In this document: one piece after another, positions 1-64,000 of the stretch
How positions within the stretch are numbered: the stretch's first letter is position 1
Layout of the letters: the number at the start of each line of letters is the position of its first letter
NCBI RefSeq assembly: GCF_900112935.1
Contig: NZ_FONM01000008.1
Span: 62,001-126,000, forward strand
DNA length: 64,000 nucleotides
Source: Trichococcus pasteurii
Lineage (GTDB): Bacteria; Bacillota; Bacilli; Lactobacillales; Aerococcaceae
Direction: 5' to 3'
Translations under genes and position numbers: made by a program
The notes under the pieces: generated by a model
Told to the model about the DNA's origin: nothing
What the model saw: the letters and a program-made list of their open reading frames with translations, nothing else
Databases searched by the model: none

Positions 1-336
1 TATCCTTCGCAACTATCCGGAGGCCAACAGCAACGGGTGGGCATCGCCCGCGCCCTCGCGGTCAACCCGGACGTCATCCTGTTCGACGAGCCCACTTCGG
101 CTTTGGATCCGGAACTTGTGGGCGAAGTGCTGCATGTGATCCGCAAACTGGCGGAGGAAGGCACCACTATGGTCATTGTCACGCATGAAATGACCTTCGC
201 CAAGGAAGTGGCCAACCGCGTCATCTTCATGGATCAGGGGGTCATTGTGGAGGAAGGCGCCCCTGAAGCTATTTTCGGCAATCCGAAAGAAGCCCGCACC
301 AGAGGGTTCCTGCAGCGGATTTTGGCCCGCGCTTGA
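1..336 (+). CDS. Polar amino-acid ABC transporter ATP-binding protein, C-terminal part
   Basis: The gene enters from the left edge already in frame, so the Walker A end is missing. What remains has the ABC signature LSGGQQQR at the very start, Walker B with the catalytic Glu ([12 protein letters not shown]) and the switch His (VTHEM). The tail with [13 protein letters not shown] and a closing FLQRIL matches the GlnQ/HisP type that powers uptake of polar amino acids with a membrane permease and a binding protein. The partner genes must lie to the left, as the next gene on the right is a peptide-binding protein behind a terminator. The substrate cannot be told from this fragment. Confidence 0.9.
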
Positions 337-359
337 TCTAACTGGCAGCTCCCTTATTT

Positions 360-397
360 AGCTCGTCCTACCGTTCGCAACGGGGGCGAGCTTTTTG
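360..397 (+). terminator. Intrinsic terminator after the amino-acid ABC ATPase gene
   Basis: Arms AGCTCG and CGAGCT, with a second inner pairing CCGTT/AACGG, are followed by TTTTTGTTTT. It separates the amino-acid transporter from the peptide-binding gene. Confidence 0.85.
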
Positions 398-552
398 TTT
401 TCATTGGAAGTATCGGCGTTGCCTATCACAGTTGTTCGGAAATCGGAATTATCCTAAAGCATCCTGTGATGGTAAGCTACTTGTACATACATATCAAAGA
501 AATGAATTCCAACATAGGGATAAAAATAATGAGAATCGTCAGGAGGAACAGT

Positions 553-2220
553 ATGTTAAAAGATAAATGGGTCATCACGACAACGCTAGCGATAAGTTTG
601 GTGTTGGCGGGCTGTTCGACCGGGGATGCCGCAAACACAGAAAGCAGCGAAGGAGCAACAGCTTCATCCACACCCGCCGCAGCCGAGCAAATCATCACAA
701 TCACGAATACGGGGGAATTGGCTTCCTTGGACAATGCCGTTTCCGCCGACAATTCCAGCCTGGTGGTGCTTGAGAACGCAAATGAAGGTCTTTACCGCGT
801 CGGGGACGATGGCGCGTTTGAATTGGGTATCGCAGCCGAAGAGCCTGTTGTCAGCGAGGACGGGCTGGAATATATCTTCAAGATCAGGGAAGATGCGAAT
901 TGGTCGAACGGTGATCCGGTGACTGCGCAGGATTTCGTCTATACCTACCAAAAAATCGTCGATCCGGCGACGGCTTCCCCAAACATCAATAAACTGTACC
1001 CGTTGAAGAACGCCGAAGCGATCAACAACGGGGAGTTGGACAAAGCGGAACTGGGAGTCGAAGCGATCGATGAGAAGACCGTGAAGTTCACTTTGGGCAA
1101 TCCGACCGCTTATTTCAAGGATTTGTTGGGGACGTCTTCCTACTTGCCGCAGAATCACCAAGTGGCGAGCGAGTTGGGCAGCGCCTACGGAACGAACAGT
1201 GAAAACACTGTGTACAATGGACCTTTCGTCGTGGAAGGTTGGGAAGGCACGGATCTGAACTGGTCGATGGTTCCAAACGAAGCTTATTGGGACGCGGAAA
1301 ACGTCCAATTGGATCAGATTAACTGGGAAGTCAGCAAAGAAATCGCCACGAACATCAACTTGTTCGAATCCGGTGAAGTCCAGTTGACGCAGATCAGCAA
1401 TCCTTACATTGAACAATATGCAGGATCCGACGCTTTGGTGACGGAACCGAAAGCTCTGTCCGGCTATGTCTGGTTTAACCAAGGCCGCACGAGCACAGCC
1501 AATGTCCATCTGCGGAAAGCTCTTTCTACTTCGTTCGACAAGGAAGCGTATGTGGATACCGTTTTGAATGACGGTTCCGTGCCTTCGAATGGTTTTGTGC
1601 CTTCCAATTACGCGTACAATCCTGAAACCGATGAAGATTTCCGCGAAGAGAGCGGCGATTTGGCAGTCTACGATCTGGAAACGGCACAGGCCGAGTGGGA
1701 AACCGCGAAGGAAGAGCTCGGAATCGAAACATTGTCGATCGAATTGCTGACTTCCGATACCGAAACTTCCAAGACGACTGCCGAATTTCTGCAATCACAA
1801 TGGCAACAGAACTTGCCCGGTTTGACGATCACGATCCGCAATGTACCATTGAAGAGCCGGATGGAATCGACCACGAACGGTGATTACGACATCGCCTACG
1901 GAACGTATACCCCGAGTTACGCCGATCCGATTGCCTTTCTGGAGATGTATGAATCCACAAGCGGCCTGAACAGTTCGCGCTTTGCGGATGAAGGTTACGA
2001 TGCCTTGTTGGACGACACCAGAAGCACGTATGCGAACGATGCGGAACAACGTTGGGAAACACTATTGGCGGCGGAAGAAACCTTGATTGCCGAGAACGCC
2101 GTGAATGCGCCGATCTATCAAGGCGCCAACGCCAACTTGGTCGATCCGTCCTTGAAGGATGTGCAGATCCAACCAGTGGGCGCAGCGATGTATTTCCGAA
2201 CGGCTTACGTGGAAGAGTAA
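553..2220 (+). CDS. Oligopeptide ABC transporter substrate-binding lipoprotein (OppA-like)
   Basis: The 555-residue product starts with a lipoprotein signal peptide (charged start, hydrophobic stretch, lipobox LAGC near residue 21), a Ser/Thr/Ala-rich linker, and then a family 5 extracellular solute-binding domain. The ATG at 553 was chosen because AGGAGG lies 6 bases upstream and it places the signal peptide correctly; an in-frame ATG at 466 would add about 29 residues with no ribosome site. The protein should sit on the outer membrane face and bind peptides for an Opp/App permease. No permease or ATPase genes adjoin it and both flanks carry terminators, so it is an orphan binding protein that probably shares a transporter encoded elsewhere. 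Ligand is unknown. Confidence 0.9.
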   Translation: MLKDKWVITTTLAISLVLAGCSTGDAANTESSEGATASSTPAAAEQIITITNTGELASLDNAVSADNSSLVVLENANEGLYRVGDDGAFELGIAAEEPVVSEDGLEYIFKIREDANWSNGDPVTAQDFVYTYQKIVDPATASPNINKLYPLKNAEAINNGELDKAELGVEAIDEKTVKFTLGNPTAYFKDLLGTSSYLPQNHQVASELGSAYGTNSENTVYNGPFVVEGWEGTDLNWSMVPNEAYWDAENVQLDQINWEVSKEIATNINLFESGEVQLTQISNPYIEQYAGSDALVTEPKALSGYVWFNQGRTSTANVHLRKALSTSFDKEAYVDTVLNDGSVPSNGFVPSNYAYNPETDEDFREESGDLAVYDLETAQAEWETAKEELGIETLSIELLTSDTETSKTTAEFLQSQWQQNLPGLTITIRNVPLKSRMESTTNGDYDIAYGTYTPSYADPIAFLEMYESTSGLNSSRFADEGYDALLDDTRSTYANDAEQRWETLLAAEETLIAENAVNAPIYQGANANLVDPSLKDVQIQPVGAAMYFRTAYVEE

Positions 2221-2250
2221 ACGGACAATAGACTGAAAACAAGCACTTGA

Positions 2251-2307
2251 GAAAATATCCGCTTAACGGACTTGCCTTCAGAAGGCGACCGTTAGTCGGA
2301 TATTTCC
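2251..2307 (+). terminator. Probable terminator after the peptide-binding gene
   Basis: A long imperfect hairpin (AATATCCG with CGGATATT, CTTAACGG with CCGTTAG) follows the stop codon. The U tract is weak (TATTTCCTTAT), so efficiency is uncertain. Confidence 0.6.
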
Positions 2308-2350
2308 TTATATTGATATGAAAAGCGTCAAAGAAAGGCGGATGAGGTAT

Positions 2351-3643
2351 ATGTACGAAAATTTATTGGAAAGATTCATCGCATACGCAAAGGTCGACAC
2401 GCGTTCGGATGACAGCAGCTACACGGTGCCGTCAACGCATAACCAGGTGACATTTGCCTTGGAGTTGGCAAAGGAACTGATCAGAATCGGTCTGGAGGAG
2501 GTCGAATATAATGAAACGAACGGCTTTCTGACCGCGACCCTGCCAAGCAATACGGCAGAAGCAGTGCCGGTCATCGGTTTCATTGCGCATCTGGACACGG
2601 CCGATTTCAACTCAGTCAATATCCATCCACAGGTCCATTGTGCTTATGATGGCGGCGATATCGTCTTGAACGAGGCTGAACAGATCATCCTTTCGCCGAA
2701 GGAATTCCCGCGCTTGCGTAACTATATCGGTGAGACGGTCATCACGACGGACGGCACGACCTTGTTGGGCGCCGACGACAAAGCCGGCATTGCCTCGATC
2801 GTGACTGCCTGCGAGCAATTCCTCGCGCATCCGGAACGGAAACACGGGAAGATCCGCCTCGCTTTCGGACCCGACGAAGAACTGGGAGCTCGCGGGGCGA
2901 AGCTATTCGATGTGGACCATTTCGCAGCCGACTTCGCCTACACAATCGATGGCGGACCGATCGGAAATCTGACTTACGACAACTTCAATGCAGCCCAAGC
3001 GGAACTCACCATCCGCGGCACGAGCGTCCATCCCGGTTCCGCGAAGGATACGATGGTCAACGCTTTGCTGGTCGCCAGTCAATTTGCGACGGCTTTGCCT
3101 CAAGAGGAGACTCCGGAACGCACCAGCGGCTACGAAGGCTACTACTTCCTGACTAGCCAGAGCGGGACCGTCGATGAAGTCAAACAGACCTACTACATCC
3201 GCGATCATGACCGGGAACACTTCGCTGCCCGCAAGCATTTCTTCACCGAACGGGTGGCGGCGTTGAATGCCCAGTTTGCCGAACCGCGGATTTCCTTGAC
3301 GTTGTTCGATCAATACTACAATATGCGCGACATCATCGAGCAGCATCCGGTCGTCGTGGATCTGGCTGTGCAGGCTTATGAATCCTGCGGCATCACGCCG
3401 GTCTTTAAACCGATGCGCGGCGGAACGGACGGCTGCATCATCTCGCACAAAGGCTTGCCGACCCCGAATCTGTTCTCCGGCACTGAAAACGGCCACGGCA
3501 AATACGAATTCGTTACGCTGGAAACGATGGCGAAATCCGTCGACGTCATCATGGCGATCGTCGAACAGAGTGCCGTACTGAGTAAAACTTTTCAGCTGGA
3601 AGGTATCTTCTCCTTAACGCAAGCCGTCAAAAATCGGGTATAA
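2351..3643 (+). CDS. pepT: Peptidase T (tripeptide aminopeptidase)
   Basis: A 430-residue cytoplasmic M20 metallopeptidase that removes the N-terminal residue of tripeptides, a typical end step of peptide use. Zinc-site motifs are visible: HLDTADF (His80, Asp82), LGADDKAG near 142 and GPDEELGARG near 175 with the catalytic Glu pair. The length is close to that of other PepT proteins (about 410). In-frame ATGs also exist at 2318 and 2342; 2351 is preferred because PepT proteins begin just before the LLERF-type segment, but the ribosome site here (GGATGAGG) is poorly spaced, so the start is uncertain. It lies between a peptide-binding lipoprotein and a TPR protein on the same strand, which fits a role in peptide nutrition. 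Confidence 0.93.
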   Translation: MYENLLERFIAYAKVDTRSDDSSYTVPSTHNQVTFALELAKELIRIGLEEVEYNETNGFLTATLPSNTAEAVPVIGFIAHLDTADFNSVNIHPQVHCAYDGGDIVLNEAEQIILSPKEFPRLRNYIGETVITTDGTTLLGADDKAGIASIVTACEQFLAHPERKHGKIRLAFGPDEELGARGAKLFDVDHFAADFAYTIDGGPIGNLTYDNFNAAQAELTIRGTSVHPGSAKDTMVNALLVASQFATALPQEETPERTSGYEGYYFLTSQSGTVDEVKQTYYIRDHDREHFAARKHFFTERVAALNAQFAEPRISLTLFDQYYNMRDIIEQHPVVVDLAVQAYESCGITPVFKPMRGGTDGCIISHKGLPTPNLFSGTENGHGKYEFVTLETMAKSVDVIMAIVEQSAVLSKTFQLEGIFSLTQAVKNRV

Positions 3644-3680
3644 TATACTTAGCAAACTGCAATTGGGGAGGATGAATTGC

Positions 3681-4637
3681 ATGAAAGAAACGGAAAAAGT
3701 ATTGAAACAGTTGAACAAATTCATTTTGAATCACGTCGAGGATTACGACTCTGTGGATGAAGCAGTTGAAGCATTCACGAAGCTTTCCAACGAGGCCAGT
3801 GCCAAGGGCGAAACGTTCGTAATCGGAGAAATGACAAACGAGGAAAAAGCGACTGAAGAGCTGGAGAAGCTGGAGTTCGCGGCTTCCGAACGCGAATACG
3901 CAGCGATTTTGGAGCGTGCCTTGAAGTTGGATCCGGATAATTTGGAAGCCCGGCTATTTAAACTGGATCCTGAATCACTCGAATTCATTCATGAACTCAA
4001 GAAACTGGAGACACTCGGAAAGGCAGTGATGCAAAAGCGCGGTCTGGATGATGAGGAGTCCATCGGAAACTATTGGGGAATCGTCGAAACCAGGACATAC
4101 TTGCGCATCAAGGCGCTGTATGCGGATGAATTGCAGAAACGCCGGATGTTGACGGCTTCCGTGAGGGAGTATGAAGATATTTTGCGGTTGAACGAAGCTG
4201 ACAATATGGGGATCCGCTACATTCTGATGGGTATCTACTGTCAGTTGGAACAAATGGAAAAAGCCAAAGAGCTTTACCAGCGCTTCCCTGAAGCATCCGC
4301 TCAGATGCTGTTGCCGCTGATTCTGCTTTCATTGAAATACGATGACGAGTTGAGCGCGAAACGCTATTACAAAGATCTACAGAAAGAAAACAAAAGCTGC
4401 AAAAAAGTTTTTGGCCGGCGGGAGGTTGATCTGGAGAGCATGGTGGAAGCAATCGATGCTGTTGATTATCTTGCGGACAGCGAAGAAGAACTCTACATCG
4501 CGATTTCCAATGTAATGACCGACTTTGCGGTCGTGCCGGATATGTACTATTTCAACTGGCTGAAGAAAAATCTAATCAAACCGCCTTCATCTAAACCGAC
4601 TAAGCCATCTAAGAAATGGATCCAGAAGAAAAAATAG
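3681..4637 (+). CDS. Tetratricopeptide-repeat protein of unknown function
   Basis: A 318-residue, highly charged, helix-rich protein without signal peptide or membrane segments. Helical pairs with TPR character are visible, for example around residues 75-100 (EREYAAILERALKLDPDNLEA) and 170-215. The C-terminus is a Lys/Pro/Ser tail. The start at 3681 has GGGGAGG nine bases upstream; ATG 3672 and TTG 3663 are in frame but sit on or next to that site. It follows pepT by 37 bases and a TATAAT overlaps the pepT stop codon (3639-3644), so it may have its own promoter. Related proteins are usually annotated only as TPR proteins; the function is not known. Confidence 0.75.
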   Translation: MKETEKVLKQLNKFILNHVEDYDSVDEAVEAFTKLSNEASAKGETFVIGEMTNEEKATEELEKLEFAASEREYAAILERALKLDPDNLEARLFKLDPESLEFIHELKKLETLGKAVMQKRGLDDEESIGNYWGIVETRTYLRIKALYADELQKRRMLTASVREYEDILRLNEADNMGIRYILMGIYCQLEQMEKAKELYQRFPEASAQMLLPLILLSLKYDDELSAKRYYKDLQKENKSCKKVFGRREVDLESMVEAIDAVDYLADSEEELYIAISNVMTDFAVVPDMYYFNWLKKNLIKPPSSKPTKPSKKWIQKKK

Positions 4638-4666
4638 TTGCCTTGGTGTTTGACAAAAGCTCGGTA

Positions 4667-4713
4667 AAAAAGCCGATAAGGAAACGGAATATCCGTGACC
4701 TTATCGGCTTTTT
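4667..4713. terminator. Bidirectional terminator between the TPR gene and fghA
   Basis: Ten-base arms GCCGATAAGG and CCTTATCGGC are bounded by an A run on the left and TTTTTG on the right, so the hairpin can stop both convergent transcripts. Confidence 0.9.
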
Positions 4714-4735
4714 GTGTGCTTATGGTTGCTGCTTT

Positions 4736-5566
4736 CTACTTCAAACAGTCTTTATGGAATTGCAGATGGTCTTCGATGAAGGTAGCGATCGTAAAGTAAC
4801 TGTGATCGTAACCGTCCAGTTTTTCGTAGCGCACTTTCTTGCCTTCAGCGGCTTGCAGGAAGGCTTCCTCGTTCAGTTGGACATCATAAAAATTGTCAGC
4901 TGTCCCTTGCGAAATAAGGATGGGCGGAGCTGCAGGGCTTTCCGCGATCAAGCTGGTCGCGTCCCACTCCGCCCAATTTGTTTCATCAGTCCCCAGGTAG
5001 GCGGTGAAGGCTTTTTGGCCCCAGGGAACCTGTGACGGATTCAGGATCGGTGCAAATGCCGAAATGGAGCGGAAGCGTTCCGGATTCTTCAAGCCGATGA
5101 CCAACGTGCCGTGGCCACCCATCGAGTGTCCCATGATGCTCTCTTTTCCTGAAAAATTCGGAATCAGAGCATAGACAAGTTGAGGCAATTCTTCCGTCAA
5201 ATAAGCATACATCCGATAATTTTTTGCCCACGGTTCCTGGGTGGCATTCAGATAGAAACCGGCGCCTTGGCCTAAGTCCCAACCTTCATCATCCGCCACA
5301 GCCGTTCCGCGTGGGGAGGTGTCGGGCATGACGACCGCCATGTGGTGCTGGTTTGCGTATTTTTGGAAGGCGCCTTTTTGGCTGAAGTTGTCGTCGGTGC
5401 ACGTCAAGCCTGAAAGCCACCAGATTAAATCTGTCGGCTTATTGTCCGTTTGTTGGGGCAGGAATAGACTGAAAACCATATCGCAATCCAGTGTTTCAGA
5501 ATAGTGGCGGTATTTTCTTTGTTCGCCCCCGAACGCTTTATGCGTTTCGATCAGAGTTGTTGTCAT
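4736..5566 (-). CDS. fghA: S-formylglutathione hydrolase (esterase D family)
   Basis: A 276-residue alpha/beta hydrolase that splits S-formylglutathione to formate and glutathione, the last step of thiol-dependent formaldehyde removal. The nucleophile motif GHSMGG puts Ser148 almost exactly where the family has it; the acid (GTADNFYD) and base (GYDHSYF) of the triad are also present, as is the family stretch WWLSGLTCTDDNF. I start at 5566 because GGAG in the end of the upstream dehydrogenase gene is at the right distance; the ATG at 5581 would add five residues and has no ribosome site. It is translationally coupled to the class III dehydrogenase gene. The thiol used in this organism (glutathione or another) is not shown by the sequence. 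Confidence 0.92.
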   Translation of the reverse strand: MTTTLIETHKAFGGEQRKYRHYSETLDCDMVFSLFLPQQTDNKPTDLIWWLSGLTCTDDNFSQKGAFQKYANQHHMAVVMPDTSPRGTAVADDEGWDLGQGAGFYLNATQEPWAKNYRMYAYLTEELPQLVYALIPNFSGKESIMGHSMGGHGTLVIGLKNPERFRSISAFAPILNPSQVPWGQKAFTAYLGTDETNWAEWDATSLIAESPAAPPILISQGTADNFYDVQLNEEAFLQAAEGKKVRYEKLDGYDHSYFTIATFIEDHLQFHKDCLK

Positions 5567-5570
5567 GTCC

Positions 5571-6777
<1,207 letters not shown>

Positions 6778-6809
6778 CTATGATAAATTTTATGAAAAGA
6801 GGCAATCTA

Positions 6810-7148
6810 ATGATCCAATACCAAGAGAAAGAATTTTATAATACAAAAGATTTAGCCTTATCTGTTGTAGGTGGAAGATGGAAAATTGCCATCATCTGGT
6901 CCTTGCTCCACAACGGCACACTGCGGCTGAGCGAGTTCAACAAGATCCTTCCTGACATCAACCAACGGATGCTGATCCGGCAGTTGCGGGAGCTGGAGCG
7001 CGACCTGATCATCGCAAGGACGGTCTATCCTGTTGTTCCCCCAAAAGTCGAGTATCATCTGACCGACATCGGCAAGGAATTGGCGCCTGTCGTCCAATCC
7101 ATCTGCGATTGGGGAGACCAATATCTGAAAGTGATAACGGAAGAATAG
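6810..7148 (+). CDS. HxlR-family winged-helix regulator, probably of the formaldehyde genes
   Basis: A 112-residue DUF24/HxlR regulator. The core GGRWK at residues 20-24, the DINQRMLIRQLRELE recognition segment and the wing VVPPKVEY resemble Bacillus HxlR closely. ATG 6810 is chosen because AGAGG lies eight bases upstream; ATG 6792 would add six residues. The gene is divergent from frmA-fghA and most likely controls it. The conserved Cys near residue 11 that senses formaldehyde in HxlR appears to be Asn here, while the neighbouring Lys is kept; the only Cys is near the C-terminus (SICDW). How it would sense formaldehyde is therefore open. There is no gene after it on this strand until the arabinanase. 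Confidence 0.85.
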   Translation: MIQYQEKEFYNTKDLALSVVGGRWKIAIIWSLLHNGTLRLSEFNKILPDINQRMLIRQLRELERDLIIARTVYPVVPPKVEYHLTDIGKELAPVVQSICDWGDQYLKVITEE

Positions 7149-7207
7149 ACGCTTCAGCGCATTAGGGAACTCCTCAAAATGAAAAAGTAACCTCCGACCA
7201 CCATAAT

Positions 7208-7223
7208 AGTTGTACGAACAAAT
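7208..7223 (+). promoter_or_regulatory. AraR-like operator 1 of the arabinanase gene
   Basis: AGTTGTACGAACAAAT fits the AraR palindrome type ATTTGTACGTACAAAT with two differences. It covers the -35 region. Confidence 0.75.
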
Positions 7224-7238
7224 TAAATGTGATATCTT
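7210..7238 (+). promoter_or_regulatory. Promoter of the arabinanase gene
   Basis: TTGTAC (7210-7215) and TATCTT (7233-7238) are separated by 17 bases. The two AraR-like boxes overlap the -35 and lie just after the -10, a layout suited to repression. Confidence 0.6.
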
Positions 7239-7239
7239 A

Positions 7240-7255
7240 ATTTGTAAGTACATCT
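7240..7255 (+). promoter_or_regulatory. AraR-like operator 2 of the arabinanase gene
   Basis: ATTTGTAAGTACATCT, 32 bases (about three helical turns) from operator 1. It would cover the transcription start. Confidence 0.65.
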
Positions 7256-7272
7256 ATTTTGTGCGGAATCAA

Positions 7273-7287
7273 ATGTTAGCGGTTGCA
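7273..7287 (+). promoter_or_regulatory. Candidate catabolite-response (cre) site before the arabinanase gene
   Basis: ATGTTAGCGGTTGCA fits the B. subtilis form of the CcpA-site pattern (WTGNAANCGNWNNCW) with one mismatch. It lies in the leader between the promoter and the ribosome site and includes an in-frame ATG that is probably not the start. Confidence 0.45.
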
Positions 7288-7308
7288 ATTATAAAGGAGG
7301 CGTTTTTT

Positions 7309-9996
7309 ATCATTACCAGGTCAAGAATATCCAAGTTGTTGCTTTGCGGTATGGCCATCAGCATGGCTGCAACGGTCCAGTCCAAGTCACAGGTGCACGC
7401 GGCAGAATCAGATGAGCCTATAACTTTCTCGAATGCATCGGTCCACGATCCTTCCATCATCCAAGATCAGAAATCCGGGATGTATTACGTATTCGGCTCG
7501 CATATCGCAGCCGCGAAATCGCCGGATCTGATCAATTGGCAGAATTTCACCAACGGCTACACCAGTACGGACAACACGATTTACGGTGACCTGAGCGGAA
7601 ACCTTTCCGAATCCTTCGCTTGGGCCGGGGAAGATGATGCTGACAGCAAAGGCGGTTATGCGGTCTGGGCGCCGGATGTCATCTGGAACAAGCAGTACAG
7701 AAATGCGGACGGCAGCAAAGGCGCCTACATGCTGTACTACAGCGTCTCCTCCACCTATATCCGCTCGGCAATCGGCCTGGCTGTGTCCAAGAATATCGAA
7801 GGACCCTACACATATGTCGATACGATCATCTATTCCGGATTCACGGAGGAAGAAACGTATGATGCGAACAGTGACGTCAACAAGCAATGGGAGAGCACAA
7901 ATATCGATGAGCTGATCGAAGAGGGCGTACTGGAAGAGCCTAATCCAGAGTGGTTCACGGAAAACGGTGTCTACAACAATGCGGAATACACGAACGCCAT
8001 CGATGCCAATGTCCTGTACGACAAGCAAGGGAAACTGTGGATGACGTATGGTTCGTGGTCGGGCGGGACCTTCATTCTTGAATTGGACAAAAAGACGGGC
8101 ATTCCGCTTTACCCGGGCGAAGACGGCGTGACTAAGGATGGCCGAATGATCGACCGTTATTTCGGAACCAAGATCGCCGCCGGTTACGGGCGTTCTTCTG
8201 AAGGAACCTATGCCGTCTACGACAAAAAGGCCGGCTATTATTATCTTTACTTGACCTATGGTGGGTTGGCTTCGGACGGCGGTTACCAGATGCGTCAGTT
8301 CCGTTCGGAGTCGATTACGGGTCCGTATGTGGATGCTGCAGGCAATGAAGCCGTGTATCCTGAGTCCTTCGACAAAGGTGTAGGCAATTTCCCCGGAGTC
8401 AATGACCATCAGGATATCGGCAACAAACTGATCGGGAACTTCCTGTTCACCCGCGAATTGGGTGAGGACGGAACCGGGGACGGCGTCGGGTATCTGTCGG
8501 CGGGACACAATTCCTATTACATCGATGCCAAAGCTGATAAGGAATTTCTCGTGTTCCATACCCGCTTCCCGAACAAAGGCGAGACGCATGAAGTGCGTGT
8601 CCACCAAACGTTCAAGAACAGCTATGACTGGCCGGTTCCGACACCGTATCGCTATGCTGGCGAAACGATAACGGAAGTGACACAGGAAGAGGTCACCGGC
8701 ACTTACAAGTTCATCAACCACGGCAACCAGATCACCGGCCAATTGACGGAATCCACGTTTGTGGAGCTGCAGGAAAACGGCACGGTCGCGGGTGCGCAGG
8801 AAGGCACATGGCGGCTTTACGATGGCTACCAGGCCGAGCTTACACTGGCGGACGGCACCTATGATGGGGTCTTCATCAGCCAGTGGGATCCGACGACAGA
8901 AGCGTGGGTCATGACTTTCAGCGGTATGTCCGAGAACGGGCATGTCATCTGGGGAAGTCAAACGAGCACGGCAACGGACTCGGAACAGATGGAGAAAATC
9001 AAAGCGGAACTTTCAGCTTCCATGCCGGAATCCGTCGTGAAGAACATCGAGTTGCCGACTACCGCTGCGGGTGGAACCACTATCCAATGGACTTCCTCCA
9101 ATCCTGCGGTCATTTCGGAAGATGGCATTGTCACACGTCCCGAAGCTGGCGAACCGGCAGCGATCGTGACGTTGACGGCACTCATCCAAAACGCGTTGCA
9201 ATCAGAGCAAGTCAGCTTCGAAATCCAAGTCGATCTGAAGGAAGCCGGCAAGCTCTCGGCGTACTATTCCTTTGATGAGACGTACCAGAATGCGGCAGGC
9301 GACCAGACCGATGCGCAAGTGACGGGAGACCGGATCAACAACACAGGTGGGACTGTACCGTTTGTGGAGGGTATAAAAGGACAAGCCGCTTCGTTCGACG
9401 GCAAATCCGGACTGTCGCTTGGAAAGGGCTTGATCACTCAGAATGCTTATACCGTAGCTTTCTGGATCAATCCAGCCGAGCTGAATCAGTTCACGACCGC
9501 CTTCTTCGGAGCGGCAACAGAGCAAAGTTGGATCAGCCTGACGCCTGTAGGGCCGGCCAATCAGACAATGCTCTGGTCCGGTCAGCAATGGTATGATGCG
9601 CCGATTGGTTCCACCATTCCAACTGGTGCATGGACCCACCTTGCCTTCACTGTGGATGCCGGTAAGATCGCCGTCTATGTCAACGGCGAGGAAAAGTTCA
9701 CAGGAGAGGCATTCCCGAACATCTTCGAAGGTTCGGCAGCGTCGTTCAGTCTGGGTGTCAACTACTGGGATCAACCGTTCACCGGGTTGATTGATGAACT
9801 GTACATTCAAGACGGCATCGTCCTTCCGGCCGATGAAATCAAAGCACTGTACGATGAGGGCGCCGCAGAAAATCCGGATGCGGCCATCGCCGAAGAATCC
9901 GTCAGTCAATCGACCTTATTGTATGGCGCACTTGCATTCGGAGCTGTGGCAATTGCAAGAGTGCCGATGCACTACCGAAAAAAATCAGATGAATAG
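7309..9996 (+). CDS. Secreted, C-terminally anchored GH43 arabinanase with LamG domain
   Basis: About 895 residues: signal peptide, GH43 endo-1,5-alpha-L-arabinanase domain (about 30-460), a small C-terminal barrel typical of long arabinanases (about 480-570), an atrophied Ig-like domain (about 575-650), a LamG sugar-binding domain (about 655-850), and a C-terminal hydrophobic stretch ending in HYRKKSDE that should anchor it in the membrane; there is no LPXTG. GH43 residues appear in VHDPSI, AIDANVLYD and SSEGTYAVY. It would cut arabinan outside the cell and feed araBDA. The start is odd: a perfect AAAGGAGG (7293-7300) faces ATC 7309 or ATT 7312, which give a normal signal peptide, whereas ATG 7273 precedes that ribosome site. 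AraR boxes lie upstream. Confidence 0.85.
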   Translation: MITRSRISKLLLCGMAISMAATVQSKSQVHAAESDEPITFSNASVHDPSIIQDQKSGMYYVFGSHIAAAKSPDLINWQNFTNGYTSTDNTIYGDLSGNLSESFAWAGEDDADSKGGYAVWAPDVIWNKQYRNADGSKGAYMLYYSVSSTYIRSAIGLAVSKNIEGPYTYVDTIIYSGFTEEETYDANSDVNKQWESTNIDELIEEGVLEEPNPEWFTENGVYNNAEYTNAIDANVLYDKQGKLWMTYGSWSGGTFILELDKKTGIPLYPGEDGVTKDGRMIDRYFGTKIAAGYGRSSEGTYAVYDKKAGYYYLYLTYGGLASDGGYQMRQFRSESITGPYVDAAGNEAVYPESFDKGVGNFPGVNDHQDIGNKLIGNFLFTRELGEDGTGDGVGYLSAGHNSYYIDAKADKEFLVFHTRFPNKGETHEVRVHQTFKNSYDWPVPTPYRYAGETITEVTQEEVTGTYKFINHGNQITGQLTESTFVELQENGTVAGAQEGTWRLYDGYQAELTLADGTYDGVFISQWDPTTEAWVMTFSGMSENGHVIWGSQTSTATDSEQMEKIKAELSASMPESVVKNIELPTTAAGGTTIQWTSSNPAVISEDGIVTRPEAGEPAAIVTLTALIQNALQSEQVSFEIQVDLKEAGKLSAYYSFDETYQNAAGDQTDAQVTGDRINNTGGTVPFVEGIKGQAASFDGKSGLSLGKGLITQNAYTVAFWINPAELNQFTTAFFGAATEQSWISLTPVGPANQTMLWSGQQWYDAPIGSTIPTGAWTHLAFTVDAGKIAVYVNGEEKFTGEAFPNIFEGSAASFSLGVNYWDQPFTGLIDELYIQDGIVLPADEIKALYDEGAAENPDAAIAEESVSQSTLLYGALAFGAVAIARVPMHYRKKSDE

Positions 9997-10010
9997 ACTG
10001 TAGCAAGGAT

Positions 10011-10057
10011 AAAAATCAGGGGAGGGCTCTTTAGGAGTTTTAGACCCTGATTTTTTT
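10011..10057 (+). terminator. Terminator after the arabinanase gene
   Basis: AAAAATCAGGG pairs with CCCTGATTTTTTT. Confidence 0.85.
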
Positions 10058-10128
10058 ATTTTGATCGGATCAGCTGTGGTAAAATAAACACATAATAAAT
10101 AAATCACAAATGGAAAAGGGGCGCACAT

Positions 10129-11217
10129 ATGGCTTATCGTGTTTTTCGGTCGCCTAGTCGGTATATTCAAGGAACAGGCGCTATTGACGTATTAGGGAAG
10201 GAAGCGGACGTCTACGGGAAGAAGGCGTTCCTGCTCACGGACGATTTCGTATGGGGGTTGCTTCAGGAAAAAGTGGAACGGGCTCTGGAGGGTTTTCCCT
10301 ATCATTATGAAGCATTCACTGGCGAAGCCTCGCTGGAAGAAATGGTCCGTTTGGCTGACGCGGTCGCCGATGCAACGGCGGATGTGATCATTGGACTTGG
10401 AGGAGGCAAAATCATCGACGTTGCGAAAGGCATTGCAGCTGCATGCGAATTGCCGGTCGTTATTGTCCCCACCACTGTTTCCACAGATGCACCGACCAGC
10501 GCGATTTCGGTGCTCTATACGCAGGACGGGTTGTTCGACCATTATCGTTTCTATGCGAAGAGCCCTGATCTGGTGCTCGTAGATACGCAGATTGTCACCC
10601 AAGCGCCGATCCGATTCTTCGCAAGCGGGATGGCGGATGCCTTGGCGACATGTGCAGAAGCATTGGCAACGAAAGCTTCCGGGGAAAATGCATTGGCCGG
10701 GGGATTGCCTACCATCGCCGGCACTGCCATTGCGCAGGCTTGCGAGGAAACCTTATTCCGTGACGGCCTCAGCGCGTTCGCTGATGTCCAAAAGGGCTTG
10801 GTGACGCCGGCTGTTGAGGCGATTGTCGAGGCGAATACGCTGCTGTCGGGACTGGGCTTTGAGAACGGCGGCTTGGCGGCAGCACATGCCATCCATAATG
10901 GCTTCACGGCCATCAAAGGCGAGGTCCATCGCTTGACGCACGGGGAAATAGTCGGCTTTTGCCTGTTGGTCCAACTCGTGCTGGAAGAGCGCCCTTATGA
11001 AGAATTCCAAAAATACAGCCGTTTCTTGGCGGCGATCGGCATGCCGACGACTTTGTCCGAGATGCATCTGACCGGAGCCACGCATGAAGAACTCGTTAAA
11101 GTCGGAAAACTTGCGGTGGCGCCAAGCAACACAATGAGAAATCTAAACAAAAACATAACGGCTGAGCAAGTCGCCGATGCCATTTTGGCGGTGGACGGAC
11201 TTGTCGGAAAGGAATGA
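10129..11217 (+). CDS. gldA: Glycerol dehydrogenase
   Basis: A 362-residue iron-type alcohol dehydrogenase of the glycerol dehydrogenase branch, interconverting glycerol and dihydroxyacetone with NAD. The [12 protein letters not shown] nucleotide motif (near 90), [15 protein letters not shown] (near 120) and metal ligands in [16 protein letters not shown] and THGEIVGF are all present, and the length equals that of characterised GldA. AAAAGGGG lies before the ATG. The stop overlaps the start region of ald, so the two are probably one operon. In this context the enzyme may serve glycerol use or redox balance; no dihydroxyacetone kinase genes are near. Confidence 0.92.
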
Positions 11218-11222
11218 TCGGG

Positions 11223-12335
11223 ATGATCATCGGAGTGCCGAAGGAAATAAAAAATAACGAAAACCGGGTGGGTGTGGTGCCTGCAGGCGTGCAATTGCTG
11301 GTCCAGAACGGCCACCAAGTCTGGGTCCAATCCGGCTGCGGTGTCGGATCGGGATTCGAAGACAAACAGTACGAAAAGGCAGGGGCGACGGTGTTGGAAG
11401 ACGCAGCCAAAGTCTGGGCCGCCGAACTGATCATCAAAGTGAAAGAGCCTTTGGAATCGGAGTACCCATACCTCCGCGAGGACCTGATTCTGTTCACGTA
11501 CCTGCATTTGGCGGCCGCACCGGAGTTGACGAAGGCGATGCTGCAAGCGGGCATGACCGCGATCGGCTACGAAACGATGGTCGGCAAAAAAGGTGATTTA
11601 CCGTTGCTCACACCGATGAGCGTTATCGCGGGCCGTCTTTCCGTCCAAATCGGCGCGCAGTTCCTGGAAAAACCATACGGTGGCAAAGGCGTTCTGTTGA
11701 GCGGCGTTCCGGGTGTAGCGAACGGGAAAGTCGTCATCATCGGCGGCGGTGTGGCCGGGCGCAACGCGTTGCAGATCGCATTGGGACTCGGCGCCCATTG
11801 CACAATCCTGGACGTCAGACCGGAGATCTTGACGGAAATCGAGAATTTGTACGGGAACGCGGTCATCACCCTGCTTTCGAACGAGTGGAACATTGCCCAC
11901 GCCATCAAGGATGCTGACGTCGTCATCGGGGCTGTCCTGATTCCCGGCCGGAAAGCGCCGACGTTAGTGACCGAAGAAATGGTCAAAAGTATGCAGCCGG
12001 GTTCCGTGATCGTTGATATCGCGGTGGATCAGGGCGGTATCTTTGAAACCGAAGACCGCACGACCACACATGATGATCCGGTTTATGAACGGCATGGCGT
12101 CCTGCATTATGCGGTGCCGAACATGCCAGGCGCCGTTCCGCGCACTGCTACGATTGCGTTGACGAATGTCACGTTGCCTTATGCAGTGGAAATCGCGAGT
12201 CAAGGCGCGCGGCAAGCGGCGGCAAAAAATCCGACCATCCTGACCGGATTCAACGTGCACAGAGGCAAGTTGACGAACAAAGATGTCGCCGAATCAATCG
12301 GCGCAGTCTATACCCCAATCGAAACTTTGTTGTAA
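11223..12335 (+). CDS. ald: Alanine dehydrogenase
   Basis: A 370-residue NAD-dependent enzyme interconverting L-alanine with pyruvate and ammonia. It starts [16 protein letters not shown] as the family does; the Rossmann motif is [12 protein letters not shown] near residue 172, and the [14 protein letters not shown] segment near 300 is characteristic. The ATG at 11223 matches homologues and has AAAGGA nine bases upstream; ATG 11214 overlaps the gldA stop and lies directly on that site. Coupling to gldA suggests a joint role in NADH balance or in nitrogen release from alanine. A strong terminator follows. Confidence 0.95.
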
Positions 12336-12340
12336 AAGGC

Positions 12341-12380
12341 ACCGGATTTCCTGAGATATCAAACAGGAAGTCCGGTTTTT
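12341..12380 (+). terminator. Terminator after ald
   Basis: ACCGGATTTCCTG pairs with CAGGAAGTCCGGT (one mismatch), then TTTTTGC. Confidence 0.88.
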
Positions 12381-12403
12381 GCATAGAATTCGTCAACGCG
12401 CAC

Positions 12404-12432
12404 TTGTATTTTTCCGGTTGGTTTACTATACT
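12404..12432 (+). promoter_or_regulatory. Promoter of araR
   Basis: TTGTAT (12404-12409), 17-base spacer, TATACT (12427-12432). An AraR-like box begins immediately after it. Confidence 0.75.
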
Positions 12433-12448
12433 ATTTGTACGGACATAT
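12433..12448 (+). promoter_or_regulatory. AraR-like operator of araR (autoregulation)
   Basis: ATTTGTACGGACATAT, at the expected transcription start of araR. Supports negative autoregulation. Confidence 0.75.
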
Positions 12449-12466
12449 ACAGAGGGAGAACATGCC

Positions 12467-13543
12467 ATGAAAACAAAATACCAGGTGATTGCCGATGAGA
12501 TACGCTCAAAAATACTTTCGAACGAATTTGTGGTAGGCAAAGTCATTCCGCCCGAACTGCAGCTGCAGAAGGATTATGGGGTCAGCCGCCATACCGTCCG
12601 GGAAGCGATCGCCTTGCTGGTGAATGAAGGCTTTTTGCGCAAGGAGAAAGGTTCCGGGACCTATGTCGACGATACGTATCAGAGGCGTGGTGACGGGGTG
12701 TCATCCAGCAAAACGATCGGCGTCATCACGACTTATCTGTCGGACTATATTTTCCCATCTATCATCCGCGGCATCGAGCAGAAGTTGCGGGAGAATGGCT
12801 ACTCTTTGCTGCTGGCGAGCACGAACAACGACGTCGATCAGGAGCGGGAGTGTCTGGAACAGATGCTCAGCCAAGGCGTTTCGGGGCTGATCGTGGAACC
12901 GACAAAAAGTAACCAATACAATCCGAATTTGGCTTATTACCTTTCCTTCAAGGAACGCGGCATACCGGTCGTCATGATCAATGCCTATTACGAAGAACTT
13001 TCGGTCCCATTCATTTGCGTCAATGACACGAAAGCGGGCTACCTTGCCACGAAACATCTATTCGAGCAGGGCCATCAGCATTTGGCGCTGATCACGAAGA
13101 TCGACGACCTGCAAGGGAAGTACCGGATGAAAGGCTTCATCAAAGCCCACGAAGAGATGCGTACAAATTTCGATCCGAAAAATGTGTATACATACACGAC
13201 CGAAACCAAAGGGCAAGTGTTCCAGACGATTCGGGAGAAGCTGGCGAGCGATCAGGAAGTCACCGGCATCGTCTGCTACAACGATGAAGTGGCGCAGGGC
13301 TTGATCCAAGCGCTTGCTGACATGGGCAAACGGGTGCCGGAAGATTATTCGGTGATCGGCAATGATGACTCGTTCTTGAGCACGGCAGGCAGCATCAAGC
13401 TGACGACACTATCCCATCCGAAAGAGGAGTTGGGAGCGGCCGCTGCCGAGTGGATCATGTTGGCCGTACAGCAAGAAGTGACAGGCAATAAAATATTCGA
13501 GCCGGAACTGATCATCCGCGATTCGGTCAAACGGATCCAATAA
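12467..13543 (+). CDS. araR: Arabinose-responsive repressor AraR (GntR/LacI chimera)
   Basis: A 358-residue repressor with an N-terminal GntR winged helix (residues 1-70, with YGVSRHTVREAIALLVNEGFL) and a LacI/GalR-type sugar-binding domain (about 80-358, starting at KTIGVITTYLSDYIFPSIIRGIE). This combination is that of AraR, which releases DNA on binding L-arabinose. ATG 12467 has AGAGGGAG upstream; longer starts run into the operator. It sits just before araBDA, and boxes of the AraR type occur before araR, araB and the arabinanase gene, so it probably controls all three. Confidence 0.93.
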   Translation: MKTKYQVIADEIRSKILSNEFVVGKVIPPELQLQKDYGVSRHTVREAIALLVNEGFLRKEKGSGTYVDDTYQRRGDGVSSSKTIGVITTYLSDYIFPSIIRGIEQKLRENGYSLLLASTNNDVDQERECLEQMLSQGVSGLIVEPTKSNQYNPNLAYYLSFKERGIPVVMINAYYEELSVPFICVNDTKAGYLATKHLFEQGHQHLALITKIDDLQGKYRMKGFIKAHEEMRTNFDPKNVYTYTTETKGQVFQTIREKLASDQEVTGIVCYNDEVAQGLIQALADMGKRVPEDYSVIGNDDSFLSTAGSIKLTTLSHPKEELGAAAAEWIMLAVQQEVTGNKIFEPELIIRDSVKRIQ

Positions 13544-13550
13544 CTAAAAA

Positions 13551-13588
13551 AGAAGCTATCCCTTGAATCGGGATGGCTTCTTTTTTAT
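13551..13588 (+). terminator. Terminator after araR
   Basis: AGAAGCTATCCC pairs with GGGATGGCTTCT, followed by TTTTTTATTG. Confidence 0.9.
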
Positions 13589-13677
13589 TGCTGTATCAGG
13601 TTTTTGACCGATCTTGGGGCTGCGTTTCGGAAGTGAGCGATGCACAAACGACAGGAAGTCGCTTGTGCATTATTTTT

Positions 13678-13693
13678 TTGTGTTCGGACAAAT
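13678..13693 (+). promoter_or_regulatory. AraR-like operator 1 of araB
   Basis: TTGTGTTCGGACAAAT, 33 bases upstream of the second box. Confidence 0.65.
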
Positions 13694-13707
13694 ATCCGAT
13701 TTATCTC

Positions 13708-13736
13708 TTTACATGTACGGACATATAGAATATAAT
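13708..13736 (+). promoter_or_regulatory. Promoter of araBDA
   Basis: TTTACA (13708-13713), 17-base spacer, TATAAT (13731-13736). Confidence 0.8.
13711..13726 (+). promoter_or_regulatory. AraR-like operator 2 of araB
   Basis: ACATGTACGGACATAT, inside the promoter between -35 and -10. Confidence 0.75.
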
Positions 13737-13795
13737 ATGGCTAAGAAGAACGGACAGCATCCGGAAAGGGTGCACCGCAAAGAGGAGGAAATATT

Positions 13796-15406
13796 TTGAC
13801 TGAGAAGTTACAAGCGATAGTCACTGATATCGAATCGCGGCAGACGAGCATCGGAATCGAATTCGGCTCCACCCGCATCAAGGCGGTACTGATCGACTCC
13901 CGCTTCGCTCCGATCGCATCCGGCAGCTACGAATGGGAAAACCAATTGGTGGACGGCATCTGGACGTATTCATTGGACCAGATTTGGAAGGGCCTTCAAA
14001 CAAGCTACGCAGAATTGACGCGCGAGGTCAAAGAGAAATACGGCGTGACCCTGACCGCGGTCGGATCGATCGGTTTCAGCGCGATGATGCACGGTTACAT
14101 GGCGTTCAATCAGGAAAATGAGTTATTGGTGCCGTTCCGGACTTGGCGCAATGCGACTACGGCTGATGCCGAAAAGGAATTGACCGCACTGTTCAAATAC
14201 AATATCCCGCAGCGCTGGAGCATTGCCCACCTGTATCAAGCGGTTTTGAATAAGGAAGAGCATACAAATGAAGTCGCTTTCTTTACGACTTTGGCAGGCT
14301 ACATCCATTGGCAACTGACAGGCAAGAAAGTTTTGGGGATCGGTGATGCATCCGGGATGTTCCCGATCGATGTCGAGAAGAAAAATTATGACGGAAGGAT
14401 GATTGATCAGTTTGATGCATTAGTCGCAGAAAAAGGCGCGACTTGGAAATTGGCGGATCTGCTGCCGGAAGTATTGTTGGCAGGGGATGCGGCCGGGAAG
14501 CTGACGGAAGCGGGAGCCAAACTGCTCGATCCGACAGGCACACTCGAAGCGGGCATCCCGTTGTGTGCGCCGGAAGGGGACGCCGGAACCGGTATGGTCG
14601 CCACGAACAGCGTGGCGGAACGCACCGGAAATGTTTCCGCAGGGACCTCGGCATTTGCGATGATCGTCTTGGAGCAGGACTTGAACGAAGTGCATCCGGA
14701 AATCGATCTCGTGACGACACCGTCAGGCAGTCTGGTCGCAATGGTCCATACCAATAACTGTTCATCCGACATCAACGCCTGGGTCAAGCTTTTCCGGGAG
14801 TTCAGCGAGGCTGCCGGTTTCGCGATTGATACGGACAAATTATTCGCCACTCTGTTTAACAAAGCGCTTGAAGGCGATGCCGATTGCGGCGGATTGCTCT
14901 CGTATGGTTATTACTCAGGCGAGAACATCACTCACTTGGCGGAGGGCCGGCCGTTGTTTGTCCGCACACCGGAAAGCAACTTCAACTTGGCCAACTTCAT
15001 GCGCGTGCACCTCTTCACAGCTTTCGGGGCAATGAAGATCGGCATGAACATCCTGAAGCAGGAACATGTCGCAATCGACAAGATCGTCGGCCATGGCGGC
15101 ATCTTCAAAACCCCTGAAGTCGGACAGAAAGTGTTGGCTGCTGTCATGGACGCACCAGTCACCGTAATGGAGACGGCCGGAGAAGGCGGCGCATGGGGCA
15201 TCGCATTGCTGGCTGCCTACACTGACCGCAAAGAACCGTCAGAGACTTTGGATGCATTTTTGGACAAGAAAGTATTCGGTGCCGATGAAGGCATCACGAT
15301 CGCTCCCGATGCGCGCGATGTAGAAGGTTTCGGAACCTTCATCGAACGTTACCAAAAAGGATTGGCGATCGAACAGGCTGCAGTCGAGCATTTGAGTTTG
15401 AGATAG
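13796..15406 (+). CDS. araB: L-ribulokinase (FGGY family, Lactobacillales type)
   Basis: A 536-residue FGGY kinase that phosphorylates L-ribulose. The N-terminal ATP-binding lobe starts with [15 protein letters not shown] near residue 19; the C-terminal lobe has [13 protein letters not shown] and the conserved [16 protein letters not shown]. The start codon is TTG (13796) with AGGAGG seven bases upstream; no ATG in frame fits better. The form resembles the AraB of lactobacilli rather than the E. coli enzyme. First gene of araBDA, with two AraR boxes in its promoter. Confidence 0.92.
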
Positions 15407-15422
15407 AAGGGAAGGAAACATC

Positions 15423-16121
15423 TTGCTGGAACAATTAAAAGAAGAAGTTTTTCAAGCCAATCTGGAATTGCCGGAACGGGGACTGATTAAATACACGTGG
15501 GGAAACGTCAGTGCGGTCGACCGAGAAAAAGGCTTGTTCGTCATCAAGCCCAGCGGTGTCGGCTATGACGACATGCAGGCGAGCGATATGGTTGTCTGCG
15601 ACTTTGAAGGCAACGTCATCGAAGGGGATCTGAACCCGTCATCCGATATGCCGACCCATGCTGTCCTGTACAAAGAATTCCCGGAAATCGGTGCAGTTGT
15701 GCACACGCATTCGACTTGGGCAACGATTTGGGCGCAAGCTGGATTGGATGTGCCGGCCATGGGCACGACCCACGCCGATACCTTTTACGGCACGGTCCCC
15801 TGCGCCCGTTTCTTGACGCAAGCCGAAATCGACAGGGGTTACGAGGAAGAGACGGGAAACGCAATCGTGGAAACGTTCCGCGAACGCGGCATCAAACCGA
15901 TGGAAGTTCCTGGCGTGTTGCTACATGGGCATGGACCCTTCACTTGGGCCAAAGACGCCAAAGGGGCAGTATTGAATGCGGTCGTATTGGATGAAGTCTG
16001 CAAAACCAATCTGTTCGCCCGTCAATTGAACGTCTTCGCGGAAGAACTGCCGCAACGCATTCTGGATAAACATTATTTGCGAAAACACGGAGAAAACGCC
16101 TATTACGGGCAAAAAAAATAG
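15423..16121 (+). CDS. araD: L-ribulose-5-phosphate 4-epimerase
   Basis: A 232-residue class II aldolase/epimerase forming D-xylulose 5-phosphate. Phosphate and metal motifs are clear: [30 protein letters not shown] and [14 protein letters not shown], with a third histidine in [11 protein letters not shown]. The start is TTG 15423, with AAGGA six bases upstream. It lies 16 bases after araB and 13 before araA, so it is co-transcribed. Its product feeds the phosphoketolase encoded just downstream. Confidence 0.95.
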
Positions 16122-16134
16122 GGGAGCTGAAAAT

Positions 16135-17559
16135 ATGTTAGAAGTAGGAAAAAAAGAATTTTGGTTCGTAGTCGGTTCACAACATTTATACGGTGAGGAA
16201 GCTTTGCAAACAGTAAAAAACAATGCAGCGGTCATCGTGGAAAGCCTGAACAACAGCGGCAAACTGCCTTATCCGCTTGTGCTGCAAGAATTGGCGGTAA
16301 CGCCCGATACAATCACGAAAATCATGAAAGAAGTGAATTACCGTGATGATGTGGCAGGTGTCATCACTTGGATGCATACCTTCTCGCCAGCCAAAATGTG
16401 GATCCGCGGCACGAAATTGTTGCAAAAACCGTTGTTGCATCTGGCGACTCAATTCAACGAAAGCATTCCATGGGCAACGATCGATATGGATTTCATGAAC
16501 CTGAACCAAGCAGCACATGGCGACCGCGAGTACGGCTTCATCAACGCGCGCCTGAAAAAGAACAACAAAGTCGTTGTCGGCTATTGGGAACGTGAAAATG
16601 TCCAAACCCAAATCGCAGAATGGATGGACGTTGCGGTAGCTTACAATGAAAGCTTCTCCATCAAAGTGGCGCGTTTCGGCGATAACATGCGTAACGTTGC
16701 CGTGACCGAAGGCGATAAAGTGGAAGCACAAATCCAATTCGGCTGGACAGTCGATTACTACGGTATCAGGGATTTAGTGGACTATGTAGATGCGGTCGAA
16801 GATGCAGAAGTCGATGCTTTGTTCAATGAATACAAAGATTTGTATGATTTCGACTACGGCGACTATGAGCAAGGCAAATGGGAAGCGCACGTAAAAGTAC
16901 AGGCACGTCAAGAAATCGGCATCCGTCGTTTCTTGGAAGCGGGCGGATACACTGCCTTTACTTCAAACTTCGAAGATCTGCATGGTCTGCAACAGCTGCC
17001 TGGTTTGGCTGTGCAACGTCTGATGGCAGAAGGCTACGGATTCGCAGGCGAAGGCGACTGGAAAACAGCAGCAATCGACCGCTTGATGAAAATAATGTCC
17101 CACAACATCGACACTGGCTTCATGGAAGACTACACGTATGAAATGGCTGAAGGCAGAGAAGCGATTCTGCAGTCGCATATGTTGGAAGTCGATCCAGGTC
17201 TGGCAGTCAACAAACCGAAAATTCTGATCGCACCATTATCGATGGGTAACCGTGAAGAGCCTGCCCGCCTTGTCTTCGATGGTAAAGCAGGGGACGGCGT
17301 TGTCGTTTCGATGGCTGACTTCGGAACGCACTACAAGTTGTTGGTGAATGAAGTTCTTGCTTTTGAACCGTCTGAGGCAGCTCCGAACCTCCCTGTCGCA
17401 CGCGTCCTTTGGGAAGTGAAACCGAATTTCCATGACGGCATCCGCGCTTGGATCGAAGCTGGCGGCGGTCACCACACTGTCGTTTCATTGAGTTTGAGCA
17501 CAGATCAGATTCTGGCTTGGGCAAAACTGGTCGGTCTTGAGGTAGCTTTAATCAAATAG
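16135..17559 (+). CDS. araA: L-arabinose isomerase
   Basis: A 474-residue isomerase that converts L-arabinose to L-ribulose, the first step inside the cell. Family features include [16 protein letters not shown] at the start, [14 protein letters not shown] near 80, [11 protein letters not shown] with the catalytic Glu near 306, and histidines at SHNIDTGF and GGGHHTVVS for the manganese site. Length is that of bacterial AraA. GGGGAG precedes the ATG. Last gene of araBDA; a terminator follows. Confidence 0.97.
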
Positions 17560-17568
17560 TTTTTTTCG

Positions 17569-17603
17569 ATCGGTTTGACAGGAAATCGTCAAACCGATTT
17601 TTT
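17569..17603 (+). terminator. Terminator after araA
   Basis: Perfect 11-base arms ATCGGTTTGAC and GTCAAACCGAT, followed by a T run. Confidence 0.92.
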
Positions 17604-17624
17604 GGAGGATATTTGTGAAAGTGT

Positions 17625-17639
17625 TCGCAAGCGTTTTCA
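17625..17639 (+). promoter_or_regulatory. Candidate cre site before the phosphoketolase gene
   Basis: TCGCAAGCGTTTTCA differs at one base from the CcpA pattern WTGNNARCGNWWWCA. It lies about 30 bases before the start codon. Confidence 0.6.
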
Positions 17640-17667
17640 ATAATAAAACTGAAAAGGAGCAACAAAA

Positions 17668-20073
17668 ATGACTGCATTTGATTCAAAAGAGTATCTGGAC
17701 AAGGTGGATGCCTTCTGGCGCGCCGCTAATTTCATCTCCGTGGGACAACTGTACCTGAAGGACAATCCCTTGCTGCAACGCCCGATCGAGGCGACCGATG
17801 TGAAGCTGCATCCGATCGGCCACTGGGGAACCATTTCCGGACAGAACTTCATCTATGCCCACTTGAACCGCGTCATCAACAAATATGACCTGAATATGTT
17901 CTACGTCGAAGGTCCGGGGCATGGCGGCCAGGTCATGGTTTCGAACTCCTATCTGGACGGTTCCTATACGGAAATCTATCCGGACATCACCGAGGATCTG
18001 GAAGGCTTGACGAAACTCTACAAACAATTCTCCTTCCCCGGCGGGGTCGCTTCCCATGCGGCACCGGAAACACCCGGATCGATCCATGAAGGCGGCGAAC
18101 TCGGCTATTCGCTTTCACATGCAACAGGAGCCATCTTCGACAATCCGGAAGTGATCGCAGCGACTGTCGTTGGCGATGGGGAAGCCGAAACCGGCCCGTT
18201 GGCGGCAGGTTGGTTCTCCAATGTGTTCATCAACCCGGTCACGGACGGGGCTGTCTTGCCGATCCTGTATTTGAATGGCGGCAAAATCTCCAACCCGACC
18301 ATCCTCGACCGCAAATCGAACGAAGAACTGACGCAGTACTTTGGCGGCATGGGCTGGGAGGCGTTGTTCGTGGAAGGAACCGAACCGGAAGCGGTGCATC
18401 CGATCATGGCGCAAGTGTTGGATACGGCTGTTGAAAAAATCAAAGCGATCCAAACGGAAGCCCGCAAAGGCGCCGCTGCCGAAGCGAAGATGCCGGTTTG
18501 GCCGGTCATCATTTTCCGCACACCGAAAGGCTGGACGGGTCCGCAAACTTGGGACGGCGAACCGATCGAAGGCGGCTTCCGTGCCCACCAAGTGCCGATT
18601 CCGGTGGATGCGCACCATATGGAACACATCGATGCGCTGGTGGACTGGATGCAGTCCTACCGTCCGGAAGAACTGTTCACTGCGGATGGCCAACTGGTGG
18701 CTGAATTGAAAGAAATGGCACCGAAAGGCGACCGACGGATGGCTACGAATCCGATCACGAACGGCGGGATCAATCCGAAACCGCTCATCATTCCGGATTG
18801 GAAGCAGTATGCTGTCGACACGACCGTACCGGGCGCAGTCATTGCCCAGGACATGATCGAATTCGGCAACTTCGCACGCGATCTGATCGTGGATAATCCG
18901 GATAATTTCCGCATCTTCGGACCGGATGAAACCAAATCGAACCGTCTGAACAAAGTCTTCGAAGTGACGAACCGCGTCTGGATGGAAGCGATCGATCCTG
19001 CTTATGATGAATGGCTTTCTCCATCCGGCCGTGTCATCGACTCGCAGTTGTCCGAACACCAGGCGGAAGGTTTCCTGGAAGGCTATGTCCTGACCGGTCG
19101 CCATGGTTTCTTCGCAAGTTACGAAGCCTTCCTGCGCGTGGTCGATTCGATGATCACCCAACATTTCAAATGGTTGCGCAAAGCCAAAGAACAGACGTGG
19201 CGCAAACGCTATCCGTCCTTGAACCTGATCGCGACTTCTACCGTGTTCCAACAGGACCACAATGGCTACACCCACCAAGATCCGGGTCTGTTGACGCACT
19301 TGGCTGAGAAGAAACCGGAATTCATCCGCGAATACTTGCCGGCAGATGCGAACTCCTTGATGGCCGTGATGGCGGAAACGATGGCTTCCGAGGAACAGAT
19401 CAACCTGATCGTGTCTTCGAAACACCCGCGTCCGCAATTCTACTCGGCTGAAGAAGCAGAAGTATTGGTGAAGGATGGCCTGAAAGTGATCGACTGGGCT
19501 TCGACTTGCGGAGGCGAAGAACCGGATGTCGTGATCGCGGCAGCAGGAACGGAACCGAACCTGGAGGCACTTGCGGCAGTCACGATCCTGCACAAACAGT
19601 TCCCGGCATTGAAGATCCGTTTCATCAACATCGTGGACCTGTTGAAACTGCGCCATCCGGACGTGGATCCGCGTGGTTTGAGCGACGAAGAATTCGACGC
19701 CTATTTCACGGCCGACAAACCTATCGTCTTTGCCTTCCACGGCTTTGAAGGCTTGATCCGCGACATCTTCTTCGATCGCAACAACCATAACCTGCACATC
19801 CACGGCTACCGTGAGAACGGGGACATCACGACACCGTTCGACATGCGGGTATTGTCTGAGATGGACCGCTTCCACCTGGCGCAGGATGCGGCCAACGCCG
19901 TCTATGGCGAAGAAGCGGCAGACTTTTCGCAACGGATGACGGAAACAGTGGACTTCCATCACCAGTTCATCCGCGAGAACGGCGAGGACATTGCGGAAGT
20001 CATGGAATGGAAATGGGAAGCTTTGGAAGGTGCTGCAGCAACCAAAGAGCTGGTCGCAAACAAAGCGGACTGA
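17668..20073 (+). CDS. xpkA: Xylulose-5-phosphate/fructose-6-phosphate phosphoketolase
   Basis: An 801-residue thiamine-diphosphate enzyme that splits xylulose 5-phosphate into acetyl phosphate and glyceraldehyde 3-phosphate. Visible are the substrate site [27 protein letters not shown], the cofactor motif [14 protein letters not shown] with its distal Asn, and [12 protein letters not shown]. Full family length. AAAAGGAG lies 8 bases before the ATG. It stands alone after the araA terminator, with a cre site close by, and completes the route from arabinose to acetyl phosphate and pyruvate used by heterofermenters. Whether it also accepts fructose 6-phosphate cannot be read from the sequence. 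Confidence 0.96.
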
Positions 20074-20100
20074 CGTAAGAAAGACTGTTAAACAATCAAA

Positions 20101-20158
20101 AAGATGCGTTTCCGGCCTTGGAGCAGTTGCTCCAACGGTCGGCAGCGCATCTTTTTCG
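20101..20158 (+). terminator. Terminator after xpkA
   Basis: AAGATGCG pairs with CGCATCTT, enclosing a second hairpin TTGGAGCA-GT-TGCTCCAA; T run after. Confidence 0.85.
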
Positions 20159-20233
20159 GATATTTTTTGTAAATGGAGAAGCTGCCGGGAAATACGGCAA
20201 TAATCATGTTAGTGGGACCGCGTTGCGGTCAGG

Positions 20234-20368
20234 TTGTCCGATTCAATCGGGTTATCGGACAACGCGGACTACTGAAACAAGTTGGATGTCCGATTCTATG
20301 GATTAATCGGACAATCCGATCAGCCGAAGCATGGTGGTTGTCCGATTCGATTGCGTTATCGGACAACC
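20234..20368. repeat. Array A: three palindromes at a 52-bp period
   Basis: Units start at 20234, 20286 and 20338. Each has 8-9-base arms (TTGTCCGAT and ATCGGACAA, first arm ATGTCCGAT in unit 2) around an 11-base loop that begins TC and varies. The 23-base spacers (20263-20285, 20315-20337) agree at about 13 of 23 positions. A separate GACCGC-GTT-GCGGTC hairpin lies just before (20216-20230). The array fills the gap between xpkA and the convergent ABC exporter gene; no gene is seen in it. Confidence 0.8.
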
Positions 20369-20406
20369 TGATCAGACAGTGCGTTCAGCTATGCGGCTAC
20401 CGTCAT

Positions 20407-22188
20407 TCACACGGCCTGCAGCAGGTCGTATTGGGATTGGTAGAGATGGTGATACAGGCCTTTTTGGGCCATCAGCTCTTCGTGGGTGCCGGCTTCGGCG
20501 ATGTTGCCGCCTGCCACGTAGAAGATACGGGAGCTGTTTTTGATCGTCGATAGTCTATGGGCGATGATGAAGGAAGTCCGGTCTTTCAGCAATTTCTGGA
20601 GACCTTCCTGCAGCAGTTCCTCTGTCCGGGTGTCGATGCTGGCGGTCGCTTCGTCGAGAATCAGGATTTTCGGATCGGCAAGCAAGGCCCGCGCAAAGGA
20701 AAGCAACTGCCGTTGGCCGGCCGAAAGGGTGCTGCCGCGCTCCTCCACAACTGTATGGTAGCCGTCCTTCAGGTGTTGGATGAAGTCATGTGCGCGCACA
20801 ACCTTCGCCGCTGCGATCACTTCCTCCTCGGTGGCATCCAGCTTGCCGTAGCGGATATTTTCCAGAATCGTACCGGAAAAGATGAAAGTATCCTGCAGCA
20901 TGACGCCCATTTGGCTGCGCAAAGAGCCGAGCGTGACATCGCGGACATCGTGACCATCGATTTTGACGCTGCCTTCATTGATGTCGTAGAACCGGCTCAG
21001 CAGATTGATGACGGTTGTTTTGCCCGCACCCGTTGGCCCGACCAAAGCGATGCTCTGGCCAGGTTCGATATGGAAGTTGACCTTGTGCAGAATATCTTTG
21101 CCTTCTTCATAACGGAAGGTGACATTCTCGAAATCGACTGCACCTTTGACAGGAGGCAACTCATAGGCGTCCGGCGCATCCTGGATGGAAGGCACCTCGT
21201 CCAGTGTTTCAAAGATGCGCTCCAAATAGGCCGTGGCAGTGATCAAGGAATTATAGAAGTTCCCGATATTGATGACGGGATTCCAGAAATTATTGATGTA
21301 GCCGATGAAGGCAATCAATGTTCCGGTCGAAACGGATACACCAATCTGACGGATGCCCACAAAATAGATCAGACAGGTCGTCAGTACTGAAATATTCAGT
21401 ACACCCGGCCACATCAGGAATTGGATTTTGACGGCTTTCATCCATGAAGTCCGGTATTCCTCGCTGACTTCATTGAAGATGTCATAATTGACCTGTTCGC
21501 GGGCAAACGATTGGGTGATTTTGATTCCCGAAATGCTTTCGTGGATATAGGCATTGAGATTGGACTGTTTGTTGCTCAAAATCTGAAAAGCTATCCGCTG
21601 GCGCTTCTTGATGAACAGCACCAATCCGAACAGTACCGGCAGTAAGGCCATACTGTATAAGGTCAATCGCACATCGATGAGGAGCATGAAGCCTAATGTG
21701 ATCACTACGTTGAAAAGGTCCGAAATCAGATTGATGAGACCGTTACTCAACAGGTCGCTCAGCGTATTGATGTAATTGACTACGCGGATCAGGATTTTGC
21801 CGTGGGGCCTGTTGTCGAAGTAAGCGAACGGCAAGCGCTGCAGATGAGCAAAAATATCGTAGCGCATGTCCTTCAGAATATCCTGGCCGACTTCGGTGAT
21901 GGCGTAGATCCGGTAGCGCATGCACCCGCCGATCAGGACAAGGGAAAGGATGAAGATGCCGCCCAGTCCCAGCAACTGTTGCACGTTTCCTGCGGGTATC
22001 AGGTCATCGATTGCGATTTTTGTGAAGTAAGGTCCCGCCATGCCGGCGATGTTCGCCAAAATGATGGTAGCCAATATTTTTGAAATTGGTTTTTTGTAGG
22101 GCTTGATGTAGCCGGCCAAGCGCCGGTAATGGCCCCAGTTGAATTCTTGCTCTAAACTTTCATCGACATCATACGTATTGCGTGCCAT
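20407..22188 (-). CDS. ABC exporter half-transporter, consensus-site subunit of a heterodimer
   Basis: A 593-residue type IV ABC exporter: six membrane segments (about 35-330) and one ATPase domain with Walker A GPTGAGKTT, signature LSAGQRQ and Walker B LILDEATASID with an intact catalytic Glu. The signature has Ala in place of the usual Gly. The gene overlaps the end of its partner by 20 bases, and GGGAGGGG lies before the ATG. Such pairs (BmrCD, LmrCD, YheHI, TM287/288) export drugs or lipids. The substrate here is unknown. It is second in a two-gene operon, divergent from an AraC regulator. Confidence 0.9.
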   Translation of the reverse strand: MARNTYDVDESLEQEFNWGHYRRLAGYIKPYKKPISKILATIILANIAGMAGPYFTKIAIDDLIPAGNVQQLLGLGGIFILSLVLIGGCMRYRIYAITEVGQDILKDMRYDIFAHLQRLPFAYFDNRPHGKILIRVVNYINTLSDLLSNGLINLISDLFNVVITLGFMLLIDVRLTLYSMALLPVLFGLVLFIKKRQRIAFQILSNKQSNLNAYIHESISGIKITQSFAREQVNYDIFNEVSEEYRTSWMKAVKIQFLMWPGVLNISVLTTCLIYFVGIRQIGVSVSTGTLIAFIGYINNFWNPVINIGNFYNSLITATAYLERIFETLDEVPSIQDAPDAYELPPVKGAVDFENVTFRYEEGKDILHKVNFHIEPGQSIALVGPTGAGKTTVINLLSRFYDINEGSVKIDGHDVRDVTLGSLRSQMGVMLQDTFIFSGTILENIRYGKLDATEEEVIAAAKVVRAHDFIQHLKDGYHTVVEERGSTLSAGQRQLLSFARALLADPKILILDEATASIDTRTEELLQEGLQKLLKDRTSFIIAHRLSTIKNSSRIFYVAGGNIAEAGTHEELMAQKGLYHHLYQSQYDLLQAV

Positions 22189-23926
22189 TGGTTTCCCCTC
22201 CCGTCAATCCGAGTTGTTTGCAGTAAACGTCATAGTATTTGCCGCGCTTCGCCAACAGTTCCGCATGGGTTCCTTGTTCGACGACTTGGCCTTTTTCCAT
22301 CATCAGGATCAGATCCGCATCCCGCACCGACGAAATCCGGTGGGCGATGATGAAGGTCGTTTTGTTTTCCGTCAAGCCAAGCAATTCCTGCTGGATCTTC
22401 GATTCGGTTTCCATGTCGACCGCCGAAGTGGTGTCGTCCAAAATCAGGATGGCCGGATCCTTCGCCAATGCCCGGGCCAAGGAAATGCGTTGTTTTTGAC
22501 CGCCCGACAAGCCCACTCCCCGTTCGCCGATGATAGTGGCGTATCCTTGGGGCATGCTGGTTATGAAGCCGTCCGCATCGGCAATCCGGGCCATCTGTTG
22601 GATATAGGAGCGGTCCACCTGCGGATTGCCGAAAGCGATGTTATCCTCGATCGTATCCGAAAACAAGAAGACATCCTGCATGACCATGGCGATGTTTTCC
22701 CGCAACTGGCGGACCGGATAGTCCTTGGCATTTTTGCCGTCGATAAGGACGGTTCCCGAAGTGGGATCGTAGAATCTTCCCACCAGATTAACAAGCGTCG
22801 TCTTGCCTGAGCCTGTTTCGCCCAAGATCCCCAACGTCTGTCCGGGACCTACCGTAAAGGAGACGTGCGACAGAATATCCGTTCCGGGATCATCGGAGAA
22901 GGCGAAAGAGACATCGTCGAATGTGACGGTCCCCTTGATCCGCTGGTGCTCTTGGACAGCCGTTACAGGAATCCGCGCCTCTGTGTCCAGCATGTCACGG
23001 ATTTTGACGCAGGCGGCGGAGAAGCGTTGCACATCGTTGATGAGCCATCCGCTCATGCGCATCGGCATGTTCAGCATCCAGAGGAAGCCATTGAAGGCGA
23101 CCAGGTCCCCCATCGACATTTCCCCGCGGATGACGTACAAGCCGCCGAGCACCAAAGCTATCGCGTTCAGTGTCCCGGCAAAGCCGTCGAGCCAAGGGAG
23201 ATACGTGCGGGATACGGAAGCGGAATCCAGATTGCGGCGCTTGAAGTCCTCGTTGTGCTTCGTGAATTTTTCGATTTCATGGTCTTCCCTCGCGAACGCT
23301 TTGACGATGCGGTTGCCGCCGATGTTTTCTTCCACCATCGAATTCAGGCGGGAGAAGCTTTCCCTGATCTGGAAAAACAGCGGGAAGGCTTTCTGGGACA
23401 TCTTTTGCGTCAGGATGAAGATGATCGGTGTGACTGCCACCAAAGCCAGCATCAGCGGAAGGTGGATTGTGCCCATGACTGCGACGGCCATCACGAACCA
23501 GAGGATGCTTTCCAGGATGTTGTAGGTGACCCAGGAAACAAAGTGACGGATAGCATCGGTATCCCCGGTCATCCGGGCCATGATATCCCCGACCCGGGTA
23601 TGGTTGAAGAAGTCGAAGTCCAACTCCTGCAGTTTCCGGTACATATCCTGGCGCAGCACAAAGAGTGTGTTTTGGCCGATCCGCTCAAACAGCATCTGGT
23701 AGCTGTAGCGGATGGTCGTCCGGAAGAGCGTGATGCCGATCATCAATGCCAAAATCGGCACCAATAAATTATCCTGCCCGCCATCGATGACTTTGTCGAT
23801 CAATTCCCCCGCCAAGAGCGGATTGACGATGATCAGGAGGGCATTCAGGAAAACAAATAATAAAGCCAGTAAGCTTTTGGATTTGTATGCACGTGCGTAG
23901 CGCCAAATCCATTGATAATGATTCAT
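22169..23926 (-). CDS. ABC exporter half-transporter, degenerate-site subunit of a heterodimer
   Basis: A 585-residue partner: six membrane segments, Walker A GETGSGKTT, signature LSGGQKQ, and Walker B LILDDTTSAVD in which the catalytic Glu is Asp. Together with the LSAGQ signature of the other subunit this makes one ATP site non-hydrolysing, as in LmrC-type subunits. GAGGAGG precedes the ATG at 23926. First gene of the operon. Function is probably export of a toxic compound, but no ligand is indicated. Confidence 0.9.
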   Translation of the reverse strand: MNHYQWIWRYARAYKSKSLLALLFVFLNALLIIVNPLLAGELIDKVIDGGQDNLLVPILALMIGITLFRTTIRYSYQMLFERIGQNTLFVLRQDMYRKLQELDFDFFNHTRVGDIMARMTGDTDAIRHFVSWVTYNILESILWFVMAVAVMGTIHLPLMLALVAVTPIIFILTQKMSQKAFPLFFQIRESFSRLNSMVEENIGGNRIVKAFAREDHEIEKFTKHNEDFKRRNLDSASVSRTYLPWLDGFAGTLNAIALVLGGLYVIRGEMSMGDLVAFNGFLWMLNMPMRMSGWLINDVQRFSAACVKIRDMLDTEARIPVTAVQEHQRIKGTVTFDDVSFAFSDDPGTDILSHVSFTVGPGQTLGILGETGSGKTTLVNLVGRFYDPTSGTVLIDGKNAKDYPVRQLRENIAMVMQDVFLFSDTIEDNIAFGNPQVDRSYIQQMARIADADGFITSMPQGYATIIGERGVGLSGGQKQRISLARALAKDPAILILDDTTSAVDMETESKIQQELLGLTENKTTFIIAHRISSVRDADLILMMEKGQVVEQGTHAELLAKRGKYYDVYCKQLGLTGGETNGTQYV

Positions 23927-24048
23927 AAGACAGTCCTCCTCAAAAAAGTGTATGTTAACAGGTTACTGTTTTTTTTAGGAATGAGAATGGCTTTTCTTCG
24001 TCAGATTCCTGTACAATATAAGGGTATTCAACAGAAAGGACTTTTGCG

Positions 24049-24888
24049 ATGGCCTATACACACGTACAAACATTCAATCCTGAAATTCTGTATGCTTTCG
24101 ATCCGTTGAACGAAGCCGGAAACTATTCCAAAACGCACAGCCATAACTTTCTGGAAATCAGCATCCTGCTGGAAGGGGAGGCCGATTACTTGGTGGACGG
24201 GGAACGGCAGGACTTGGGAACCGGCACCGTCATGCTGTTCAACCCGGGCGTGAAACATGCGGAGCGACAAAAAGAGGGTACGTTTTCGCATCAATTGCAT
24301 ATCGGCTTGACGAATCTTTCACTGAACGGGCTTCCGCGCAATCATTTCCCGAATAAGCGCGCTTTGCTGGATCTCGGCTGTTATGCGGATGCCTTTATGG
24401 AGAAGGCCTGGCGGGTGACGAAGGAGTTCAACGAGCAGCGGAGCGAATATCAGCTGATGGGGAAAGGACTGATATTGGAGATGCTGGGGTTGTTGCTGCG
24501 CAGTCTGGAGGACGGATCCGACAATACGATCCCTTTGGCACTTTCGCAGACGGCCGTGCGTCAACAGCATCTGGTGAATCACGCTGTCTATTATCTGGAA
24601 AACCACCATTCCGAAGAAATCACATTGGAACAATTGGCGCAGCAACTCTTCGTCAGCCCGGCCCATCTTTCAAAAATCTTCAAGGAAACTACCGGATTGA
24701 GTCCGATCCATTACCTGATCCACGTGCGCCTGAAGCATGCGAGGGAACTGCTGAAGCAGGAAGAATGGACCATCAAAGAAGTGGCACAGGCTGTCGGTTA
24801 CCAGGACGCGTACCACTTCAGCAAATTGTTCAAGAAATACTACGGAACCGCGCCTTCGCAAGTCGCCAAGGAACAGCGGACGGTGTAG
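24049..24888 (+). CDS. AraC-family regulator with N-terminal cupin
   Basis: A 279-residue protein: cupin-like sensor domain (about 15-100, with HSHNFLEISILLEGEADYLVDGE) and two C-terminal AraC helix-turn-helix motifs (about 180-275, including FKETTGLSPIHYLIHVRLKHA and the closing QDAYHFSKLFKKYYG). AAAGGA precedes the ATG. Such regulators usually respond to sugars. It is divergent from the ABC exporter pair and may control it, or may act on a distant sugar locus; nothing in the sequence decides this. Confidence 0.88.
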   Translation: MAYTHVQTFNPEILYAFDPLNEAGNYSKTHSHNFLEISILLEGEADYLVDGERQDLGTGTVMLFNPGVKHAERQKEGTFSHQLHIGLTNLSLNGLPRNHFPNKRALLDLGCYADAFMEKAWRVTKEFNEQRSEYQLMGKGLILEMLGLLLRSLEDGSDNTIPLALSQTAVRQQHLVNHAVYYLENHHSEEITLEQLAQQLFVSPAHLSKIFKETTGLSPIHYLIHVRLKHARELLKQEEWTIKEVAQAVGYQDAYHFSKLFKKYYGTAPSQVAKEQRTV

Positions 24889-24905
24889 GAAGTATCGTCA
24901 ACAAG

Positions 24906-24961
24906 AAAAGGGCTGTATCAGAACCAGAACAGAATTTTCTGGATTTGATACAGCCTCTTTA
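24906..24961 (+). terminator. Terminator after the AraC-type gene
   Basis: GGCTGTATCA pairs with TGATACAGCC, then TCTTTAT. Confidence 0.75.
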
Positions 24962-24988
24962 TATGGAAATTTAATTTACGCTCAGAGA

Positions 24989-25121
24989 TAACCCGCCTAA
25001 ACCCATTTGGCGGGCAAAAATGTCCAAGGGCACCACGAGATACCCCGCCAAAACCTATTAGGCGGGGTAAAACGTCTGAAGACAACACGATATTCCCCTT
25101 CAAAGACAATTTAGCGGGGAA
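24989..25121. repeat. Array B: three palindromes at a 52-bp period
   Basis: Units start at 24989, 25041 and 25093. The middle one is perfect (TACCCCGCC, 11-base loop, GGCGGGGTA); unit 1 keeps CCCGCC/GGCGGG and unit 3 TTCCCC/GGGGAA. Loops share an AAACC.ATT-like core. The two 23-base spacers agree at about 16 of 23 positions. It lies between convergent genes. Confidence 0.8.
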
Positions 25122-25275
25122 TTTCACGCCCTAACCCCCTAAACGCGAATCATCACGCTCTTGTAAACGCGTTCTGAATCCCAGAAATTTCCGCCTAAGC
25201 TGACTACCACACGAGGACAAAAAGCGTCCTCTTTGTGTTAGTCCTCTTAGTGCTCGATTTCTAGAGCGGGATTCA
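25122..25275. other. Rest of the convergent gap, with a short direct repeat
   Basis: ATCATCACGCTCTTGTA (25149-25165) recurs with one difference as TTCATCACGCTCTTGTA (25272-25288), the second copy covering the last codons and stop of the response regulator gene. In between is a hairpin GAGGAC-N8-GTCCTC within longer arms (about 25201-25243). No gene is apparent. Confidence 0.6.
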
Positions 25276-26850
25276 TCACGCTCTTGTATGGGTACGGCGA
25301 AATTCTTTTGGAGTGACGCCTTCGCGCTTTTTGAACAGGTAGCTGAAATAATTGGGATCGTTGTAGCCGATGTCCATCGCGATGGCGGACAGTTTGTCAT
25401 CCGTCCCGACCAACAACTCTTTCGCATGCTGCAGTCGGCATTCGGTCAGGAAGTCGATGAAAGTCTGCCCCAAGGACTGCGAGAAAATGGTACTGAAATG
25501 CGACGGGCTCAAGTTTACGGCCTCAGCCACGACATTCAGGGAGATATCCGGATCGGTAAAGTTCTCCTTTATGAATGCCAAGGCCTTTTGGATGACGCTC
25601 TGATACTTCACCATGGAAGGGTGGATGTGGGCCGCCATCAGGAAAGCCAGCAGCTTTTCGATGATCTGGGTATATTCCGCGGCATCGGCCGCCACCGCCG
25701 CCAATTGATCAAGGTCGTTCATTTTTTCAAGCAAAGGCTGCTCCGAACCGGGCTTCTTTTTTTGGACAAGATTGCCCAATTCGGTCAGCACGAAAAAGCG
25801 GAAGAGGCGGTTGCGTTCTTCAGTGTCCCCGGGCGTTCCCTGAAGCTCCAGTACCAGTTCCTCCAATTCATCCGCTTCGGTCTGGGCAATTTTCTGGGCC
25901 AGATCGAGTTTGAAAGGATTCGTCGGGGAAACTTCGCCGTCCTTGATGTCGTCCTCGTAGCTGATGATCCGTTCGGTACGCAGCACGCCGTAGGTCTGGA
26001 GCATATTCTGCGTGTAGCGGTAGGCCTGCGGAATTTCGCTGAGCCGTTCGACGATCGGTCCGATCGAAACGATCAGGTCCTCCGCTTCTTCGTCCTTCAG
26101 TTCATGGACGAGCGTCTGAGCCAGTTGGTAACTTTTTTCCAACAGCCTGTCCGTATCGCTGTCCATCAGCAGAAACTTGATGAAGCGCGATGAGATGCTG
26201 GAGAAAATGATGCTCTCGTCCGCTCCGAAAAGGAAATGCAGATAATTGCTGAAACGGAAGTAATCATCGAAATTTTTGTCGTAATGATTGGTGGCCAACA
26301 CGACGCAGGTCTTTTTCCCGACCACAGAGCGCTTCAAGGCGGCGGATTCCTGCAGCACTTCCGGAACCGACAAATCACCGCGGAAGATACCGTTCAGAAA
26401 ATGATTTTTTTTCAGCTCGAAGACGAAATTATCCGCATGCGTATCCCGTTCCATGACAGGCTCTTTTTGTTTGTCCAATACCGCGATGACGTTTTCGAGG
26501 GTTTGGATCAGCTCGGTGTCTTTGATCGGCTTCAGCAGATAGGCATCCGCCTGGACTTGGATGGCGGTGCGCGCGTATTCGAAGTCATCGAAGCCGCTGA
26601 TGAAGATGATGCGGATCCAGGGGAAGATCTTCCGGACTTCCTTGGCCAGACTGAGGCCGTCCATGAAGGGCATCCGGATATCGGTCAGCAGGATATCCGG
26701 TTTGACGTCCATGATCGAAGCCAAGGCCATTTCTCCGTCTGAGGCTTCCCCTGAAAATATCAGCGGGTGTGTTTCGGCGAGGGACAGCAGTTGGTTCCGC
26801 AGGCTGTCGCGGATCAGGTGCTCATCCTCGACAATAAAAACTTTATACAT
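25276..26850 (-). CDS. YesN-type response regulator (receiver + AraC helix-turn-helix)
   Basis: A 524-residue regulator: receiver domain (1-125; phosphoacceptor Asp in LLTDIRMPFMDG, near residue 56, with the Lys in YLLKPI), a long middle region (about 130-410) and a C-terminal AraC domain (about 420-520). AAGGAG precedes the ATG. It follows the kinase gene by 15 bases and the sensor lipoprotein gene before that. Family knowledge: the XylFII-LytS-YesN system of clostridia uses the same three parts to switch on a sugar ABC transporter; here the divergent transporter (29502 onward) is the likely target. Confidence 0.92.
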   Translation of the reverse strand: MYKVFIVEDEHLIRDSLRNQLLSLAETHPLIFSGEASDGEMALASIMDVKPDILLTDIRMPFMDGLSLAKEVRKIFPWIRIIFISGFDDFEYARTAIQVQADAYLLKPIKDTELIQTLENVIAVLDKQKEPVMERDTHADNFVFELKKNHFLNGIFRGDLSVPEVLQESAALKRSVVGKKTCVVLATNHYDKNFDDYFRFSNYLHFLFGADESIIFSSISSRFIKFLLMDSDTDRLLEKSYQLAQTLVHELKDEEAEDLIVSIGPIVERLSEIPQAYRYTQNMLQTYGVLRTERIISYEDDIKDGEVSPTNPFKLDLAQKIAQTEADELEELVLELQGTPGDTEERNRLFRFFVLTELGNLVQKKKPGSEQPLLEKMNDLDQLAAVAADAAEYTQIIEKLLAFLMAAHIHPSMVKYQSVIQKALAFIKENFTDPDISLNVVAEAVNLSPSHFSTIFSQSLGQTFIDFLTECRLQHAKELLVGTDDKLSAIAMDIGYNDPNYFSYLFKKREGVTPKEFRRTHTRA

Positions 26851-26865
26851 GCTTGTTCGCTCCTT

Positions 26866-28290
26866 TTAGGTAATCTTAGGTACTGTCACTGTGACGGTCG
26901 TGCCTTTTCTGTAGGTGCTGTCGATATCCAGAGAAGCATGGTTGCCGTAATACAACAACAGACGCTTCCGGACGTTGTAAAGGCCATAACCGCCTTCGCC
27001 GGAATCATCGACAGTGGCTTGATCTAGCCGTTTCCGGATTTCGAGCAGACGCTCCGCCTGCATACCGATGCCGTTGTCCGCCACGAAGAATTGGATTGTG
27101 TCATTTGTATAGGTCGCCGCGACGGTCACTTTCCCGGCTCGGCGGACATGCTTGGTTCCGTGGTAGACCGCATTTTCGACCAACGGCTGCAGGATCATTT
27201 TCAGCACTTCCGTCTGGAGGATTTCCTCGGGGATATCGATGGCGAACGTCAGCATGGCGCCGTAGCGGATCTGCAGAATCGTCAGATAATCTTCGACGTG
27301 GCGGATTTCTTTCTCGATCGTGATCCAGTCCTGGCCTTTGCTCAAGGAAATGCGCAGGAAGTCGGAGAGGGCGTAGGTCATCGTCTTCACCTGCTCGCTG
27401 TTGCCTTGTTCAGCCAAGGACAGGATGGCATCCAGGGTATTGTAGATGAAGTGGGGCGTAATCTGCGCCTGCAGGACCCGCAGTTCGCTCTGGGCCAGAT
27501 CGAATTGCTTCACGGCGTTTTCTTCGATCAGCACATGCAGATTCCGGGCCATGTCATTCATGCTTTCCGTAACGACGCGCAATTCAGCGACTTCCGGCTC
27601 TTTTGCGCGGTAATCCAGATGGCCTTGCGACAGTTCCTCGGAAAGGACGATCAGATCGTTCAACGGCTCCTGGATCTGCTGCGTCAAAAAGCGGTTGTTC
27701 TTCCGGGCATAATAGACGATTATCAGGACGATGACGAGCTCAAAGAGGATCAGATAATAGAGCGATACAAGCATGTCATCGCTGGTTTTCCCGGCAAGTT
27801 CGATTTCGACGCGCACAAAGTCCTGCAGGATAGCATAAAGCAGGACCGTGACGGCATCGACTTGGACCATGATGGCTTCATTTTCAGCGAACGGCCGTCC
27901 GTTGGCGATATTGCTTTCCATTTCGGAAATGTAATTGTCCAGTGTATCCAAGGTCCGCAAAGCGACATCCAGTGTGGCGGCTTCCTTGGCGGTGGTGGTG
28001 TTGGCCTGGATTTCTTCGATGGCCAGCCGCACCTTTCCTAGCTCGTTGCCGGACTCGTAATCGGTGACTTGGATGAGGCCGAAGACCAGGTCCCATAGTT
28101 CCTCCAAAACATTTTCCTGGACGATTGTCGAAACGGCATTCGCTTCCTCGACGTTCGCCAGTGCGCTGCGGTAGATCAGGATATTGCGCGTGTAAAAGAT
28201 GCTTATGACCAGCAAGGGTATCAGGGTGATGCTGAAGAGCAGGCGATTGGTCTGCTGGAAAATATCTTTGATGCTGGCTATTTTTTCCAT
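26866..28290 (-). CDS. YesM/LytS-type sensor histidine kinase
   Basis: About 474 residues: first membrane helix (about 17-35), an extracytoplasmic domain (about 36-180), second helix (about 181-203), HAMP-like linker, His_kinase region with the phospho-accepting His in QAQITPHFIYNTLDAIL (near 300), and HATPase domain with QPLVENAVYHG and DNGIGM. ATG 28290 is preferred to GTG 28293 by spacing from GGGAGG. It lies between the sensor lipoprotein and the YesN regulator and probably senses a sugar through the former. Confidence 0.92.
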   Translation of the reverse strand: MEKIASIKDIFQQTNRLLFSITLIPLLVISIFYTRNILIYRSALANVEEANAVSTIVQENVLEELWDLVFGLIQVTDYESGNELGKVRLAIEEIQANTTTAKEAATLDVALRTLDTLDNYISEMESNIANGRPFAENEAIMVQVDAVTVLLYAILQDFVRVEIELAGKTSDDMLVSLYYLILFELVIVLIIVYYARKNNRFLTQQIQEPLNDLIVLSEELSQGHLDYRAKEPEVAELRVVTESMNDMARNLHVLIEENAVKQFDLAQSELRVLQAQITPHFIYNTLDAILSLAEQGNSEQVKTMTYALSDFLRISLSKGQDWITIEKEIRHVEDYLTILQIRYGAMLTFAIDIPEEILQTEVLKMILQPLVENAVYHGTKHVRRAGKVTVAATYTNDTIQFFVADNGIGMQAERLLEIRKRLDQATVDDSGEGGYGLYNVRKRLLLYYGNHASLDIDSTYRKGTTVTVTVPKIT

Positions 28291-28302
28291 CACGTTGCCT
28301 CC

Positions 28303-29271
28303 CTAATATTCCCTTGGCGGAATGCTGTCGAGATTCCCTTTATCGGAGAAGACCGTTTCGGGCATGTAAATTTCATCAGGGATGGTATTGCCGTTCAAAT
28401 AACGCTTGATGGTGTTGCGGACATACCAGCCGGCGTTCGGATTGCATTCGACGACGCAATTGACCTTGCCGGCGCGCAGGTTTTCGATCATCTCCGCTTG
28501 GCCGTCGATCGTGACGATGAGGATGTCCTGACCGGGGACGATGCCGTTTTCTTCCATGACCTCCAGCATACCCAGCGTCATCTCGTCGTTATGGCTGTAA
28601 AGGACATCGATGTCTTCCCAACCGTTCTCCTCGATGTATTTCCGGAAGACATCCTTCGCCTTGGAACGGATAAAGTCCCCTTCCAATGAGGCTTTGATGC
28701 TGATCCGCGAATCGCGGCTGATCACTTCCATGAACCCCTCGCTGCGGAAATTGGTCGGTGAAGTATTCGCAAGCCCTTTCATTTCCAAGATCTTCACGGA
28801 GGACTGGGAGCTGTTTTGGAAATGATTGGTGATGTAGAGTCCCGCCCGGTTTCCTTCAGCTTTGGAGCTGGAACCGATGTGCGTCAAATACAGATTCTCT
28901 TCCGCTGTGCGGATATGCCGGTCGACAATGATAACGGGTATGCCCGCAGCTTTTGCTTCCAACAAAACAGCATCCCAACCATCCTCCATGATCGGCGTGA
29001 AGACAATCATATCTACTTTATAGGCAATGAAGGTGCGCATGTCCTGGATTTGGCGGTCTTGGTTCATGAAGCCGTTCCGGTACAGCACTTCGTAGCCTTC
29101 TTTATCCAATTCTTCTCTTATTGATTCTGTGTGGCGCTTGCGCCAATTGCTCTCCGTTCCGGATTGCGAGAATCCGATGACGATGTTCCCCGGCTCTTCT
29201 TCCGCATCAGGGCTGTTCGCGCAGCCGCCGACAACAAAGAGCAACAGGAGCAAATGCAATAGGTACTTCAT
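28303..29271 (-). CDS. Sugar-sensing periplasmic-binding-type lipoprotein (three-component system)
   Basis: A 322-residue lipoprotein (signal peptide with lipobox VGGC near residue 17) with a type I periplasmic binding fold of the ribose/galactofuranose kind (NIVIGFSQSGTESNWRK start, DRHIRTAEE near 115, HNDEMTLGMLEVME near 240). ATG 29271 gives the signal peptide; the frame is open further upstream but without a ribosome site. It is 12 bases before the kinase gene, not in the transporter operon, and so is more likely a sensor partner of the kinase than a transport protein. The ligand is unknown; a pentose is a reasonable guess from the neighbourhood. Confidence 0.85.
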   Translation of the reverse strand: MKYLLHLLLLLFVVGGCANSPDAEEEPGNIVIGFSQSGTESNWRKRHTESIREELDKEGYEVLYRNGFMNQDRQIQDMRTFIAYKVDMIVFTPIMEDGWDAVLLEAKAAGIPVIIVDRHIRTAEENLYLTHIGSSSKAEGNRAGLYITNHFQNSSQSSVKILEMKGLANTSPTNFRSEGFMEVISRDSRISIKASLEGDFIRSKAKDVFRKYIEENGWEDIDVLYSHNDEMTLGMLEVMEENGIVPGQDILIVTIDGQAEMIENLRAGKVNCVVECNPNAGWYVRNTIKRYLNGNTIPDEIYMPETVFSDKGNLDSIPPREY

Positions 29272-29435
29272 GGCGGGAAACTTCCTTCCTATATATATCG
29301 AAATTAAAACGCTGCCATCGAATAGTTTAGCACAGTTTATCAGGCCTTCGGAAAAAAACAAAGAAAATCGGAAAAAATCCATATGGAAACGGATACAAAT
29401 CAGTAAGAATATCAAGAAACTGGAAAAGATAGTGA

Positions 29436-29450
29436 ATGTAAGCGGTATCC
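29436..29450 (+). promoter_or_regulatory. Candidate cre site before the monosaccharide transporter operon
   Basis: ATGTAAGCGGTATCC differs at one base from WTGNNARCGNWWWCA. It sits just upstream of a TACAAT (29459-29464), so CcpA could block the promoter. Confidence 0.5.
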
Positions 29451-29501
29451 GATAAAGGTACAATACGTATATCAAATAAAACAGCAGTGGAGGAATCAGG
29501 G

Positions 29502-30590
29502 ATGAAATTCAATTGGAAGAAAAGTTTTCTTACAGCAGCAACGTTAGTATCTGCAGTAGCACTAGGTGCCTGCGGGGATGGCGAAGCATCCACAGGGGAT
29601 GCCGGCTATGTCGGGATCGCGATGCCGACGAAGTCAGCCGAGAGATGGATTGCGGACGGCAACAACATGGTCACTGAGTTGGAAAAACTGGGCTATAAGA
29701 CTGACCTTCAATACGGCGAGGACAAAGTAGAAAACCAAGTGGCCCAAATCGAAAACATGATCACAAAAGGTGTGGACGTTTTGGTAATCGCTTCCATCGA
29801 CGGATCCGCCTTGACGGATGTACTTGGAAAAGCAGCGGACGAAGGTATCGAAGTCATCGCTTACGACCGCCTGTTGATGAATTCCGAACACGTGGACTAC
29901 TATGCAACTTTCGATAATTTCGGAGTGGGTGTGCTGCAGGCTTCCTACATTGAAGATGCATTGAACTTGAGTGAAGGCGAAGGCCCGTACAATATCGAAT
30001 TGTTCGGCGGCTCTCCTGATGACAACAACGCCTTGATCAATTACAACGGCGTCATGTCCGTCTTCCAACAATACGTCGACAGCGGCCAATTGGTAATCCC
30101 TTCCGAACAAACGAAATTCAACCAGATCGCAACCCTGCGTTGGGACGGATCGACTGCACAAGCGCGGATGGACAACTTGCTGAGCGCAAACTACACGGAT
30201 AAAACATTGGATGCTGTCTTGTCTCCTTACGATCCAATCAGCTTGGGGATCATTTCTTCCTTGAAAGGCGTAGGTTACGGTTCAGCAGAAAAACCATTAC
30301 CAGTCATCACTGGTCAAGATGCAACCCAGGCAGGCGTGAAATCGATCATTGCCGGCGAACAGACACAAACGATCTTCAAAGATACGCGCGTTTTGGCTCA
30401 AAACACAATCGAGATGATCGAAGCAATCTTCAACGAGGAAGAAGTGCCTGTAAACGATACAGAAACGTATGACAACGGCGTGAAGGTCGTACCGACTTAC
30501 TTGGCTAATCCGGTTTCAGTGGACAAAGAAAATTACCAGGCGGAACTGATCGATACAGACTACTATTCTGAAGAAGATTTAGGCTTATAA
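29502..30590 (+). CDS. chvE: Monosaccharide ABC transporter binding lipoprotein (ChvE/XylF-like)
   Basis: A 362-residue lipoprotein: signal peptide with lipobox LGAC near residue 28, then a type I binding fold ([50 protein letters not shown]). This is the ChvE/XylF group that binds xylose and other pentoses or hexoses. GGAGGAA lies before ATG 29502; the in-frame GTG at 29487 is on the ribosome site itself. First gene of a four-gene operon and divergent from the three-component sensor genes. Confidence 0.9.
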
Positions 30591-30655
30591 AAATGTGAAT
30601 AACGGAGACTTCCTTTGTGACGCCAAGGAAGTCTCTTCCATAGAGGAGGGGTATC

Positions 30656-32188
30656 ATGGCGGATTATATATTGGAGATGCGGAATATCGTCAAAGAATTT
30701 TCTGGCATCCGGGCATTGAGTGATGTGAATCTGAAAATCGAACGCGGGGAAATTCATGCCCTATGCGGCGAAAATGGCGCGGGTAAATCCACGCTGATGA
30801 ACGTGTTGAGCGGATTGTATCCATACGGCAGCTATGAGGGGGACATCATCTATAACGGTGAGACATGCAAATTCAAGGATCTGAAGGACAGCGAAAACAA
30901 AGGGATCGTCATCATCCACCAGGAGTTGGCACTCAGCCCGTATCTGTCCGTAAGTGAAAATATTTTTCTTGGAAATGAACAGGCGAAGCGCGGCATCATC
31001 GATTGGGACCTGACGGAAAAGAAGACAACCAATTTATTGAAGACGGTCGGGTTGAAAGTGAACCCCAATACGCTCGTTTCCCAGATTGGGGTCGGGCAGC
31101 AGCAATTGGTCGAAATCGCGAAAGCTTTCTCGAAATCGGTACGCCTGTTGATTTTGGATGAACCGACAGCCGCACTGAATGAGGAAGAGAGTGCCAATTT
31201 ATTGGAGCTGATCAAGGAATTCAGAAGGCAAGGCATCACTTCCATCATCATTTCCCATAAGTTGAACGAGATCGTCAATGTGGCCGACCGCATCACCATC
31301 CTGCGCGACGGAAAAACGATTGAAACGTTGGAAAAAGAAGCCATCAACGAAGAACGCATCATCCGCGGCATGGTCGGAAGGGACTTGACGAACCGTTACC
31401 CTGAACGCCATCCGAACCTCGGCGACGTCTACTTTGAAGTGAAGGATTGGACGGTGCATCATCCGGTTGATGCGCACCGCATCATGAACGACAAGATCAA
31501 CTTCAATATCCGCAAAGGCGAAATCGTCGGGATTGCCGGATTGATGGGGGCAGGCCGGACCGAATTCGCGATGAGCGTCTTCGGACATTCCTACGGCAGC
31601 AACATCTCCGGCAAAGTATTTAAAGAAGGTCAGGAGATTTCGGTCAAGGATGTGCCTGTAGCCATCGAAAACGGGCTTGCTTATGTATCCGAGGACAGGA
31701 AAGCGCTGGGTTTGAACCTCTTGATGGATATCCGTGAGAATACGACAATCGCAAGCTTAGGGAAAATCAGCAAGCAGGGCGTCTTGGACAAAGAAAAAGA
31801 AGTCCAGATAGCCGAAGAATACCGCAAAAAAATGCGGACAAAGACGAACTCGATTTACCAAAAAGTCAGCAGTCTCAGCGGCGGGAACCAGCAAAAGGTA
31901 GTCCTTGCCAAATGGCTGATGACGGAACCTGATGTGCTGTTCCTGGATGAACCGACACGCGGAATCGACGTCGGCGCCAAATACGAAATCTACACGATCA
32001 TCGAGGAGATGGCGGCTGCAGGCAAATGTGTCTGCATCATCTCTTCCGAATTGCCTGAGATATTGGGGATGTGCGATCGCATTTACACAATGAATGACGG
32101 CAAATTCACAGGTGAGGTTTTACGCAAAGACGCGAACCAAGAATCGCTGATGAATCTAATGACTAGGGAAGAAGAGGGTGTGTTATAG
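30656..32188 (+). CDS. mmsA: Monosaccharide ABC transporter, double ATPase subunit
   Basis: A 510-residue protein with two ATPase domains. The first has Walker [10 protein letters not shown] (near 39) and Walker [13 protein letters not shown]; the second has the usual degenerate Walker A (GLMGAGRTE) but an intact signature LSGGNQQKV and Walker [13 protein letters not shown]. The [10 protein letters not shown] segment is typical of the MmsA/GguA/XylG group. GAGGAGG lies before ATG 30656. Powers uptake with the permease encoded directly after it. Confidence 0.93.
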
Positions 32189-33388
32189 ATGGAAACGACG
32201 AACGGCGTAAAAAAGGAAAAGCAAACACTGGATCTAAAAACAAAGGCGCTTGATATTTTCAGCAAATACAGTATGGTAATTATTCTGATTGGGTTATTGA
32301 TCGCATTTCAACTGATGACGGACGGCATCTTCTGGCGGCCGCTGAACATCACCAACATCGTGCTGCAGAACAGCCACATTCTGGTTCTGGCTGCTGGTAT
32401 GCTATTGGTGGTCCTGTTGGGCCATGTCGATCTTTCGGTCGGTTCGGTGATGGCTTTCGTGGGTGCCATCTCCGGTATTTTGATGGTGAACTGGAACGTC
32501 AGCCCTTGGTTAGCGGTGCCGATCTGCATCGCGATCGGAGCGATCATCGGCGCTTGGCAAGGTTACTGGGTAGCCTACTTCGGCATCCCGGCCTTCATCG
32601 TCACTTTGGCGGGGCTGTTGATGTTCCGCGGGCTGACACAGGTTGTGTTGGGCGGGCAATCGTTGGCGCCTTTCCCTGAAATATTCCAAAAAATCTCTAC
32701 AGGCTACCTGCCTGATTTGACTGACAGCAGTATCCATCTGCTGACGATGATCCTGGGAGTCCTCATCGCTGCGGCACTTGTTTTCGGACAATGGCGCACA
32801 CGCGAAAAACGCAAAAATAATCTTTTCGAAGTGGAATCAATGAATACGTTCATGGTGAAAGCAGTCATGACAGCAGTTGTAATGATCGGGGTTACTTATA
32901 TCTTCGCCTCTTACCAAGGTTATCCTGTCATTTTGGTAATCTTGGGAGTCATCGTAGCAGCCTATGCGTTCTTGACGAACAAAACCGTTGCGGGACGCCA
33001 AATCTATGCAACAGGCGGAAACCGTAAAGCGGCGGAATTGTCCGGTATCAAAACGAAAAAAATCACTTTCTGGGTATTCGTGAACATGGGTGCGATGGCT
33101 GCGTTGGCCGGCCTGATCTTGGCGGCGCGTCTGAATGCGGCCACACCGCAAGCGGGTACTTCCATGGAATTGGATGCGATGGCAGCCGTATACTTCGGCG
33201 GAGCCTCCACTTCAGGCGGGATCGGCACCATCGTGGGAACGATCGTCGGCGGTTTGGTTATGGGTGTCTTGAATAACGGGATGTCCATTCTCGGTGTCGG
33301 CGTCGACTGGCAGCAAGCAATCAAAGGTTTGATCCTCTTGTTGGCTGTCGTCCTGGATATCTACAACAAGAAAAAGAAAGCAGCGTAA
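32189..33388 (+). CDS. mmsB: Monosaccharide ABC transporter permease
   Basis: A 399-residue membrane protein with about ten hydrophobic segments and the family signatures GHVDLSVGSVMAF (near 75), YFGIPAFIVTLAGLLMFRGL (near 130) and AMAAVYFGGASTSGGIG (near 330). It is longer than RbsC-type permeases and of the size of XylH/GguB. It begins at the base after the ATPase stop, so translation is coupled. Confidence 0.93.
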   Translation: METTNGVKKEKQTLDLKTKALDIFSKYSMVIILIGLLIAFQLMTDGIFWRPLNITNIVLQNSHILVLAAGMLLVVLLGHVDLSVGSVMAFVGAISGILMVNWNVSPWLAVPICIAIGAIIGAWQGYWVAYFGIPAFIVTLAGLLMFRGLTQVVLGGQSLAPFPEIFQKISTGYLPDLTDSSIHLLTMILGVLIAAALVFGQWRTREKRKNNLFEVESMNTFMVKAVMTAVVMIGVTYIFASYQGYPVILVILGVIVAAYAFLTNKTVAGRQIYATGGNRKAAELSGIKTKKITFWVFVNMGAMAALAGLILAARLNAATPQAGTSMELDAMAAVYFGGASTSGGIGTIVGTIVGGLVMGVLNNGMSILGVGVDWQQAIKGLILLLAVVLDIYNKKKKAA

Positions 33389-33400
33389 GGGGTTGAGCAG

Positions 33401-33724
33401 ATGACCGAACAAAAGACAGCCTTATTGATTTGTACGGCAGGCATCACGACCGGCTTGCTGGTGAAGAATGTGCAGAACGCGGCGGATGAGAGGGGACTGG
33501 ACATCCATGTCTACTCCGCACCGGCGATCATCGCGGAGCAGGCGATCCAAAGCCAAGCGATCGATGCCCTGATGATCGGCCCGCAATCCAAATACGAAAT
33601 CGCGCGGTTGAAAGATTTCCTGACCTATAAGGCAGTGCCTTACAAGCTGATCTCGAAGGAAAATTATGAGATCCTGGACGGGGAAGCTGTGCTGGAGGAG
33701 ATCATCGCGTTGATCGGGGAATAA
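33401..33724 (+). CDS. Orphan PTS EIIB-like protein (lactose/cellobiose type)
   Basis: A 107-residue cytoplasmic protein of the EIIB lactose/cellobiose fold, with the phospho-accepting Cys at residue 11 (LLICTAGITTGLLV) in the position of CSAGMST in ordinary members. It is 12 bases after the ABC permease gene and ends the operon before a terminator. No EIIA or EIIC gene is near, so it cannot form a normal PTS permease by itself. It may carry a regulatory phosphate that links PTS state to the ABC transporter; this is inference. Confidence 0.8.
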   Translation: MTEQKTALLICTAGITTGLLVKNVQNAADERGLDIHVYSAPAIIAEQAIQSQAIDALMIGPQSKYEIARLKDFLTYKAVPYKLISKENYEILDGEAVLEEIIALIGE

Positions 33725-33740
33725 TCACAAATAAGTATGG

Positions 33741-33770
33741 GAGCCGTCTCAAGTTGAGGCGGCTCTTTTT
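33741..33770 (+). terminator. Terminator after the sugar transporter operon
   Basis: GAGCCGTCTCAA pairs with TTGAGGCGGCTC (one G-T), then TTTTT. Confidence 0.92.
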
Positions 33771-33826
33771 GCTGGGAACTTTTATAAGCCGGATAAAATA
33801 TTTGCGAACGGTTTTTCGGCTCTCAG

Positions 33827-33953
33827 CTCCGGTGAACGGAGGCTTCGCCGGAGTTCGGCTTGCATTTTTTGTTGTTCTCCGGTGAGGATGCCTTCGCCGG
33901 AGAAGGTTCCGATAGTTACCGATGTCCTCCGGCGAGCGGGCGCCTCACCGGAG
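33827..33953. repeat. Array C: three palindromes at a 50-bp period
   Basis: Units start at 33827, 33877 and 33927, exactly 50 bases apart. Arms are CTCCGGTGA or CTCCGGCGA against TCGCCGGAG or TCACCGGAG (unit 3 swaps the C/T, keeping the pairing), loops 8-9 bases. The same arm sequence is seen in array D. No gene is seen between 33771 and 34091. Confidence 0.85.
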
Positions 33954-34021
33954 CTGTGATCAGAATCCGAATTGTCCTTCGATAGTGAGCGCGTCTGAGC
34001 ATATTTTGCTGATAGTTCCTT

Positions 34022-34053
34022 CTTGACTTAAACTAACATCAAGGGTTTATGAT
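34022..34053 (+). promoter_or_regulatory. MerR-type promoter before the RibD-like gene
   Basis: TTGACT (34023-34028) and TATGAT (34048-34053) are 19 bases apart, with a partial palindrome CTTAAA/ATCAAG (34027-34043) in the spacer. The layout equals that of the promoter at 41992 and is typical of promoters untwisted by MerR-family activators. Confidence 0.6.
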
Positions 34054-34091
34054 GGAATCAGAAATTAAGATTCGGAACGGAGGAAAAAGAA

Positions 34092-34814
34092 ATGAACAGA
34101 CCTTACAGAACGATTTGCCATATGGCGATGTCGATAGACGGGCGTGCGGCGGGGCACTATTTAAGTGCAGCCGAATTCGGGCCGTACGGGAAAGCCTATG
34201 AGGAGACGCTACAAGCTTACGGTTCGGACAATTGGATCTGCGGGCGGATCACGTTCGAGCAGCACATCACGTTCGGCAACAAAGTGGATCTGTCCGATTA
34301 CTCGGATGAAGCAATCCCAAGGGAAGATTACATTAACCCGGCTGCATTCAGCTCTTACGCAATCGCGGTCGATCCGGAAGGGAAACTGGGCTGGCAAACG
34401 AATGTGATCGGCGACGAGTATCCGGAACGAAGAGGCGATCACATCGTCACGATTTTGAGCGAGGCGGTCTCTGATCGGTATCTGGCCCATCTCAGGAAAG
34501 TGGGCGTTTCCTACATCTTTGCGGGGAAGAGCAAACCTTTGTCGATGACGGTTGCCTTGGATAAGCTTCACAAATATTTTGGCATCGAAACTTTCATGCT
34601 GGTCGGCGGCGGGTTTGTGAATGGATCGTTCGCAAGCGAAGGTTTGATCGATGAAATCAGCCTGATTATCGCACCGCTCGTCGAAGGCGTATCCGATTCC
34701 GTTTCGCTGTTCGAGTTCGGGAGCAGTTCCGATCAGCGTATCCGGAAGTTCAGACTGGATAAATTCGAGCGGATCGGTCCGGATGGCATCCGGCTGAATT
34801 ATCTTTCGGAGTGA
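34092..34814 (+). CDS. RibD C-terminal-domain / dihydrofolate-reductase-like protein
   Basis: A 240-residue protein of the RibD C-terminal fold, an NADPH-dependent reductase fold found in riboflavin synthesis and in many stand-alone reductases of unknown substrate. Typical are the start YRTICHMAMSIDGRAAG, the LVGGGFVNGSFASEGLIDEISLII block (near 175) and PLVEGV. GGAGG lies 9 bases before the ATG. It has no riboflavin genes beside it and appears to be a single-gene unit with a MerR-type promoter. A role in stress reduction is possible but not shown. Confidence 0.85.
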   Translation: MNRPYRTICHMAMSIDGRAAGHYLSAAEFGPYGKAYEETLQAYGSDNWICGRITFEQHITFGNKVDLSDYSDEAIPREDYINPAAFSSYAIAVDPEGKLGWQTNVIGDEYPERRGDHIVTILSEAVSDRYLAHLRKVGVSYIFAGKSKPLSMTVALDKLHKYFGIETFMLVGGGFVNGSFASEGLIDEISLIIAPLVEGVSDSVSLFEFGSSSDQRIRKFRLDKFERIGPDGIRLNYLSE

Positions 34815-34834
34815 AACGAGGGTCATGCAGAACG

Positions 34835-34886
34835 AAAGAACCACCGGATCCAAGGCGTTTTCCCCTCGAATCCGGTGGTTCTTTAT
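34835..34886. terminator. Bidirectional terminator between the RibD-like and VOC genes
   Basis: Perfect 15-base arms AAAGAACCACCGGAT / ATCCGGTGGTTCTTT. Confidence 0.93.
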
Positions 34887-34918
34887 GTTGATGGCGTGAT
34901 TTAGAGCGCTTGGTCCGC

Positions 34919-35287
34919 TTATTCAGCCGCCTCCCGGACGGCGTAGTAGTTGCCGTCCCGGTCGGGGAAGTTGAAGGTCCTGGTGCCGCCCATTTCGATT
35001 ATTTCGCCGACCGTCTCATTGTTTTCCTTGAAGCGCGCGTACAGCCCATCGAAATCAGAGATGTCGAACAATAAGGAAGGCTTGTTGGAGGCCACTTCTG
35101 GTGAATTCTTTCTGATGAAATCGATATTGAAAAGCTGCAGATTGCACATCGGATTCACCGCCAGCACAATGCTGATGGAATCCCCAAAGTCATAGCGGCC
35201 GACTTCTTTGAACTCAAGATAGTGTTTCCAAAAATCGGCATTCGCTTCCACGTCCGCTACATAAAGCATGATATTCGCTGTGGTCAT
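34919..35287 (-). CDS. VOC-fold (glyoxalase/bleomycin-resistance-like) protein
   Basis: A 122-residue single-domain VOC protein with the usual start (MLYVADVEANADFWKHYLEFKE) and end (TFNFPDRDGNYYAV). GGAGG precedes the ATG. Members are lyases, dioxygenases or binding proteins; the glyoxalase I metal residues cannot be placed with certainty, so the substrate is unknown. Single gene. Confidence 0.85.
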   Translation of the reverse strand: MTTANIMLYVADVEANADFWKHYLEFKEVGRYDFGDSISIVLAVNPMCNLQLFNIDFIRKNSPEVASNKPSLLFDISDFDGLYARFKENNETVGEIIEMGGTRTFNFPDRDGNYYAVREAAE

Positions 35288-35466
35288 TTCATTTCCTCCG
35301 TTTCTGTTCGGTCATAAGCTCATTATACGCCGGGAATTATTCGGAGGCCAACGAGAGGGCTTTCGCGGCAGGTGTTTTTGGATGAAAGGCTTTGGATTCG
35401 TATTTCCCGCTTTGAATTGTTAGAATAGAGGTATAAAGGGAGCAACTAGAGAGAGGGCGAAAGCGA

Positions 35467-36153
35467 TTGAACAGCAATAATGAGGCATTCCTGGATTATT
35501 TCAATGATATCGAAAGTTTCTTCAACAAGGAATACAAGCCCGACCGCGGGAAATCCTACTACAACTTTTATGAGTTGGTGGAGAACGCCTCGCGGTATGA
35601 CAGCTATGTGAAAAGGAAACGGGATGACTTCCAGATATTGGGGGATCTGCGCAATTTCCTGAGCCACGGGAACCAGAGCGATCTGGTGCTCGTCAACGAG
35701 GCATCCCTGAATCTGATAAAAGCGATCCACGAACAACTGTTGAAACCGAAGACCACTTTCGACATCAAGTCGGATGATGTGAAATTCTTCAAGGAAACAA
35801 CCCCGCTTTCCGCAGTCCTTGAAACAATCCGGAATACCGATCTGACCCAATTTCCGATCAAGGACGGAAACGGCAAAGTGATTGGGTTGTTGACGGAGAA
35901 CGGCATCACCCACTGGCTGTCCCAACATGCGCATGAGGCAAGCATTTCCATCGGCGGAACGCTTGCGCGCGATATCCTTCTGTTGGACGAGAACAAAAAT
36001 AATTTTGCCTTCATCAAGAAGGATGCGACCATCTATGAAGCCGAAGCACAGTTTGATAACCAAAAGATCGATGCGCTGTTGGTGACGGACAGCGGCAAAA
36101 ATACAGAAAATCTGCTCGGCATCATCACGCGATTCGACTTGGTGGAAGTGTAA
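35467..36153 (+). CDS. HEPN-like N-terminal domain fused to a CBS pair
   Basis: A 228-residue cytoplasmic protein. The C-terminal part (about 95-228) is a CBS domain pair (LTQFPIKDGNGKVIGLLTENG and IDALLVTDSGKNTENLLGIIT), which normally binds adenosine nucleotides. The N-terminal part (1-90) is helical and carries RNFLSH at residues 62-67, an RNxxxH motif such as forms the active site of HEPN ribonucleases. The start is TTG 35467, preceded by GAGAGGG. If the HEPN call holds, this is a nucleotide-gated RNase or a relative that has only kept the fold. It stands alone with its own terminator. CBS is certain, HEPN is inference. Confidence 0.8.
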   Translation: MNSNNEAFLDYFNDIESFFNKEYKPDRGKSYYNFYELVENASRYDSYVKRKRDDFQILGDLRNFLSHGNQSDLVLVNEASLNLIKAIHEQLLKPKTTFDIKSDDVKFFKETTPLSAVLETIRNTDLTQFPIKDGNGKVIGLLTENGITHWLSQHAHEASISIGGTLARDILLLDENKNNFAFIKKDATIYEAEAQFDNQKIDALLVTDSGKNTENLLGIITRFDLVEV

Positions 36154-36169
36154 CGACAGACTAATGATA

Positions 36170-36212
36170 AAGACAGGCTGCCCCATTTTTATGGGACAGC
36201 CTGTCTTTTTTT
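36170..36212 (+). terminator. Terminator after the CBS gene
   Basis: AAGACAGGCTG(C)CCCAT pairs with ATGGG(A)CAGCCTGTCTT, then T run. Confidence 0.93.
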
Positions 36213-36239
36213 GAGCAGTGCGCCGAAATGCGCGCGCAG

Positions 36240-36368
36240 CTCCTGTGAGTGACGCCTTCGCCGGAGGACAATGGTATTAATCGCCCTCACCTCCGATTGA
36301 AGCGGGCTCGTCGGAGAACGCAACTCGGAATGATAGCCGTCCTCCGTCGAAGACTGCACTCGCCGGAG
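36240..36368. repeat. Array D: three palindromes at a 51-bp period
   Basis: Units start at 36240, 36291 and 36342. Arms are variants of CTCCGGCGA and TCGCCGGAG (units 1 and 3 with one internal mismatch, unit 2 with CTCCGA/TCGGAG), loops 8-9 bases. Same arm family as array C 2.4 kb away. Between convergent genes. Confidence 0.75.
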
Positions 36369-36380
36369 GAGGAAGACGAT

Positions 36381-36408
36381 AAAGGGCCGCCTCGAGAGGC
36401 GGCCTTTG
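36381..36408 (-). terminator. Probable terminator of the SulP gene
   Basis: On the minus strand AAAGGCCGCCTC pairs with GAGGCGGCCCTTT (one bulged base), followed by TTTAT; the T tract is short. Confidence 0.6.
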
Positions 36409-36415
36409 GGCATTC

Positions 36416-37855
36416 TTATTTTTCAGTGTGGATGGAGATCCGTTTGAAGAGGGCCGAACTTTGTGGGTTCGCGCCGGTGAAGGTCGTCTTCACGCCGCGC
36501 TTTTTGTTGCGGGTGATGAGCTTGTCGATTGCTTCGACAGCGGTTGAATCCCAAAGCGTCATGGCGCTGATGTCGATGACGACTTCCTCTTCGTGTTCGA
36601 TCTCTTCGGCGAAGAATTCCAGGAATTTTTCTGCTGAAGCGAAGTAAAGGTGACCGTTCACTTTGTAGTGGTGGTCATCATCGGTTGTTCCGGCTTCAAC
36701 TTGGAGATGGGCCATCTTGAAAGTGGTGAAGACGGCGCTGACCAAAGTGCCGGCTACGACACCGTAAGCCAAGTTGTGGGTTCCGACAACGATGGCGACG
36801 GTAAGGAGCATGGCGAAGCTTTCGTTTTTGGGATTGGTGCGCAGACGCTTGATCGAATCCCAATTGATCGTTTCAAAGGAAACCACGACCATCACAGCCG
36901 CCAGCGCGATGATAGGGATCTGGACGACGGCGCCGTTCAAAAGAACAACCGACAACAGCATCAAGGAACCGGACAAGAAAGTCGCCAATCGGCCGATGCC
37001 GCCGTAATTCAGGTTGATGATCGTCTGGCCGATCATGCCGCAACCAGCGATGCCTCCGAAGAAACCGGAAAGGATATTGCCCAGACCCTGACTCAAGGTT
37101 TCCTGATTTTTGTCGCTTTTGTCTTCTGTGATATCGTCGACAAGTTGAGCAGTCAGCAATGATTCAACCAGACCAACGATGGCAACGGAAAGCGCGGTAG
37201 GGAAAATGATCCGCAGCGTTTCCAGCGTCAGCGGAACAGCCGGGATGCCGAAGCGCGGCAAAGCGGTGGAGATCGATCCCATATCGCCCAATGTTTTCAC
37301 ATCCAGACCAAAGCCGAGCACGATCGCCGTGATGACGAGGATCGCAACGATGGGTGCAGGGATTTTCTTCGTGACTTTCGGGAACAGGAAAATGATCGCA
37401 ATGCCCAAAAGCCCCAGGATCGGCAGAACCAGGCCACCATTGAAATGGTCAAGCTGCGAAGTGAACATCATGAGTCCCAAACCATTGACGAATCCTGTCA
37501 TGACGGGCTTCGGGATGTAGCGCATCAAGGAACCGACTTTGAAGATTCCCAGGATGACCTGCAATACCCCCGCAAATATCGTTGTGGCGAATAGATATTG
37601 TACGCCATGTTCGGCGACCAGATGGGCCAAAACCAATGCTACGGAACCTGCCGCCGCTGAAATCATGCCCTTGCTGGAGCCGAAAAAGGCAGCCGTTGCA
37701 GTGATGAAGAAAGTGGCGTAAACGCCGACGATCGGTGCCACTCCTGCGGCAATCATGAATCCGATGACTTCCGGGAAAAGGGCCAGACACACGACGATGC
37801 CTGCCAGAATGTCCCCCCTGATATTGCCGAACCATTCGTTTTTGTATTGTTGCAT
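36416..37855 (-). CDS. SulP-family anion transporter with STAS domain
   Basis: A 479-residue membrane protein: Sulfate_transp domain with about 11-12 helices (about 10-370; GDILAGIVVCLALFPEVIGF at the start) and a C-terminal STAS domain (about 385-470, with VVIDISAMTLWDSTAVEAIDKL). Members carry sulfate, bicarbonate or other anions. AAGGAGG lies before ATG 37855. No sulfur or carbonic anhydrase gene adjoins it, so the anion is open. Confidence 0.9.
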   Translation of the reverse strand: MQQYKNEWFGNIRGDILAGIVVCLALFPEVIGFMIAAGVAPIVGVYATFFITATAAFFGSSKGMISAAAGSVALVLAHLVAEHGVQYLFATTIFAGVLQVILGIFKVGSLMRYIPKPVMTGFVNGLGLMMFTSQLDHFNGGLVLPILGLLGIAIIFLFPKVTKKIPAPIVAILVITAIVLGFGLDVKTLGDMGSISTALPRFGIPAVPLTLETLRIIFPTALSVAIVGLVESLLTAQLVDDITEDKSDKNQETLSQGLGNILSGFFGGIAGCGMIGQTIINLNYGGIGRLATFLSGSLMLLSVVLLNGAVVQIPIIALAAVMVVVSFETINWDSIKRLRTNPKNESFAMLLTVAIVVGTHNLAYGVVAGTLVSAVFTTFKMAHLQVEAGTTDDDHHYKVNGHLYFASAEKFLEFFAEEIEHEEEVVIDISAMTLWDSTAVEAIDKLITRNKKRGVKTTFTGANPQSSALFKRISIHTEK

Positions 37856-37979
37856 AGATATCCTCCTTCTTGAAAAATAGTGATTAATTGAATTTCAAAA
37901 TTATTTAACTTGTTTATAACAATACATATTAACACATAACTGAATCATAGACTCTAAAAATTTAGCCATAAGTGCACAA

Positions 37980-37998
37980 TTTGAACAGTAAGTTCAAA
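37980..37998. promoter_or_regulatory. Inverted repeat between the SulP and XRE genes
   Basis: Perfect TTTGAAC-AGTAA-GTTCAAA, 88 bases before the XRE start. Candidate operator for that regulator. Confidence 0.45.
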
Positions 37999-38085
37999 AA
38001 GGATGAAAAATCTTATGTTTTGAGCGAGGGTGTGTTAGTATGTAAAAAAGCAAAGTTGAATCCAGGAACAAAGGAGCGGATCAGG

Positions 38086-38379
38086 ATGGAAGTAGGCAGT
38101 CGCATTCAGGAATTGCGCAAACTGAACAAAATAACGGCGAAAGAATTGGCTGAGCAGATTGACGTCTCGCCTTCCTTCATTTCGGCAATTGAACACAATT
38201 CGACTAAGTTGTCCCTGAAGACGCTCAACCATATCTGCGAGGTGCTTGGGGTTACCTTGGCGGAATTCTTCAATTCAGAAATGAGCCCTGTGGAAAAGAA
38301 ACTTACCGCTCAAATCAAAAAAATGCCGGAAGAGAAAAAGTACGAATTATTGGCCTTCCTGACAGGCCTGATTTCATAG
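38086..38379 (+). CDS. Small XRE-family regulator
   Basis: A 97-residue protein with a Cro/CI helix-turn-helix (residues 5-60, LRKLNKITAKELAEQIDVSPSFISAIE) and a short helical tail (65-97) that may dimerise. ATG 38086 has AAGGAG nine bases upstream; the frame is open to 37972 but without a ribosome site. Divergent from the SulP gene, which may be a target. Size is like SinR-type regulators; no phage genes are near. Confidence 0.87.
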   Translation: MEVGSRIQELRKLNKITAKELAEQIDVSPSFISAIEHNSTKLSLKTLNHICEVLGVTLAEFFNSEMSPVEKKLTAQIKKMPEEKKYELLAFLTGLIS

Positions 38380-38385
38380 CGACAT

Positions 38386-38443
38386 AAAAAAAGGAAGTTG
38401 CATCCCGCTTCAATTATGAGGCTGGGGGCGTCTTCCTTTTTTT
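38386..38443. terminator. Bidirectional terminator between the XRE and HAD genes
   Basis: AAAAAAAGGAAG pairs with CTTCCTTTTTTT across a G+C-rich loop. Confidence 0.75.
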
Positions 38444-38446
38444 CGT

Positions 38447-39250
38447 TCATTCCATTTCAAGCAGCTGCTCGATTGCGGCCAGTACACCTTCTTCGTTGTT
38501 CGAAAGGGCCTGATATTTGGCGGCTTTTTTGACGTCATCGGCTGCGTTCGCCATCGCGAAACTGTAGGCCACATGCTCCAGCATCTCGATGTCATTCCCG
38601 CTGTCGCCGAATGCGGCGGTCTCCCCATCGGAGATGCCCCATAGCTTCTGCAGCAGTTGGATGCCGGAAGCCTTATGCATGCCGGGAATGATGAGGTCGA
38701 TGGAGCCATGGCCGGTCGGTACAGGGGAGACGACATCGCCTACTTCGCGTATGAAGTGTTCCAAGAGGGCAGGGACTTCCTCTTCTGAGAAGCCTGATGC
38801 AAATTTGAAGATGATGTCATCTATTTCGGAAAAAGAATCCACCCGCTTCAAGCGATGATAGAAGCGTTTCGTATTTTGGTAAAAGTGATCGGAAACGGAA
38901 CTGTTGACATAGGCACTGTTTTTGCCGCAAACGACCAATTTTGAATAGGCATCCAACTCCTTGAAGATCCAGAGCACCTTGTCAATCGTCTCCTGTGTCA
39001 TCTCACCGACGGACAGCTCTTTGTTGCAATCCACGACGAAAGCGCCATTTTCCGCCACAAAAGCAATATTATCCTGTATTTCAGGAAAAAAAGAACGCAG
39101 TTGGTAGTATTGGTTTCCGCTGGCCACGACAAAACGGATATCCTTTTCGAGCATGCGTTTGTATAGGGCAGCGAAGCGCTCCTTGTTGAATTCCTTCCGG
39201 CTGTCCAGGAAAGTTCCGTCCATATCGACGGCGATCAGTTTGATGGGCAT
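38447..39250 (-). CDS. Cof-type HAD phosphatase (1)
   Basis: A 267-residue HAD-IIB hydrolase with the four motifs: IAVDMDGTFLDS (nucleophile Asp 9), FVVASGNQ, the Lys region GIQLLQKLWG and AAFGDSGNDIEMLE. Such enzymes remove phosphate from sugar phosphates or nucleotides. ATG 39250 has AAAGGA upstream; homologues start just before this motif. Divergent from the small protein gene at 39452. A paralogue is at 41144. Substrate unknown. Confidence 0.9.
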   Translation of the reverse strand: MPIKLIAVDMDGTFLDSRKEFNKERFAALYKRMLEKDIRFVVASGNQYYQLRSFFPEIQDNIAFVAENGAFVVDCNKELSVGEMTQETIDKVLWIFKELDAYSKLVVCGKNSAYVNSSVSDHFYQNTKRFYHRLKRVDSFSEIDDIIFKFASGFSEEEVPALLEHFIREVGDVVSPVPTGHGSIDLIIPGMHKASGIQLLQKLWGISDGETAAFGDSGNDIEMLEHVAYSFAMANAADDVKKAAKYQALSNNEEGVLAAIEQLLEME

Positions 39251-39451
39251 GGCGAATCTTCCTTTCGTAGGATGCAAAAGTCTTCCAGCTGGAACCGCCA
39301 GTTTTGAGCATCCACTTATGTTTACAACATCTTAACACGTTTCCTTACTATTCCCAAGAGGAAAAGAATGCCTTCAGCGGTTTTTCCGAGAAGGAAACAG
39401 TTGACAAAAAGAACGTGTGTTCGTATTATGATGTTAAAGGATGTGACTGAT

Positions 39452-39694
39452 ATGGAAAATGGGATTTGCCTGAAAGGTTCAGTGGAAAAAATAAAAATCC
39501 TCAAACTGGAGGAAACGCCGCTGATCCGTTTCACACTGACAGTGGACAAGCAAGAGAAGCAGAATTGCCTGATCCGCGCGCATTCGTTGGATTTTTTGTA
39601 TCAGGTCACCGAAGGAAACGCAATCGTGATCTATGGCAGGAAGAACAAGCGCAATCAAGTCGTGGTGCAGAAATATCATGTAAATCAAAAATGA
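39452..39694 (+). CDS. Small protein with OB-fold-like pattern
   Basis: An 80-residue soluble protein (start MENGICLKGSVEKIKIL) with alternating beta strands (ICLKGSVEKIKIL, LIRFTLTVDK, AIVIYGRKNKRNQVVVQKYHV). The layout resembles a minimal OB fold such as a truncated single-strand-binding protein, but no diagnostic residue is seen. AAAGGAT lies before ATG 39452. It is followed after 24 bases by another small gene, probably co-transcribed. Function unknown. Confidence 0.6.
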   Translation: MENGICLKGSVEKIKILKLEETPLIRFTLTVDKQEKQNCLIRAHSLDFLYQVTEGNAIVIYGRKNKRNQVVVQKYHVNQK

Positions 39695-39718
39695 TGGCTG
39701 ATGGATAGGGTGAGGAAA

Positions 39719-40030
39719 ATGAGGTTGATGCAAAAAGGAATCTGGAGAAAAAAGTTGGATGTCGCTGATCTGTTGGAACGAAAAGGCTGCTATGAGTTCA
39801 CACTGTTGGAGGATAAGCTTTCCGTCAGGGAGGAGCTGTTTGAAATTTGGTGGTATGCCTATGGTGGAAACAATCATATTTTGGCAAAAAGCAAACGTTA
39901 TCCAACCCGTCTCTATTTCATTTTGCTGGAGCCAGGCGATCTGTTCGCGGTGAATGATTTCCGCATTTATCTGGAAACAGGGGAATTGAAGCATCCTGTC
40001 GCCACCTATTACAAGAGAAACGGCCGGTAA
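39719..40030 (+). CDS. Small basic protein of unknown function
   Basis: A 103-residue, basic and aromatic-rich protein (motifs FEIWWYAYGGNNH and RLYFILLEPGDLFAVNDF). No family recognised. Candidate starts are 39701, 39719 and 39728; 39719 is chosen for the GGGTGAGG before it, without certainty. The stop codon ends one base before the convergent corA stop. Probably paired with the small gene at 39452. Confidence 0.5.
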   Translation: MRLMQKGIWRKKLDVADLLERKGCYEFTLLEDKLSVREELFEIWWYAYGGNNHILAKSKRYPTRLYFILLEPGDLFAVNDFRIYLETGELKHPVATYYKRNGR

Positions 40031-40984
40031 TCAGAACCAGCCGTTTTTCTTGAACCAACGATACATAGAGATGCCAATCAGGAGCATCAGGCCGATAGCC
40101 AGAAAATAGCCGTATCTCCAAGTCAACTCCGGCATGTGTTCGAAATTCATCCCATAGATTCCGGCGATCAAGGTCAGCGGCGAGAAGATCGAGGTGATGA
40201 TGGTGAGGATCTTCATTACATTGTTGGTTTGATGGGAATTGAGCGACAGATAGCTGTCGCGCATATCCGTCGTCACCTCGCGGTTCGAGGTAATCATCTC
40301 GGATACCTTCAGCAGGTCATCGTGGATATCCGAAAAATAACTCCGTCTTTTGCGGACGCCCTCGAGATGCTGAGAATTCAGCATCCGATAAAGCAGATCC
40401 CGCATCGGATTGACGGTCTGCATCAGACTCAACAACAGGTGGCGGATATCGATCAGCTGCGGCATCTGATCGGGTGAGCGCCTGTTTTGGGTGCTGTCCT
40501 CGATGCGGATCAGTTCGTCTTCAACGTCATGCAGCAAAGGGAAATAATTGTCCACGATTTTGTCGAGCACTTGATAGAACACGTAGTGGGGATCCCACTT
40601 TTCAGGATTCTGCTGCGAAATCAGACGCTCGCGGATGTACTGCACCTCTTTTGAAGAGGCATAGTGGAAAGTCACGATGAAATTTTCCGCGACAAAAAAG
40701 TCCAGTTCTTCCTTGACGATTTTTTTCTGTTCCGTATGGACATGATGGGTGACGTAGAAGGTATAGCCTTCGTAATAATCCAGCTTCGGACGCTGCAACA
40801 GCTGGAGGCAGTCTTCAATCGCCAACGGATGGAAGTGGAAAGTATCCTTGAGATGCTGCACTTCCTCGGTTGTTGGATTTTCGAAGTCGATCCAGGTCCA
40901 TTTGTAGGCGGAGAGATCTGCCGTATTCAGATCGAGGTCTGTTTTGATTTGATTTTCAGTCGTGATGCCGGTGGCCGTTATCAT
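40031..40984 (-). CDS. corA: CorA-family divalent cation transporter
   Basis: A 317-residue protein with a long cytoplasmic N-terminal domain and two C-terminal membrane helices; the first ends in the family filter GMN (YGMNFEHMPEL, near 276), the last runs to a basic tail. It forms pentamers that take up Mg2+ (or Co2+/Ni2+). GAAGGTG lies before the ATG. Single gene. Confidence 0.93.
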   Translation of the reverse strand: MITATGITTENQIKTDLDLNTADLSAYKWTWIDFENPTTEEVQHLKDTFHFHPLAIEDCLQLLQRPKLDYYEGYTFYVTHHVHTEQKKIVKEELDFFVAENFIVTFHYASSKEVQYIRERLISQQNPEKWDPHYVFYQVLDKIVDNYFPLLHDVEDELIRIEDSTQNRRSPDQMPQLIDIRHLLLSLMQTVNPMRDLLYRMLNSQHLEGVRKRRSYFSDIHDDLLKVSEMITSNREVTTDMRDSYLSLNSHQTNNVMKILTIITSIFSPLTLIAGIYGMNFEHMPELTWRYGYFLAIGLMLLIGISMYRWFKKNGWF

Positions 40985-41143
40985 GTTTTTGCACCTTCTC
41001 TATTATGATTTCAAGCTTCATTATACGGGAATCGCACAAGCGGCGCCATCCGGAAGATTTTCTGCGCTTCAGCATACGGACTGTTGTGGACCGGAAAGTA
41101 TGCGATAATGGAGGGAGAAATTTATCGGAACGGAGGACACTGG

Positions 41144-41947
41144 ATGATCAAGTTGATTTTGACGGATATGGATGGTACTTTTTTGAACAGCCAAGGGGAT
41201 TTCAACAGGGAACTTTTCAAGCAGGTCAAGCAGATGATGGCGGAAAAAGGAGTCGTTTTCGCGCCTTGTACGGGCAAGCAGAGTGAGCGTGTCGAAGAAA
41301 TATTCGGCGAGGATGCTGCTGATTTTTGGATTCTCGGGGACAGTGCTTCCCGGATCAAACGCAACGGCACAGTCGTCTACGAATCGTTGTTGGAGAATAC
41401 GACAGGCCTGGCCATCCTGCGCGAATTGGAGGAGATGCAGCTTGGGCATACGCTGATCGCCTGCACGAAGGAAGCCGCCATGATCAAAAATGATCTGTCG
41501 CCTGAAGAATCCGCGGCTGTCAGGAGATCCTACAAGAAAGTGATCACGGTAGCGGATTTCGGAGCCATCGAGGATGATTTCATAAAAATCACGGTCCGTG
41601 ATATGCAAGAACGGTGCATCGGGACTGCTGAAAAATTGGCTGCTTTTCGTGACCGCGCGCATATCGTTGCTTCGGAGAAAGCTTGGCTGGACATCACCGA
41701 CTTGAACGTGCATAAAGGGAGTACGGTAGCCCATCTGCAGGAGCTGCTGCAGGTCACCCCGGAAGAAACGATGGTGTTCGGTGACGGGATGAATGATGTC
41801 GAAATGATGAAGAGCGGCAGGTACAGCTTCGCTGTGCGGAACGCTTATCCAATCATCAAGGATACTGCGGCATTCACCACGGGAAGGTCGAATGATGAGG
41901 ACGCGGTGTCGCATACAATCCTGCAGTTGCTTGCGTTGCAAGGCTGA
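41144..41947 (+). CDS. Cof-type HAD phosphatase (2)
   Basis: A 267-residue HAD-IIB hydrolase with the motifs LILTDMDGTFLNS (Asp 8), APCTGKQ, the distal LNVHKGSTVAHL with the Lys, and VFGDGMNDVEMM. Same length as the HAD protein at 38447 but clearly different in sequence. ATG 41144 has GGAGG seven bases upstream; the open frame upstream of it lacks a site. Substrate unknown. Confidence 0.9.
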   Translation: MIKLILTDMDGTFLNSQGDFNRELFKQVKQMMAEKGVVFAPCTGKQSERVEEIFGEDAADFWILGDSASRIKRNGTVVYESLLENTTGLAILRELEEMQLGHTLIACTKEAAMIKNDLSPEESAAVRRSYKKVITVADFGAIEDDFIKITVRDMQERCIGTAEKLAAFRDRAHIVASEKAWLDITDLNVHKGSTVAHLQELLQVTPEETMVFGDGMNDVEMMKSGRYSFAVRNAYPIIKDTAAFTTGRSNDEDAVSHTILQLLALQG

Positions 41948-41991
41948 AAGCTTGTCGAGGCGGGCCCCGCCCATTTGCCTGGAAATTCCAT

Positions 41992-42022
41992 TTGACTTGG
42001 AGCCCACTCCAAGGTGTAGGAT
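41992..42022 (+). promoter_or_regulatory. MerR-type promoter and operator of the MerR gene
   Basis: TTGACT (41992-41997) and TAGGAT (42017-42022) are 19 bases apart and a perfect palindrome CTTGGAG-CCCA-CTCCAAG (41996-42013) fills the spacer. This is the classic arrangement of a promoter activated by DNA untwisting. It probably serves the MerR gene itself. Confidence 0.8.
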
Positions 42023-42074
42023 ATAACTGAGGGTAACAGTCAGGACAGGTTTTGATGCCGAAAGGATGGACGAG

Positions 42075-42461
42075 ATGATAAACATAAAGAAAGCCAGCGA
42101 GGAAACGGGTGTATCGGCCGATACGATCCGCTACTATGAGAGGATCGGTCTGATTCCGCCGATAAAAAGAAATGAAAACGGGGTCCGTGAATTCGATGAA
42201 GAAGATCTGAAGTGGATCGCCTTCAGTCGCCAGATGCGCAATGCGGGCTTATCGATCGAATCCTTGATCGAATATCTCGCACTCTTCCGCAGCGGAGAAG
42301 AGACTGTTCCGGCAAGGATGGATCTGTTGGTCGAACAACAGCATGAACTGCAGGAACGGATCGATGTGATGCAGCAGGCGATGGAACGGCTGACGTTCAA
42401 AATCGAAAATTATACGAGCCACATGGTTCCGAGTGAAAACAAGCTGAGAGAATTCAAGTAG
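42075..42461 (+). CDS. MerR-family regulator
   Basis: A 128-residue regulator: winged helix (1-70, with KASEETGVSADTIRYYERIGLIPP) and a long dimerisation coiled coil (75-120). No C-terminal metal-binding cysteines exist, so a metal sensor of the CueR type is unlikely; it is closer to the group that controls aldo-keto reductases and aldehyde responses. ATG 42075 has AAAGGA nine bases upstream (ATG 42066 is directly on it). Its own promoter carries the matching palindrome. A terminator follows immediately, so no co-transcribed target exists. Confidence 0.88.
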   Translation: MINIKKASEETGVSADTIRYYERIGLIPPIKRNENGVREFDEEDLKWIAFSRQMRNAGLSIESLIEYLALFRSGEETVPARMDLLVEQQHELQERIDVMQQAMERLTFKIENYTSHMVPSENKLREFK

Positions 42462-42471
42462 ATGTAACGAC

Positions 42472-42518
42472 AAAAAAATCCCATCAGGCCTTGTTTGGCA
42501 GGCTGATGGGATTTTTTC
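42472..42518 (+). terminator. Terminator after the MerR gene
   Basis: AAAAAATCCCATCAG pairs with CTGATGGGATTTTTT. Confidence 0.93.
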
Positions 42519-42519
42519 A

Positions 42520-42856
42520 TAATATATAATATTTTGAATCCGAAAGTGCGTCACCGTAGTTGTTTAATAGATTCGCAAAATGTTTCATGCAATCAAGTTA
42601 GATGGCTAGCTTCACGGGTAAGCCCTTCGGAAAGGAGAAAGGAACCCCTTGTCTCTGCGAGCCAAGGATACTATTCGACTAACCTGCTGATGCAGGAAGT
42701 CTCTCAGCATATTGCGCTCTACGATGCTCAGTTGCATGGGAGTCTTAGGGATTCATCCCTTAGAGTCCCAGTACAAGGTGACCGTAGGAAACGTTGCATG
42801 GCTCGATTTCCTAAATTTCTTTCAGGGCTGAATGAACCCGTTCCGCTTTTCTGATT
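42520..42856 (+). ncRNA. Structured non-coding element, copy A (long form)
   Basis: About 335 bases, related to copy B at 46778. Shared blocks in the same order: an AT-rich start, AAAGTGC.TCACCGTAG (42543), ATGGCTAGC (42602), ATTGCGCTCTACGATGCTCA (42711-42730), GATTTCCTAAATTTCTTTC (42805-42823) and CCGCTTTTCT near the end. Predicted pairings: AGCCCT/AGGGCT, CGAGCCA/TGGCTCG, CTCAGCAT/ATGCTCAG and a strong hairpin GGGAGTCTTAGGGAT / ATCCCTTAGAGTCCC (42738-42769, with G-T pairs). Extra sequence relative to copy B includes CTGATGCAGGAAGTC, which recalls 3' ends of IS605-type tnpB elements. No protein gene is credible. Strand is inferred from the T-rich end. Confidence 0.55.
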
Positions 42857-42859
42857 TTT

Positions 42860-43315
42860 TTAATTGGTCCGGATCCACTGGGTTGACATGTCGACGCCCG
42901 CATCCAGCATGAGGTTGTAAACGGGGCATCTTCTTTCGACTTCAGCCGCCAGTTTCTCGATGGCTTCATCGGTCTCATCGGTCTCGATATGGTTGATGAG
43001 CGTGACTTCCTGGAAGTAGGTCCGGATATCATCTTCCCCGGCAAAACCGCGCGGATCAAAGGTGCCTTCGACGGTAAACGTCAGACCTCTGTAAGAGAGC
43101 CCTTGTTGTTCGGCTACATAATAGGCAATGATCGAGGTGCAGCCTGCCAGCGAACTTAAAAGATATTCCAACGGATTCGGCCCTTTGTTGTCGCCGCCCA
43201 TCCGTTCCGATTCGTCTACGAAAAATTCAGGCAGGTTACGGACCTTCACCGTAGTGGTGATGCCTTGGTGTGATTGGCCAGTGATCCTCAATTTCGATAA
43301 TTTTGTTTCTGTCAT
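42860..43315 (-). CDS. OsmC-family protein
   Basis: A 151-residue OsmC/Ohr-fold protein with NPLEYLLSSLAGCTSIIAYYVAEQ (resolving-type Cys in AGC) and a second Cys in VERRCPVYNLM near 130, the two positions of the redox pair in this family; peroxidase activity towards organic hydroperoxides is possible. Ribosome site is weak (GGGGT). Single gene, convergent with the element to its left. It belongs to the YhfA-like branch rather than to Ohr. Confidence 0.87.
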   Translation of the reverse strand: MTETKLSKLRITGQSHQGITTTVKVRNLPEFFVDESERMGGDNKGPNPLEYLLSSLAGCTSIIAYYVAEQQGLSYRGLTFTVEGTFDPRGFAGEDDIRTYFQEVTLINHIETDETDEAIEKLAAEVERRCPVYNLMLDAGVDMSTQWIRTN

Positions 43316-43606
43316 CTGGAATACCCCGTTTCTGTTTTTATTCAGTCAGCGCTTACAAGTTTATTTTATCATAGCAACTTGGGTTAGTCTTAACAGAAGC
43401 ACTCCCTCCAAACGAGGAAGGGGGCTTGGGAAAATACCAGAAATATAGGTTTCATCTATTTCACGGCGGATGTGCAAAACTGTCATGGAGTGGTATACTA
43501 TCCTTGAAGGAAAAAGTGCGGGCAAGTGTTGAAGTACAGGCCTGTGTTCACGTTTTTTAAGCAAATGATCATTTTGGTTGATTCACGAAGAAAAGGGGTT
43601 TTCTCA

Positions 43607-43954
43607 ATGGAAAAGAAGGATTTGGAACTGATATTGGCTAATTTTGGACCGGAAAAGGAATTCATCGGCGATGGCTATTTCCGTATCCGCGACAAGGGCA
43701 ACGAGCATTACGAAATCGCCTATCTTGTCTCAGCATGCTGCGGAACAACGAACTACTACCCACAAATCGCTGTCCATGTCGAAGGCGACAAAGTGGTTCC
43801 CGATTCCGTTCTGGATCTGGTATCCAATCCAGCAAAAATGCTCAGTTATTCACCTGAGACGAGTGCTGTGATGGAGCAGGAATTGGATAAACTCTGCCAA
43901 AAGTTTTTGGATATCAAGAACTTGAAAGCAACAAACGCCGGAACACCAGACTGA
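43607..43954 (+). CDS. Small protein of unknown function with a CC motif
   Basis: A 115-residue acidic protein. The only striking motif is SACCGTTNYYPQ near residues 44-55, a vicinal cysteine pair in what looks like a beta strand turn; the remainder is mixed alpha/beta. AAAGGGG lies before ATG 43607. A TATACT at 43494-43499 with TGG before it may be its promoter, leaving a leader of about 100 bases. No family recognised; the cysteine pair could bind metal or be redox-active. Confidence 0.6.
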   Translation: MEKKDLELILANFGPEKEFIGDGYFRIRDKGNEHYEIAYLVSACCGTTNYYPQIAVHVEGDKVVPDSVLDLVSNPAKMLSYSPETSAVMEQELDKLCQKFLDIKNLKATNAGTPD

Positions 43955-43971
43955 TCTCTGGTGTTTTTTTT
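43943..43971 (+). terminator. Terminator overlapping the end of the CC-motif gene
   Basis: ACACCAGA pairs with TCTGGTGT, then eight Ts; the first arm includes the last codons. Confidence 0.9.
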
Positions 43972-43981
43972 CATGTCAGGA

Positions 43982-44041
43982 ATCAAAAAGGAGCAAGTGA
44001 GTGCGGCATTCCGCATTCCCTTGCTCCTTTTTGATTTTTTT
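43982..44041. terminator. Second, bidirectional terminator
   Basis: AATCAAAAAGGAGCAAG pairs with CTTGCTCCTTTTTGATT, with inner TGCGG/CCGCA. Confidence 0.9.
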
Positions 44042-44048
44042 GTTTGGG

Positions 44049-44282
44049 TCAATAAGGCTTTGCCGCTTCGAACGAACCTTTGATGACGCGATTGCAGTCT
44101 CCGCATTTCAGCCAGTGGCCAAGATCGTTGCTTTCCTGATAAACGCTCGATGGCTTCTTGCATTGGCAGTAAAGGATTTCGGTTTCTTGAGGGGGATCTT
44201 CGGGAATGATATCAAGATAGGGTTCTTCGGTCAACCAAGTGGCATCGATAGAATGATTGTCATCTTTTGATAATTTATCCAT
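44049..44282 (-). CDS. Small zinc-ribbon-like protein
   Basis: A 77-residue acidic protein with CQC near residue 39 and CGDC near 63, a spacing that suits a small zinc ribbon, although the first pair is CxC. AGGAGGGG precedes ATG 44282. The frame upstream has no ribosome site. Between convergent terminators and a LysR gene on the same strand. Function unknown. Confidence 0.65.
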   Translation of the reverse strand: MDKLSKDDNHSIDATWLTEEPYLDIIPEDPPQETEILYCQCKKPSSVYQESNDLGHWLKCGDCNRVIKGSFEAAKPY

Positions 44283-44438
44283 GATAACCCCTCCTATGGG
44301 TAAGTATCCGCTCTTGAGCGCAAAGTGTGGAAAATCTTCTTTGCTCACTTTGATGATACAACTTCTGTTGCTGAAGGCCAAATGATATGGTTCCGAACAG
44401 AATAAGAGGCGTCTTTTCGCTGATGCAGACGGCAATGA

Positions 44439-45368
44439 TCAAATGCTGTCGCTGTAGGCTTTCATAAGTTCCTTTGCCATATCGATCATAGCCAGGTCGA
44501 CTGAGGAAAGGGTTTTTTCTTTGCTGTAGGCGATGAAATAACGGGTGCGGACAATGCTGGTTTCGATATAGAAAATATTGTAGCTGTCCATCAATTCGCT
44601 GTTGTTGAGCGCACTCTTCGGCAAAAAGGTCAGTCCCATGCCCTTCCTTGCAAGAGCCGCTGCGGTTGAAATGTTCTGCGTTTCCATGACGATATCAGCC
44701 TTGATGTCCAGATGCTTCAGGAATTCGTTGGCCTGTTTACGGATCCCGGATTGGGAAGTAGTCAGCACATACTTTTCGTTCTTCAGCAAGTTCAAAGGAT
44801 AAGGGAATTTTTCGATTTCCTTCAAGCCGGGCTGATACAGCGGGCTTGTGTCCGGAACGATGACGCACCATTTGTCTTCCGCGAGCATCGTGTAGGAAAG
44901 CTGTTCATTATGGATCGGCATCATGCCCAGATACAGATCGACTTTGTTTTCCAGCAGATCCATTTCCGTCGTTTTGGCGTCCTGTTCCATGATTTTCAGG
45001 ACGATGCCTGGATATTTTTCATGGAACTTCGGCAGAATCAAAGGAAGCAGAAAAGAACCCATGATCGGATGGACGCCGATACGGATGCGGCCGTACTTCA
45101 GATTGGTGATCATGGTCAATTCGTTGACCATATCCTCGTACTGGTTCTGCATCTTTTTCATATGCGTCAGGAACCTTTCACCGGCATAGGTCAATTCCAT
45201 CGGAGTCCGATTGCGCTCGACCAATTTGGTTTGCAGTTCCTCTTCCAATTTTGTGATGGTTTTGCTGAGGTAAGGCTGGGAAATATATAGAGACTTTGCC
45301 GCCTGAGTGAAGGTCCCTTCACTGACGATGGCATCCAGATAGGCAATGATAGTGGTCTGTTGCATCAT
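44439..45368 (-). CDS. LysR-family regulator
   Basis: A 309-residue LysR protein: N-terminal helix-turn-helix (IIAYLDAIVSEGTFTQAAKSLYISQPYLSKTI..., residues 7-65) and substrate-binding domain (about 90-300). GAAAGGATG precedes the ATG. It is divergent from the 28-codon ORF and the flavoprotein / CoA-transferase / carrier genes, and by the usual LysR arrangement probably controls them in response to an organic acid; the effector is unknown. Confidence 0.9.
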   Translation of the reverse strand: MMQQTTIIAYLDAIVSEGTFTQAAKSLYISQPYLSKTITKLEEELQTKLVERNRTPMELTYAGERFLTHMKKMQNQYEDMVNELTMITNLKYGRIRIGVHPIMGSFLLPLILPKFHEKYPGIVLKIMEQDAKTTEMDLLENKVDLYLGMMPIHNEQLSYTMLAEDKWCVIVPDTSPLYQPGLKEIEKFPYPLNLLKNEKYVLTTSQSGIRKQANEFLKHLDIKADIVMETQNISTAAALARKGMGLTFLPKSALNNSELMDSYNIFYIETSIVRTRYFIAYSKEKTLSSVDLAMIDMAKELMKAYSDSI

Positions 45369-45458
45369 TTTTTGTCATCCTTTCGATCGCGATGTTCTAC
45401 TGTTGGTTATACTGGAAAACGATTAATAATTGCAAGCGTTATTGTACCTCACTTTATG

Positions 45459-45490
45459 ATTGTGAAAGATAAAATAATCACAATTATAAT
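45459..45490 (+). promoter_or_regulatory. Palindrome and promoter in the LysR-divergent gap
   Basis: ATTGTGA-N12-TCACAAT (45459-45484) is directly followed by TATAAT (45485-45490); the left arm TTGTGA can act as -35 with a 19-base spacer. Probably the LysR operator and the promoter of the rightward genes. Confidence 0.55.
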
Positions 45491-45569
45491 ATATAGGTTA
45501 TGAAAATGATATCTATTCAGAACAAAAAAGATATGAAAAAAATACATTATCTCAAAAAGGAGGTGTATT

Positions 45570-45656
45570 ATGTTTGTTCGTAAAATCAATAATAACGAGC
45601 TTTATATTCCGGATCAAACTATTTTATATAACCAAACGGTTATGATAAACCATTGA
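45570..45656 (+). CDS. 28-codon ORF with a very strong ribosome site
   Basis: ATG 45570 is preceded by AAAAAGGAGGTG, fully complementary to the 16S rRNA tail, six bases away. The frame has 28 codons and encodes MFVRKINNNELYIPDQTILY followed by NQTVMINH, with no membrane segment. It lies 80 bases after a TATAAT and 134 bases before the flavoprotein gene. No terminator or attenuator fold was recognised. Either a small protein or a leader peptide; the strength of the ribosome site is the only evidence. Confidence 0.5.
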   Translation: MFVRKINNNELYIPDQTILYNQTVMINH

Positions 45657-45790
45657 AGATTACTATTTCACAATAGTTCAGATAAATTCTATAATGCAAT
45701 CATAAAGAGAAAAGGTGAGCAAACGGAACGGCAATTTCAGCCAAGCCTACAGACTCATCACTCACAATTCAAGGAAGAAGGAAAAACAAG

Positions 45791-46726
45791 ATGACAACAT
45801 TATGCGAAATGCTAGGAATAAAATATCCTATTTTTCAAGGAGCAATGGCCCGGATCGCAACGGCTGATATCGCTTCTGCCGTTTCAAATGCAGGCGGACT
45901 CGGCATCATCGCTTCAGGCGGGATGACAGCAGAGCAATTGCGTGCAGAGATCCAAAAATGCAAAACGATGACGGACAAGCCGTTTGCCGTCAACTTGATG
46001 CTGATGATGCGCAATTGTCCGGAATTGGTTGATGTCGTGATTGAAGAAGGCGTCAAAGTCGTGACGACTGGAGCGGGCACACCGAAACCATTCATGCCGA
46101 AATTCAAAGAAGCCGGCATCAAAGTCATTCCGGTAGTCGCTTCCGTGAAACATGCACAAAAAATGGAAGCTTTGGGCGCGGATGCAATCGTAGCTGAAGG
46201 AACAGAAGCGGGCGGACACGTCGGCGAAACAACAACCATGTGCTTAGTGCCGCAAGTAGTCAGCGCGGTCAATATCCCTGTGTTGGGAGCCGGCGGAGTC
46301 GGTGACGGCCGTGGGGTCGTTGCGATGTATGCAATGGGTGCTCAAGGAATCCAAGTGGGGACACTTTTCTTATCTGCTGAAGAATGCCCGGTTCCAGCTA
46401 CATTCAAACAAGCGGTATTGGATGCTGATGATACAGCTACGGTCGTCACTGGACGCCGCAATGGAGCGCCTGTCCGTTCCATCAAAAACAAGATGCTTGC
46501 GAAATTCCAGGAACTGGAAAACAACAATGCATCCCGTGATGAATTGGAAGAATTATCTTTGGGCTCATTGAGCAAAGCCGTCTATGAAGGCGATGTCGAG
46601 AACGGATCGGTTATGGCCGGCCAAATCACCGGTATGGTCCGTGATATCCGTCCTGCTAAAGAAATCATCGAAACTTTATTCAAGGATGCTGAAGCAATCG
46701 CAGGATCATTGAAGATCGCTTATTAA
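45791..46726 (+). CDS. FabK / nitronate monooxygenase-family flavoprotein
   Basis: A 311-residue FMN-binding TIM-barrel protein. Typical are the start IKYPIFQGAMARIATADIASAVSNAGGLGIIASG, EAGGHVGETTTMCLVPQVV near 140 and GAGGVGDGRGVVAMYAMGAQGIQVGTLFL near 165-195. The family includes enoyl-ACP reductase II (FabK) and nitronate monooxygenase; the sequence is nearer to FabK, but there are no fatty-acid genes around it. With a CoA-transferase and an OFA carrier following, it might reduce an enoyl-CoA in an organic acid route (inference). Confidence 0.85.
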   Translation: MTTLCEMLGIKYPIFQGAMARIATADIASAVSNAGGLGIIASGGMTAEQLRAEIQKCKTMTDKPFAVNLMLMMRNCPELVDVVIEEGVKVVTTGAGTPKPFMPKFKEAGIKVIPVVASVKHAQKMEALGADAIVAEGTEAGGHVGETTTMCLVPQVVSAVNIPVLGAGGVGDGRGVVAMYAMGAQGIQVGTLFLSAEECPVPATFKQAVLDADDTATVVTGRRNGAPVRSIKNKMLAKFQELENNNASRDELEELSLGSLSKAVYEGDVENGSVMAGQITGMVRDIRPAKEIIETLFKDAEAIAGSLKIAY

Positions 46727-46736
46727 TCAAAACTGA

Positions 46737-46765
46737 AAAGCTCAGAGTAAGACTGAGCTTTTTTC
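46737..46765 (+). terminator. Terminator after the FabK-like gene
   Basis: AAAAGCTCAG, 6-base loop, CTGAGCTTTTTT. Confidence 0.9.
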
Positions 46766-46777
46766 TTAAATATTAGG

Positions 46778-46988
46778 AAATATAAAATATTTTCAATATA
46801 AAAGTGCATCACCGTAGGTGTTTCACGGATTTGTAAAATGTTTTATGCATCTAAAATAATGGCTAGCGGTCCAAGCCTGCCTCTCGGAAATTAGATAAAT
46901 CTGACCCATTGCGCTCTACGATGCTCATTCAGGGCCAGATTTCCTAAATTTCTTTCGAGGCAGAGCGGGCTTGTCCCGCTTTTCTTAC
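46778..46988 (+). ncRNA. Structured non-coding element, copy B (short form)
   Basis: About 210 bases, related to copy A. The 5' domain (AAAGTGCATCACCGTAG at 46801 to ATGGCTAGC at 46859) has almost the same length as in copy A (67 against 68). It folds as CACC-GTA-GGTG, then a long helix TGCCTC/GAGGCA, GAAATTA/TAAATTTC, AAATCTG/CAGATTT and CCC/GGG that exposes ATTGCGCTCTACGATGCTCA (46908-46927) as the loop, and ends with AGCGGG-CTTGT-CCCGCTTTTC. Outer helix bases differ from copy A but still pair. It lies between the FabK-like and CoA-transferase genes, so it could also affect the latter as a leader. Confidence 0.55.
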
Positions 46989-47028
46989 TTACTTATGTGA
47001 ATGAACGAGCAAACAGGAGGGTACACTT

Positions 47029-48597
47029 ATGACAAAAGTAATCACAGCTGCGGAAGCGGCAAAATTGATCAAAGACAACAGCACAGTGGCGTTGACCGGA
47101 TTCGGTTTGGCCTGTGTAAATGAAGAAATGGCTATTTCCATCGAAGATCGCTTTAAAGCGGAAGGCCATCCGAACAATCTGACAGTCATCCATGCGAGTG
47201 CTGTAGGGGATCGCCGCACGAAAGGGATGAGCCATTTGGCGCACGAAGGTCTGATCAAACGTTGGATCGGCGGGATCGTCAGTGCTTCTCCGCAGATCAG
47301 TGATTTGATCGTCGAGAACAAATGCGAAGCCTACAACCTTCCGCAAGGGGTTATCACCCAATTGTACCGTGAAATCGCCGCAAAACGTCCGGGCTTGTTC
47401 ACTAAAGTCGGCATGCGCACCTTCGTTGATCCGCGTCTGGAAGGCGGCAAGCTTTCGCCGCGCACGACCGAGGATATCGTCAAAGTGGTTGAAATCGAAA
47501 ACGAAGAATGGTTATTCTACCCGACTTTCCCTATCAATGTCGGCCTGATCCGCGGAACGGTAGCCGATGAAAAAGGCAACTTGACGCTTGAAAAAGAAGG
47601 CTTGCACATGGAAGTCCTTCCGGTAGCTCAAGCAGTCAAAAACTCAGGCGGGATCGTGATCGCTCAGGTTGAAACGTTGGCGGCTGCAGGCACGCTGCAT
47701 CCTAAAGACGTAAAAGTACCGGGCATCATGGTCGACTACATTGTCGTGGCACAGCCAGGCAATCAATTCCAAACAGAAAACACTGAGTACAATCCAGCTT
47801 TCTCCGGAGACACAAAAGTACCATTGGATGCTGTAACGGCACTTCCGTTGGATGCCCGTAAAGTTATCGCCCGTCGTGCAGCGATGGAGTTGGTTCCTTC
47901 CGCTGTCCTGAACCTTGGCGTAGGGATTCCGGTTAATGTCGCGACAGTCGGTGCCGAAGAAGGCATCAGCGATCAATTGGTGTTGACGACCGAAGCAGGT
48001 TCGATCGGCGGCGTTCCGGCAGGATTGCGGGATTTCGGACATGCCTTCAACAGTGAAGCAATCATGGATCATCATGCGCAATTCGACTTCTATGATGGTG
48101 GCGGCTTGGACTTATCCGTGTTGGGACTGGCCCAGACCGATGCCTGCGGAAACGTGAATGTATCCAAGTTCGGAAACCGTGTCGCTGGTTGCGGCGGATT
48201 CATCAATATTTCCCAAGCTGCCAAAAAATTGGTGTTCGCAGGAACCTTTACTGCCGGCGGTTTGCAGCAGGAGGTCAAAGATGGCCGTCTGACGATCATC
48301 CAGGAAGGCAAAGCGAAGAAATTCGTATCTGAAGTCGAACAAGTGACTTTCAGCGGGGAGTATGCGTCCGAAGTGGAGCAGGAAGTATTGTATGTGACTG
48401 AACGTGCGGTATTCGACCTTGAGAAAGGCAAATTGCGCTTGATCGAAATCGCTCCTGGTGTCGATCTTGAAAAAGATATTTTGGGACAAATGGGCTTCAA
48501 ACCGGTCATTGCCGATGATCTGAAAGTGATGAACGAAGGCATGTTCCGCGAAAATTGGGGAGAACTAAAAAACATCGTCATGGCGAATGGAAAATAA
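47029..48597 (+). CDS. Family I acyl-CoA:carboxylate CoA-transferase (propionate/acetate type)
   Basis: A 522-residue fused alpha-beta CoA-transferase. The N-terminal half starts with a typical TAAEAAKLIKDNSTVALTGF, and the second half has NLGVGIPVNVATV and LTTEAGSIGGVPAG, where the Glu should be the covalent CoA carrier. Length matches Pct/YdiF-type enzymes, which move CoA between acetate, propionate, lactate, butyrate or crotonate. AGGAGG precedes the ATG. The next gene is an OFA-type carrier 13 bases away, so an imported organic acid may be activated here. Substrate not certain. Confidence 0.88.
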   Translation: MTKVITAAEAAKLIKDNSTVALTGFGLACVNEEMAISIEDRFKAEGHPNNLTVIHASAVGDRRTKGMSHLAHEGLIKRWIGGIVSASPQISDLIVENKCEAYNLPQGVITQLYREIAAKRPGLFTKVGMRTFVDPRLEGGKLSPRTTEDIVKVVEIENEEWLFYPTFPINVGLIRGTVADEKGNLTLEKEGLHMEVLPVAQAVKNSGGIVIAQVETLAAAGTLHPKDVKVPGIMVDYIVVAQPGNQFQTENTEYNPAFSGDTKVPLDAVTALPLDARKVIARRAAMELVPSAVLNLGVGIPVNVATVGAEEGISDQLVLTTEAGSIGGVPAGLRDFGHAFNSEAIMDHHAQFDFYDGGGLDLSVLGLAQTDACGNVNVSKFGNRVAGCGGFINISQAAKKLVFAGTFTAGGLQQEVKDGRLTIIQEGKAKKFVSEVEQVTFSGEYASEVEQEVLYVTERAVFDLEKGKLRLIEIAPGVDLEKDILGQMGFKPVIADDLKVMNEGMFRENWGELKNIVMANGK

Positions 48598-48610
48598 GGG
48601 AGTGTTATTG

Positions 48611-49843
48611 ATGAAAAAGGAAATTAATCGTTGGGCTGTCTTGATCAGCTCTATGGGTATCTTGATGTGTACGGGTGCAGTTTATGCTTTCAGCGTATTG
48701 GCAGGACCGTTGTCTGCTGCAAGAGGTTGGACAATGGCTGAGGTCATGGTGGCCTTCGCGATCAACGCGGCTTTAGGGCCGATTCCGATGATCTTGGGCG
48801 GCTTCTTGACTGACAAAGGTTGGTCAAAATGGAGCACGATGGCCGGAGCGGTATTGTTCGGTGTTGGTTTTGCTTTGGCGGGTACAGCAACAACTTTGAC
48901 TGAATTGTACGTCTACTATGGTTTGATGGCCGGTTTCGGACAAGGTTTCGCTTACTCAGGCTGCCTAAGCAACACGATCCGTTTCTTCCCGGATAAAAAA
49001 GGTTTGGCTTCCGGATTGATCACAGCAGGTATGGGCGGAGCGGCCATCATCGCAGCTCCGATCGCGAACCAATTGATCCAAAGTATTGGTGTTGCCGACA
49101 CTTTCGTGCGGATGGGTATCGCCTATGCCATCATCAGCTTTACTTGCAGCCTCTTCATCAAGGTTGCACCGAAAGATTACATGCCAAAAAATATGAACGC
49201 AGCGGCTACTGCAGCAGCGAATAAACCGGTCGTAAACAAGAACTGGAAAGAAATGCTGCAGGATCCAAAATTCTATCTGATCATCCTGATGTTCGCGATG
49301 GGAGCTTTCTCAGGCTTGATGATCGCTTCAAATGCTTCACCGATCGGACAATCCATGTTCGGCCTATCCGCAGCAGCGGCAGCAGTATATGTCAGCGTGT
49401 ATTCGTTAAGTAATACGATGGGTCGTATTATCTGGGGAGCTGTTTCGGACAAACTTGGCCAACCAACGACTATCAGCATTATGTACAGTGTCATCATTCT
49501 TACTTTCTTGATCCTTATTTTCGTCAAATCGATTTTCGGTTTTACACTAGGAATCGTTGGTTTAGGCCTATGCTTCGGCGGTGTGATGGGCGTGTTCCCT
49601 TCATTAGTCATGGATAACTTCGGACCGAGATTCCAAGGCGTCAACTACGGTATCGTGTTCATCGGTTACTCGACATCCGCTTTCGTTGCACCTAAAGTAA
49701 CAGCGGGTATCGCTGCTGCAAACAACGGTGACTTCACCAAAGCTTTCTATGTCGCGATTGTGGTTGCGGCTGCAGGTCTGATCCTGGATCTTGTCTATAA
49801 GAAAAAAACAGCAACCAAGTCGATCACAGAAACTGCTCAATAA
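48611..49843 (+). CDS. OFA-family MFS carrier (oxalate/formate antiporter type)
   Basis: A 410-residue, 12-helix MFS protein. Family marks: INRWAVLISSMGILMCTGAVYAFSVL at the start, GFGQGFAYSGCLSNTIRFFPDKKGLASGL near 120-145, and a second half from about residue 220. ATG 48611 has GGGAGTG upstream. Co-transcribed with the CoA-transferase gene. OFA carriers exchange carboxylates such as oxalate, formate, lactate or pyruvate; this one presumably brings in or expels the CoA-transferase substrate or product. Confidence 0.88.
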   Translation: MKKEINRWAVLISSMGILMCTGAVYAFSVLAGPLSAARGWTMAEVMVAFAINAALGPIPMILGGFLTDKGWSKWSTMAGAVLFGVGFALAGTATTLTELYVYYGLMAGFGQGFAYSGCLSNTIRFFPDKKGLASGLITAGMGGAAIIAAPIANQLIQSIGVADTFVRMGIAYAIISFTCSLFIKVAPKDYMPKNMNAAATAAANKPVVNKNWKEMLQDPKFYLIILMFAMGAFSGLMIASNASPIGQSMFGLSAAAAAVYVSVYSLSNTMGRIIWGAVSDKLGQPTTISIMYSVIILTFLILIFVKSIFGFTLGIVGLGLCFGGVMGVFPSLVMDNFGPRFQGVNYGIVFIGYSTSAFVAPKVTAGIAAANNGDFTKAFYVAIVVAAAGLILDLVYKKKTATKSITETAQ

Positions 49844-49847
49844 ACAC

Positions 49848-49897
49848 AAAAAAAGCATCTCCTGCGCTCATATTCGAGCGTAGGAGATGCTTTTTTT
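49848..49897. terminator. Bidirectional terminator after the OFA carrier gene
   Basis: AAAAAAAGCATCTCCTGCGCTC pairs over its whole length with GAGCGTAGGAGATGCTTTTTTT (one mismatch). Confidence 0.95.
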
Positions 49898-49902
49898 GCT
49901 TC

Positions 49903-50457
49903 TCACAGATGGCCGCCGTCATCTTCCCATTCATCTTCGTCATCATCCAAAGCTATCCATTCATCTTCATCGAGCCCCGGCAGTCCTTCGCCAAGGCCGC
50001 TGACGTTCAGGTAGGCCAATTCTTCATTGATTGCTTTTGCGATTTCCCCGGAATCTGTATACGCAAGGTCCAATGTGCCGTCCGTGATGTCCAACCGGGT
50101 ATGGTCTTCCTCAGGCGCCAGATTCTCTGCGCGCGCGCAACGGGGATAGAGCACGTCCGCCTTCGCTTCAAATGCTTTTTGCAGGACGATTTCATGTTCC
50201 CAGTTTTCTTCCATGTTATACGTGTAGATGATTTTATCGTCTTTTCCTTGAATGTGGTCCCGAAGACGATCGGTTTCTGCCAATTCATCTTTATGCGGCG
50301 AGGCAAACCTGAAAGTATGAGGGTGGAGATCGGACCAATTGAATGCACTTTGAAGAATGAAATGCAAATCGGAGAAAGTGGTGTCGTCATCCAATTGTAT
50401 ATCCCGCCAAACCGGTGTGCCGACATCCAAAAGCGTAATTCTGAGTTCGAACATCAT
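49903..50457 (-). CDS. pRiA4b ORF-3-family protein
   Basis: A 184-residue acidic protein with the family start FELRITLLDVGTPVWRDIQLDDDTTFSDLH and an HTFRF motif near 50, and an Asp/Glu-rich tail. The family (plasmid pRiA4b ORF-3) is widespread in plasmids and chromosomes but has no known function. AAGGTGG precedes two adjacent ATGs (50457, 50454). Single gene, no mobile element genes beside it. Confidence 0.85.
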   Translation of the reverse strand: MMFELRITLLDVGTPVWRDIQLDDDTTFSDLHFILQSAFNWSDLHPHTFRFASPHKDELAETDRLRDHIQGKDDKIIYTYNMEENWEHEIVLQKAFEAKADVLYPRCARAENLAPEEDHTRLDITDGTLDLAYTDSGEIAKAINEELAYLNVSGLGEGLPGLDEDEWIALDDDEDEWEDDGGHL

Positions 50458-50593
50458 CTGAAAAACCACCTTTTTTGTTTTCAGTATAACGTTTTCATAG
50501 AGCAAGTTCAAATAAGAAGGGTATCCGAAGCGCAAAGGGATTTTCTTCCGACAGTGCTGTAAAATCCGCAAAACGGACTTATTCCGATTCACG

Positions 50594-50602
50594 TGCTATA
50601 AT
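50594..50602 (+). promoter_or_regulatory. Extended -10 promoter of the thioredoxin-like gene
   Basis: TGCTATAAT, 33 bases before GTG 50635. No clear -35. Confidence 0.5.
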
Positions 50603-50634
50603 GACAAAAAATGAAAGAGGAAGAAGGTCAATCT

Positions 50635-50973
50635 GTGTTTTATCCAAATAATTTTCAACAAGCAACTTCGATAGAAGAAATCCGTCACTTCATCGCTGCT
50701 AACAAATTGGCGTTTGTTTATATTTCCAGGACGAACTGTGGCGTCTGCCATGCGGTCCAACCGCAAGTGCAGGAAATGCTGGAAGAATTCCCGGCAATCA
50801 AAGCGATCCAAGCGAACGCCGATGACATCCCGGAAGTAGCGGGCGAATTCACCGTCTTCACCGTTCCGGCATTGCTGTTGTTCGTTGAAGGCAAAGAGAT
50901 GATCCGTGAAGCACGCTTTGTGGTGATGGACGAGCTGCATCGCCAATTCCAGCGGATCGCGGATAATTTCTGA
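50635..50973 (+). CDS. Thioredoxin-fold protein with CGVC motif
   Basis: A 112-residue thioredoxin-like protein with the redox motif TNCGVCHAVQPQV near residue 35 and the cis-Pro in FTVFTVPALLLF. Probably a cytoplasmic disulfide reductase; such YdbP-like proteins are common in Firmicutes. Start GTG 50635 is preferred: AGAAGG lies eight bases upstream and the extended -10 at 50594 would leave ATG 50611 almost without a leader. ATG 50611 would add eight residues. Single gene. Confidence 0.82.
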   Translation: MFYPNNFQQATSIEEIRHFIAANKLAFVYISRTNCGVCHAVQPQVQEMLEEFPAIKAIQANADDIPEVAGEFTVFTVPALLLFVEGKEMIREARFVVMDELHRQFQRIADNF

Positions 50974-50987
50974 CAGCTTGATAAAGG

Positions 50988-51027
50988 AACGATAGCCCGA
51001 AGCGCAAAGCCTGGGCTATCGTTTTTT
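50988..51027 (+). terminator. Terminator after the thioredoxin-like gene
   Basis: AACGATAGCCC pairs with GGGCTATCGTT, T run after. Confidence 0.93.
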
Positions 51028-51089
51028 GTGCGCAAATCAGTTGTTTCTGGTGTAAACTGAAGATAACCATTTTTCGGAGAGGAGCGGCC

Positions 51090-52838
51090 ATGTTTAATTT
51101 ATTCATTTTGATATTGGAGCGGGTCGGACTGATCATCATTTTGGCCTATCTTCTGATGAATGTCCATTATTTCAGGGACGAATTGGGCGAACGCCAACGC
51201 TTGAGCACCAAATTGACGCTGATAGTCGTATTCGGCATCTTCGCCGTCATCTCGAACTACACAGGCGTTGAGATCAGCCAGGACCGCATCGTATCCGATC
51301 AGGTGCTGATGAAGCTTTCGGAAGGCGCATCCTTGGCGAACACGCGGGTGCTCACGATCGGCGTCGCCGGCTTGATCGGCGGGCCGTTGGTCGGCACATC
51401 TGTCGGCATCATCTCGGGCATCATCCGCTTCTTCCAAGGCGGGGAAGAGGCTTATATTTACGTCATTTCTTCGATCTTGATCGGGCTCATTTCCGGCCTG
51501 TACGGCGCCAAAACGATGCGGAAAAATACCTATCCGACGATTAAAGAAGGCTTTATGATAGGAGCCATAACGGAAGGAGTCCAAATGCTCAGCATCCTGG
51601 TCTTGAGCCGCGATCTTCAGGCTGCTTGGGATCTGGTGACATTCATTGCGTTTCCGATGATTCTCGTCAACAGCATGGGGACCGGCATTTTCCTTTCCAT
51701 CATCGGCTCCACGCTGCGTCAAGTCGAACAGACGAAAGCGGTGCAGACGCATGATGTGCTCCAATTGGCGAACCGAACGATGCCTTATTTCCGTTCCGGC
51801 ATGAACGAAGCTTCGTGCACGGAAGCGGCAAAAATCATCCAACAATTGATGAAAGTGTCCGCTGTCAGCATCACGAACACCGATCGGATTTTGGCCTATG
51901 TCGGCGCGGCCAGCGACCACCACATCGCTTCGAATGAAATATTGACCGAATTGTCCAAAGAAGTGCTGCGGACTGGTGAAATCAGGGAAGTCCATTCCCA
52001 CGACGAAATCGGCTGCAACCATCCGGGCTGTCCCTTGGAAGCGGCGCTTGTCATTCCGTTGAAAGCTCAGGGAAAAACGATCGGTACCTTGAAATTGTAC
52101 TTCACGGATGCCACGAAGCTGACCTTTGTTGAAAGGCAGCTGGCGGAAGGGTTAGGCAATATTTTCTCCAGCCAGATCGAATTGGGCGAAATCGAACTTC
52201 AGAGCAAACTGCTCCAGGATGCCGAAATCAAGTCCTTGCAGGCGCAAGTGAATCCGCATTTCTTCTTCAATGCCATTAATACGGTCTCTGCTTTGATCCG
52301 GGTCGACAGCGAGAAGGCGCGCAGGCTGCTGATCCAGCTCAGCAACTTTTTCCGTGCCAATCTGCAGGGGGCCCGCACCAACTTGATTCCGTTGATGAAG
52401 GAACTCGCGCAAGTGGAAGCCTACCGTTCGTTGGAGCAGGCCCGTTTCCCTGATCGCTACCAAGTCGACATTTCCGTCGAGGAAGGCATGGAGGAAGTGC
52501 TGTTGCCGCCCTTCCTGATCCAGATTCTGTTGGAGAATGCGTTCAAGCATGCTTTCGGCAGCAGGAAAACCGACAATCGGGTATGGATCGACGTGAGAAG
52601 CAGTCCCGATGGGGTCTTCATTTCCGTCCGGGATAATGGGGAAGGCATCGATTCCGAGCGTCTGGAGAAATTGGGAAAAGAAGCAGTACCGTCCCAGGAA
52701 GGCACAGGATCGGCATTGGAGAACTTGAATAAACGGCTGATCAGCCTTTTCGGCGAATCAGCCAAACTGCATTTTGTATCTTCACCAACAGGGACGACCG
52801 TGTACTGCACGGTACCTTATCAAGAAAGGCAGGGATGA
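51090..52838 (+). CDS. lytS: LytS-type sensor histidine kinase (5TM-GAF-HK)
   Basis: A 582-residue kinase: 5TM-Lyt membrane domain (about 1-190), GAF domain (about 220-360, with two Cys in IGCNHPGCPLEAA), His_kinase region with the phospho-accepting His in QVNPHFFFNAINTVSALIR (near 390) and an ATPase domain (LLENAFKHAFG, DNGEGID). GGAGAGG precedes the ATG. It overlaps the response regulator start. LytS/BtsS kinases of this build sense extracellular pyruvate in E. coli and B. subtilis; the cstA gene downstream and lrgAB further on fit that role. Confidence 0.93.
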   Translation: MFNLFILILERVGLIIILAYLLMNVHYFRDELGERQRLSTKLTLIVVFGIFAVISNYTGVEISQDRIVSDQVLMKLSEGASLANTRVLTIGVAGLIGGPLVGTSVGIISGIIRFFQGGEEAYIYVISSILIGLISGLYGAKTMRKNTYPTIKEGFMIGAITEGVQMLSILVLSRDLQAAWDLVTFIAFPMILVNSMGTGIFLSIIGSTLRQVEQTKAVQTHDVLQLANRTMPYFRSGMNEASCTEAAKIIQQLMKVSAVSITNTDRILAYVGAASDHHIASNEILTELSKEVLRTGEIREVHSHDEIGCNHPGCPLEAALVIPLKAQGKTIGTLKLYFTDATKLTFVERQLAEGLGNIFSSQIELGEIELQSKLLQDAEIKSLQAQVNPHFFFNAINTVSALIRVDSEKARRLLIQLSNFFRANLQGARTNLIPLMKELAQVEAYRSLEQARFPDRYQVDISVEEGMEEVLLPPFLIQILLENAFKHAFGSRKTDNRVWIDVRSSPDGVFISVRDNGEGIDSERLEKLGKEAVPSQEGTGSALENLNKRLISLFGESAKLHFVSSPTGTTVYCTVPYQERQG

Positions 52839-52840
52839 GT

Positions 52841-53575
52841 ATGCGGGTATTGATTGTGGATGACGAACCATTGGCAAGGGATGAACTGGCTTACCTGCTT
52901 GGGAAATGCGAAGGCGTGAGCGCCATCGCCCAAGCGGATTCGATCGAAGAAGCGCTGGGAGCGATGCTTGAGGACCCTGTGGATCTGATCTTTTTGGACA
53001 TTCACCTGACTAATGAGAGCGGCCTATCGTTGGCTGGCAAAATCAATAAACTGAAGAAACCGCCGATGATCATTTTTGCTACGGCCTATGATGATTATGC
53101 CGTCAAAGCGTTTGAACTGAATGCGACCGATTACGTCCTGAAGCCTTTTGAAATGGAGCGGATCCAGCAAGCGGTCAAAAAAGCCTACGGACAGTACCGC
53201 AAGCAACAGGTCGGAGAAGTGGAAGTACCGAAGCAGAAGGATATAGGACTGCAGGTCTTGCCCATCCAGATGGATGAACGTATCTATATGCTGCAGGTCC
53301 CGGAAATCATCGCAATCGGAGTCGAGAACGGCGAAACGACCATTTATACGAAAAATATGACCTACATCATTCATGAACCGCTCAGTGCGCTCGAGAAAAA
53401 AATCGATGGGCATCCTTTCCTGAGGGTTCATCGCGCCTTCCTCATCAATCTGAAGGAAATAAAGGAAATCCAGCCATGGTTCAACCATACATTCCAACTG
53501 ACGATGAGCAACGGCTTGAAGATACCCGTCAGCCGTTCTTATATGAAGGAATTTAAGGAAAAAGTAGGTATCTGA
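52841..53575 (+). CDS. lytR: LytTR-type response regulator
   Basis: A 244-residue regulator: receiver (1-120, phosphoacceptor Asp in LIFLDIHLTNESGL near 51, Lys in YVLKPF) and LytTR DNA-binding domain (about 140-240, with FLRVHRAFLINLKEI and a final VPVSRSY-like motif, here IPVSRSYMKEF). ATG 52841 has AGGG six bases upstream; ATG 52835 overlaps the lytS stop and is also possible. Works with LytS; likely targets are cstA (53733) and lrgAB. Confidence 0.93.
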   Translation: MRVLIVDDEPLARDELAYLLGKCEGVSAIAQADSIEEALGAMLEDPVDLIFLDIHLTNESGLSLAGKINKLKKPPMIIFATAYDDYAVKAFELNATDYVLKPFEMERIQQAVKKAYGQYRKQQVGEVEVPKQKDIGLQVLPIQMDERIYMLQVPEIIAIGVENGETTIYTKNMTYIIHEPLSALEKKIDGHPFLRVHRAFLINLKEIKEIQPWFNHTFQLTMSNGLKIPVSRSYMKEFKEKVGI

Positions 53576-53598
53576 TCAAAAAGTGAATGAATTTCAGG

Positions 53599-53632
53599 AC
53601 TGCAGGCGTGCAACTCGGCCTGCAGTTTTGTC
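53599..53632 (+). terminator. Terminator after lytR
   Basis: ACTGCAGGC pairs with GCCTGCAGT, then TTTGT. Confidence 0.8.
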
Positions 53633-53732
53633 GTTTCGGCCGTAAATGACCCAAAAGGTTCTTATTCTCCAGTAAAGTAAGGGCATAGAAAGAACGTGTT
53701 GGCCGCACATTTATTTTGAAGGAGGAAAAAAG

Positions 53733-55238
53733 ATGCTTACTTTACTTGGAGGAATCGCCTTATTGGTTCTGGGTTACTTTACTTATGGGCGCTACATCGA
53801 AAAGAACTTTTCCATCGATCCGGAAAGAACGACTCCCGCTGAAGCACTGAAGGACGGATATGACTTTGTCCCGATGTCAAAATCAAAAAATGCCATCATT
53901 GAACTGTTGAATATTGCCGGGACAGGTCCTATTTTCGGACCGATAATGGGAGCGCTTTACGGACCGGTCGCCTACATCTGGATCATCGTCGGCTGCATCT
54001 TCGGAGGAGCCGTCCACGATTATATGGTCGGGATGATTTCCTTGCGGAACGACGGCGCGCACTTGCCGGAATTGACCAGCAAATATCTGGGCAAACCGGT
54101 CAAGCATATCGTCAACATCTTCGCCATGCTGCTGTTGATGTTGGTTGCAACCGTGTTTGTCACTTCACCCGCCAACCTGATTGCCAGCATCACACCCGAT
54201 TGGATGACGATCGGTATCATTACCCTGTTGATTTTCGCTTACTATCTCATCTCAACCATCCTGCCGATCGACAAGGCGATGGGCAAAGTCTACCCTTGGT
54301 TCGGCGCGGTCCTGATCATCAGCACGATCGCAATCGGCATCAGCTTATTGACGGGCGGCCATAATCTGCCGGAATTGACGATGGGCGCTATGCAGAATTT
54401 CCATCCGAAAGGCACGCCGATATTCCCGGCAATCTTCTTTACGATTTCTTGTGGCGCCATTTCCGGTTTCCATGCGACCCAAGCTCCGATGGTTTCCCGG
54501 ACGTCGACGAACGAGCGGGAAGGCCGCTTCCTTTTTTACGGCATGATGATCGCAGAGGGCGTCATCGCCATGATCTGGGCTGGAGCTTCCATGGCCCTGT
54601 TCGATGGCCAAACATTAAGCCAAATGATCGATGCCGGAACACCATCAGCTGTCGTCAACCAAGTTTCCACTATGTTATTGGGTAATGTCTTCGGTACGGT
54701 CGCCATCATCGGCGTCATCGTCTTGCCGATCTCTTCTGGCCTCTCCGCCTTCAGAAGTCTGCGCACAATCTTGGCTGACTACATGAGCATCAAACAGGAT
54801 TCAATGAAAAAGATCCTGATGATGACGATCCCGTTGTTTGTCATCTCGTTCTTCCTTACTAAAGTGGATTTCAACCTGATCTGGAGATACTTCAACTGGG
54901 CAAACCAAGTCACAGCCGTCATCGCTTTGCTGATGTCGACGCGTTACTTGTATCTTAAAAATAAAAATTACCTGGTTACCTTATTGCCTGCAACATTCAT
55001 GCTTTATGCCTGTGTCGTCTATATCCTGAGCGAGCCGATCGGATTCCGGATGGGGCTGCAGACGGCCACTTACTTGGTCGGTCTGGTTGCAACTGTTGCG
55101 ATCATGGCACTTTACTGGACAACCGGCGTGAAACAGAAGGTTGCTTTGAGTCCTGAATCGGAACTCTTGAACGATCATCTGCCGATCGGGACGTTTTCTT
55201 CTATTGACGCAGTACCGGCAGCGGTAGCAGCCGAATAG
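53733..55238 (+). CDS. cstA: CstA-family transporter (pyruvate/peptide type)
   Basis: A 501-residue membrane protein with about 13-14 helices. CstA marks: GYFTYGRYIEKNF and a DGYDFVPM segment near the start, TGPIFGPIMGALYGP near 70, and GAISGFHATQAPMVSRTSTNE near 240. It is shorter than E. coli CstA/BtsT (about 700-720), as usual in Gram-positives. AAGGAGG lies before the ATG. BtsT-type members are proton-pyruvate symporters controlled by a LytS/LytTR pair, as here. The gap before it (53633-53732) should hold the LytTR site, but I could not identify it with confidence. Confidence 0.9.
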   Translation: MLTLLGGIALLVLGYFTYGRYIEKNFSIDPERTTPAEALKDGYDFVPMSKSKNAIIELLNIAGTGPIFGPIMGALYGPVAYIWIIVGCIFGGAVHDYMVGMISLRNDGAHLPELTSKYLGKPVKHIVNIFAMLLLMLVATVFVTSPANLIASITPDWMTIGIITLLIFAYYLISTILPIDKAMGKVYPWFGAVLIISTIAIGISLLTGGHNLPELTMGAMQNFHPKGTPIFPAIFFTISCGAISGFHATQAPMVSRTSTNEREGRFLFYGMMIAEGVIAMIWAGASMALFDGQTLSQMIDAGTPSAVVNQVSTMLLGNVFGTVAIIGVIVLPISSGLSAFRSLRTILADYMSIKQDSMKKILMMTIPLFVISFFLTKVDFNLIWRYFNWANQVTAVIALLMSTRYLYLKNKNYLVTLLPATFMLYACVVYILSEPIGFRMGLQTATYLVGLVATVAIMALYWTTGVKQKVALSPESELLNDHLPIGTFSSIDAVPAAVAAE

Positions 55239-55268
55239 CCCTATCTTTCAATTGAAACCTTATTGACC

Positions 55269-55312
55269 AAAAAACTCCCCGTAGCCGCTATAGGCCATCA
55301 GGGGAGTTTTTT
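55269..55312 (+). terminator. Terminator after cstA
   Basis: AAAAAACTCCCC pairs with GGGGAGTTTTTT. Confidence 0.9.
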
Positions 55313-55383
55313 GCTGTAGTTGGATTTTCAAATCTTCTCCATCAGTTGCGGTGCCTGCCCTTTTCAGGGCAAAGGGATACTTG

Positions 55384-55412
55384 TTGACGACAATATATCG
55401 GTGTGCTATAGT
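55384..55412 (+). promoter_or_regulatory. Promoter of the DUF2294 gene
   Basis: TTGACG (55384-55389), 17-base spacer, TATAGT (55407-55412). Confidence 0.75.
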
Positions 55413-55465
55413 TTTGGCTGTAAGAAACGTTTCCCAACTTTCAGATGATTTAGGGGTTGAAGCGC

Positions 55466-55846
55466 ATGGCATACACGGGAAGTTCAATGACAAAAGGACA
55501 AATCGAATCGAAATTGAGCGAAGCGATCAGTAAGTTTGAAATTGAACAAATGGGTAGGGGACCGGAGAAAATACGGACCGTTATCTTTCAGGATTTGATC
55601 TTGATAAGACTGAATGGTTTCCTGAGTATATCTGAGAAAAACTTGGCCAAGAATCCAGGTGGAATCCAGATGATAAAAAATGCTCGAACCGCATTGTTTG
55701 AGAATGCGCGTAAAGAACTCGAAACGACAATCAAAACAGTGCTTGATGTGAATATCGTAAGTACCTATTCCGACGTCAGCACCAAGACGGGCGAAAAAAT
55801 CATCGCAATAGTTGTCGACCAAGATATAGAAAAATTGATTAAGTGA
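55466..55846 (+). CDS. DUF2294 protein
   Basis: A 126-residue soluble protein of family DUF2294, recognisable by MTKGQIESKLSEAISKFEIEQMGRGPEKIRT, ILIRLNGFLS and the end STYSDVSTKTGEKIIAIVVD. The family is widespread in Firmicutes and archaea and has no assigned function. ATG 55466 with AGGGG nine bases before it; ATG 55487 is a possible shorter start. It has its own promoter and terminator and lies between cstA and an OFA carrier. Confidence 0.85.
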   Translation: MAYTGSSMTKGQIESKLSEAISKFEIEQMGRGPEKIRTVIFQDLILIRLNGFLSISEKNLAKNPGGIQMIKNARTALFENARKELETTIKTVLDVNIVSTYSDVSTKTGEKIIAIVVDQDIEKLIK

Positions 55847-55891
55847 ATACGGAAGATGCAACGAAAGGCAAACAGCCAGTCGACGCGTAAG

Positions 55892-55936
55892 CCAATAATA
55901 AGTACTCCGCAGGGGGCTTGTTATTGGTTTTTTTTT
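55892..55936 (+). terminator. Terminator after the DUF2294 gene
   Basis: CCAATAATAAG pairs with CTTGTTATTGG (one G-T), then nine Ts. Confidence 0.9.
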
Positions 55937-55994
55937 GCAGATCGGCATGTCAGTAAGGGAATTTATCCGGAAATTATAAGGAAAGAAGGCAGGG

Positions 55995-57335
55995 ATGCAG
56001 ATGCAACAGAAAATGAGAGTAGAAAAGCAAGTGATGTCAAAGGCAAGGTGGCTGTATGTAATTTTGGGACTGGTGATTATGATGGCACTTGGGACGGTGT
56101 ATTCCTGGAGTGTTTTCCGTCTGCCGGTGGAGGTGTTGTATGATGTCGGGACTGCCCAAAGTGGATTACCCTACATGACGGCGCTATTGTTTTACTCGCT
56201 GTTCATGTTTTTGACCGGGAGGTTTTTTAAGGATTGGAGTCCGCGCAAGACCATACTGACAGGGACCCTCTTGGTTTCTGTCGGCTGGATTTTATCGGCA
56301 TTCGCCCCGAATATTCAGACGTTGACTATTGCGTATGGTGTGATCAGTGGCGCGGGGGTCGGGATTGCTTATGGAGCTCCGCTGACGGTAGTGACTAGAT
56401 GGTTCCCGGAAAAAAAGGGTATCGTGATTGGGCTGGTGCTACTCGGATTTGGACTCTCGCCGTTGCTTACAGCGCCGATTGCTAGGGCGTTGGTCGAACA
56501 ATACGGAGTGACGCAAACATTCCTCATATTGGGAGTCGTCTTTGGAGTGCTGTTGCCCGTGTTGGCAATGCCATTCAAGTATCCTGAAGCGGATTGCGTC
56601 GGGGATGAGAAAGTCCTCGGGGCAGAGTCGAAGGAGAATGATATGGATAGCGCCGAAATGGTCAGATCCGCTAACTTCAAGGGGCTGTATTTCAATTTTA
56701 TTATCGGAACGATGATTGGACTGATGATGATAGGGTTGACAAGCAACATCGGCATTGAATTGATAGGGATGGCGCAAAAGGATGTAGTGCTGTTTATATC
56801 CATGTTTGCAGTGTTCAATGGAGTCGGGCGTCCCGTGTTCGGATGGCTGACGGACAGGCTGTCGGCAAAGAAAGCGATGCTCTTTTCCTATGCTCAAATC
56901 ATCCTGGCAGCATCTTTGATGTTGCTGGCAAAAAATGGCAGTATCGTTTTATTTTTCATCGCTTTTTCCATATTTTGGTTCAATGTTGGGGGGTGGTTGG
57001 CAATAGCGCCGACTGCCACTAATAATATGTACGGGCCGAAGCACTACAGCGAAAATTATGGTGTCGTATTTACAGCATACGGAATAGGTGCTGTTTTGGG
57101 TGTGGGTAGTTCAGGCCTGTTGCTGGATACTTTTCAGAATTTCGACTACATATTCTATCTGGTAATCGTTTCATGTCTGATCGGGTATCTTTTGACGTTG
57201 CTATTTTTTAAAGCGAAATTGGGAAACAAAACGAACCTGACGACGGTAAGCTCCTTATTTGATTCGGCTAGCCGCAACAATGGAGACCGTAGCGCTCCGT
57301 TGGATGAACTGCGCGAAACCAACAGTAAAGCGTAA
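55995..57335 (+). CDS. OFA-family MFS carrier (second)
   Basis: A 446-residue, 12-helix MFS protein of the oxalate/formate antiporter group (VILGLVIMMALGTVYSWSVFRLPVE at the start, GVISGAGVGIAYGAPLTVVTRWFPEKKG near 115). It differs clearly from the carrier at 48611. A cytoplasmic loop (about 200-225) separates the halves. GAAGG precedes ATG 55995; ATG 56001 is equally possible. Its codon use seems a little more A/T-rich than that of neighbours. The substrate is an organic acid of unknown identity; lying between cstA and lrgAB, it may also move pyruvate or a related acid. Confidence 0.85.
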   Translation: MQMQQKMRVEKQVMSKARWLYVILGLVIMMALGTVYSWSVFRLPVEVLYDVGTAQSGLPYMTALLFYSLFMFLTGRFFKDWSPRKTILTGTLLVSVGWILSAFAPNIQTLTIAYGVISGAGVGIAYGAPLTVVTRWFPEKKGIVIGLVLLGFGLSPLLTAPIARALVEQYGVTQTFLILGVVFGVLLPVLAMPFKYPEADCVGDEKVLGAESKENDMDSAEMVRSANFKGLYFNFIIGTMIGLMMIGLTSNIGIELIGMAQKDVVLFISMFAVFNGVGRPVFGWLTDRLSAKKAMLFSYAQIILAASLMLLAKNGSIVLFFIAFSIFWFNVGGWLAIAPTATNNMYGPKHYSENYGVVFTAYGIGAVLGVGSSGLLLDTFQNFDYIFYLVIVSCLIGYLLTLLFFKAKLGNKTNLTTVSSLFDSASRNNGDRSAPLDELRETNSKA

Positions 57336-57390
57336 GCTGGAATCGGCACTGTAAATGATCGGTTTCCGATTGAAACCTGAAACAATAAAC

Positions 57391-57442
57391 AAAACTCCCT
57401 GAAGAGCTCTGCACTGTTGCAGGCACTTTGGGGAGTTTTTTT
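57391..57442. terminator. Bidirectional terminator after the second OFA carrier gene
   Basis: AAAACTCCC pairs with GGGAGTTTT, T run after. Confidence 0.8.
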
Positions 57443-57448
57443 GACATA

Positions 57449-57706
57449 TTATAGATATGTTTTTAAAGCTTCGGCGATGCTTTCAAGCATAGCTAGTTCA
57501 TCATTTGACGGGTTTTCCAATGTGAGCAAAGCTTCCTCGGCGCGGGCTTCCGGGTTGCCATCTGCATCTGTTGCTACATCCAGTATCAGTAGCTCGGCAA
57601 ACAGATCATCCAAATCCCTTTGCGGTTGCACAAGGAATTCAAACGTACCTTCGGGATGACTTGCTTTGAACGCTTCAATCTTTTCAATCAATTTTTCTAA
57701 GTTCAT
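57449..57706 (-). CDS. Small acidic protein of unknown function
   Basis: An 85-residue helical acidic protein (MNLEKLIEKIEAFKASHPEG start). No family recognised, no membrane part. AAGGCGGA lies before the ATG. Single gene convergent with the MFS carrier gene. Confidence 0.65.
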   Translation of the reverse strand: MNLEKLIEKIEAFKASHPEGTFEFLVQPQRDLDDLFAELLILDVATDADGNPEARAEEALLTLENPSNDELAMLESIAEALKTYL

Positions 57707-58040
57707 TTATTTCCGCCTTCTTTCTGTCCTTGTTCATTTACTGCACGGCTTATTATACATCATTCGGTCTGCGTATGTATCGCGTAACAGGTTTATAACG
57801 ATCCGGAAAGCAGAATTTTGGGTTGCGGGATATATCGTTTTGAACCGGAAGCCGGTATACTGGATAGTGAAAAAGTACGCTTGCTAAAGAAAGCCAGTCC
57901 GGCTGTCGCTTTAAGCTTTGAGCAACTAGAACAACTTAATTTGTGCTTTTGTCACAATGCATCTTTTCAATTCGGCTTGGGCTGCTATGATTAACAATAG
58001 AATTCCAGATTACTTTAGACAAGGAAGGAGCCGCTCCATT
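57707..58040. other. Gap before lrgAB
   Basis: Only promoter-like sequence is seen: TTTTCA (57964-57969) and TATGAT (57986-57991), the latter with an upstream TGC, 16 bases apart. A LytTR site is expected here but I could not identify it. No other structure noticed. Confidence 0.4.
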
Positions 58041-58412
58041 ATGCACTATTTAAAACAATTTACCGTCATCATTGCAATTTCGGCCTTAAGCGAATTGCTG
58101 GCCATCTTCATTCCGCTGCCCATTCCGGCCAGCATTTACGGCATGTCGCTGCTGTTCCTGTTGCTGATGACAGGAGTGTTGAAGCTCAAGCAAGTGGAAA
58201 GTGCCGCCAATCTGCTGTTGGGCATTATGCCTGCGCTGTTCGTCGTGAGCGGTGCCGGGCTCATCACGTCCTACGGGCAGATCGCCGAAAACTTCCTCAG
58301 CTGGGTAGCCGTCAACATCGGCTCCACCATCGTGATTTTGGCGACAACCGGGCTTTTGGCGCAAGGATTGATAAGAAGGAAGAAAGCAAAGGAGGCTGGC
58401 GGGAATGGTTGA
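58041..58412 (+). CDS. lrgA: CidA/LrgA-family membrane protein
   Basis: A 123-residue protein with four membrane helices and the family segment IPLPIPASIYGMSLLFLLLMTGVLKLKQVE (near 25). Earlier known as a holin-like protein; its B. subtilis counterpart PftA, with PftB, transports pyruvate under LytST control. ATG 58041 has AAGGAAGGAG before it; starts further left have none. Overlaps lrgB by eight bases. Confidence 0.9.
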   Translation: MHYLKQFTVIIAISALSELLAIFIPLPIPASIYGMSLLFLLLMTGVLKLKQVESAANLLLGIMPALFVVSGAGLITSYGQIAENFLSWVAVNIGSTIVILATTGLLAQGLIRRKKAKEAGGNG

Positions 58413-59103
58413 TCATCTGCTGGAAACGACAAAATATCTCGGCTTGTTCATCAGCTTAGGGGCCTTCATGATCGGCTTGAAGCTGAACAAAAAATATCCC
58501 TATGCATTCATGAACCCTTTGCTGATCGGGACGATCCTGGTGATGGTCTTGATTCTTGTCCTGGATGTCGAAGTTGTCGTTTTTCAAAAAAGTGCGCAAG
58601 TATTGTCCGATCTCCTGACGCCGGCAACGATATGCCTAGCTGTTCCGGTTTATCGGCAATTCAAGATTTTACGCGAGAACAGCTGGGTCGTATTGATCAG
58701 TTGTCTGGCGGGGATGATAAGCGGTCTGGTCACGATCATCAGCTTGGCTCTGATTCTTCGAATGAGCGAAATCACGACCATTTCCACATTGGCGCGCTCG
58801 AGCACGATGGCCATCGCGCTGGATACGACCGAACTGATCGGCGGGGTCGCGGGCATCATAGTGGCTGGGGTCATCTTCGCCGGCATTTTCGGGACGGTGG
58901 TTTCCGGAATGATTTTCAGCATCTTCAGGATCGAAGAACCAATCGCGAAAGGGTTGGCTTTGGGTGCGGCTTCCCATGCCATGGGGACTGCCGAATCATT
59001 GAAAGCGAGCGAACTGCAGGGCGCCATGAGCAGCCTGGCGATGGTCGTTTCCGGTGTCGTGATGGTCGGGTTGATCCCACTAGCGGCGCTGTTCGTCCAA
59101 TGA
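58405..59103 (+). CDS. lrgB: LrgB/CidB-family membrane protein
   Basis: A 232-residue protein with about seven membrane helices: KKYPYAFMNPLLIGTILVMV near 30, LLTPATICLAVPVYRQF near 75 and LALGAASHAMGTAESLK near 195 are family marks. AAGGAGG lies nine bases before the ATG. With LrgA it should form a pyruvate channel/carrier (family knowledge from PftAB and LrgAB). Confidence 0.92.
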   Translation: MVDHLLETTKYLGLFISLGAFMIGLKLNKKYPYAFMNPLLIGTILVMVLILVLDVEVVVFQKSAQVLSDLLTPATICLAVPVYRQFKILRENSWVVLISCLAGMISGLVTIISLALILRMSEITTISTLARSSTMAIALDTTELIGGVAGIIVAGVIFAGIFGTVVSGMIFSIFRIEEPIAKGLALGAASHAMGTAESLKASELQGAMSSLAMVVSGVVMVGLIPLAALFVQ

Positions 59104-59126
59104 GGGAAACAACTAAGAGAAAACAT

Positions 59127-59165
59127 AAGAAGCAGCTCTAATTAAAAAAGAGACTGCTTCTTTTT
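59127..59165 (+). terminator. Terminator after lrgB
   Basis: AAGAAGCAG (with CTCT/AGAG inside) pairs with CTGCTTCTT, T run. Confidence 0.88.
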
Positions 59166-59312
59166 GTGCACCGGGAAGGCTGTTTTCCATCAAGGGTTAT
59201 CCGGTGCCAGACGTTGGGCTCTATGCTATACTGAACTCATAATGGGTATCAGTATCTTGAAGTTTTGTCGGGCTGTTCCGGAGTCGATCATTGCGAAAAG
59301 GAAGGTGGAGAA

Positions 59313-60068
59313 ATGGAACAAACACTGCAGGCGCACATTCAATTACCAGCCGATCTGGATGTGAAATATGCGCTGTTGCCGGGTGATCCAGCCCGCGTGG
59401 AAAGAGTGAAACTGCTGTTGGATGACCCTGTCGATTTGGCGTTCAACCGTGAGTACAAGAGTGTTCTGGGGACCTATCAAGGAATGAAGGTTCTGGTCAT
59501 TTCCTCTGGGATCGGCGGACCATCCACAGCAATAGCCATCGAAGAGTTGACAAGGATCGGAATAGAAGGGATCATCCGCATCGGCAGCTGCGGATCCTTG
59601 CATCCGGCAGTGCATCTGGGCGATGTGATCATCGCAACGGCAGCAGTCCGGGATGATGGCGCCAGCAAGGCCTATGTCGATTCCGCATATCCCGCCGTTG
59701 CCGATCTGGATTTGTTGATTTATCTGCGGTCAATCGCGGAAACGGAGCGGATCCCTCATCGTTTGGGGATTGTCCGCAGCCACGACAGTTTCTATACCGC
59801 CCGTGAAGAGCAGCTTACTGCTTATTGGAGCGGCAACGGCATCATCGGGTCGGATATGGAAACAGCCACGTTGTTTGTTGTTGGGGCGCTGAGGGGATTG
59901 AAGACCGCATCGCTGCTGAATGTCGTCGTTGGGCCGGATGAAGGGATGGAAGAAGGTGTCCGTCAATTCGTTTCAGGAGAAGCGGCCACCAAGCAAGGGG
60001 AACAGAATCAAATCAAACTGGCATTATCCGCTTTCCATGCATGGCATCAGGCAAAAGGAGGAGAATAA
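59313..60068 (+). CDS. udp: Uridine phosphorylase (PNP/UDP family)
   Basis: A 251-residue nucleoside phosphorylase that splits uridine to uracil and ribose 1-phosphate. Visible: GDPARVERVK phosphate site (near 25), GTYQGMKVLVISSGIGGPSTAIAIEEL (near 57-83), IRIGSCGSL and the ribose/base loop SDMETATLF (near 180). ATG 59313 has AAGGTGGAG upstream. A TATACT (59227-59232) with TGC before it may be the promoter. It leads an operon with a full ECF transporter, so the transported compound is probably a nucleoside or its base. Uridine against other nucleosides is not proven. Confidence 0.88.
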   Translation: MEQTLQAHIQLPADLDVKYALLPGDPARVERVKLLLDDPVDLAFNREYKSVLGTYQGMKVLVISSGIGGPSTAIAIEELTRIGIEGIIRIGSCGSLHPAVHLGDVIIATAAVRDDGASKAYVDSAYPAVADLDLLIYLRSIAETERIPHRLGIVRSHDSFYTAREEQLTAYWSGNGIIGSDMETATLFVVGALRGLKTASLLNVVVGPDEGMEEGVRQFVSGEAATKQGEQNQIKLALSAFHAWHQAKGGE

Positions 60069-60069
60069 A

Positions 60070-60678
60070 ATGAATGCAGAAACAAAAAACAAACTGAGCT
60101 ACAAGTTGTCAACGGCTTCCATCGTATTGATTCCGATCGCGATTGGGATCAATTATCTCGGCAAATACATCGCGGGCGTATTGCGTCTGCCGCTTTGGTT
60201 GGATTCGATCGGAACGGTATTGTCCGGTATGTTGGCGGGTCCGGTAATCGGTGCCGCTTCCGGGATCATCAACAACGTCATCTACGGCGTGACGGCCGAT
60301 CCGATTTCGACAGTGTATGCGGTCACCAGTGCAGTCATCGGTTTGATGGCGGGTCTGTTTGCCGCTAAAGGCTGGTTCAAGGACATCAAAACAGTGCTGT
60401 TGGCAGGTTTGATCATAGGTGTGGTTGCGGCCACAGTCTCGACGCCTTTGAACATCCTCTTTTGGGGCGGACAGACCGGTAATGTCTGGGGAGATGCCCT
60501 CTACGCTTTGCTGATTTCGAATGGGCAACCGCAATGGCTGGCTTCTTTCCTGGACAGCATCGTTGTGGATGTGCCGGACAAACTAGTGACGGTGCTCATC
60601 AGTTACTTTATCTTCAAAGGCTTACCGAAGAAACTTACGAACACCTTCCTGAAGGATGGCGCGATAGAAGAATTATAG
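60070..60678 (+). CDS. ECF transporter substrate-binding (S) component
   Basis: A 202-residue membrane protein with six helices and the pattern LPLWLDSIGTVLSGMLAGPVIGAASGIINN (near 38-65) typical of one S-component group. It begins one base after the udp stop, with AAAGGAGGAG before ATG 60070. It binds the substrate and works with the T and A subunits encoded after it. The substrate is not in the sequence; coupling with udp points to a nucleoside (inference). Confidence 0.82.
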   Translation: MNAETKNKLSYKLSTASIVLIPIAIGINYLGKYIAGVLRLPLWLDSIGTVLSGMLAGPVIGAASGIINNVIYGVTADPISTVYAVTSAVIGLMAGLFAAKGWFKDIKTVLLAGLIIGVVAATVSTPLNILFWGGQTGNVWGDALYALLISNGQPQWLASFLDSIVVDVPDKLVTVLISYFIFKGLPKKLTNTFLKDGAIEEL

Positions 60679-60690
60679 GGGCTGATTTGA

Positions 60691-61458
60691 ATGGATGCAA
60701 TGACTTTGTATGTACCGCGAAACTCACTGATCCATCGCCTGGATCCGTTGACGAAGATGCTTTATATTATCGTGAGCATCGCTGCGGCCTATTTATTGGA
60801 TAATCTGTGGGAAGTCGCGGCAGTCATGCTGATCAGTTTGGGCATCTTGTTGCTGGGGAAAGTTTTCCGCAATATTTTGCCGGTGATTGCCCTCAGTTTT
60901 TTATTGATTCTGTCGATCGTCATTGTGCAAGGATTCTTCAATCCTGCCAATGAAACGTTGCTTTATGAATTGGGTCCGATAAAATTCTACAAAGAGGGGC
61001 TGGTTATCGCCTTGCGTCTGACCATGCGCGTCATCAATATGGTCAGCGCCTTTGGGGTATTGGTGCTGACGACTTCGCCGACGGAACTTGTTGAACGACT
61101 GCAGCAGAAAGGCATGTCGCCGAAGATCGGCTATGTCATTCTTTCGGTCCTGCAGATTATTCCGCAGCTTCGAGCCACGTATGGAAAAATCCAGGATGCA
61201 CAACGGTCGCGCGGGATGGAGACTGAGGGCAGCCTGTTTGTCCGGATAAAGGCATTCTTCCCGTTATTGGGACCGGTCATACTAAATGCGTTGAACGATA
61301 CCCGGGAAAGAGCGATTGCGCTCGATGTCCGCGGCTTCGACAGGGACACGCCGAAAACCTATCTGAATGAAACAAAGTCTTATCGTCACAGTACTTTGTT
61401 GAATATTTTGCTCTTGTTGATTCTGGCCGGTTTGATCGTTTGGAGGGTGATGGGATGA
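60691..61458 (+). CDS. ecfT: ECF transporter transmembrane (T) component
   Basis: A 255-residue EcfT protein: several N-terminal helices, coupling helices with the two XRG motifs (AQRSRGME near 170 and ALDVRGFDRD near 215) that contact the ATPases, and a last helix. It is 12 bases after the S gene and overlaps the next by four bases (ATGA). Confidence 0.9.
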   Translation: MDAMTLYVPRNSLIHRLDPLTKMLYIIVSIAAAYLLDNLWEVAAVMLISLGILLLGKVFRNILPVIALSFLLILSIVIVQGFFNPANETLLYELGPIKFYKEGLVIALRLTMRVINMVSAFGVLVLTTSPTELVERLQQKGMSPKIGYVILSVLQIIPQLRATYGKIQDAQRSRGMETEGSLFVRIKAFFPLLGPVILNALNDTRERAIALDVRGFDRDTPKTYLNETKSYRHSTLLNILLLLILAGLIVWRVMG

Positions 61459-62306
61459 GCATCATAGAAGTGAAGGGTCTGAAATACCGCTATCCCGACA
61501 CGACAAAATTGGCGTTGGACGGCATCAGTTTTTCGGTCGAGGAGGGTGAATTCATCGGCCTGATAGGAAGGAATACCGCTGGAAAATCGACTTTGTGCTA
61601 TGCGCTGAGCGGCTTGGTGCCGCACTTCTTTAAAGGTGCCTACGGCGGATCGGTAATGATAGCCGGTTTGGATGTGCGCACGACAGATGTGAGTGAAGTC
61701 ACTGCAGCAGCCGGTTTGGTTTTCGAAAATCCGTTTTCCCAGATCACCGGCTCGCGTTTTACGGTATATGAGGAAATTGCCTTTGGTCTGGAGAACATGG
61801 GACTGCCGCGCAACGAAATCATCAAGCGGATCGAAGCAAGTTTGGACTTGCTGGACATCCGCAAAGTGAAGGACAAGAATCCATTCGATCTTTCCGGCGG
61901 GCAAATGCAGCGGGTTGCGATCGCCGGCGTGGTCGCGATGAAGCCGAAAGTGCTGATTTTGGATGAACCCACTTCACAACTGGATCCGCAAGGGTCGGAA
62001 GAGGTCTTCAAAGTGGTGGAGAACCTTACGAAAGAAGGCATTACGATCATCATGGCCGAGCAGAAGATGGAAAAAATCGCGCAGTACGCAGACAGGGTCC
62101 TGCTTTTGGATGACGCCAAATTGATCGCGTATGACACACCCGAAGCCATTTTTTCACGCGAGGACTTGGCGTCTTTGGGAGTGCAATCGCCCGCCGTTAC
62201 CGCAATCGCCCGCCATTTGAACAGGCGGAAGACCAATGGGCATTATCCTGTGGAATTGGATGAGCTGAAGGGGTTGCTTGCGGAAGAAGGTGTCCCTCAT
62301 GAATAA
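61455..62306 (+). CDS. ECF transporter ATPase A1
   Basis: A 283-residue ABC ATPase: Walker A GRNTAGKST (near 38), Q-loop FENPFSQITG, signature LSGGQMQRV, Walker B VLILDEPTSQLD. Start ATG 61455 with GGAGGGTG; overlaps ecfT. Pairs with the second ATPase to drive the transporter. Confidence 0.9.
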   Translation: MSIIEVKGLKYRYPDTTKLALDGISFSVEEGEFIGLIGRNTAGKSTLCYALSGLVPHFFKGAYGGSVMIAGLDVRTTDVSEVTAAAGLVFENPFSQITGSRFTVYEEIAFGLENMGLPRNEIIKRIEASLDLLDIRKVKDKNPFDLSGGQMQRVAIAGVVAMKPKVLILDEPTSQLDPQGSEEVFKVVENLTKEGITIIMAEQKMEKIAQYADRVLLLDDAKLIAYDTPEAIFSREDLASLGVQSPAVTAIARHLNRRKTNGHYPVELDELKGLLAEEGVPHE

Positions 62307-63114
62307 ACTGGAAATAGAGAAGCTGCATTTTGCCTACGATAAAGCGACTCCCGTCATAAAAGGCATCGATCTGGTGTTGGATGACCGGAAAACGGCGATC
62401 ATCGGGCAGAACGGATCGGGAAAAACGACCTTCGTGAAACTGCTGAAGGGACTATTGCGCCCCGATTCCGGCAGGATTCTGCTGGACGGGACCGACCTAA
62501 AAACTTTGACGGTTGCCCAGATTGCCAAGAAAATCGGTCTGGTTTTTCAGAACCCGGATGATCAGATTTTCAAGAATACCGTTTTGGATGAGGTCATGGT
62601 CGGTCCGTTGAACATCGGACAGTCACTGGATGAGGCAAGAGCCAGTTCCCGCGCGGCTTTAGCGCAAGTAGAACTGGTTGAGGTCGAGAAGGTGAACCCG
62701 TATGATCTCAATTTAGCGCAAAGAAAGATGGTGGCCTTGGCTTCGATTTTGGCGATGGATACTCCCATCGTCATTTTCGATGAACCTACGATGGGGCAGG
62801 ATGTGGCCGGTAAAGCGATCATCAGAAAAGTGATCGAAAACCTGCAGGCAGAAGGGAAAGCCGTACTGTGCATTCTGCATGACATGGACTTTGCGGCAGC
62901 CGTTTTTGAACGCGTCGTCGTCTTTAGCCAAGGGCAATTGCTGCTCGAAGGCGAGGCAAGGGAAGTCTTCAGCAAAAAAGACACCCTGCAGCAAGCCTAT
63001 CTGGATCAGCCCCAAGCCATGAAGATAGCGCAGGCATTGGGCATCCCGGGAAATCTACTGAGTGTGGAAGAAGTGATGACCGCGATAAAAGAGGATGAAG
63101 TGAAACTGCCATAA
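62299..63114 (+). CDS. ECF transporter ATPase A2, unusual signature motif
   Basis: A 271-residue ABC ATPase: Walker A GQNGSGKTT (near 35), Q-loop FQNPDDQIFKNTV, Walker B IVIFDEPTMGQD, switch His in LHDMDF. The usual LSGGQ is replaced by LNLAQRKM, so the ATP site formed with Walker A of A1 may be weak. ATG 62299 overlaps the A1 stop by eight bases, with GAAGGTG before it. Last gene of the udp operon. Confidence 0.88.
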   Translation: MNKLEIEKLHFAYDKATPVIKGIDLVLDDRKTAIIGQNGSGKTTFVKLLKGLLRPDSGRILLDGTDLKTLTVAQIAKKIGLVFQNPDDQIFKNTVLDEVMVGPLNIGQSLDEARASSRAALAQVELVEVEKVNPYDLNLAQRKMVALASILAMDTPIVIFDEPTMGQDVAGKAIIRKVIENLQAEGKAVLCILHDMDFAAAVFERVVVFSQGQLLLEGEAREVFSKKDTLQQAYLDQPQAMKIAQALGIPGNLLSVEEVMTAIKEDEVKLP

Positions 63115-63124
63115 CAGTGCAGTC

Positions 63125-63178
63125 AGAAAGCAGTCAAGGCATTATCCGTCAGGGATGTTGCCGCGACTGCTTTCTTTT
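63125..63178. terminator. Bidirectional terminator after the ECF operon
   Basis: AGAAAGCAGTC pairs with GACTGCTTTCT, T run after. Confidence 0.85.
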
Positions 63179-63182
63179 ATCT

Positions 63183-64000
63183 TCAATTTTTGTTCAAGAT
63201 ACTATGCAATTTGAATGCGAGGGACAGGATAGTGTAGCTGTCCAATTCGCGCGGGTTGTAGCCTGTCAATTTGTGAAGCTTGTTCAATTTGTATTGCAAA
63301 GTGTTTCTGTGGATGAACAAAGCATCGGCGCACCTGTAGATGCTGCCGTTATTGGAACCATAGACGGAGAAGATTTCAGTGTATTCTTCCAACTCTTTCC
63401 AATCCAAATTTCTTAAAATTTGGTGGACGAATTCTTCGGAGTTGTTCTTGGGAATGTTGGCGAGAATCATACCCAAGTCAAGCTTGGAATAATATTCGAT
63501 GGTATTATGCGAGGTCAGGATTGACCAATCCAACGCCGCGCGAGCTTGTTCGTGGCTGATCCGGAGCGCGGCGGGTGTCTCGCTAGGCAGACCGACGCCT
63601 AAATGCAAATGCAAGTCATATCGCTCCTCTGCCTCACGGATAAGTTTGTTTAGCTGGTATGCAAGAGTAGGTTCCGGGAGGCTTTCTCTGAATAGAATGG
63701 TGATTTCAGACCCATCGACGGTATAAATCGTTTGTGTGTCGTTCAGTAGGACCGTCTTCAATAGCTTCATCATGTTCTCGATTTTATCGTTGCGATCGAC
63801 GGAGAGATTTTTGATGTGGCCGGCGACGACGAGTCTCGGGATGGTCAAATCAAATCCTAGTAAGTTTGAAAGTGTCTGGACATTCTCCAAATCCGGACGG
63901 ATCATCAATAACTCTTCAATCAGGATCCGGTAGTTATCGCGTTTTTTGAATGATACGTCTTTGAGCCAAGCTTCCTTCACGAGGATTTCGGTCATAGTCT
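63183..64000 (-). CDS. CdaR/PucR-family regulator, start probably beyond the window
   Basis: At least 270 residues: a GGDEF-like CdaR middle domain (LLRPD... to about 150, with LHLHLGVGLPSETPAALRISHEQARAAL) and the PucR C-terminal helix-turn-helix (NNGSIYRCADALFIHRNTLQYKLNKLHKLTG). The ATG at 63995 is in frame but in CdaR proteins this place lies well inside the protein, after the diacid-binding N-terminal domain, and the frame stays open to the edge; hence partial. It is convergent with the ECF operon and might control it, or a diacid locus to the right. Confidence 0.85.
   Translation of the reverse strand, partial: TMTEILVKEAWLKDVSFKKRDNYRILIEELLMIRPDLENVQTLSNLLGFDLTIPRLVVAGHIKNLSVDRNDKIENMMKLLKTVLLNDTQTIYTVDGSEITILFRESLPEPTLAYQLNKLIREAEERYDLHLHLGVGLPSETPAALRISHEQARAALDWSILTSHNTIEYYSKLDLGMILANIPKNNSEEFVHQILRNLDWKELEEYTEIFSVYGSNNGSIYRCADALFIHRNTLQYKLNKLHKLTGYNPRELDSYTILSLAFKLHSILNKN

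Follow-up and report, generated by a model that had tools for sequence, protein, structure and literature searches.

Arrays of short palindromes with a period of 50-52 bp, mainly between convergent genes, in Trichococcus

The closest described counterparts of the arrays reported here are the BIMEs of enterobacteria, REP arrays in which intergenic palindromes form regularly spaced clusters, and which bind IHF or gyrase (available part of PMC2817692). The GTAG/CGTC-tagged REP superfamilies are placed mostly between convergent and co-directional ORFs (available part of PMC3733652). The pneumococcal BOX element (boxA-boxB-boxC) is a Gram-positive modular hairpin repeat with variable middle units and, together with RUP, SPRITE and IS elements, is over-represented between convergent genes (available part of PMC3049150). 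CRISPR arrays join a palindromic repeat to a spacer of fixed length and varied sequence, as the present arrays do. No description of the present class of palindrome array was found in the literature.

Like BIMEs, the present arrays are regular rows of extragenic palindromes. Unlike BIMEs, their units run head-to-tail rather than alternating (79 of 80 family-A arrays are of uniform polarity and 1 is mixed), several arm families have one period, GTAG does not rise above its control and a Y1 transposase is not required. The intergenic location is held in common with the tagged REP superfamilies, but the tags are no rule here. Within 8 nt of the palindrome base, GTAG and CGTC were compared with their anagrams GATG and CTGC: the 348 family-A units had 30 GTAG (GATG, 25) and 2 CGTC (CTGC, 68), the 35 family-B units had no tags, and the 140 family-C units had 2 GTAG (anagram, 5) and 19 CGTC (anagram, 6). 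CGTC is raised in family C alone, yet it occurs in only 14% of those units. In contrast to BOX, no flanking A/C-type modules were noticed in the gaps read, the period is near-exact and the arms are diverse. In contrast to CRISPR, loops vary and spacers are shared within arrays, and the neighbouring genes read are non-cas; the CRISPR-like arrays that were encountered have periods of 62-68 bp.

Four arrays had been noticed in a sequence-only reading of the window, by which we mean the whole 64,000-nt stretch of DNA analysed, and all four were located. They fall into three arm families, as first proposed: A, B, and C together with D. The arrays, their gaps and their neighbours are as follows.

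17668..20073 (+): phosphoketolase gene, left of array A
20074-20406: convergent gap of array A
20098..20156 (no strand assigned): ordinary A-run/T-run terminator hairpin beside array A
20234..20366 (no strand assigned): array A, three 29-nt palindromes TTGTCCGAT-N11-ATCGGACAA at 20234, 20286 and 20338, steps 52 and 52; the middle unit is one base off
20407..22188 (-): ABC transporter gene, right of array A
24049..24888 (+): AraC-type regulator gene, left of array B
24889-25275: convergent gap of array B
24906..24960 (no strand assigned): terminator-like hairpin beside array B
24992..25118 (no strand assigned): array B, three 23-nt units CCCGCC...GGCGGG at 24992, 25044 and 25096, steps 52 and 52; the third unit is diverged
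25276..26850 (-): response regulator gene with an AraC-type DNA-binding domain, right of array B
33401..33724 (+): PTS IIB gene, left of array C
33725-34091: co-directional gap of array C
33740..33772 (+): terminator hairpin, read from sequence, separating the upstream gene from array C
33827..33953 (+): array C, trio CTCCGGYGA...TCRCCGGAG at 33827, 33877 and 33927 (27/26/27 nt), steps 50 and 50
34092..34814 (+): RibD C-terminal-type reductase gene, right of array C
35467..36153 (+): CBS-domain gene, left of array D
36154-36415: convergent gap of array D
36169..36208 (no strand assigned): terminator hairpin beside array D
36240..36368 (-): array D, C-family trio at 36240, 36291 and 36342 (27/26/27 nt), steps 51 and 51; opposite in orientation to array C, same arm family; the middle unit is degenerate and was identified by eye
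36416..37855 (-): sulfate permease-family gene, right of array D

Arrays A, B and D are thus in convergent gaps, as had been stated, and array C is co-directional. The further claim that arrays fill all the long convergent gaps of the window but the one with the structured element agrees with the present gene calls except at 42462-42859. The terminator hairpin beside array A is also found in orthologous gaps that have no array, and Rfam RNA families gave no match above the gathering score within the window. Both neighbours of array B are regulators, whose link to the array would be conjectural.

The hairpin trios are real rather than chance patterns and are part of a large class of short palindrome arrays that lie mainly between convergent genes. 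Genome-wide, perfect sites numbered 18 for A and 27 for C, and reversed control patterns gave none. Across 400 kb of the source genome, picked irrespective of hits, 14 of 17 pairs of like-arm palindromes were at 52 bp and 2 at 51, while the same scan of Markov sequences found no pairs. A wider pair scan also met a CRISPR-like array at 65-68 bp; in that scan two Markov sequences yielded a single pair apiece, spaced by 272 bp in one and 292 bp in the other. A scan blind to arm sequence (periods 36-99) placed at 50-52 bp 15 of the 16 arrays from 400 kb of genome G006, 2 of 2 in the window and 6 of 9 in C26 of the source genome; one of the latter six resembles an operator pair, and the other three comprise two CRISPR-like arrays at 66 and one at 96. 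Stretches picked around hits were excluded from rates.

Within families the step is nearly invariant. Family A steps by 52 bp in 264 of 269 cases (51 in four, 53 in one), with a unit length of 29 nt in 358 of 358, and its spacers have an identity of only 0.35-0.42 between random pairs despite the fixed step. Family B steps by 52 bp in 11 of 11 cases and family C by 50-52 bp. In the stretches sampled from two genomes of the genus Trichococcus, at least seven different arm sequences have this common period, and the arrays that have it differ in both arms and unit span (23-35 nt). The proposal of a plan common to different arms, with a period near five helical turns, is supported. Its "three units" is the most frequent size for families B and C, but it is no rule and fails in A: in hit-chosen stretches, exactly three units were present in 35 of 69 family-C clusters of at least two units, some of the C pairs in this tally being chance, and in 5 of 10 family-B clusters, whereas family-A arrays have 1-4 units in the source genome and 4-5 units in G006, with as many as 13 elsewhere. 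In family C, no compensation between loop and spacer length, which would be a sign of constraint on the period itself, was seen (correlations -0.16 and -0.11). An arm-blind centre-to-centre count of hairpins with unlike arms was dropped as evidence, because pairing between the facing arms of two successive units (right arm of the first, left arm of the second) creates false centres at 1.5 periods.

The strong preference for convergent gaps was borne out in two genomes (864 kb), in which an array was present at 31 of 107 convergent junctions, compared with 16 of 443 co-directional junctions and 2 of 105 divergent ones. These counts take in arrays from three profiles and 22 arm-blind arrays at 50-52 bp, with the operator-like pair omitted. 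Array polarity is unlinked to transcription (12 sense, 16 antisense), and C arrays are more often opposite in orientation to their genes (12) than not (6). Genes were called with a home-made caller that is poor in other genera; for that reason ORF lists were used to check placement there, at a few loci only. With those calls the preference is weaker (4/32 convergent, 10/212 co-directional, 2/34 divergent).

Orthologous loci indicate both turnover and constraint. The gap of array A holds 0, 1, 3, 4 or 7 units in different orthologs, and that of array B has units of the A' type in G009 and, in G011, a trio of the C type; gain, loss and resizing between species are easy. Units are gained and lost in 52-bp steps, the G002 array has homogeneous units, and in the A to A' swap both arms change together. 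C trios have spread as whole units that keep a polarity, and also in tandem. Array-less orthologous gaps differ across much of their length, with no clean empty site bearing a target duplication seen. At locus D (8 species), divergence is 0.06 in outer arms, 0.38 in loops, 0.22 in spacers and 0.26 in flanks; at locus C (6 species) the values are 0.03, 0.30, 0.32 and 0.30, respectively, gaps being tallied only at columns with a G000 base. The body length is 126-129 in every row at both loci. Between G000 and G006, five arrays have 2 gapped bases inside and 99 outside, 53 of the latter coming from locus A, which differs by one entire 52-bp unit; this comparison had no usable ortholog for 3 of 8 arrays, and G008 and G010 have no readable orthologous gap for loci A, B, C or D.

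A arms were found within the Trichococcus genus only, and C arms once outside it; exact sites per genome range from 0 to 113 for A and from 12 to 135 for C. In 863 kb of other genera of the family, the arm-blind scan returned 48 clusters, 37 at 40-43 bp and 6 at 51-52 bp, so that 43 of 48 have a period of about four or five helical turns; a Markov control gave none in 900 kb. These clusters are not independent, one long array can split into several, and 5 of the 48, kept in the totals, lie within frames open for at least 200 codons. Four genera (G013, G015, G022 and G027) supply 40 of the 43 phased clusters, the sole phased cluster of G031 lies inside a 3087-codon frame, and, of 16 other genera with a sample of 20 kb or more, 10 gave either no cluster or a single one lying within a long open frame. 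The period is not an exact multiple of 10.4-10.5 in family C (50-51) or in some G022 arrays (43), and C half-sites are not on one common DNA face.

We put at about even the chance that the arrays are helically phased protein-binding rows at gene 3' ends, analogous to BIMEs but with neither the REP tag nor an obligatory transposase. The arrays would be rows of double-stranded DNA sites behind gene ends, chiefly between convergent genes, with each palindrome a putative site for a dimeric DNA-binding protein. Since the sites repeat at about whole helical turns, five of them in Trichococcus and either four or five in its relatives in other genera, bound dimers would share roughly one DNA face and could cooperate. 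Several related proteins may correspond to the arm families. The gene ends would then likely be insulated by a protein-DNA block or a topological domain marker, keeping the leftover transcription or supercoiling of one gene out of the other, in the manner of E. coli BIMEs, which bind gyrase or IHF. Conservation of outer arms and spacing at fixed loci, periods near 41-42 and 51-52 and, in Trichococcus, the 3'/convergent placement and the absence of RNA-type covariation and strand bias are consistent with this scheme. The in-phase protein array first suggested is strengthened by the periods of the other genera. Against it, numerous arm families would require numerous proteins, few independent cases support helical phasing, the asymmetric A loop (AA...GA) is not needed by a symmetric dimer, and the A to A' paired swap is stem-like; easy gain, loss and resizing, the inexact multiples in family C and some G022 arrays, the weaker convergent bias in other genera, the lean of C arrays against their genes and the preference of parasitic repeats and IS elements, too, for convergent gaps (PMC3049150) also count against it.

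No binding protein was found. The 10 genes beside five array regions are metabolic and transport genes, genes for small membrane-type proteins, an RpiR-type regulator and a gene that lacks a Pfam match; apart from the RpiR-type regulator they do not obviously encode DNA-binding proteins. A protein encoded beside the larger arrays was rejected as a candidate. More tentatively, perhaps at one chance in three, the family may have an undescribed architectural system in which phased arrays, fast-diverging DNA-binding proteins and four- or five-turn steps mark convergent ends as insulators or topological boundaries, the geometry being the conserved signal and the arm a changeable address.

It is rather doubtful that the arrays are REP/BIME-like selfish repeats, palindromes spread by a transposase, for which convergent location would follow from tolerated insertion and arm conservation from the requirements of the enzyme. 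Confinement of the arms to one genus apart from the single outside C occurrence, widely varying site counts, orthologous gaps in which an array is present, absent or of another family, the polar and tandem spread of C trios, and the convergent enrichment of the pneumococcal elements (available part of PMC3049150) would all suit such repeats. However, outer arms and lengths are kept after vertical inheritance as flanks lose and gain bases, GTAG is no higher than its anagram, and mobility alone predicts no near-whole-turn periods across several genera. The RAYT-like transposase suggested as a co-occurring partner is also not required: Y1_Tnp is present in 12 of 13 genus genomes (a count that pools RAYT and IS200-type members), but none was found in G009 (98% complete), which carries 77 C and 11 A sites, and an obligatory RAYT/Y1 partner was rejected on this ground.

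A by-product of tandem duplication, in which the founder unit measured 52 bp by chance and its length was passively inherited, is improbable. The homogeneous units of the G002 array, the 52-bp steps of gain and loss and the uniform polarity of A arrays fit duplication, but across arrays spacer sequence varies strongly and length almost never, the period is common to unlike arm families, and in other genera the period is 40-43 or 51-52 bp for 43 of 48 clusters.

Hairpins acting at the RNA level, either as terminators or, as first suggested, as guards of both transcripts, are unlikely and receive the least credence here: stems are perfect in many units, location is 3' and convergent, A loops are asymmetric and A differs from A' by a paired change in both arms, but compensatory arm change is absent (C trios, p 0.07, 0.32 and 0.40; family A, 181 one-sided changes vs. 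8 paired double changes, 6.1 expected; G.T and C.A mismatches nearly equal, 59 vs. 61), polarity is indifferent to transcription, a hairpin followed by a T-run, as in an intrinsic terminator, occurs in just 2 of 49 array regions, and each of the four window gaps has an ordinary terminator outside its array, with separate terminators also in those A, B and D gaps read that lack an array.

If the geometry counts, the phased protein-binding arrays would be a natural example of helical phasing under selection at many loci and in several genera while site sequence turns over. They would also permit a direct test of how bacteria separate convergent genes, and would bear on the role of the long-puzzling 3'-end palindromes such as REP and BIME. 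Material is abundant, with 49 array-bearing junctions in the 864 kb of the two genomes.

The four palindrome arrays, re-read in the sequence of the window, match the sequence-only reading, which had described three hairpins per array, 50-52 bp apart, with locus-specific arms.

The four arrays of the window (a unit is one palindrome, arm-loop-arm; a step runs from one unit start to the next)
20234-20366: array A, 29-nt units, 52-bp step, convergent gap
24992-25118: array B, 23-nt units, 52-bp step, convergent gap
33827-33953: array C, 26-27-nt units, 50-51-bp steps, co-directional gap
36240-36368: array D (C family, opposite orientation), 26-27-nt units, 50-51-bp steps, convergent gap

Like-arm palindrome pairs numbered 17 in 400 kb of C26, a stretch of the same genome chosen without reference to hits, at the lowest threshold used (14 at 52 bp, two at 51 and one at 56), and two Markov sequences gave none at that threshold. 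The 3.2-Mb genome holds 18 perfect A sites and 27 perfect C sites, and none of the reversed control patterns of either. A profile of the C trio matched the examined stretches 148 times on both strands (67 loci after clustering) and reversed sequence not at all. Scan pairs at 65-68 bp come from a CRISPR-like array (C26:357512-363505, TCGCACTC...GAGTGCGT, steps 65-68 bp, parts masked as N). Two near-perfect palindromes of the GATACGTAAACGTTTACGTATC type, 52 bp apart (C26:391745-391818), resemble a repressor operator pair rather than an array.

In family A, 264 of 269 steps are 52 bp (four are 51 and one is 53) and all 358 units are 29 nt long; all 11 B steps are 52 bp, and in 34 full C copies the first step is 50-52, the second 50-51 and the total 126-130 bp. 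Arm-blind scans found further arm types at 50-52 bp, with spans of up to 35 nt, in the window's own genome (GACTGTT and GAACAACC) and in a second genome of the genus, G006 (ATGAATAA, CGACAATT and CGGGAAAT). The proposed plan of three units holds as the most frequent size in C and B, but A varies, with 1-4 units in the own genome, 4-5 in G006 and as many as 13 among 60 named loci, all of them selected for at least one full A step (as listed, 43 are Trichococcus and 17 'Sedimentibacter sp. SX930'). The A steps are this regular although random pairs of A spacers share only 35-42% identity; at the named loci, 180 of 224 spacers are distinct.

Of the 13 genus genomes, 10 carry exact A sites (0-113 sites per genome), and none of the 136 other genomes searched has any; exact C sites occur in all 13 (12-135 each) and, outside the genus, once in a single genome. 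A variant, A', in which one arm base and its partner are both altered, the loop is similar and the 52-bp steps are kept, was found in 8 of 13, including a run of 15 exact units with one 49-bp step in G002.

Other genera of the same family (863 kb; 20-140 kb per genome wherever larger than a fragment) were scanned arm-blind at periods of 28-100 bp. There were 48 clusters, 37 at 40-43 bp, six at 51-52 and the other five at 32, 37, 77, 82 and 94. The 43 phased clusters lie in G022 (16), G027 (10), G013 (8), G015 (6) and, once each, G023, G029 and G031, the last of these within a long open frame. None came from nine further genera that were each sampled at 20 kb or more. The same scan gave 30 clusters in two Trichococcus genomes (864 kb), 23 at 50-52 bp, four at 65-66 (CRISPR-like) and one each at 91, 96 and 100, and 11 in 183 kb from five outgroup genomes within the order, one of which contributed 3 kb only, all 11 from a single CRISPR-like locus at 62-65; a Markov control gave none in 900 kb. 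Along L299:4757-5060, read by eye, the arms vary and the steps remain near 40-42 bp.

Arrays read by eye in other genera of the family
L259:4288-4885: about 12 units GGGTAACAAC...GTTGTTACCC, 51 bp
L291:8520-8830: about seven units AACCTATCTAGAATC...ATCCAGATAGGTT, 41 bp, between convergent ORFs
L312:16126-18860: 43-bp palindromic units over 2.7 kb, between convergent ORFs

At orthologous loci the contents turn over. The A gap holds three units in the window's genome (G000), four in G006 and G012, one in G011 and seven in G002; it has none in G001, G004, G005, G007 and G009, and is rearranged in G003. The B gap carries three units in G000, G006, G012 and G001, two in G002 and G004, one in G003 and none in G005 and G007. 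In G009 its place is taken by four units of A' type and in G011 by a trio of C type, so that a single convergent gap can host three different families, depending on the species. Array D, found in 8 species, is missing from G003, G004 and G005. Where orthologous arrays have been inherited in place, the five outermost arm bases show a pairwise divergence of 0.062 across 8 species in D and 0.029 across 6 species in C; elsewhere it is, for D and C, 0.17 and 0.19 in inner arms, 0.38 and 0.30 in loops, 0.22 and 0.32 in spacers, and 0.26 and 0.30 in gap flanks. In columns where G000 carries a base, the array body of D has 16 gapped cells in 3606 and its flanks 373 in 3683; for C the figures are 8 in 1899 and 356 in 3598. 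Of eight arrays, five could be aligned between G000 and G006; inside them 543 positions are identical, 101 changed and 2 gapped, versus 540, 88 and 99 outside, 53 of these 99 falling at locus A, where one whole unit differs. Outer-arm sequence and spacing are thus conserved, and loop and spacer sequence is not.

The features that cooperative binding of dimers to one DNA face requires are all here: a row of dyads whose arms are sequence-specific, spacers of free sequence, a rigid length and steps close to whole turns. A putative dimeric protein would bind cooperatively along one face. At 10.5 bp per turn, the A half-sites (0, 20, 52, 72 ...) deviate from a single face by no more than about 1.5 bp; those of C are not on one face, and since C steps of 50-51 bp are about 4.8 turns, phasing is looser in C. 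Three regulators are among the genes beside array regions, but no neighbour turns up repeatedly.

RNA hairpins, the other possibility raised from the sequence, fare worse. RNA stems under selection are expected to show compensated changes. In 34 C copies, Watson-Crick pairing is not clearly above that with shuffled right arms (p 0.07, 0.32 and 0.40), and 187 distinct A units show 181 one-sided changes, eight paired double changes, against 6.1 expected for independent changes, and five unpaired ones. G.T and C.A mismatches on one strand are about equal (59 and 61). A units have a polarity, defined by the AA...GA loop, that bears no relation to transcription: co-directional gaps show 12 sense and 16 antisense, convergent gaps 20 and 23. 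A T-run hairpin lies inside only 2 of 49 array regions, a strict terminator lies outside the array in 28 of 49, all four window gaps carry a terminator outside the array by reading, and Rfam had no match in the window. The swap from A to A' preserves pairing at family level, and is compatible with a stem or with a dimer of new specificity.

The predicted preference for convergent gaps was borne out: in G000 and G006 (864 kb), arrays occupy 31 of the 107 convergent junctions, against 16 of 443 between co-directional and 2 of 105 between divergent genes. These counts are safer than those by gap length, because an array adds to the length of its own gap: 29 of 53, 16 of 163 and 2 of 97 where the gap is 150 bp or longer (convergent enrichment, Fisher p about 1e-14), 17 of 24, 2 of 59 and 0 of 37 at 200-350 bp, and 7 of 14, 12 of 49 and 0 of 27 at 350-600 bp. 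Genus-wide, 80 distinct A arrays divide into 43 convergent, 28 co-directional, no divergent and nine at stretch ends; 39 C arrays scoring 50 bits or more, from stretches chosen by hits, divide into 17, 18, 2 and 2. In other genera the preference is weaker (4 of 32, 10 of 212 and 2 of 34), on poor gene calls. Placed at 3' ends and in convergent gaps, the arrays may insulate gene ends or have a topological role. Convergent preference alone is no proof of function, because pneumococcal BOX, RUP, SPRITE and IS elements also favour convergent gaps (PMC3049150). Two tandem C trios in a gap called divergent (C21:38019-38334; the window is positions 62001-126000 of this contig) are an exception to 3' placement. 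Only one of the longer convergent gaps in the window is free of arrays, 42462-42859, which is flanked by MerR-type and OsmC-type genes.

The nearest known kind is the REP/BIME repeat. REPs are located between convergent and co-directional ORFs (PMC3733652), and BIMEs are regularly spaced REPs of alternating orientation, bound by IHF or gyrase (PMC2817692), whereas Trichococcus units run head to tail. The GTAG tag of REPs, used to a varying degree by TnpA-REP (PMC8266576), is not enriched in the Trichococcus arrays, and CGTC is elevated in C alone (19 of 140). A Y1 transposase, the RAYT-like partner that had been suggested, is dispensable. The sequence-only reading knew of no described element with this plan, and a search of titles and abstract openings, covering few subscription journals, likewise turned up none; the main text of the Trichococcus genome paper lacks the terms 'repeat', 'palindrom', 'intergenic' and 'inverted' (PMC6950789).

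Tandem C trios about 190 bp apart form 16 hairpins in a row in one gap (C44:13775-14703). Array B and an adjoining terminator-like hairpin (window 24899-25127) are dispersed together as a unit of ~220 bp at roughly 71-84% identity. Window 25136-25285 is a distinct repeat of ~150 bp with nearly identical ends (...TCATCACGCTCTTGTA); it has many genus-wide copies, mostly about 80-95% identical, and a single end-like copy remains in some orthologous gaps.
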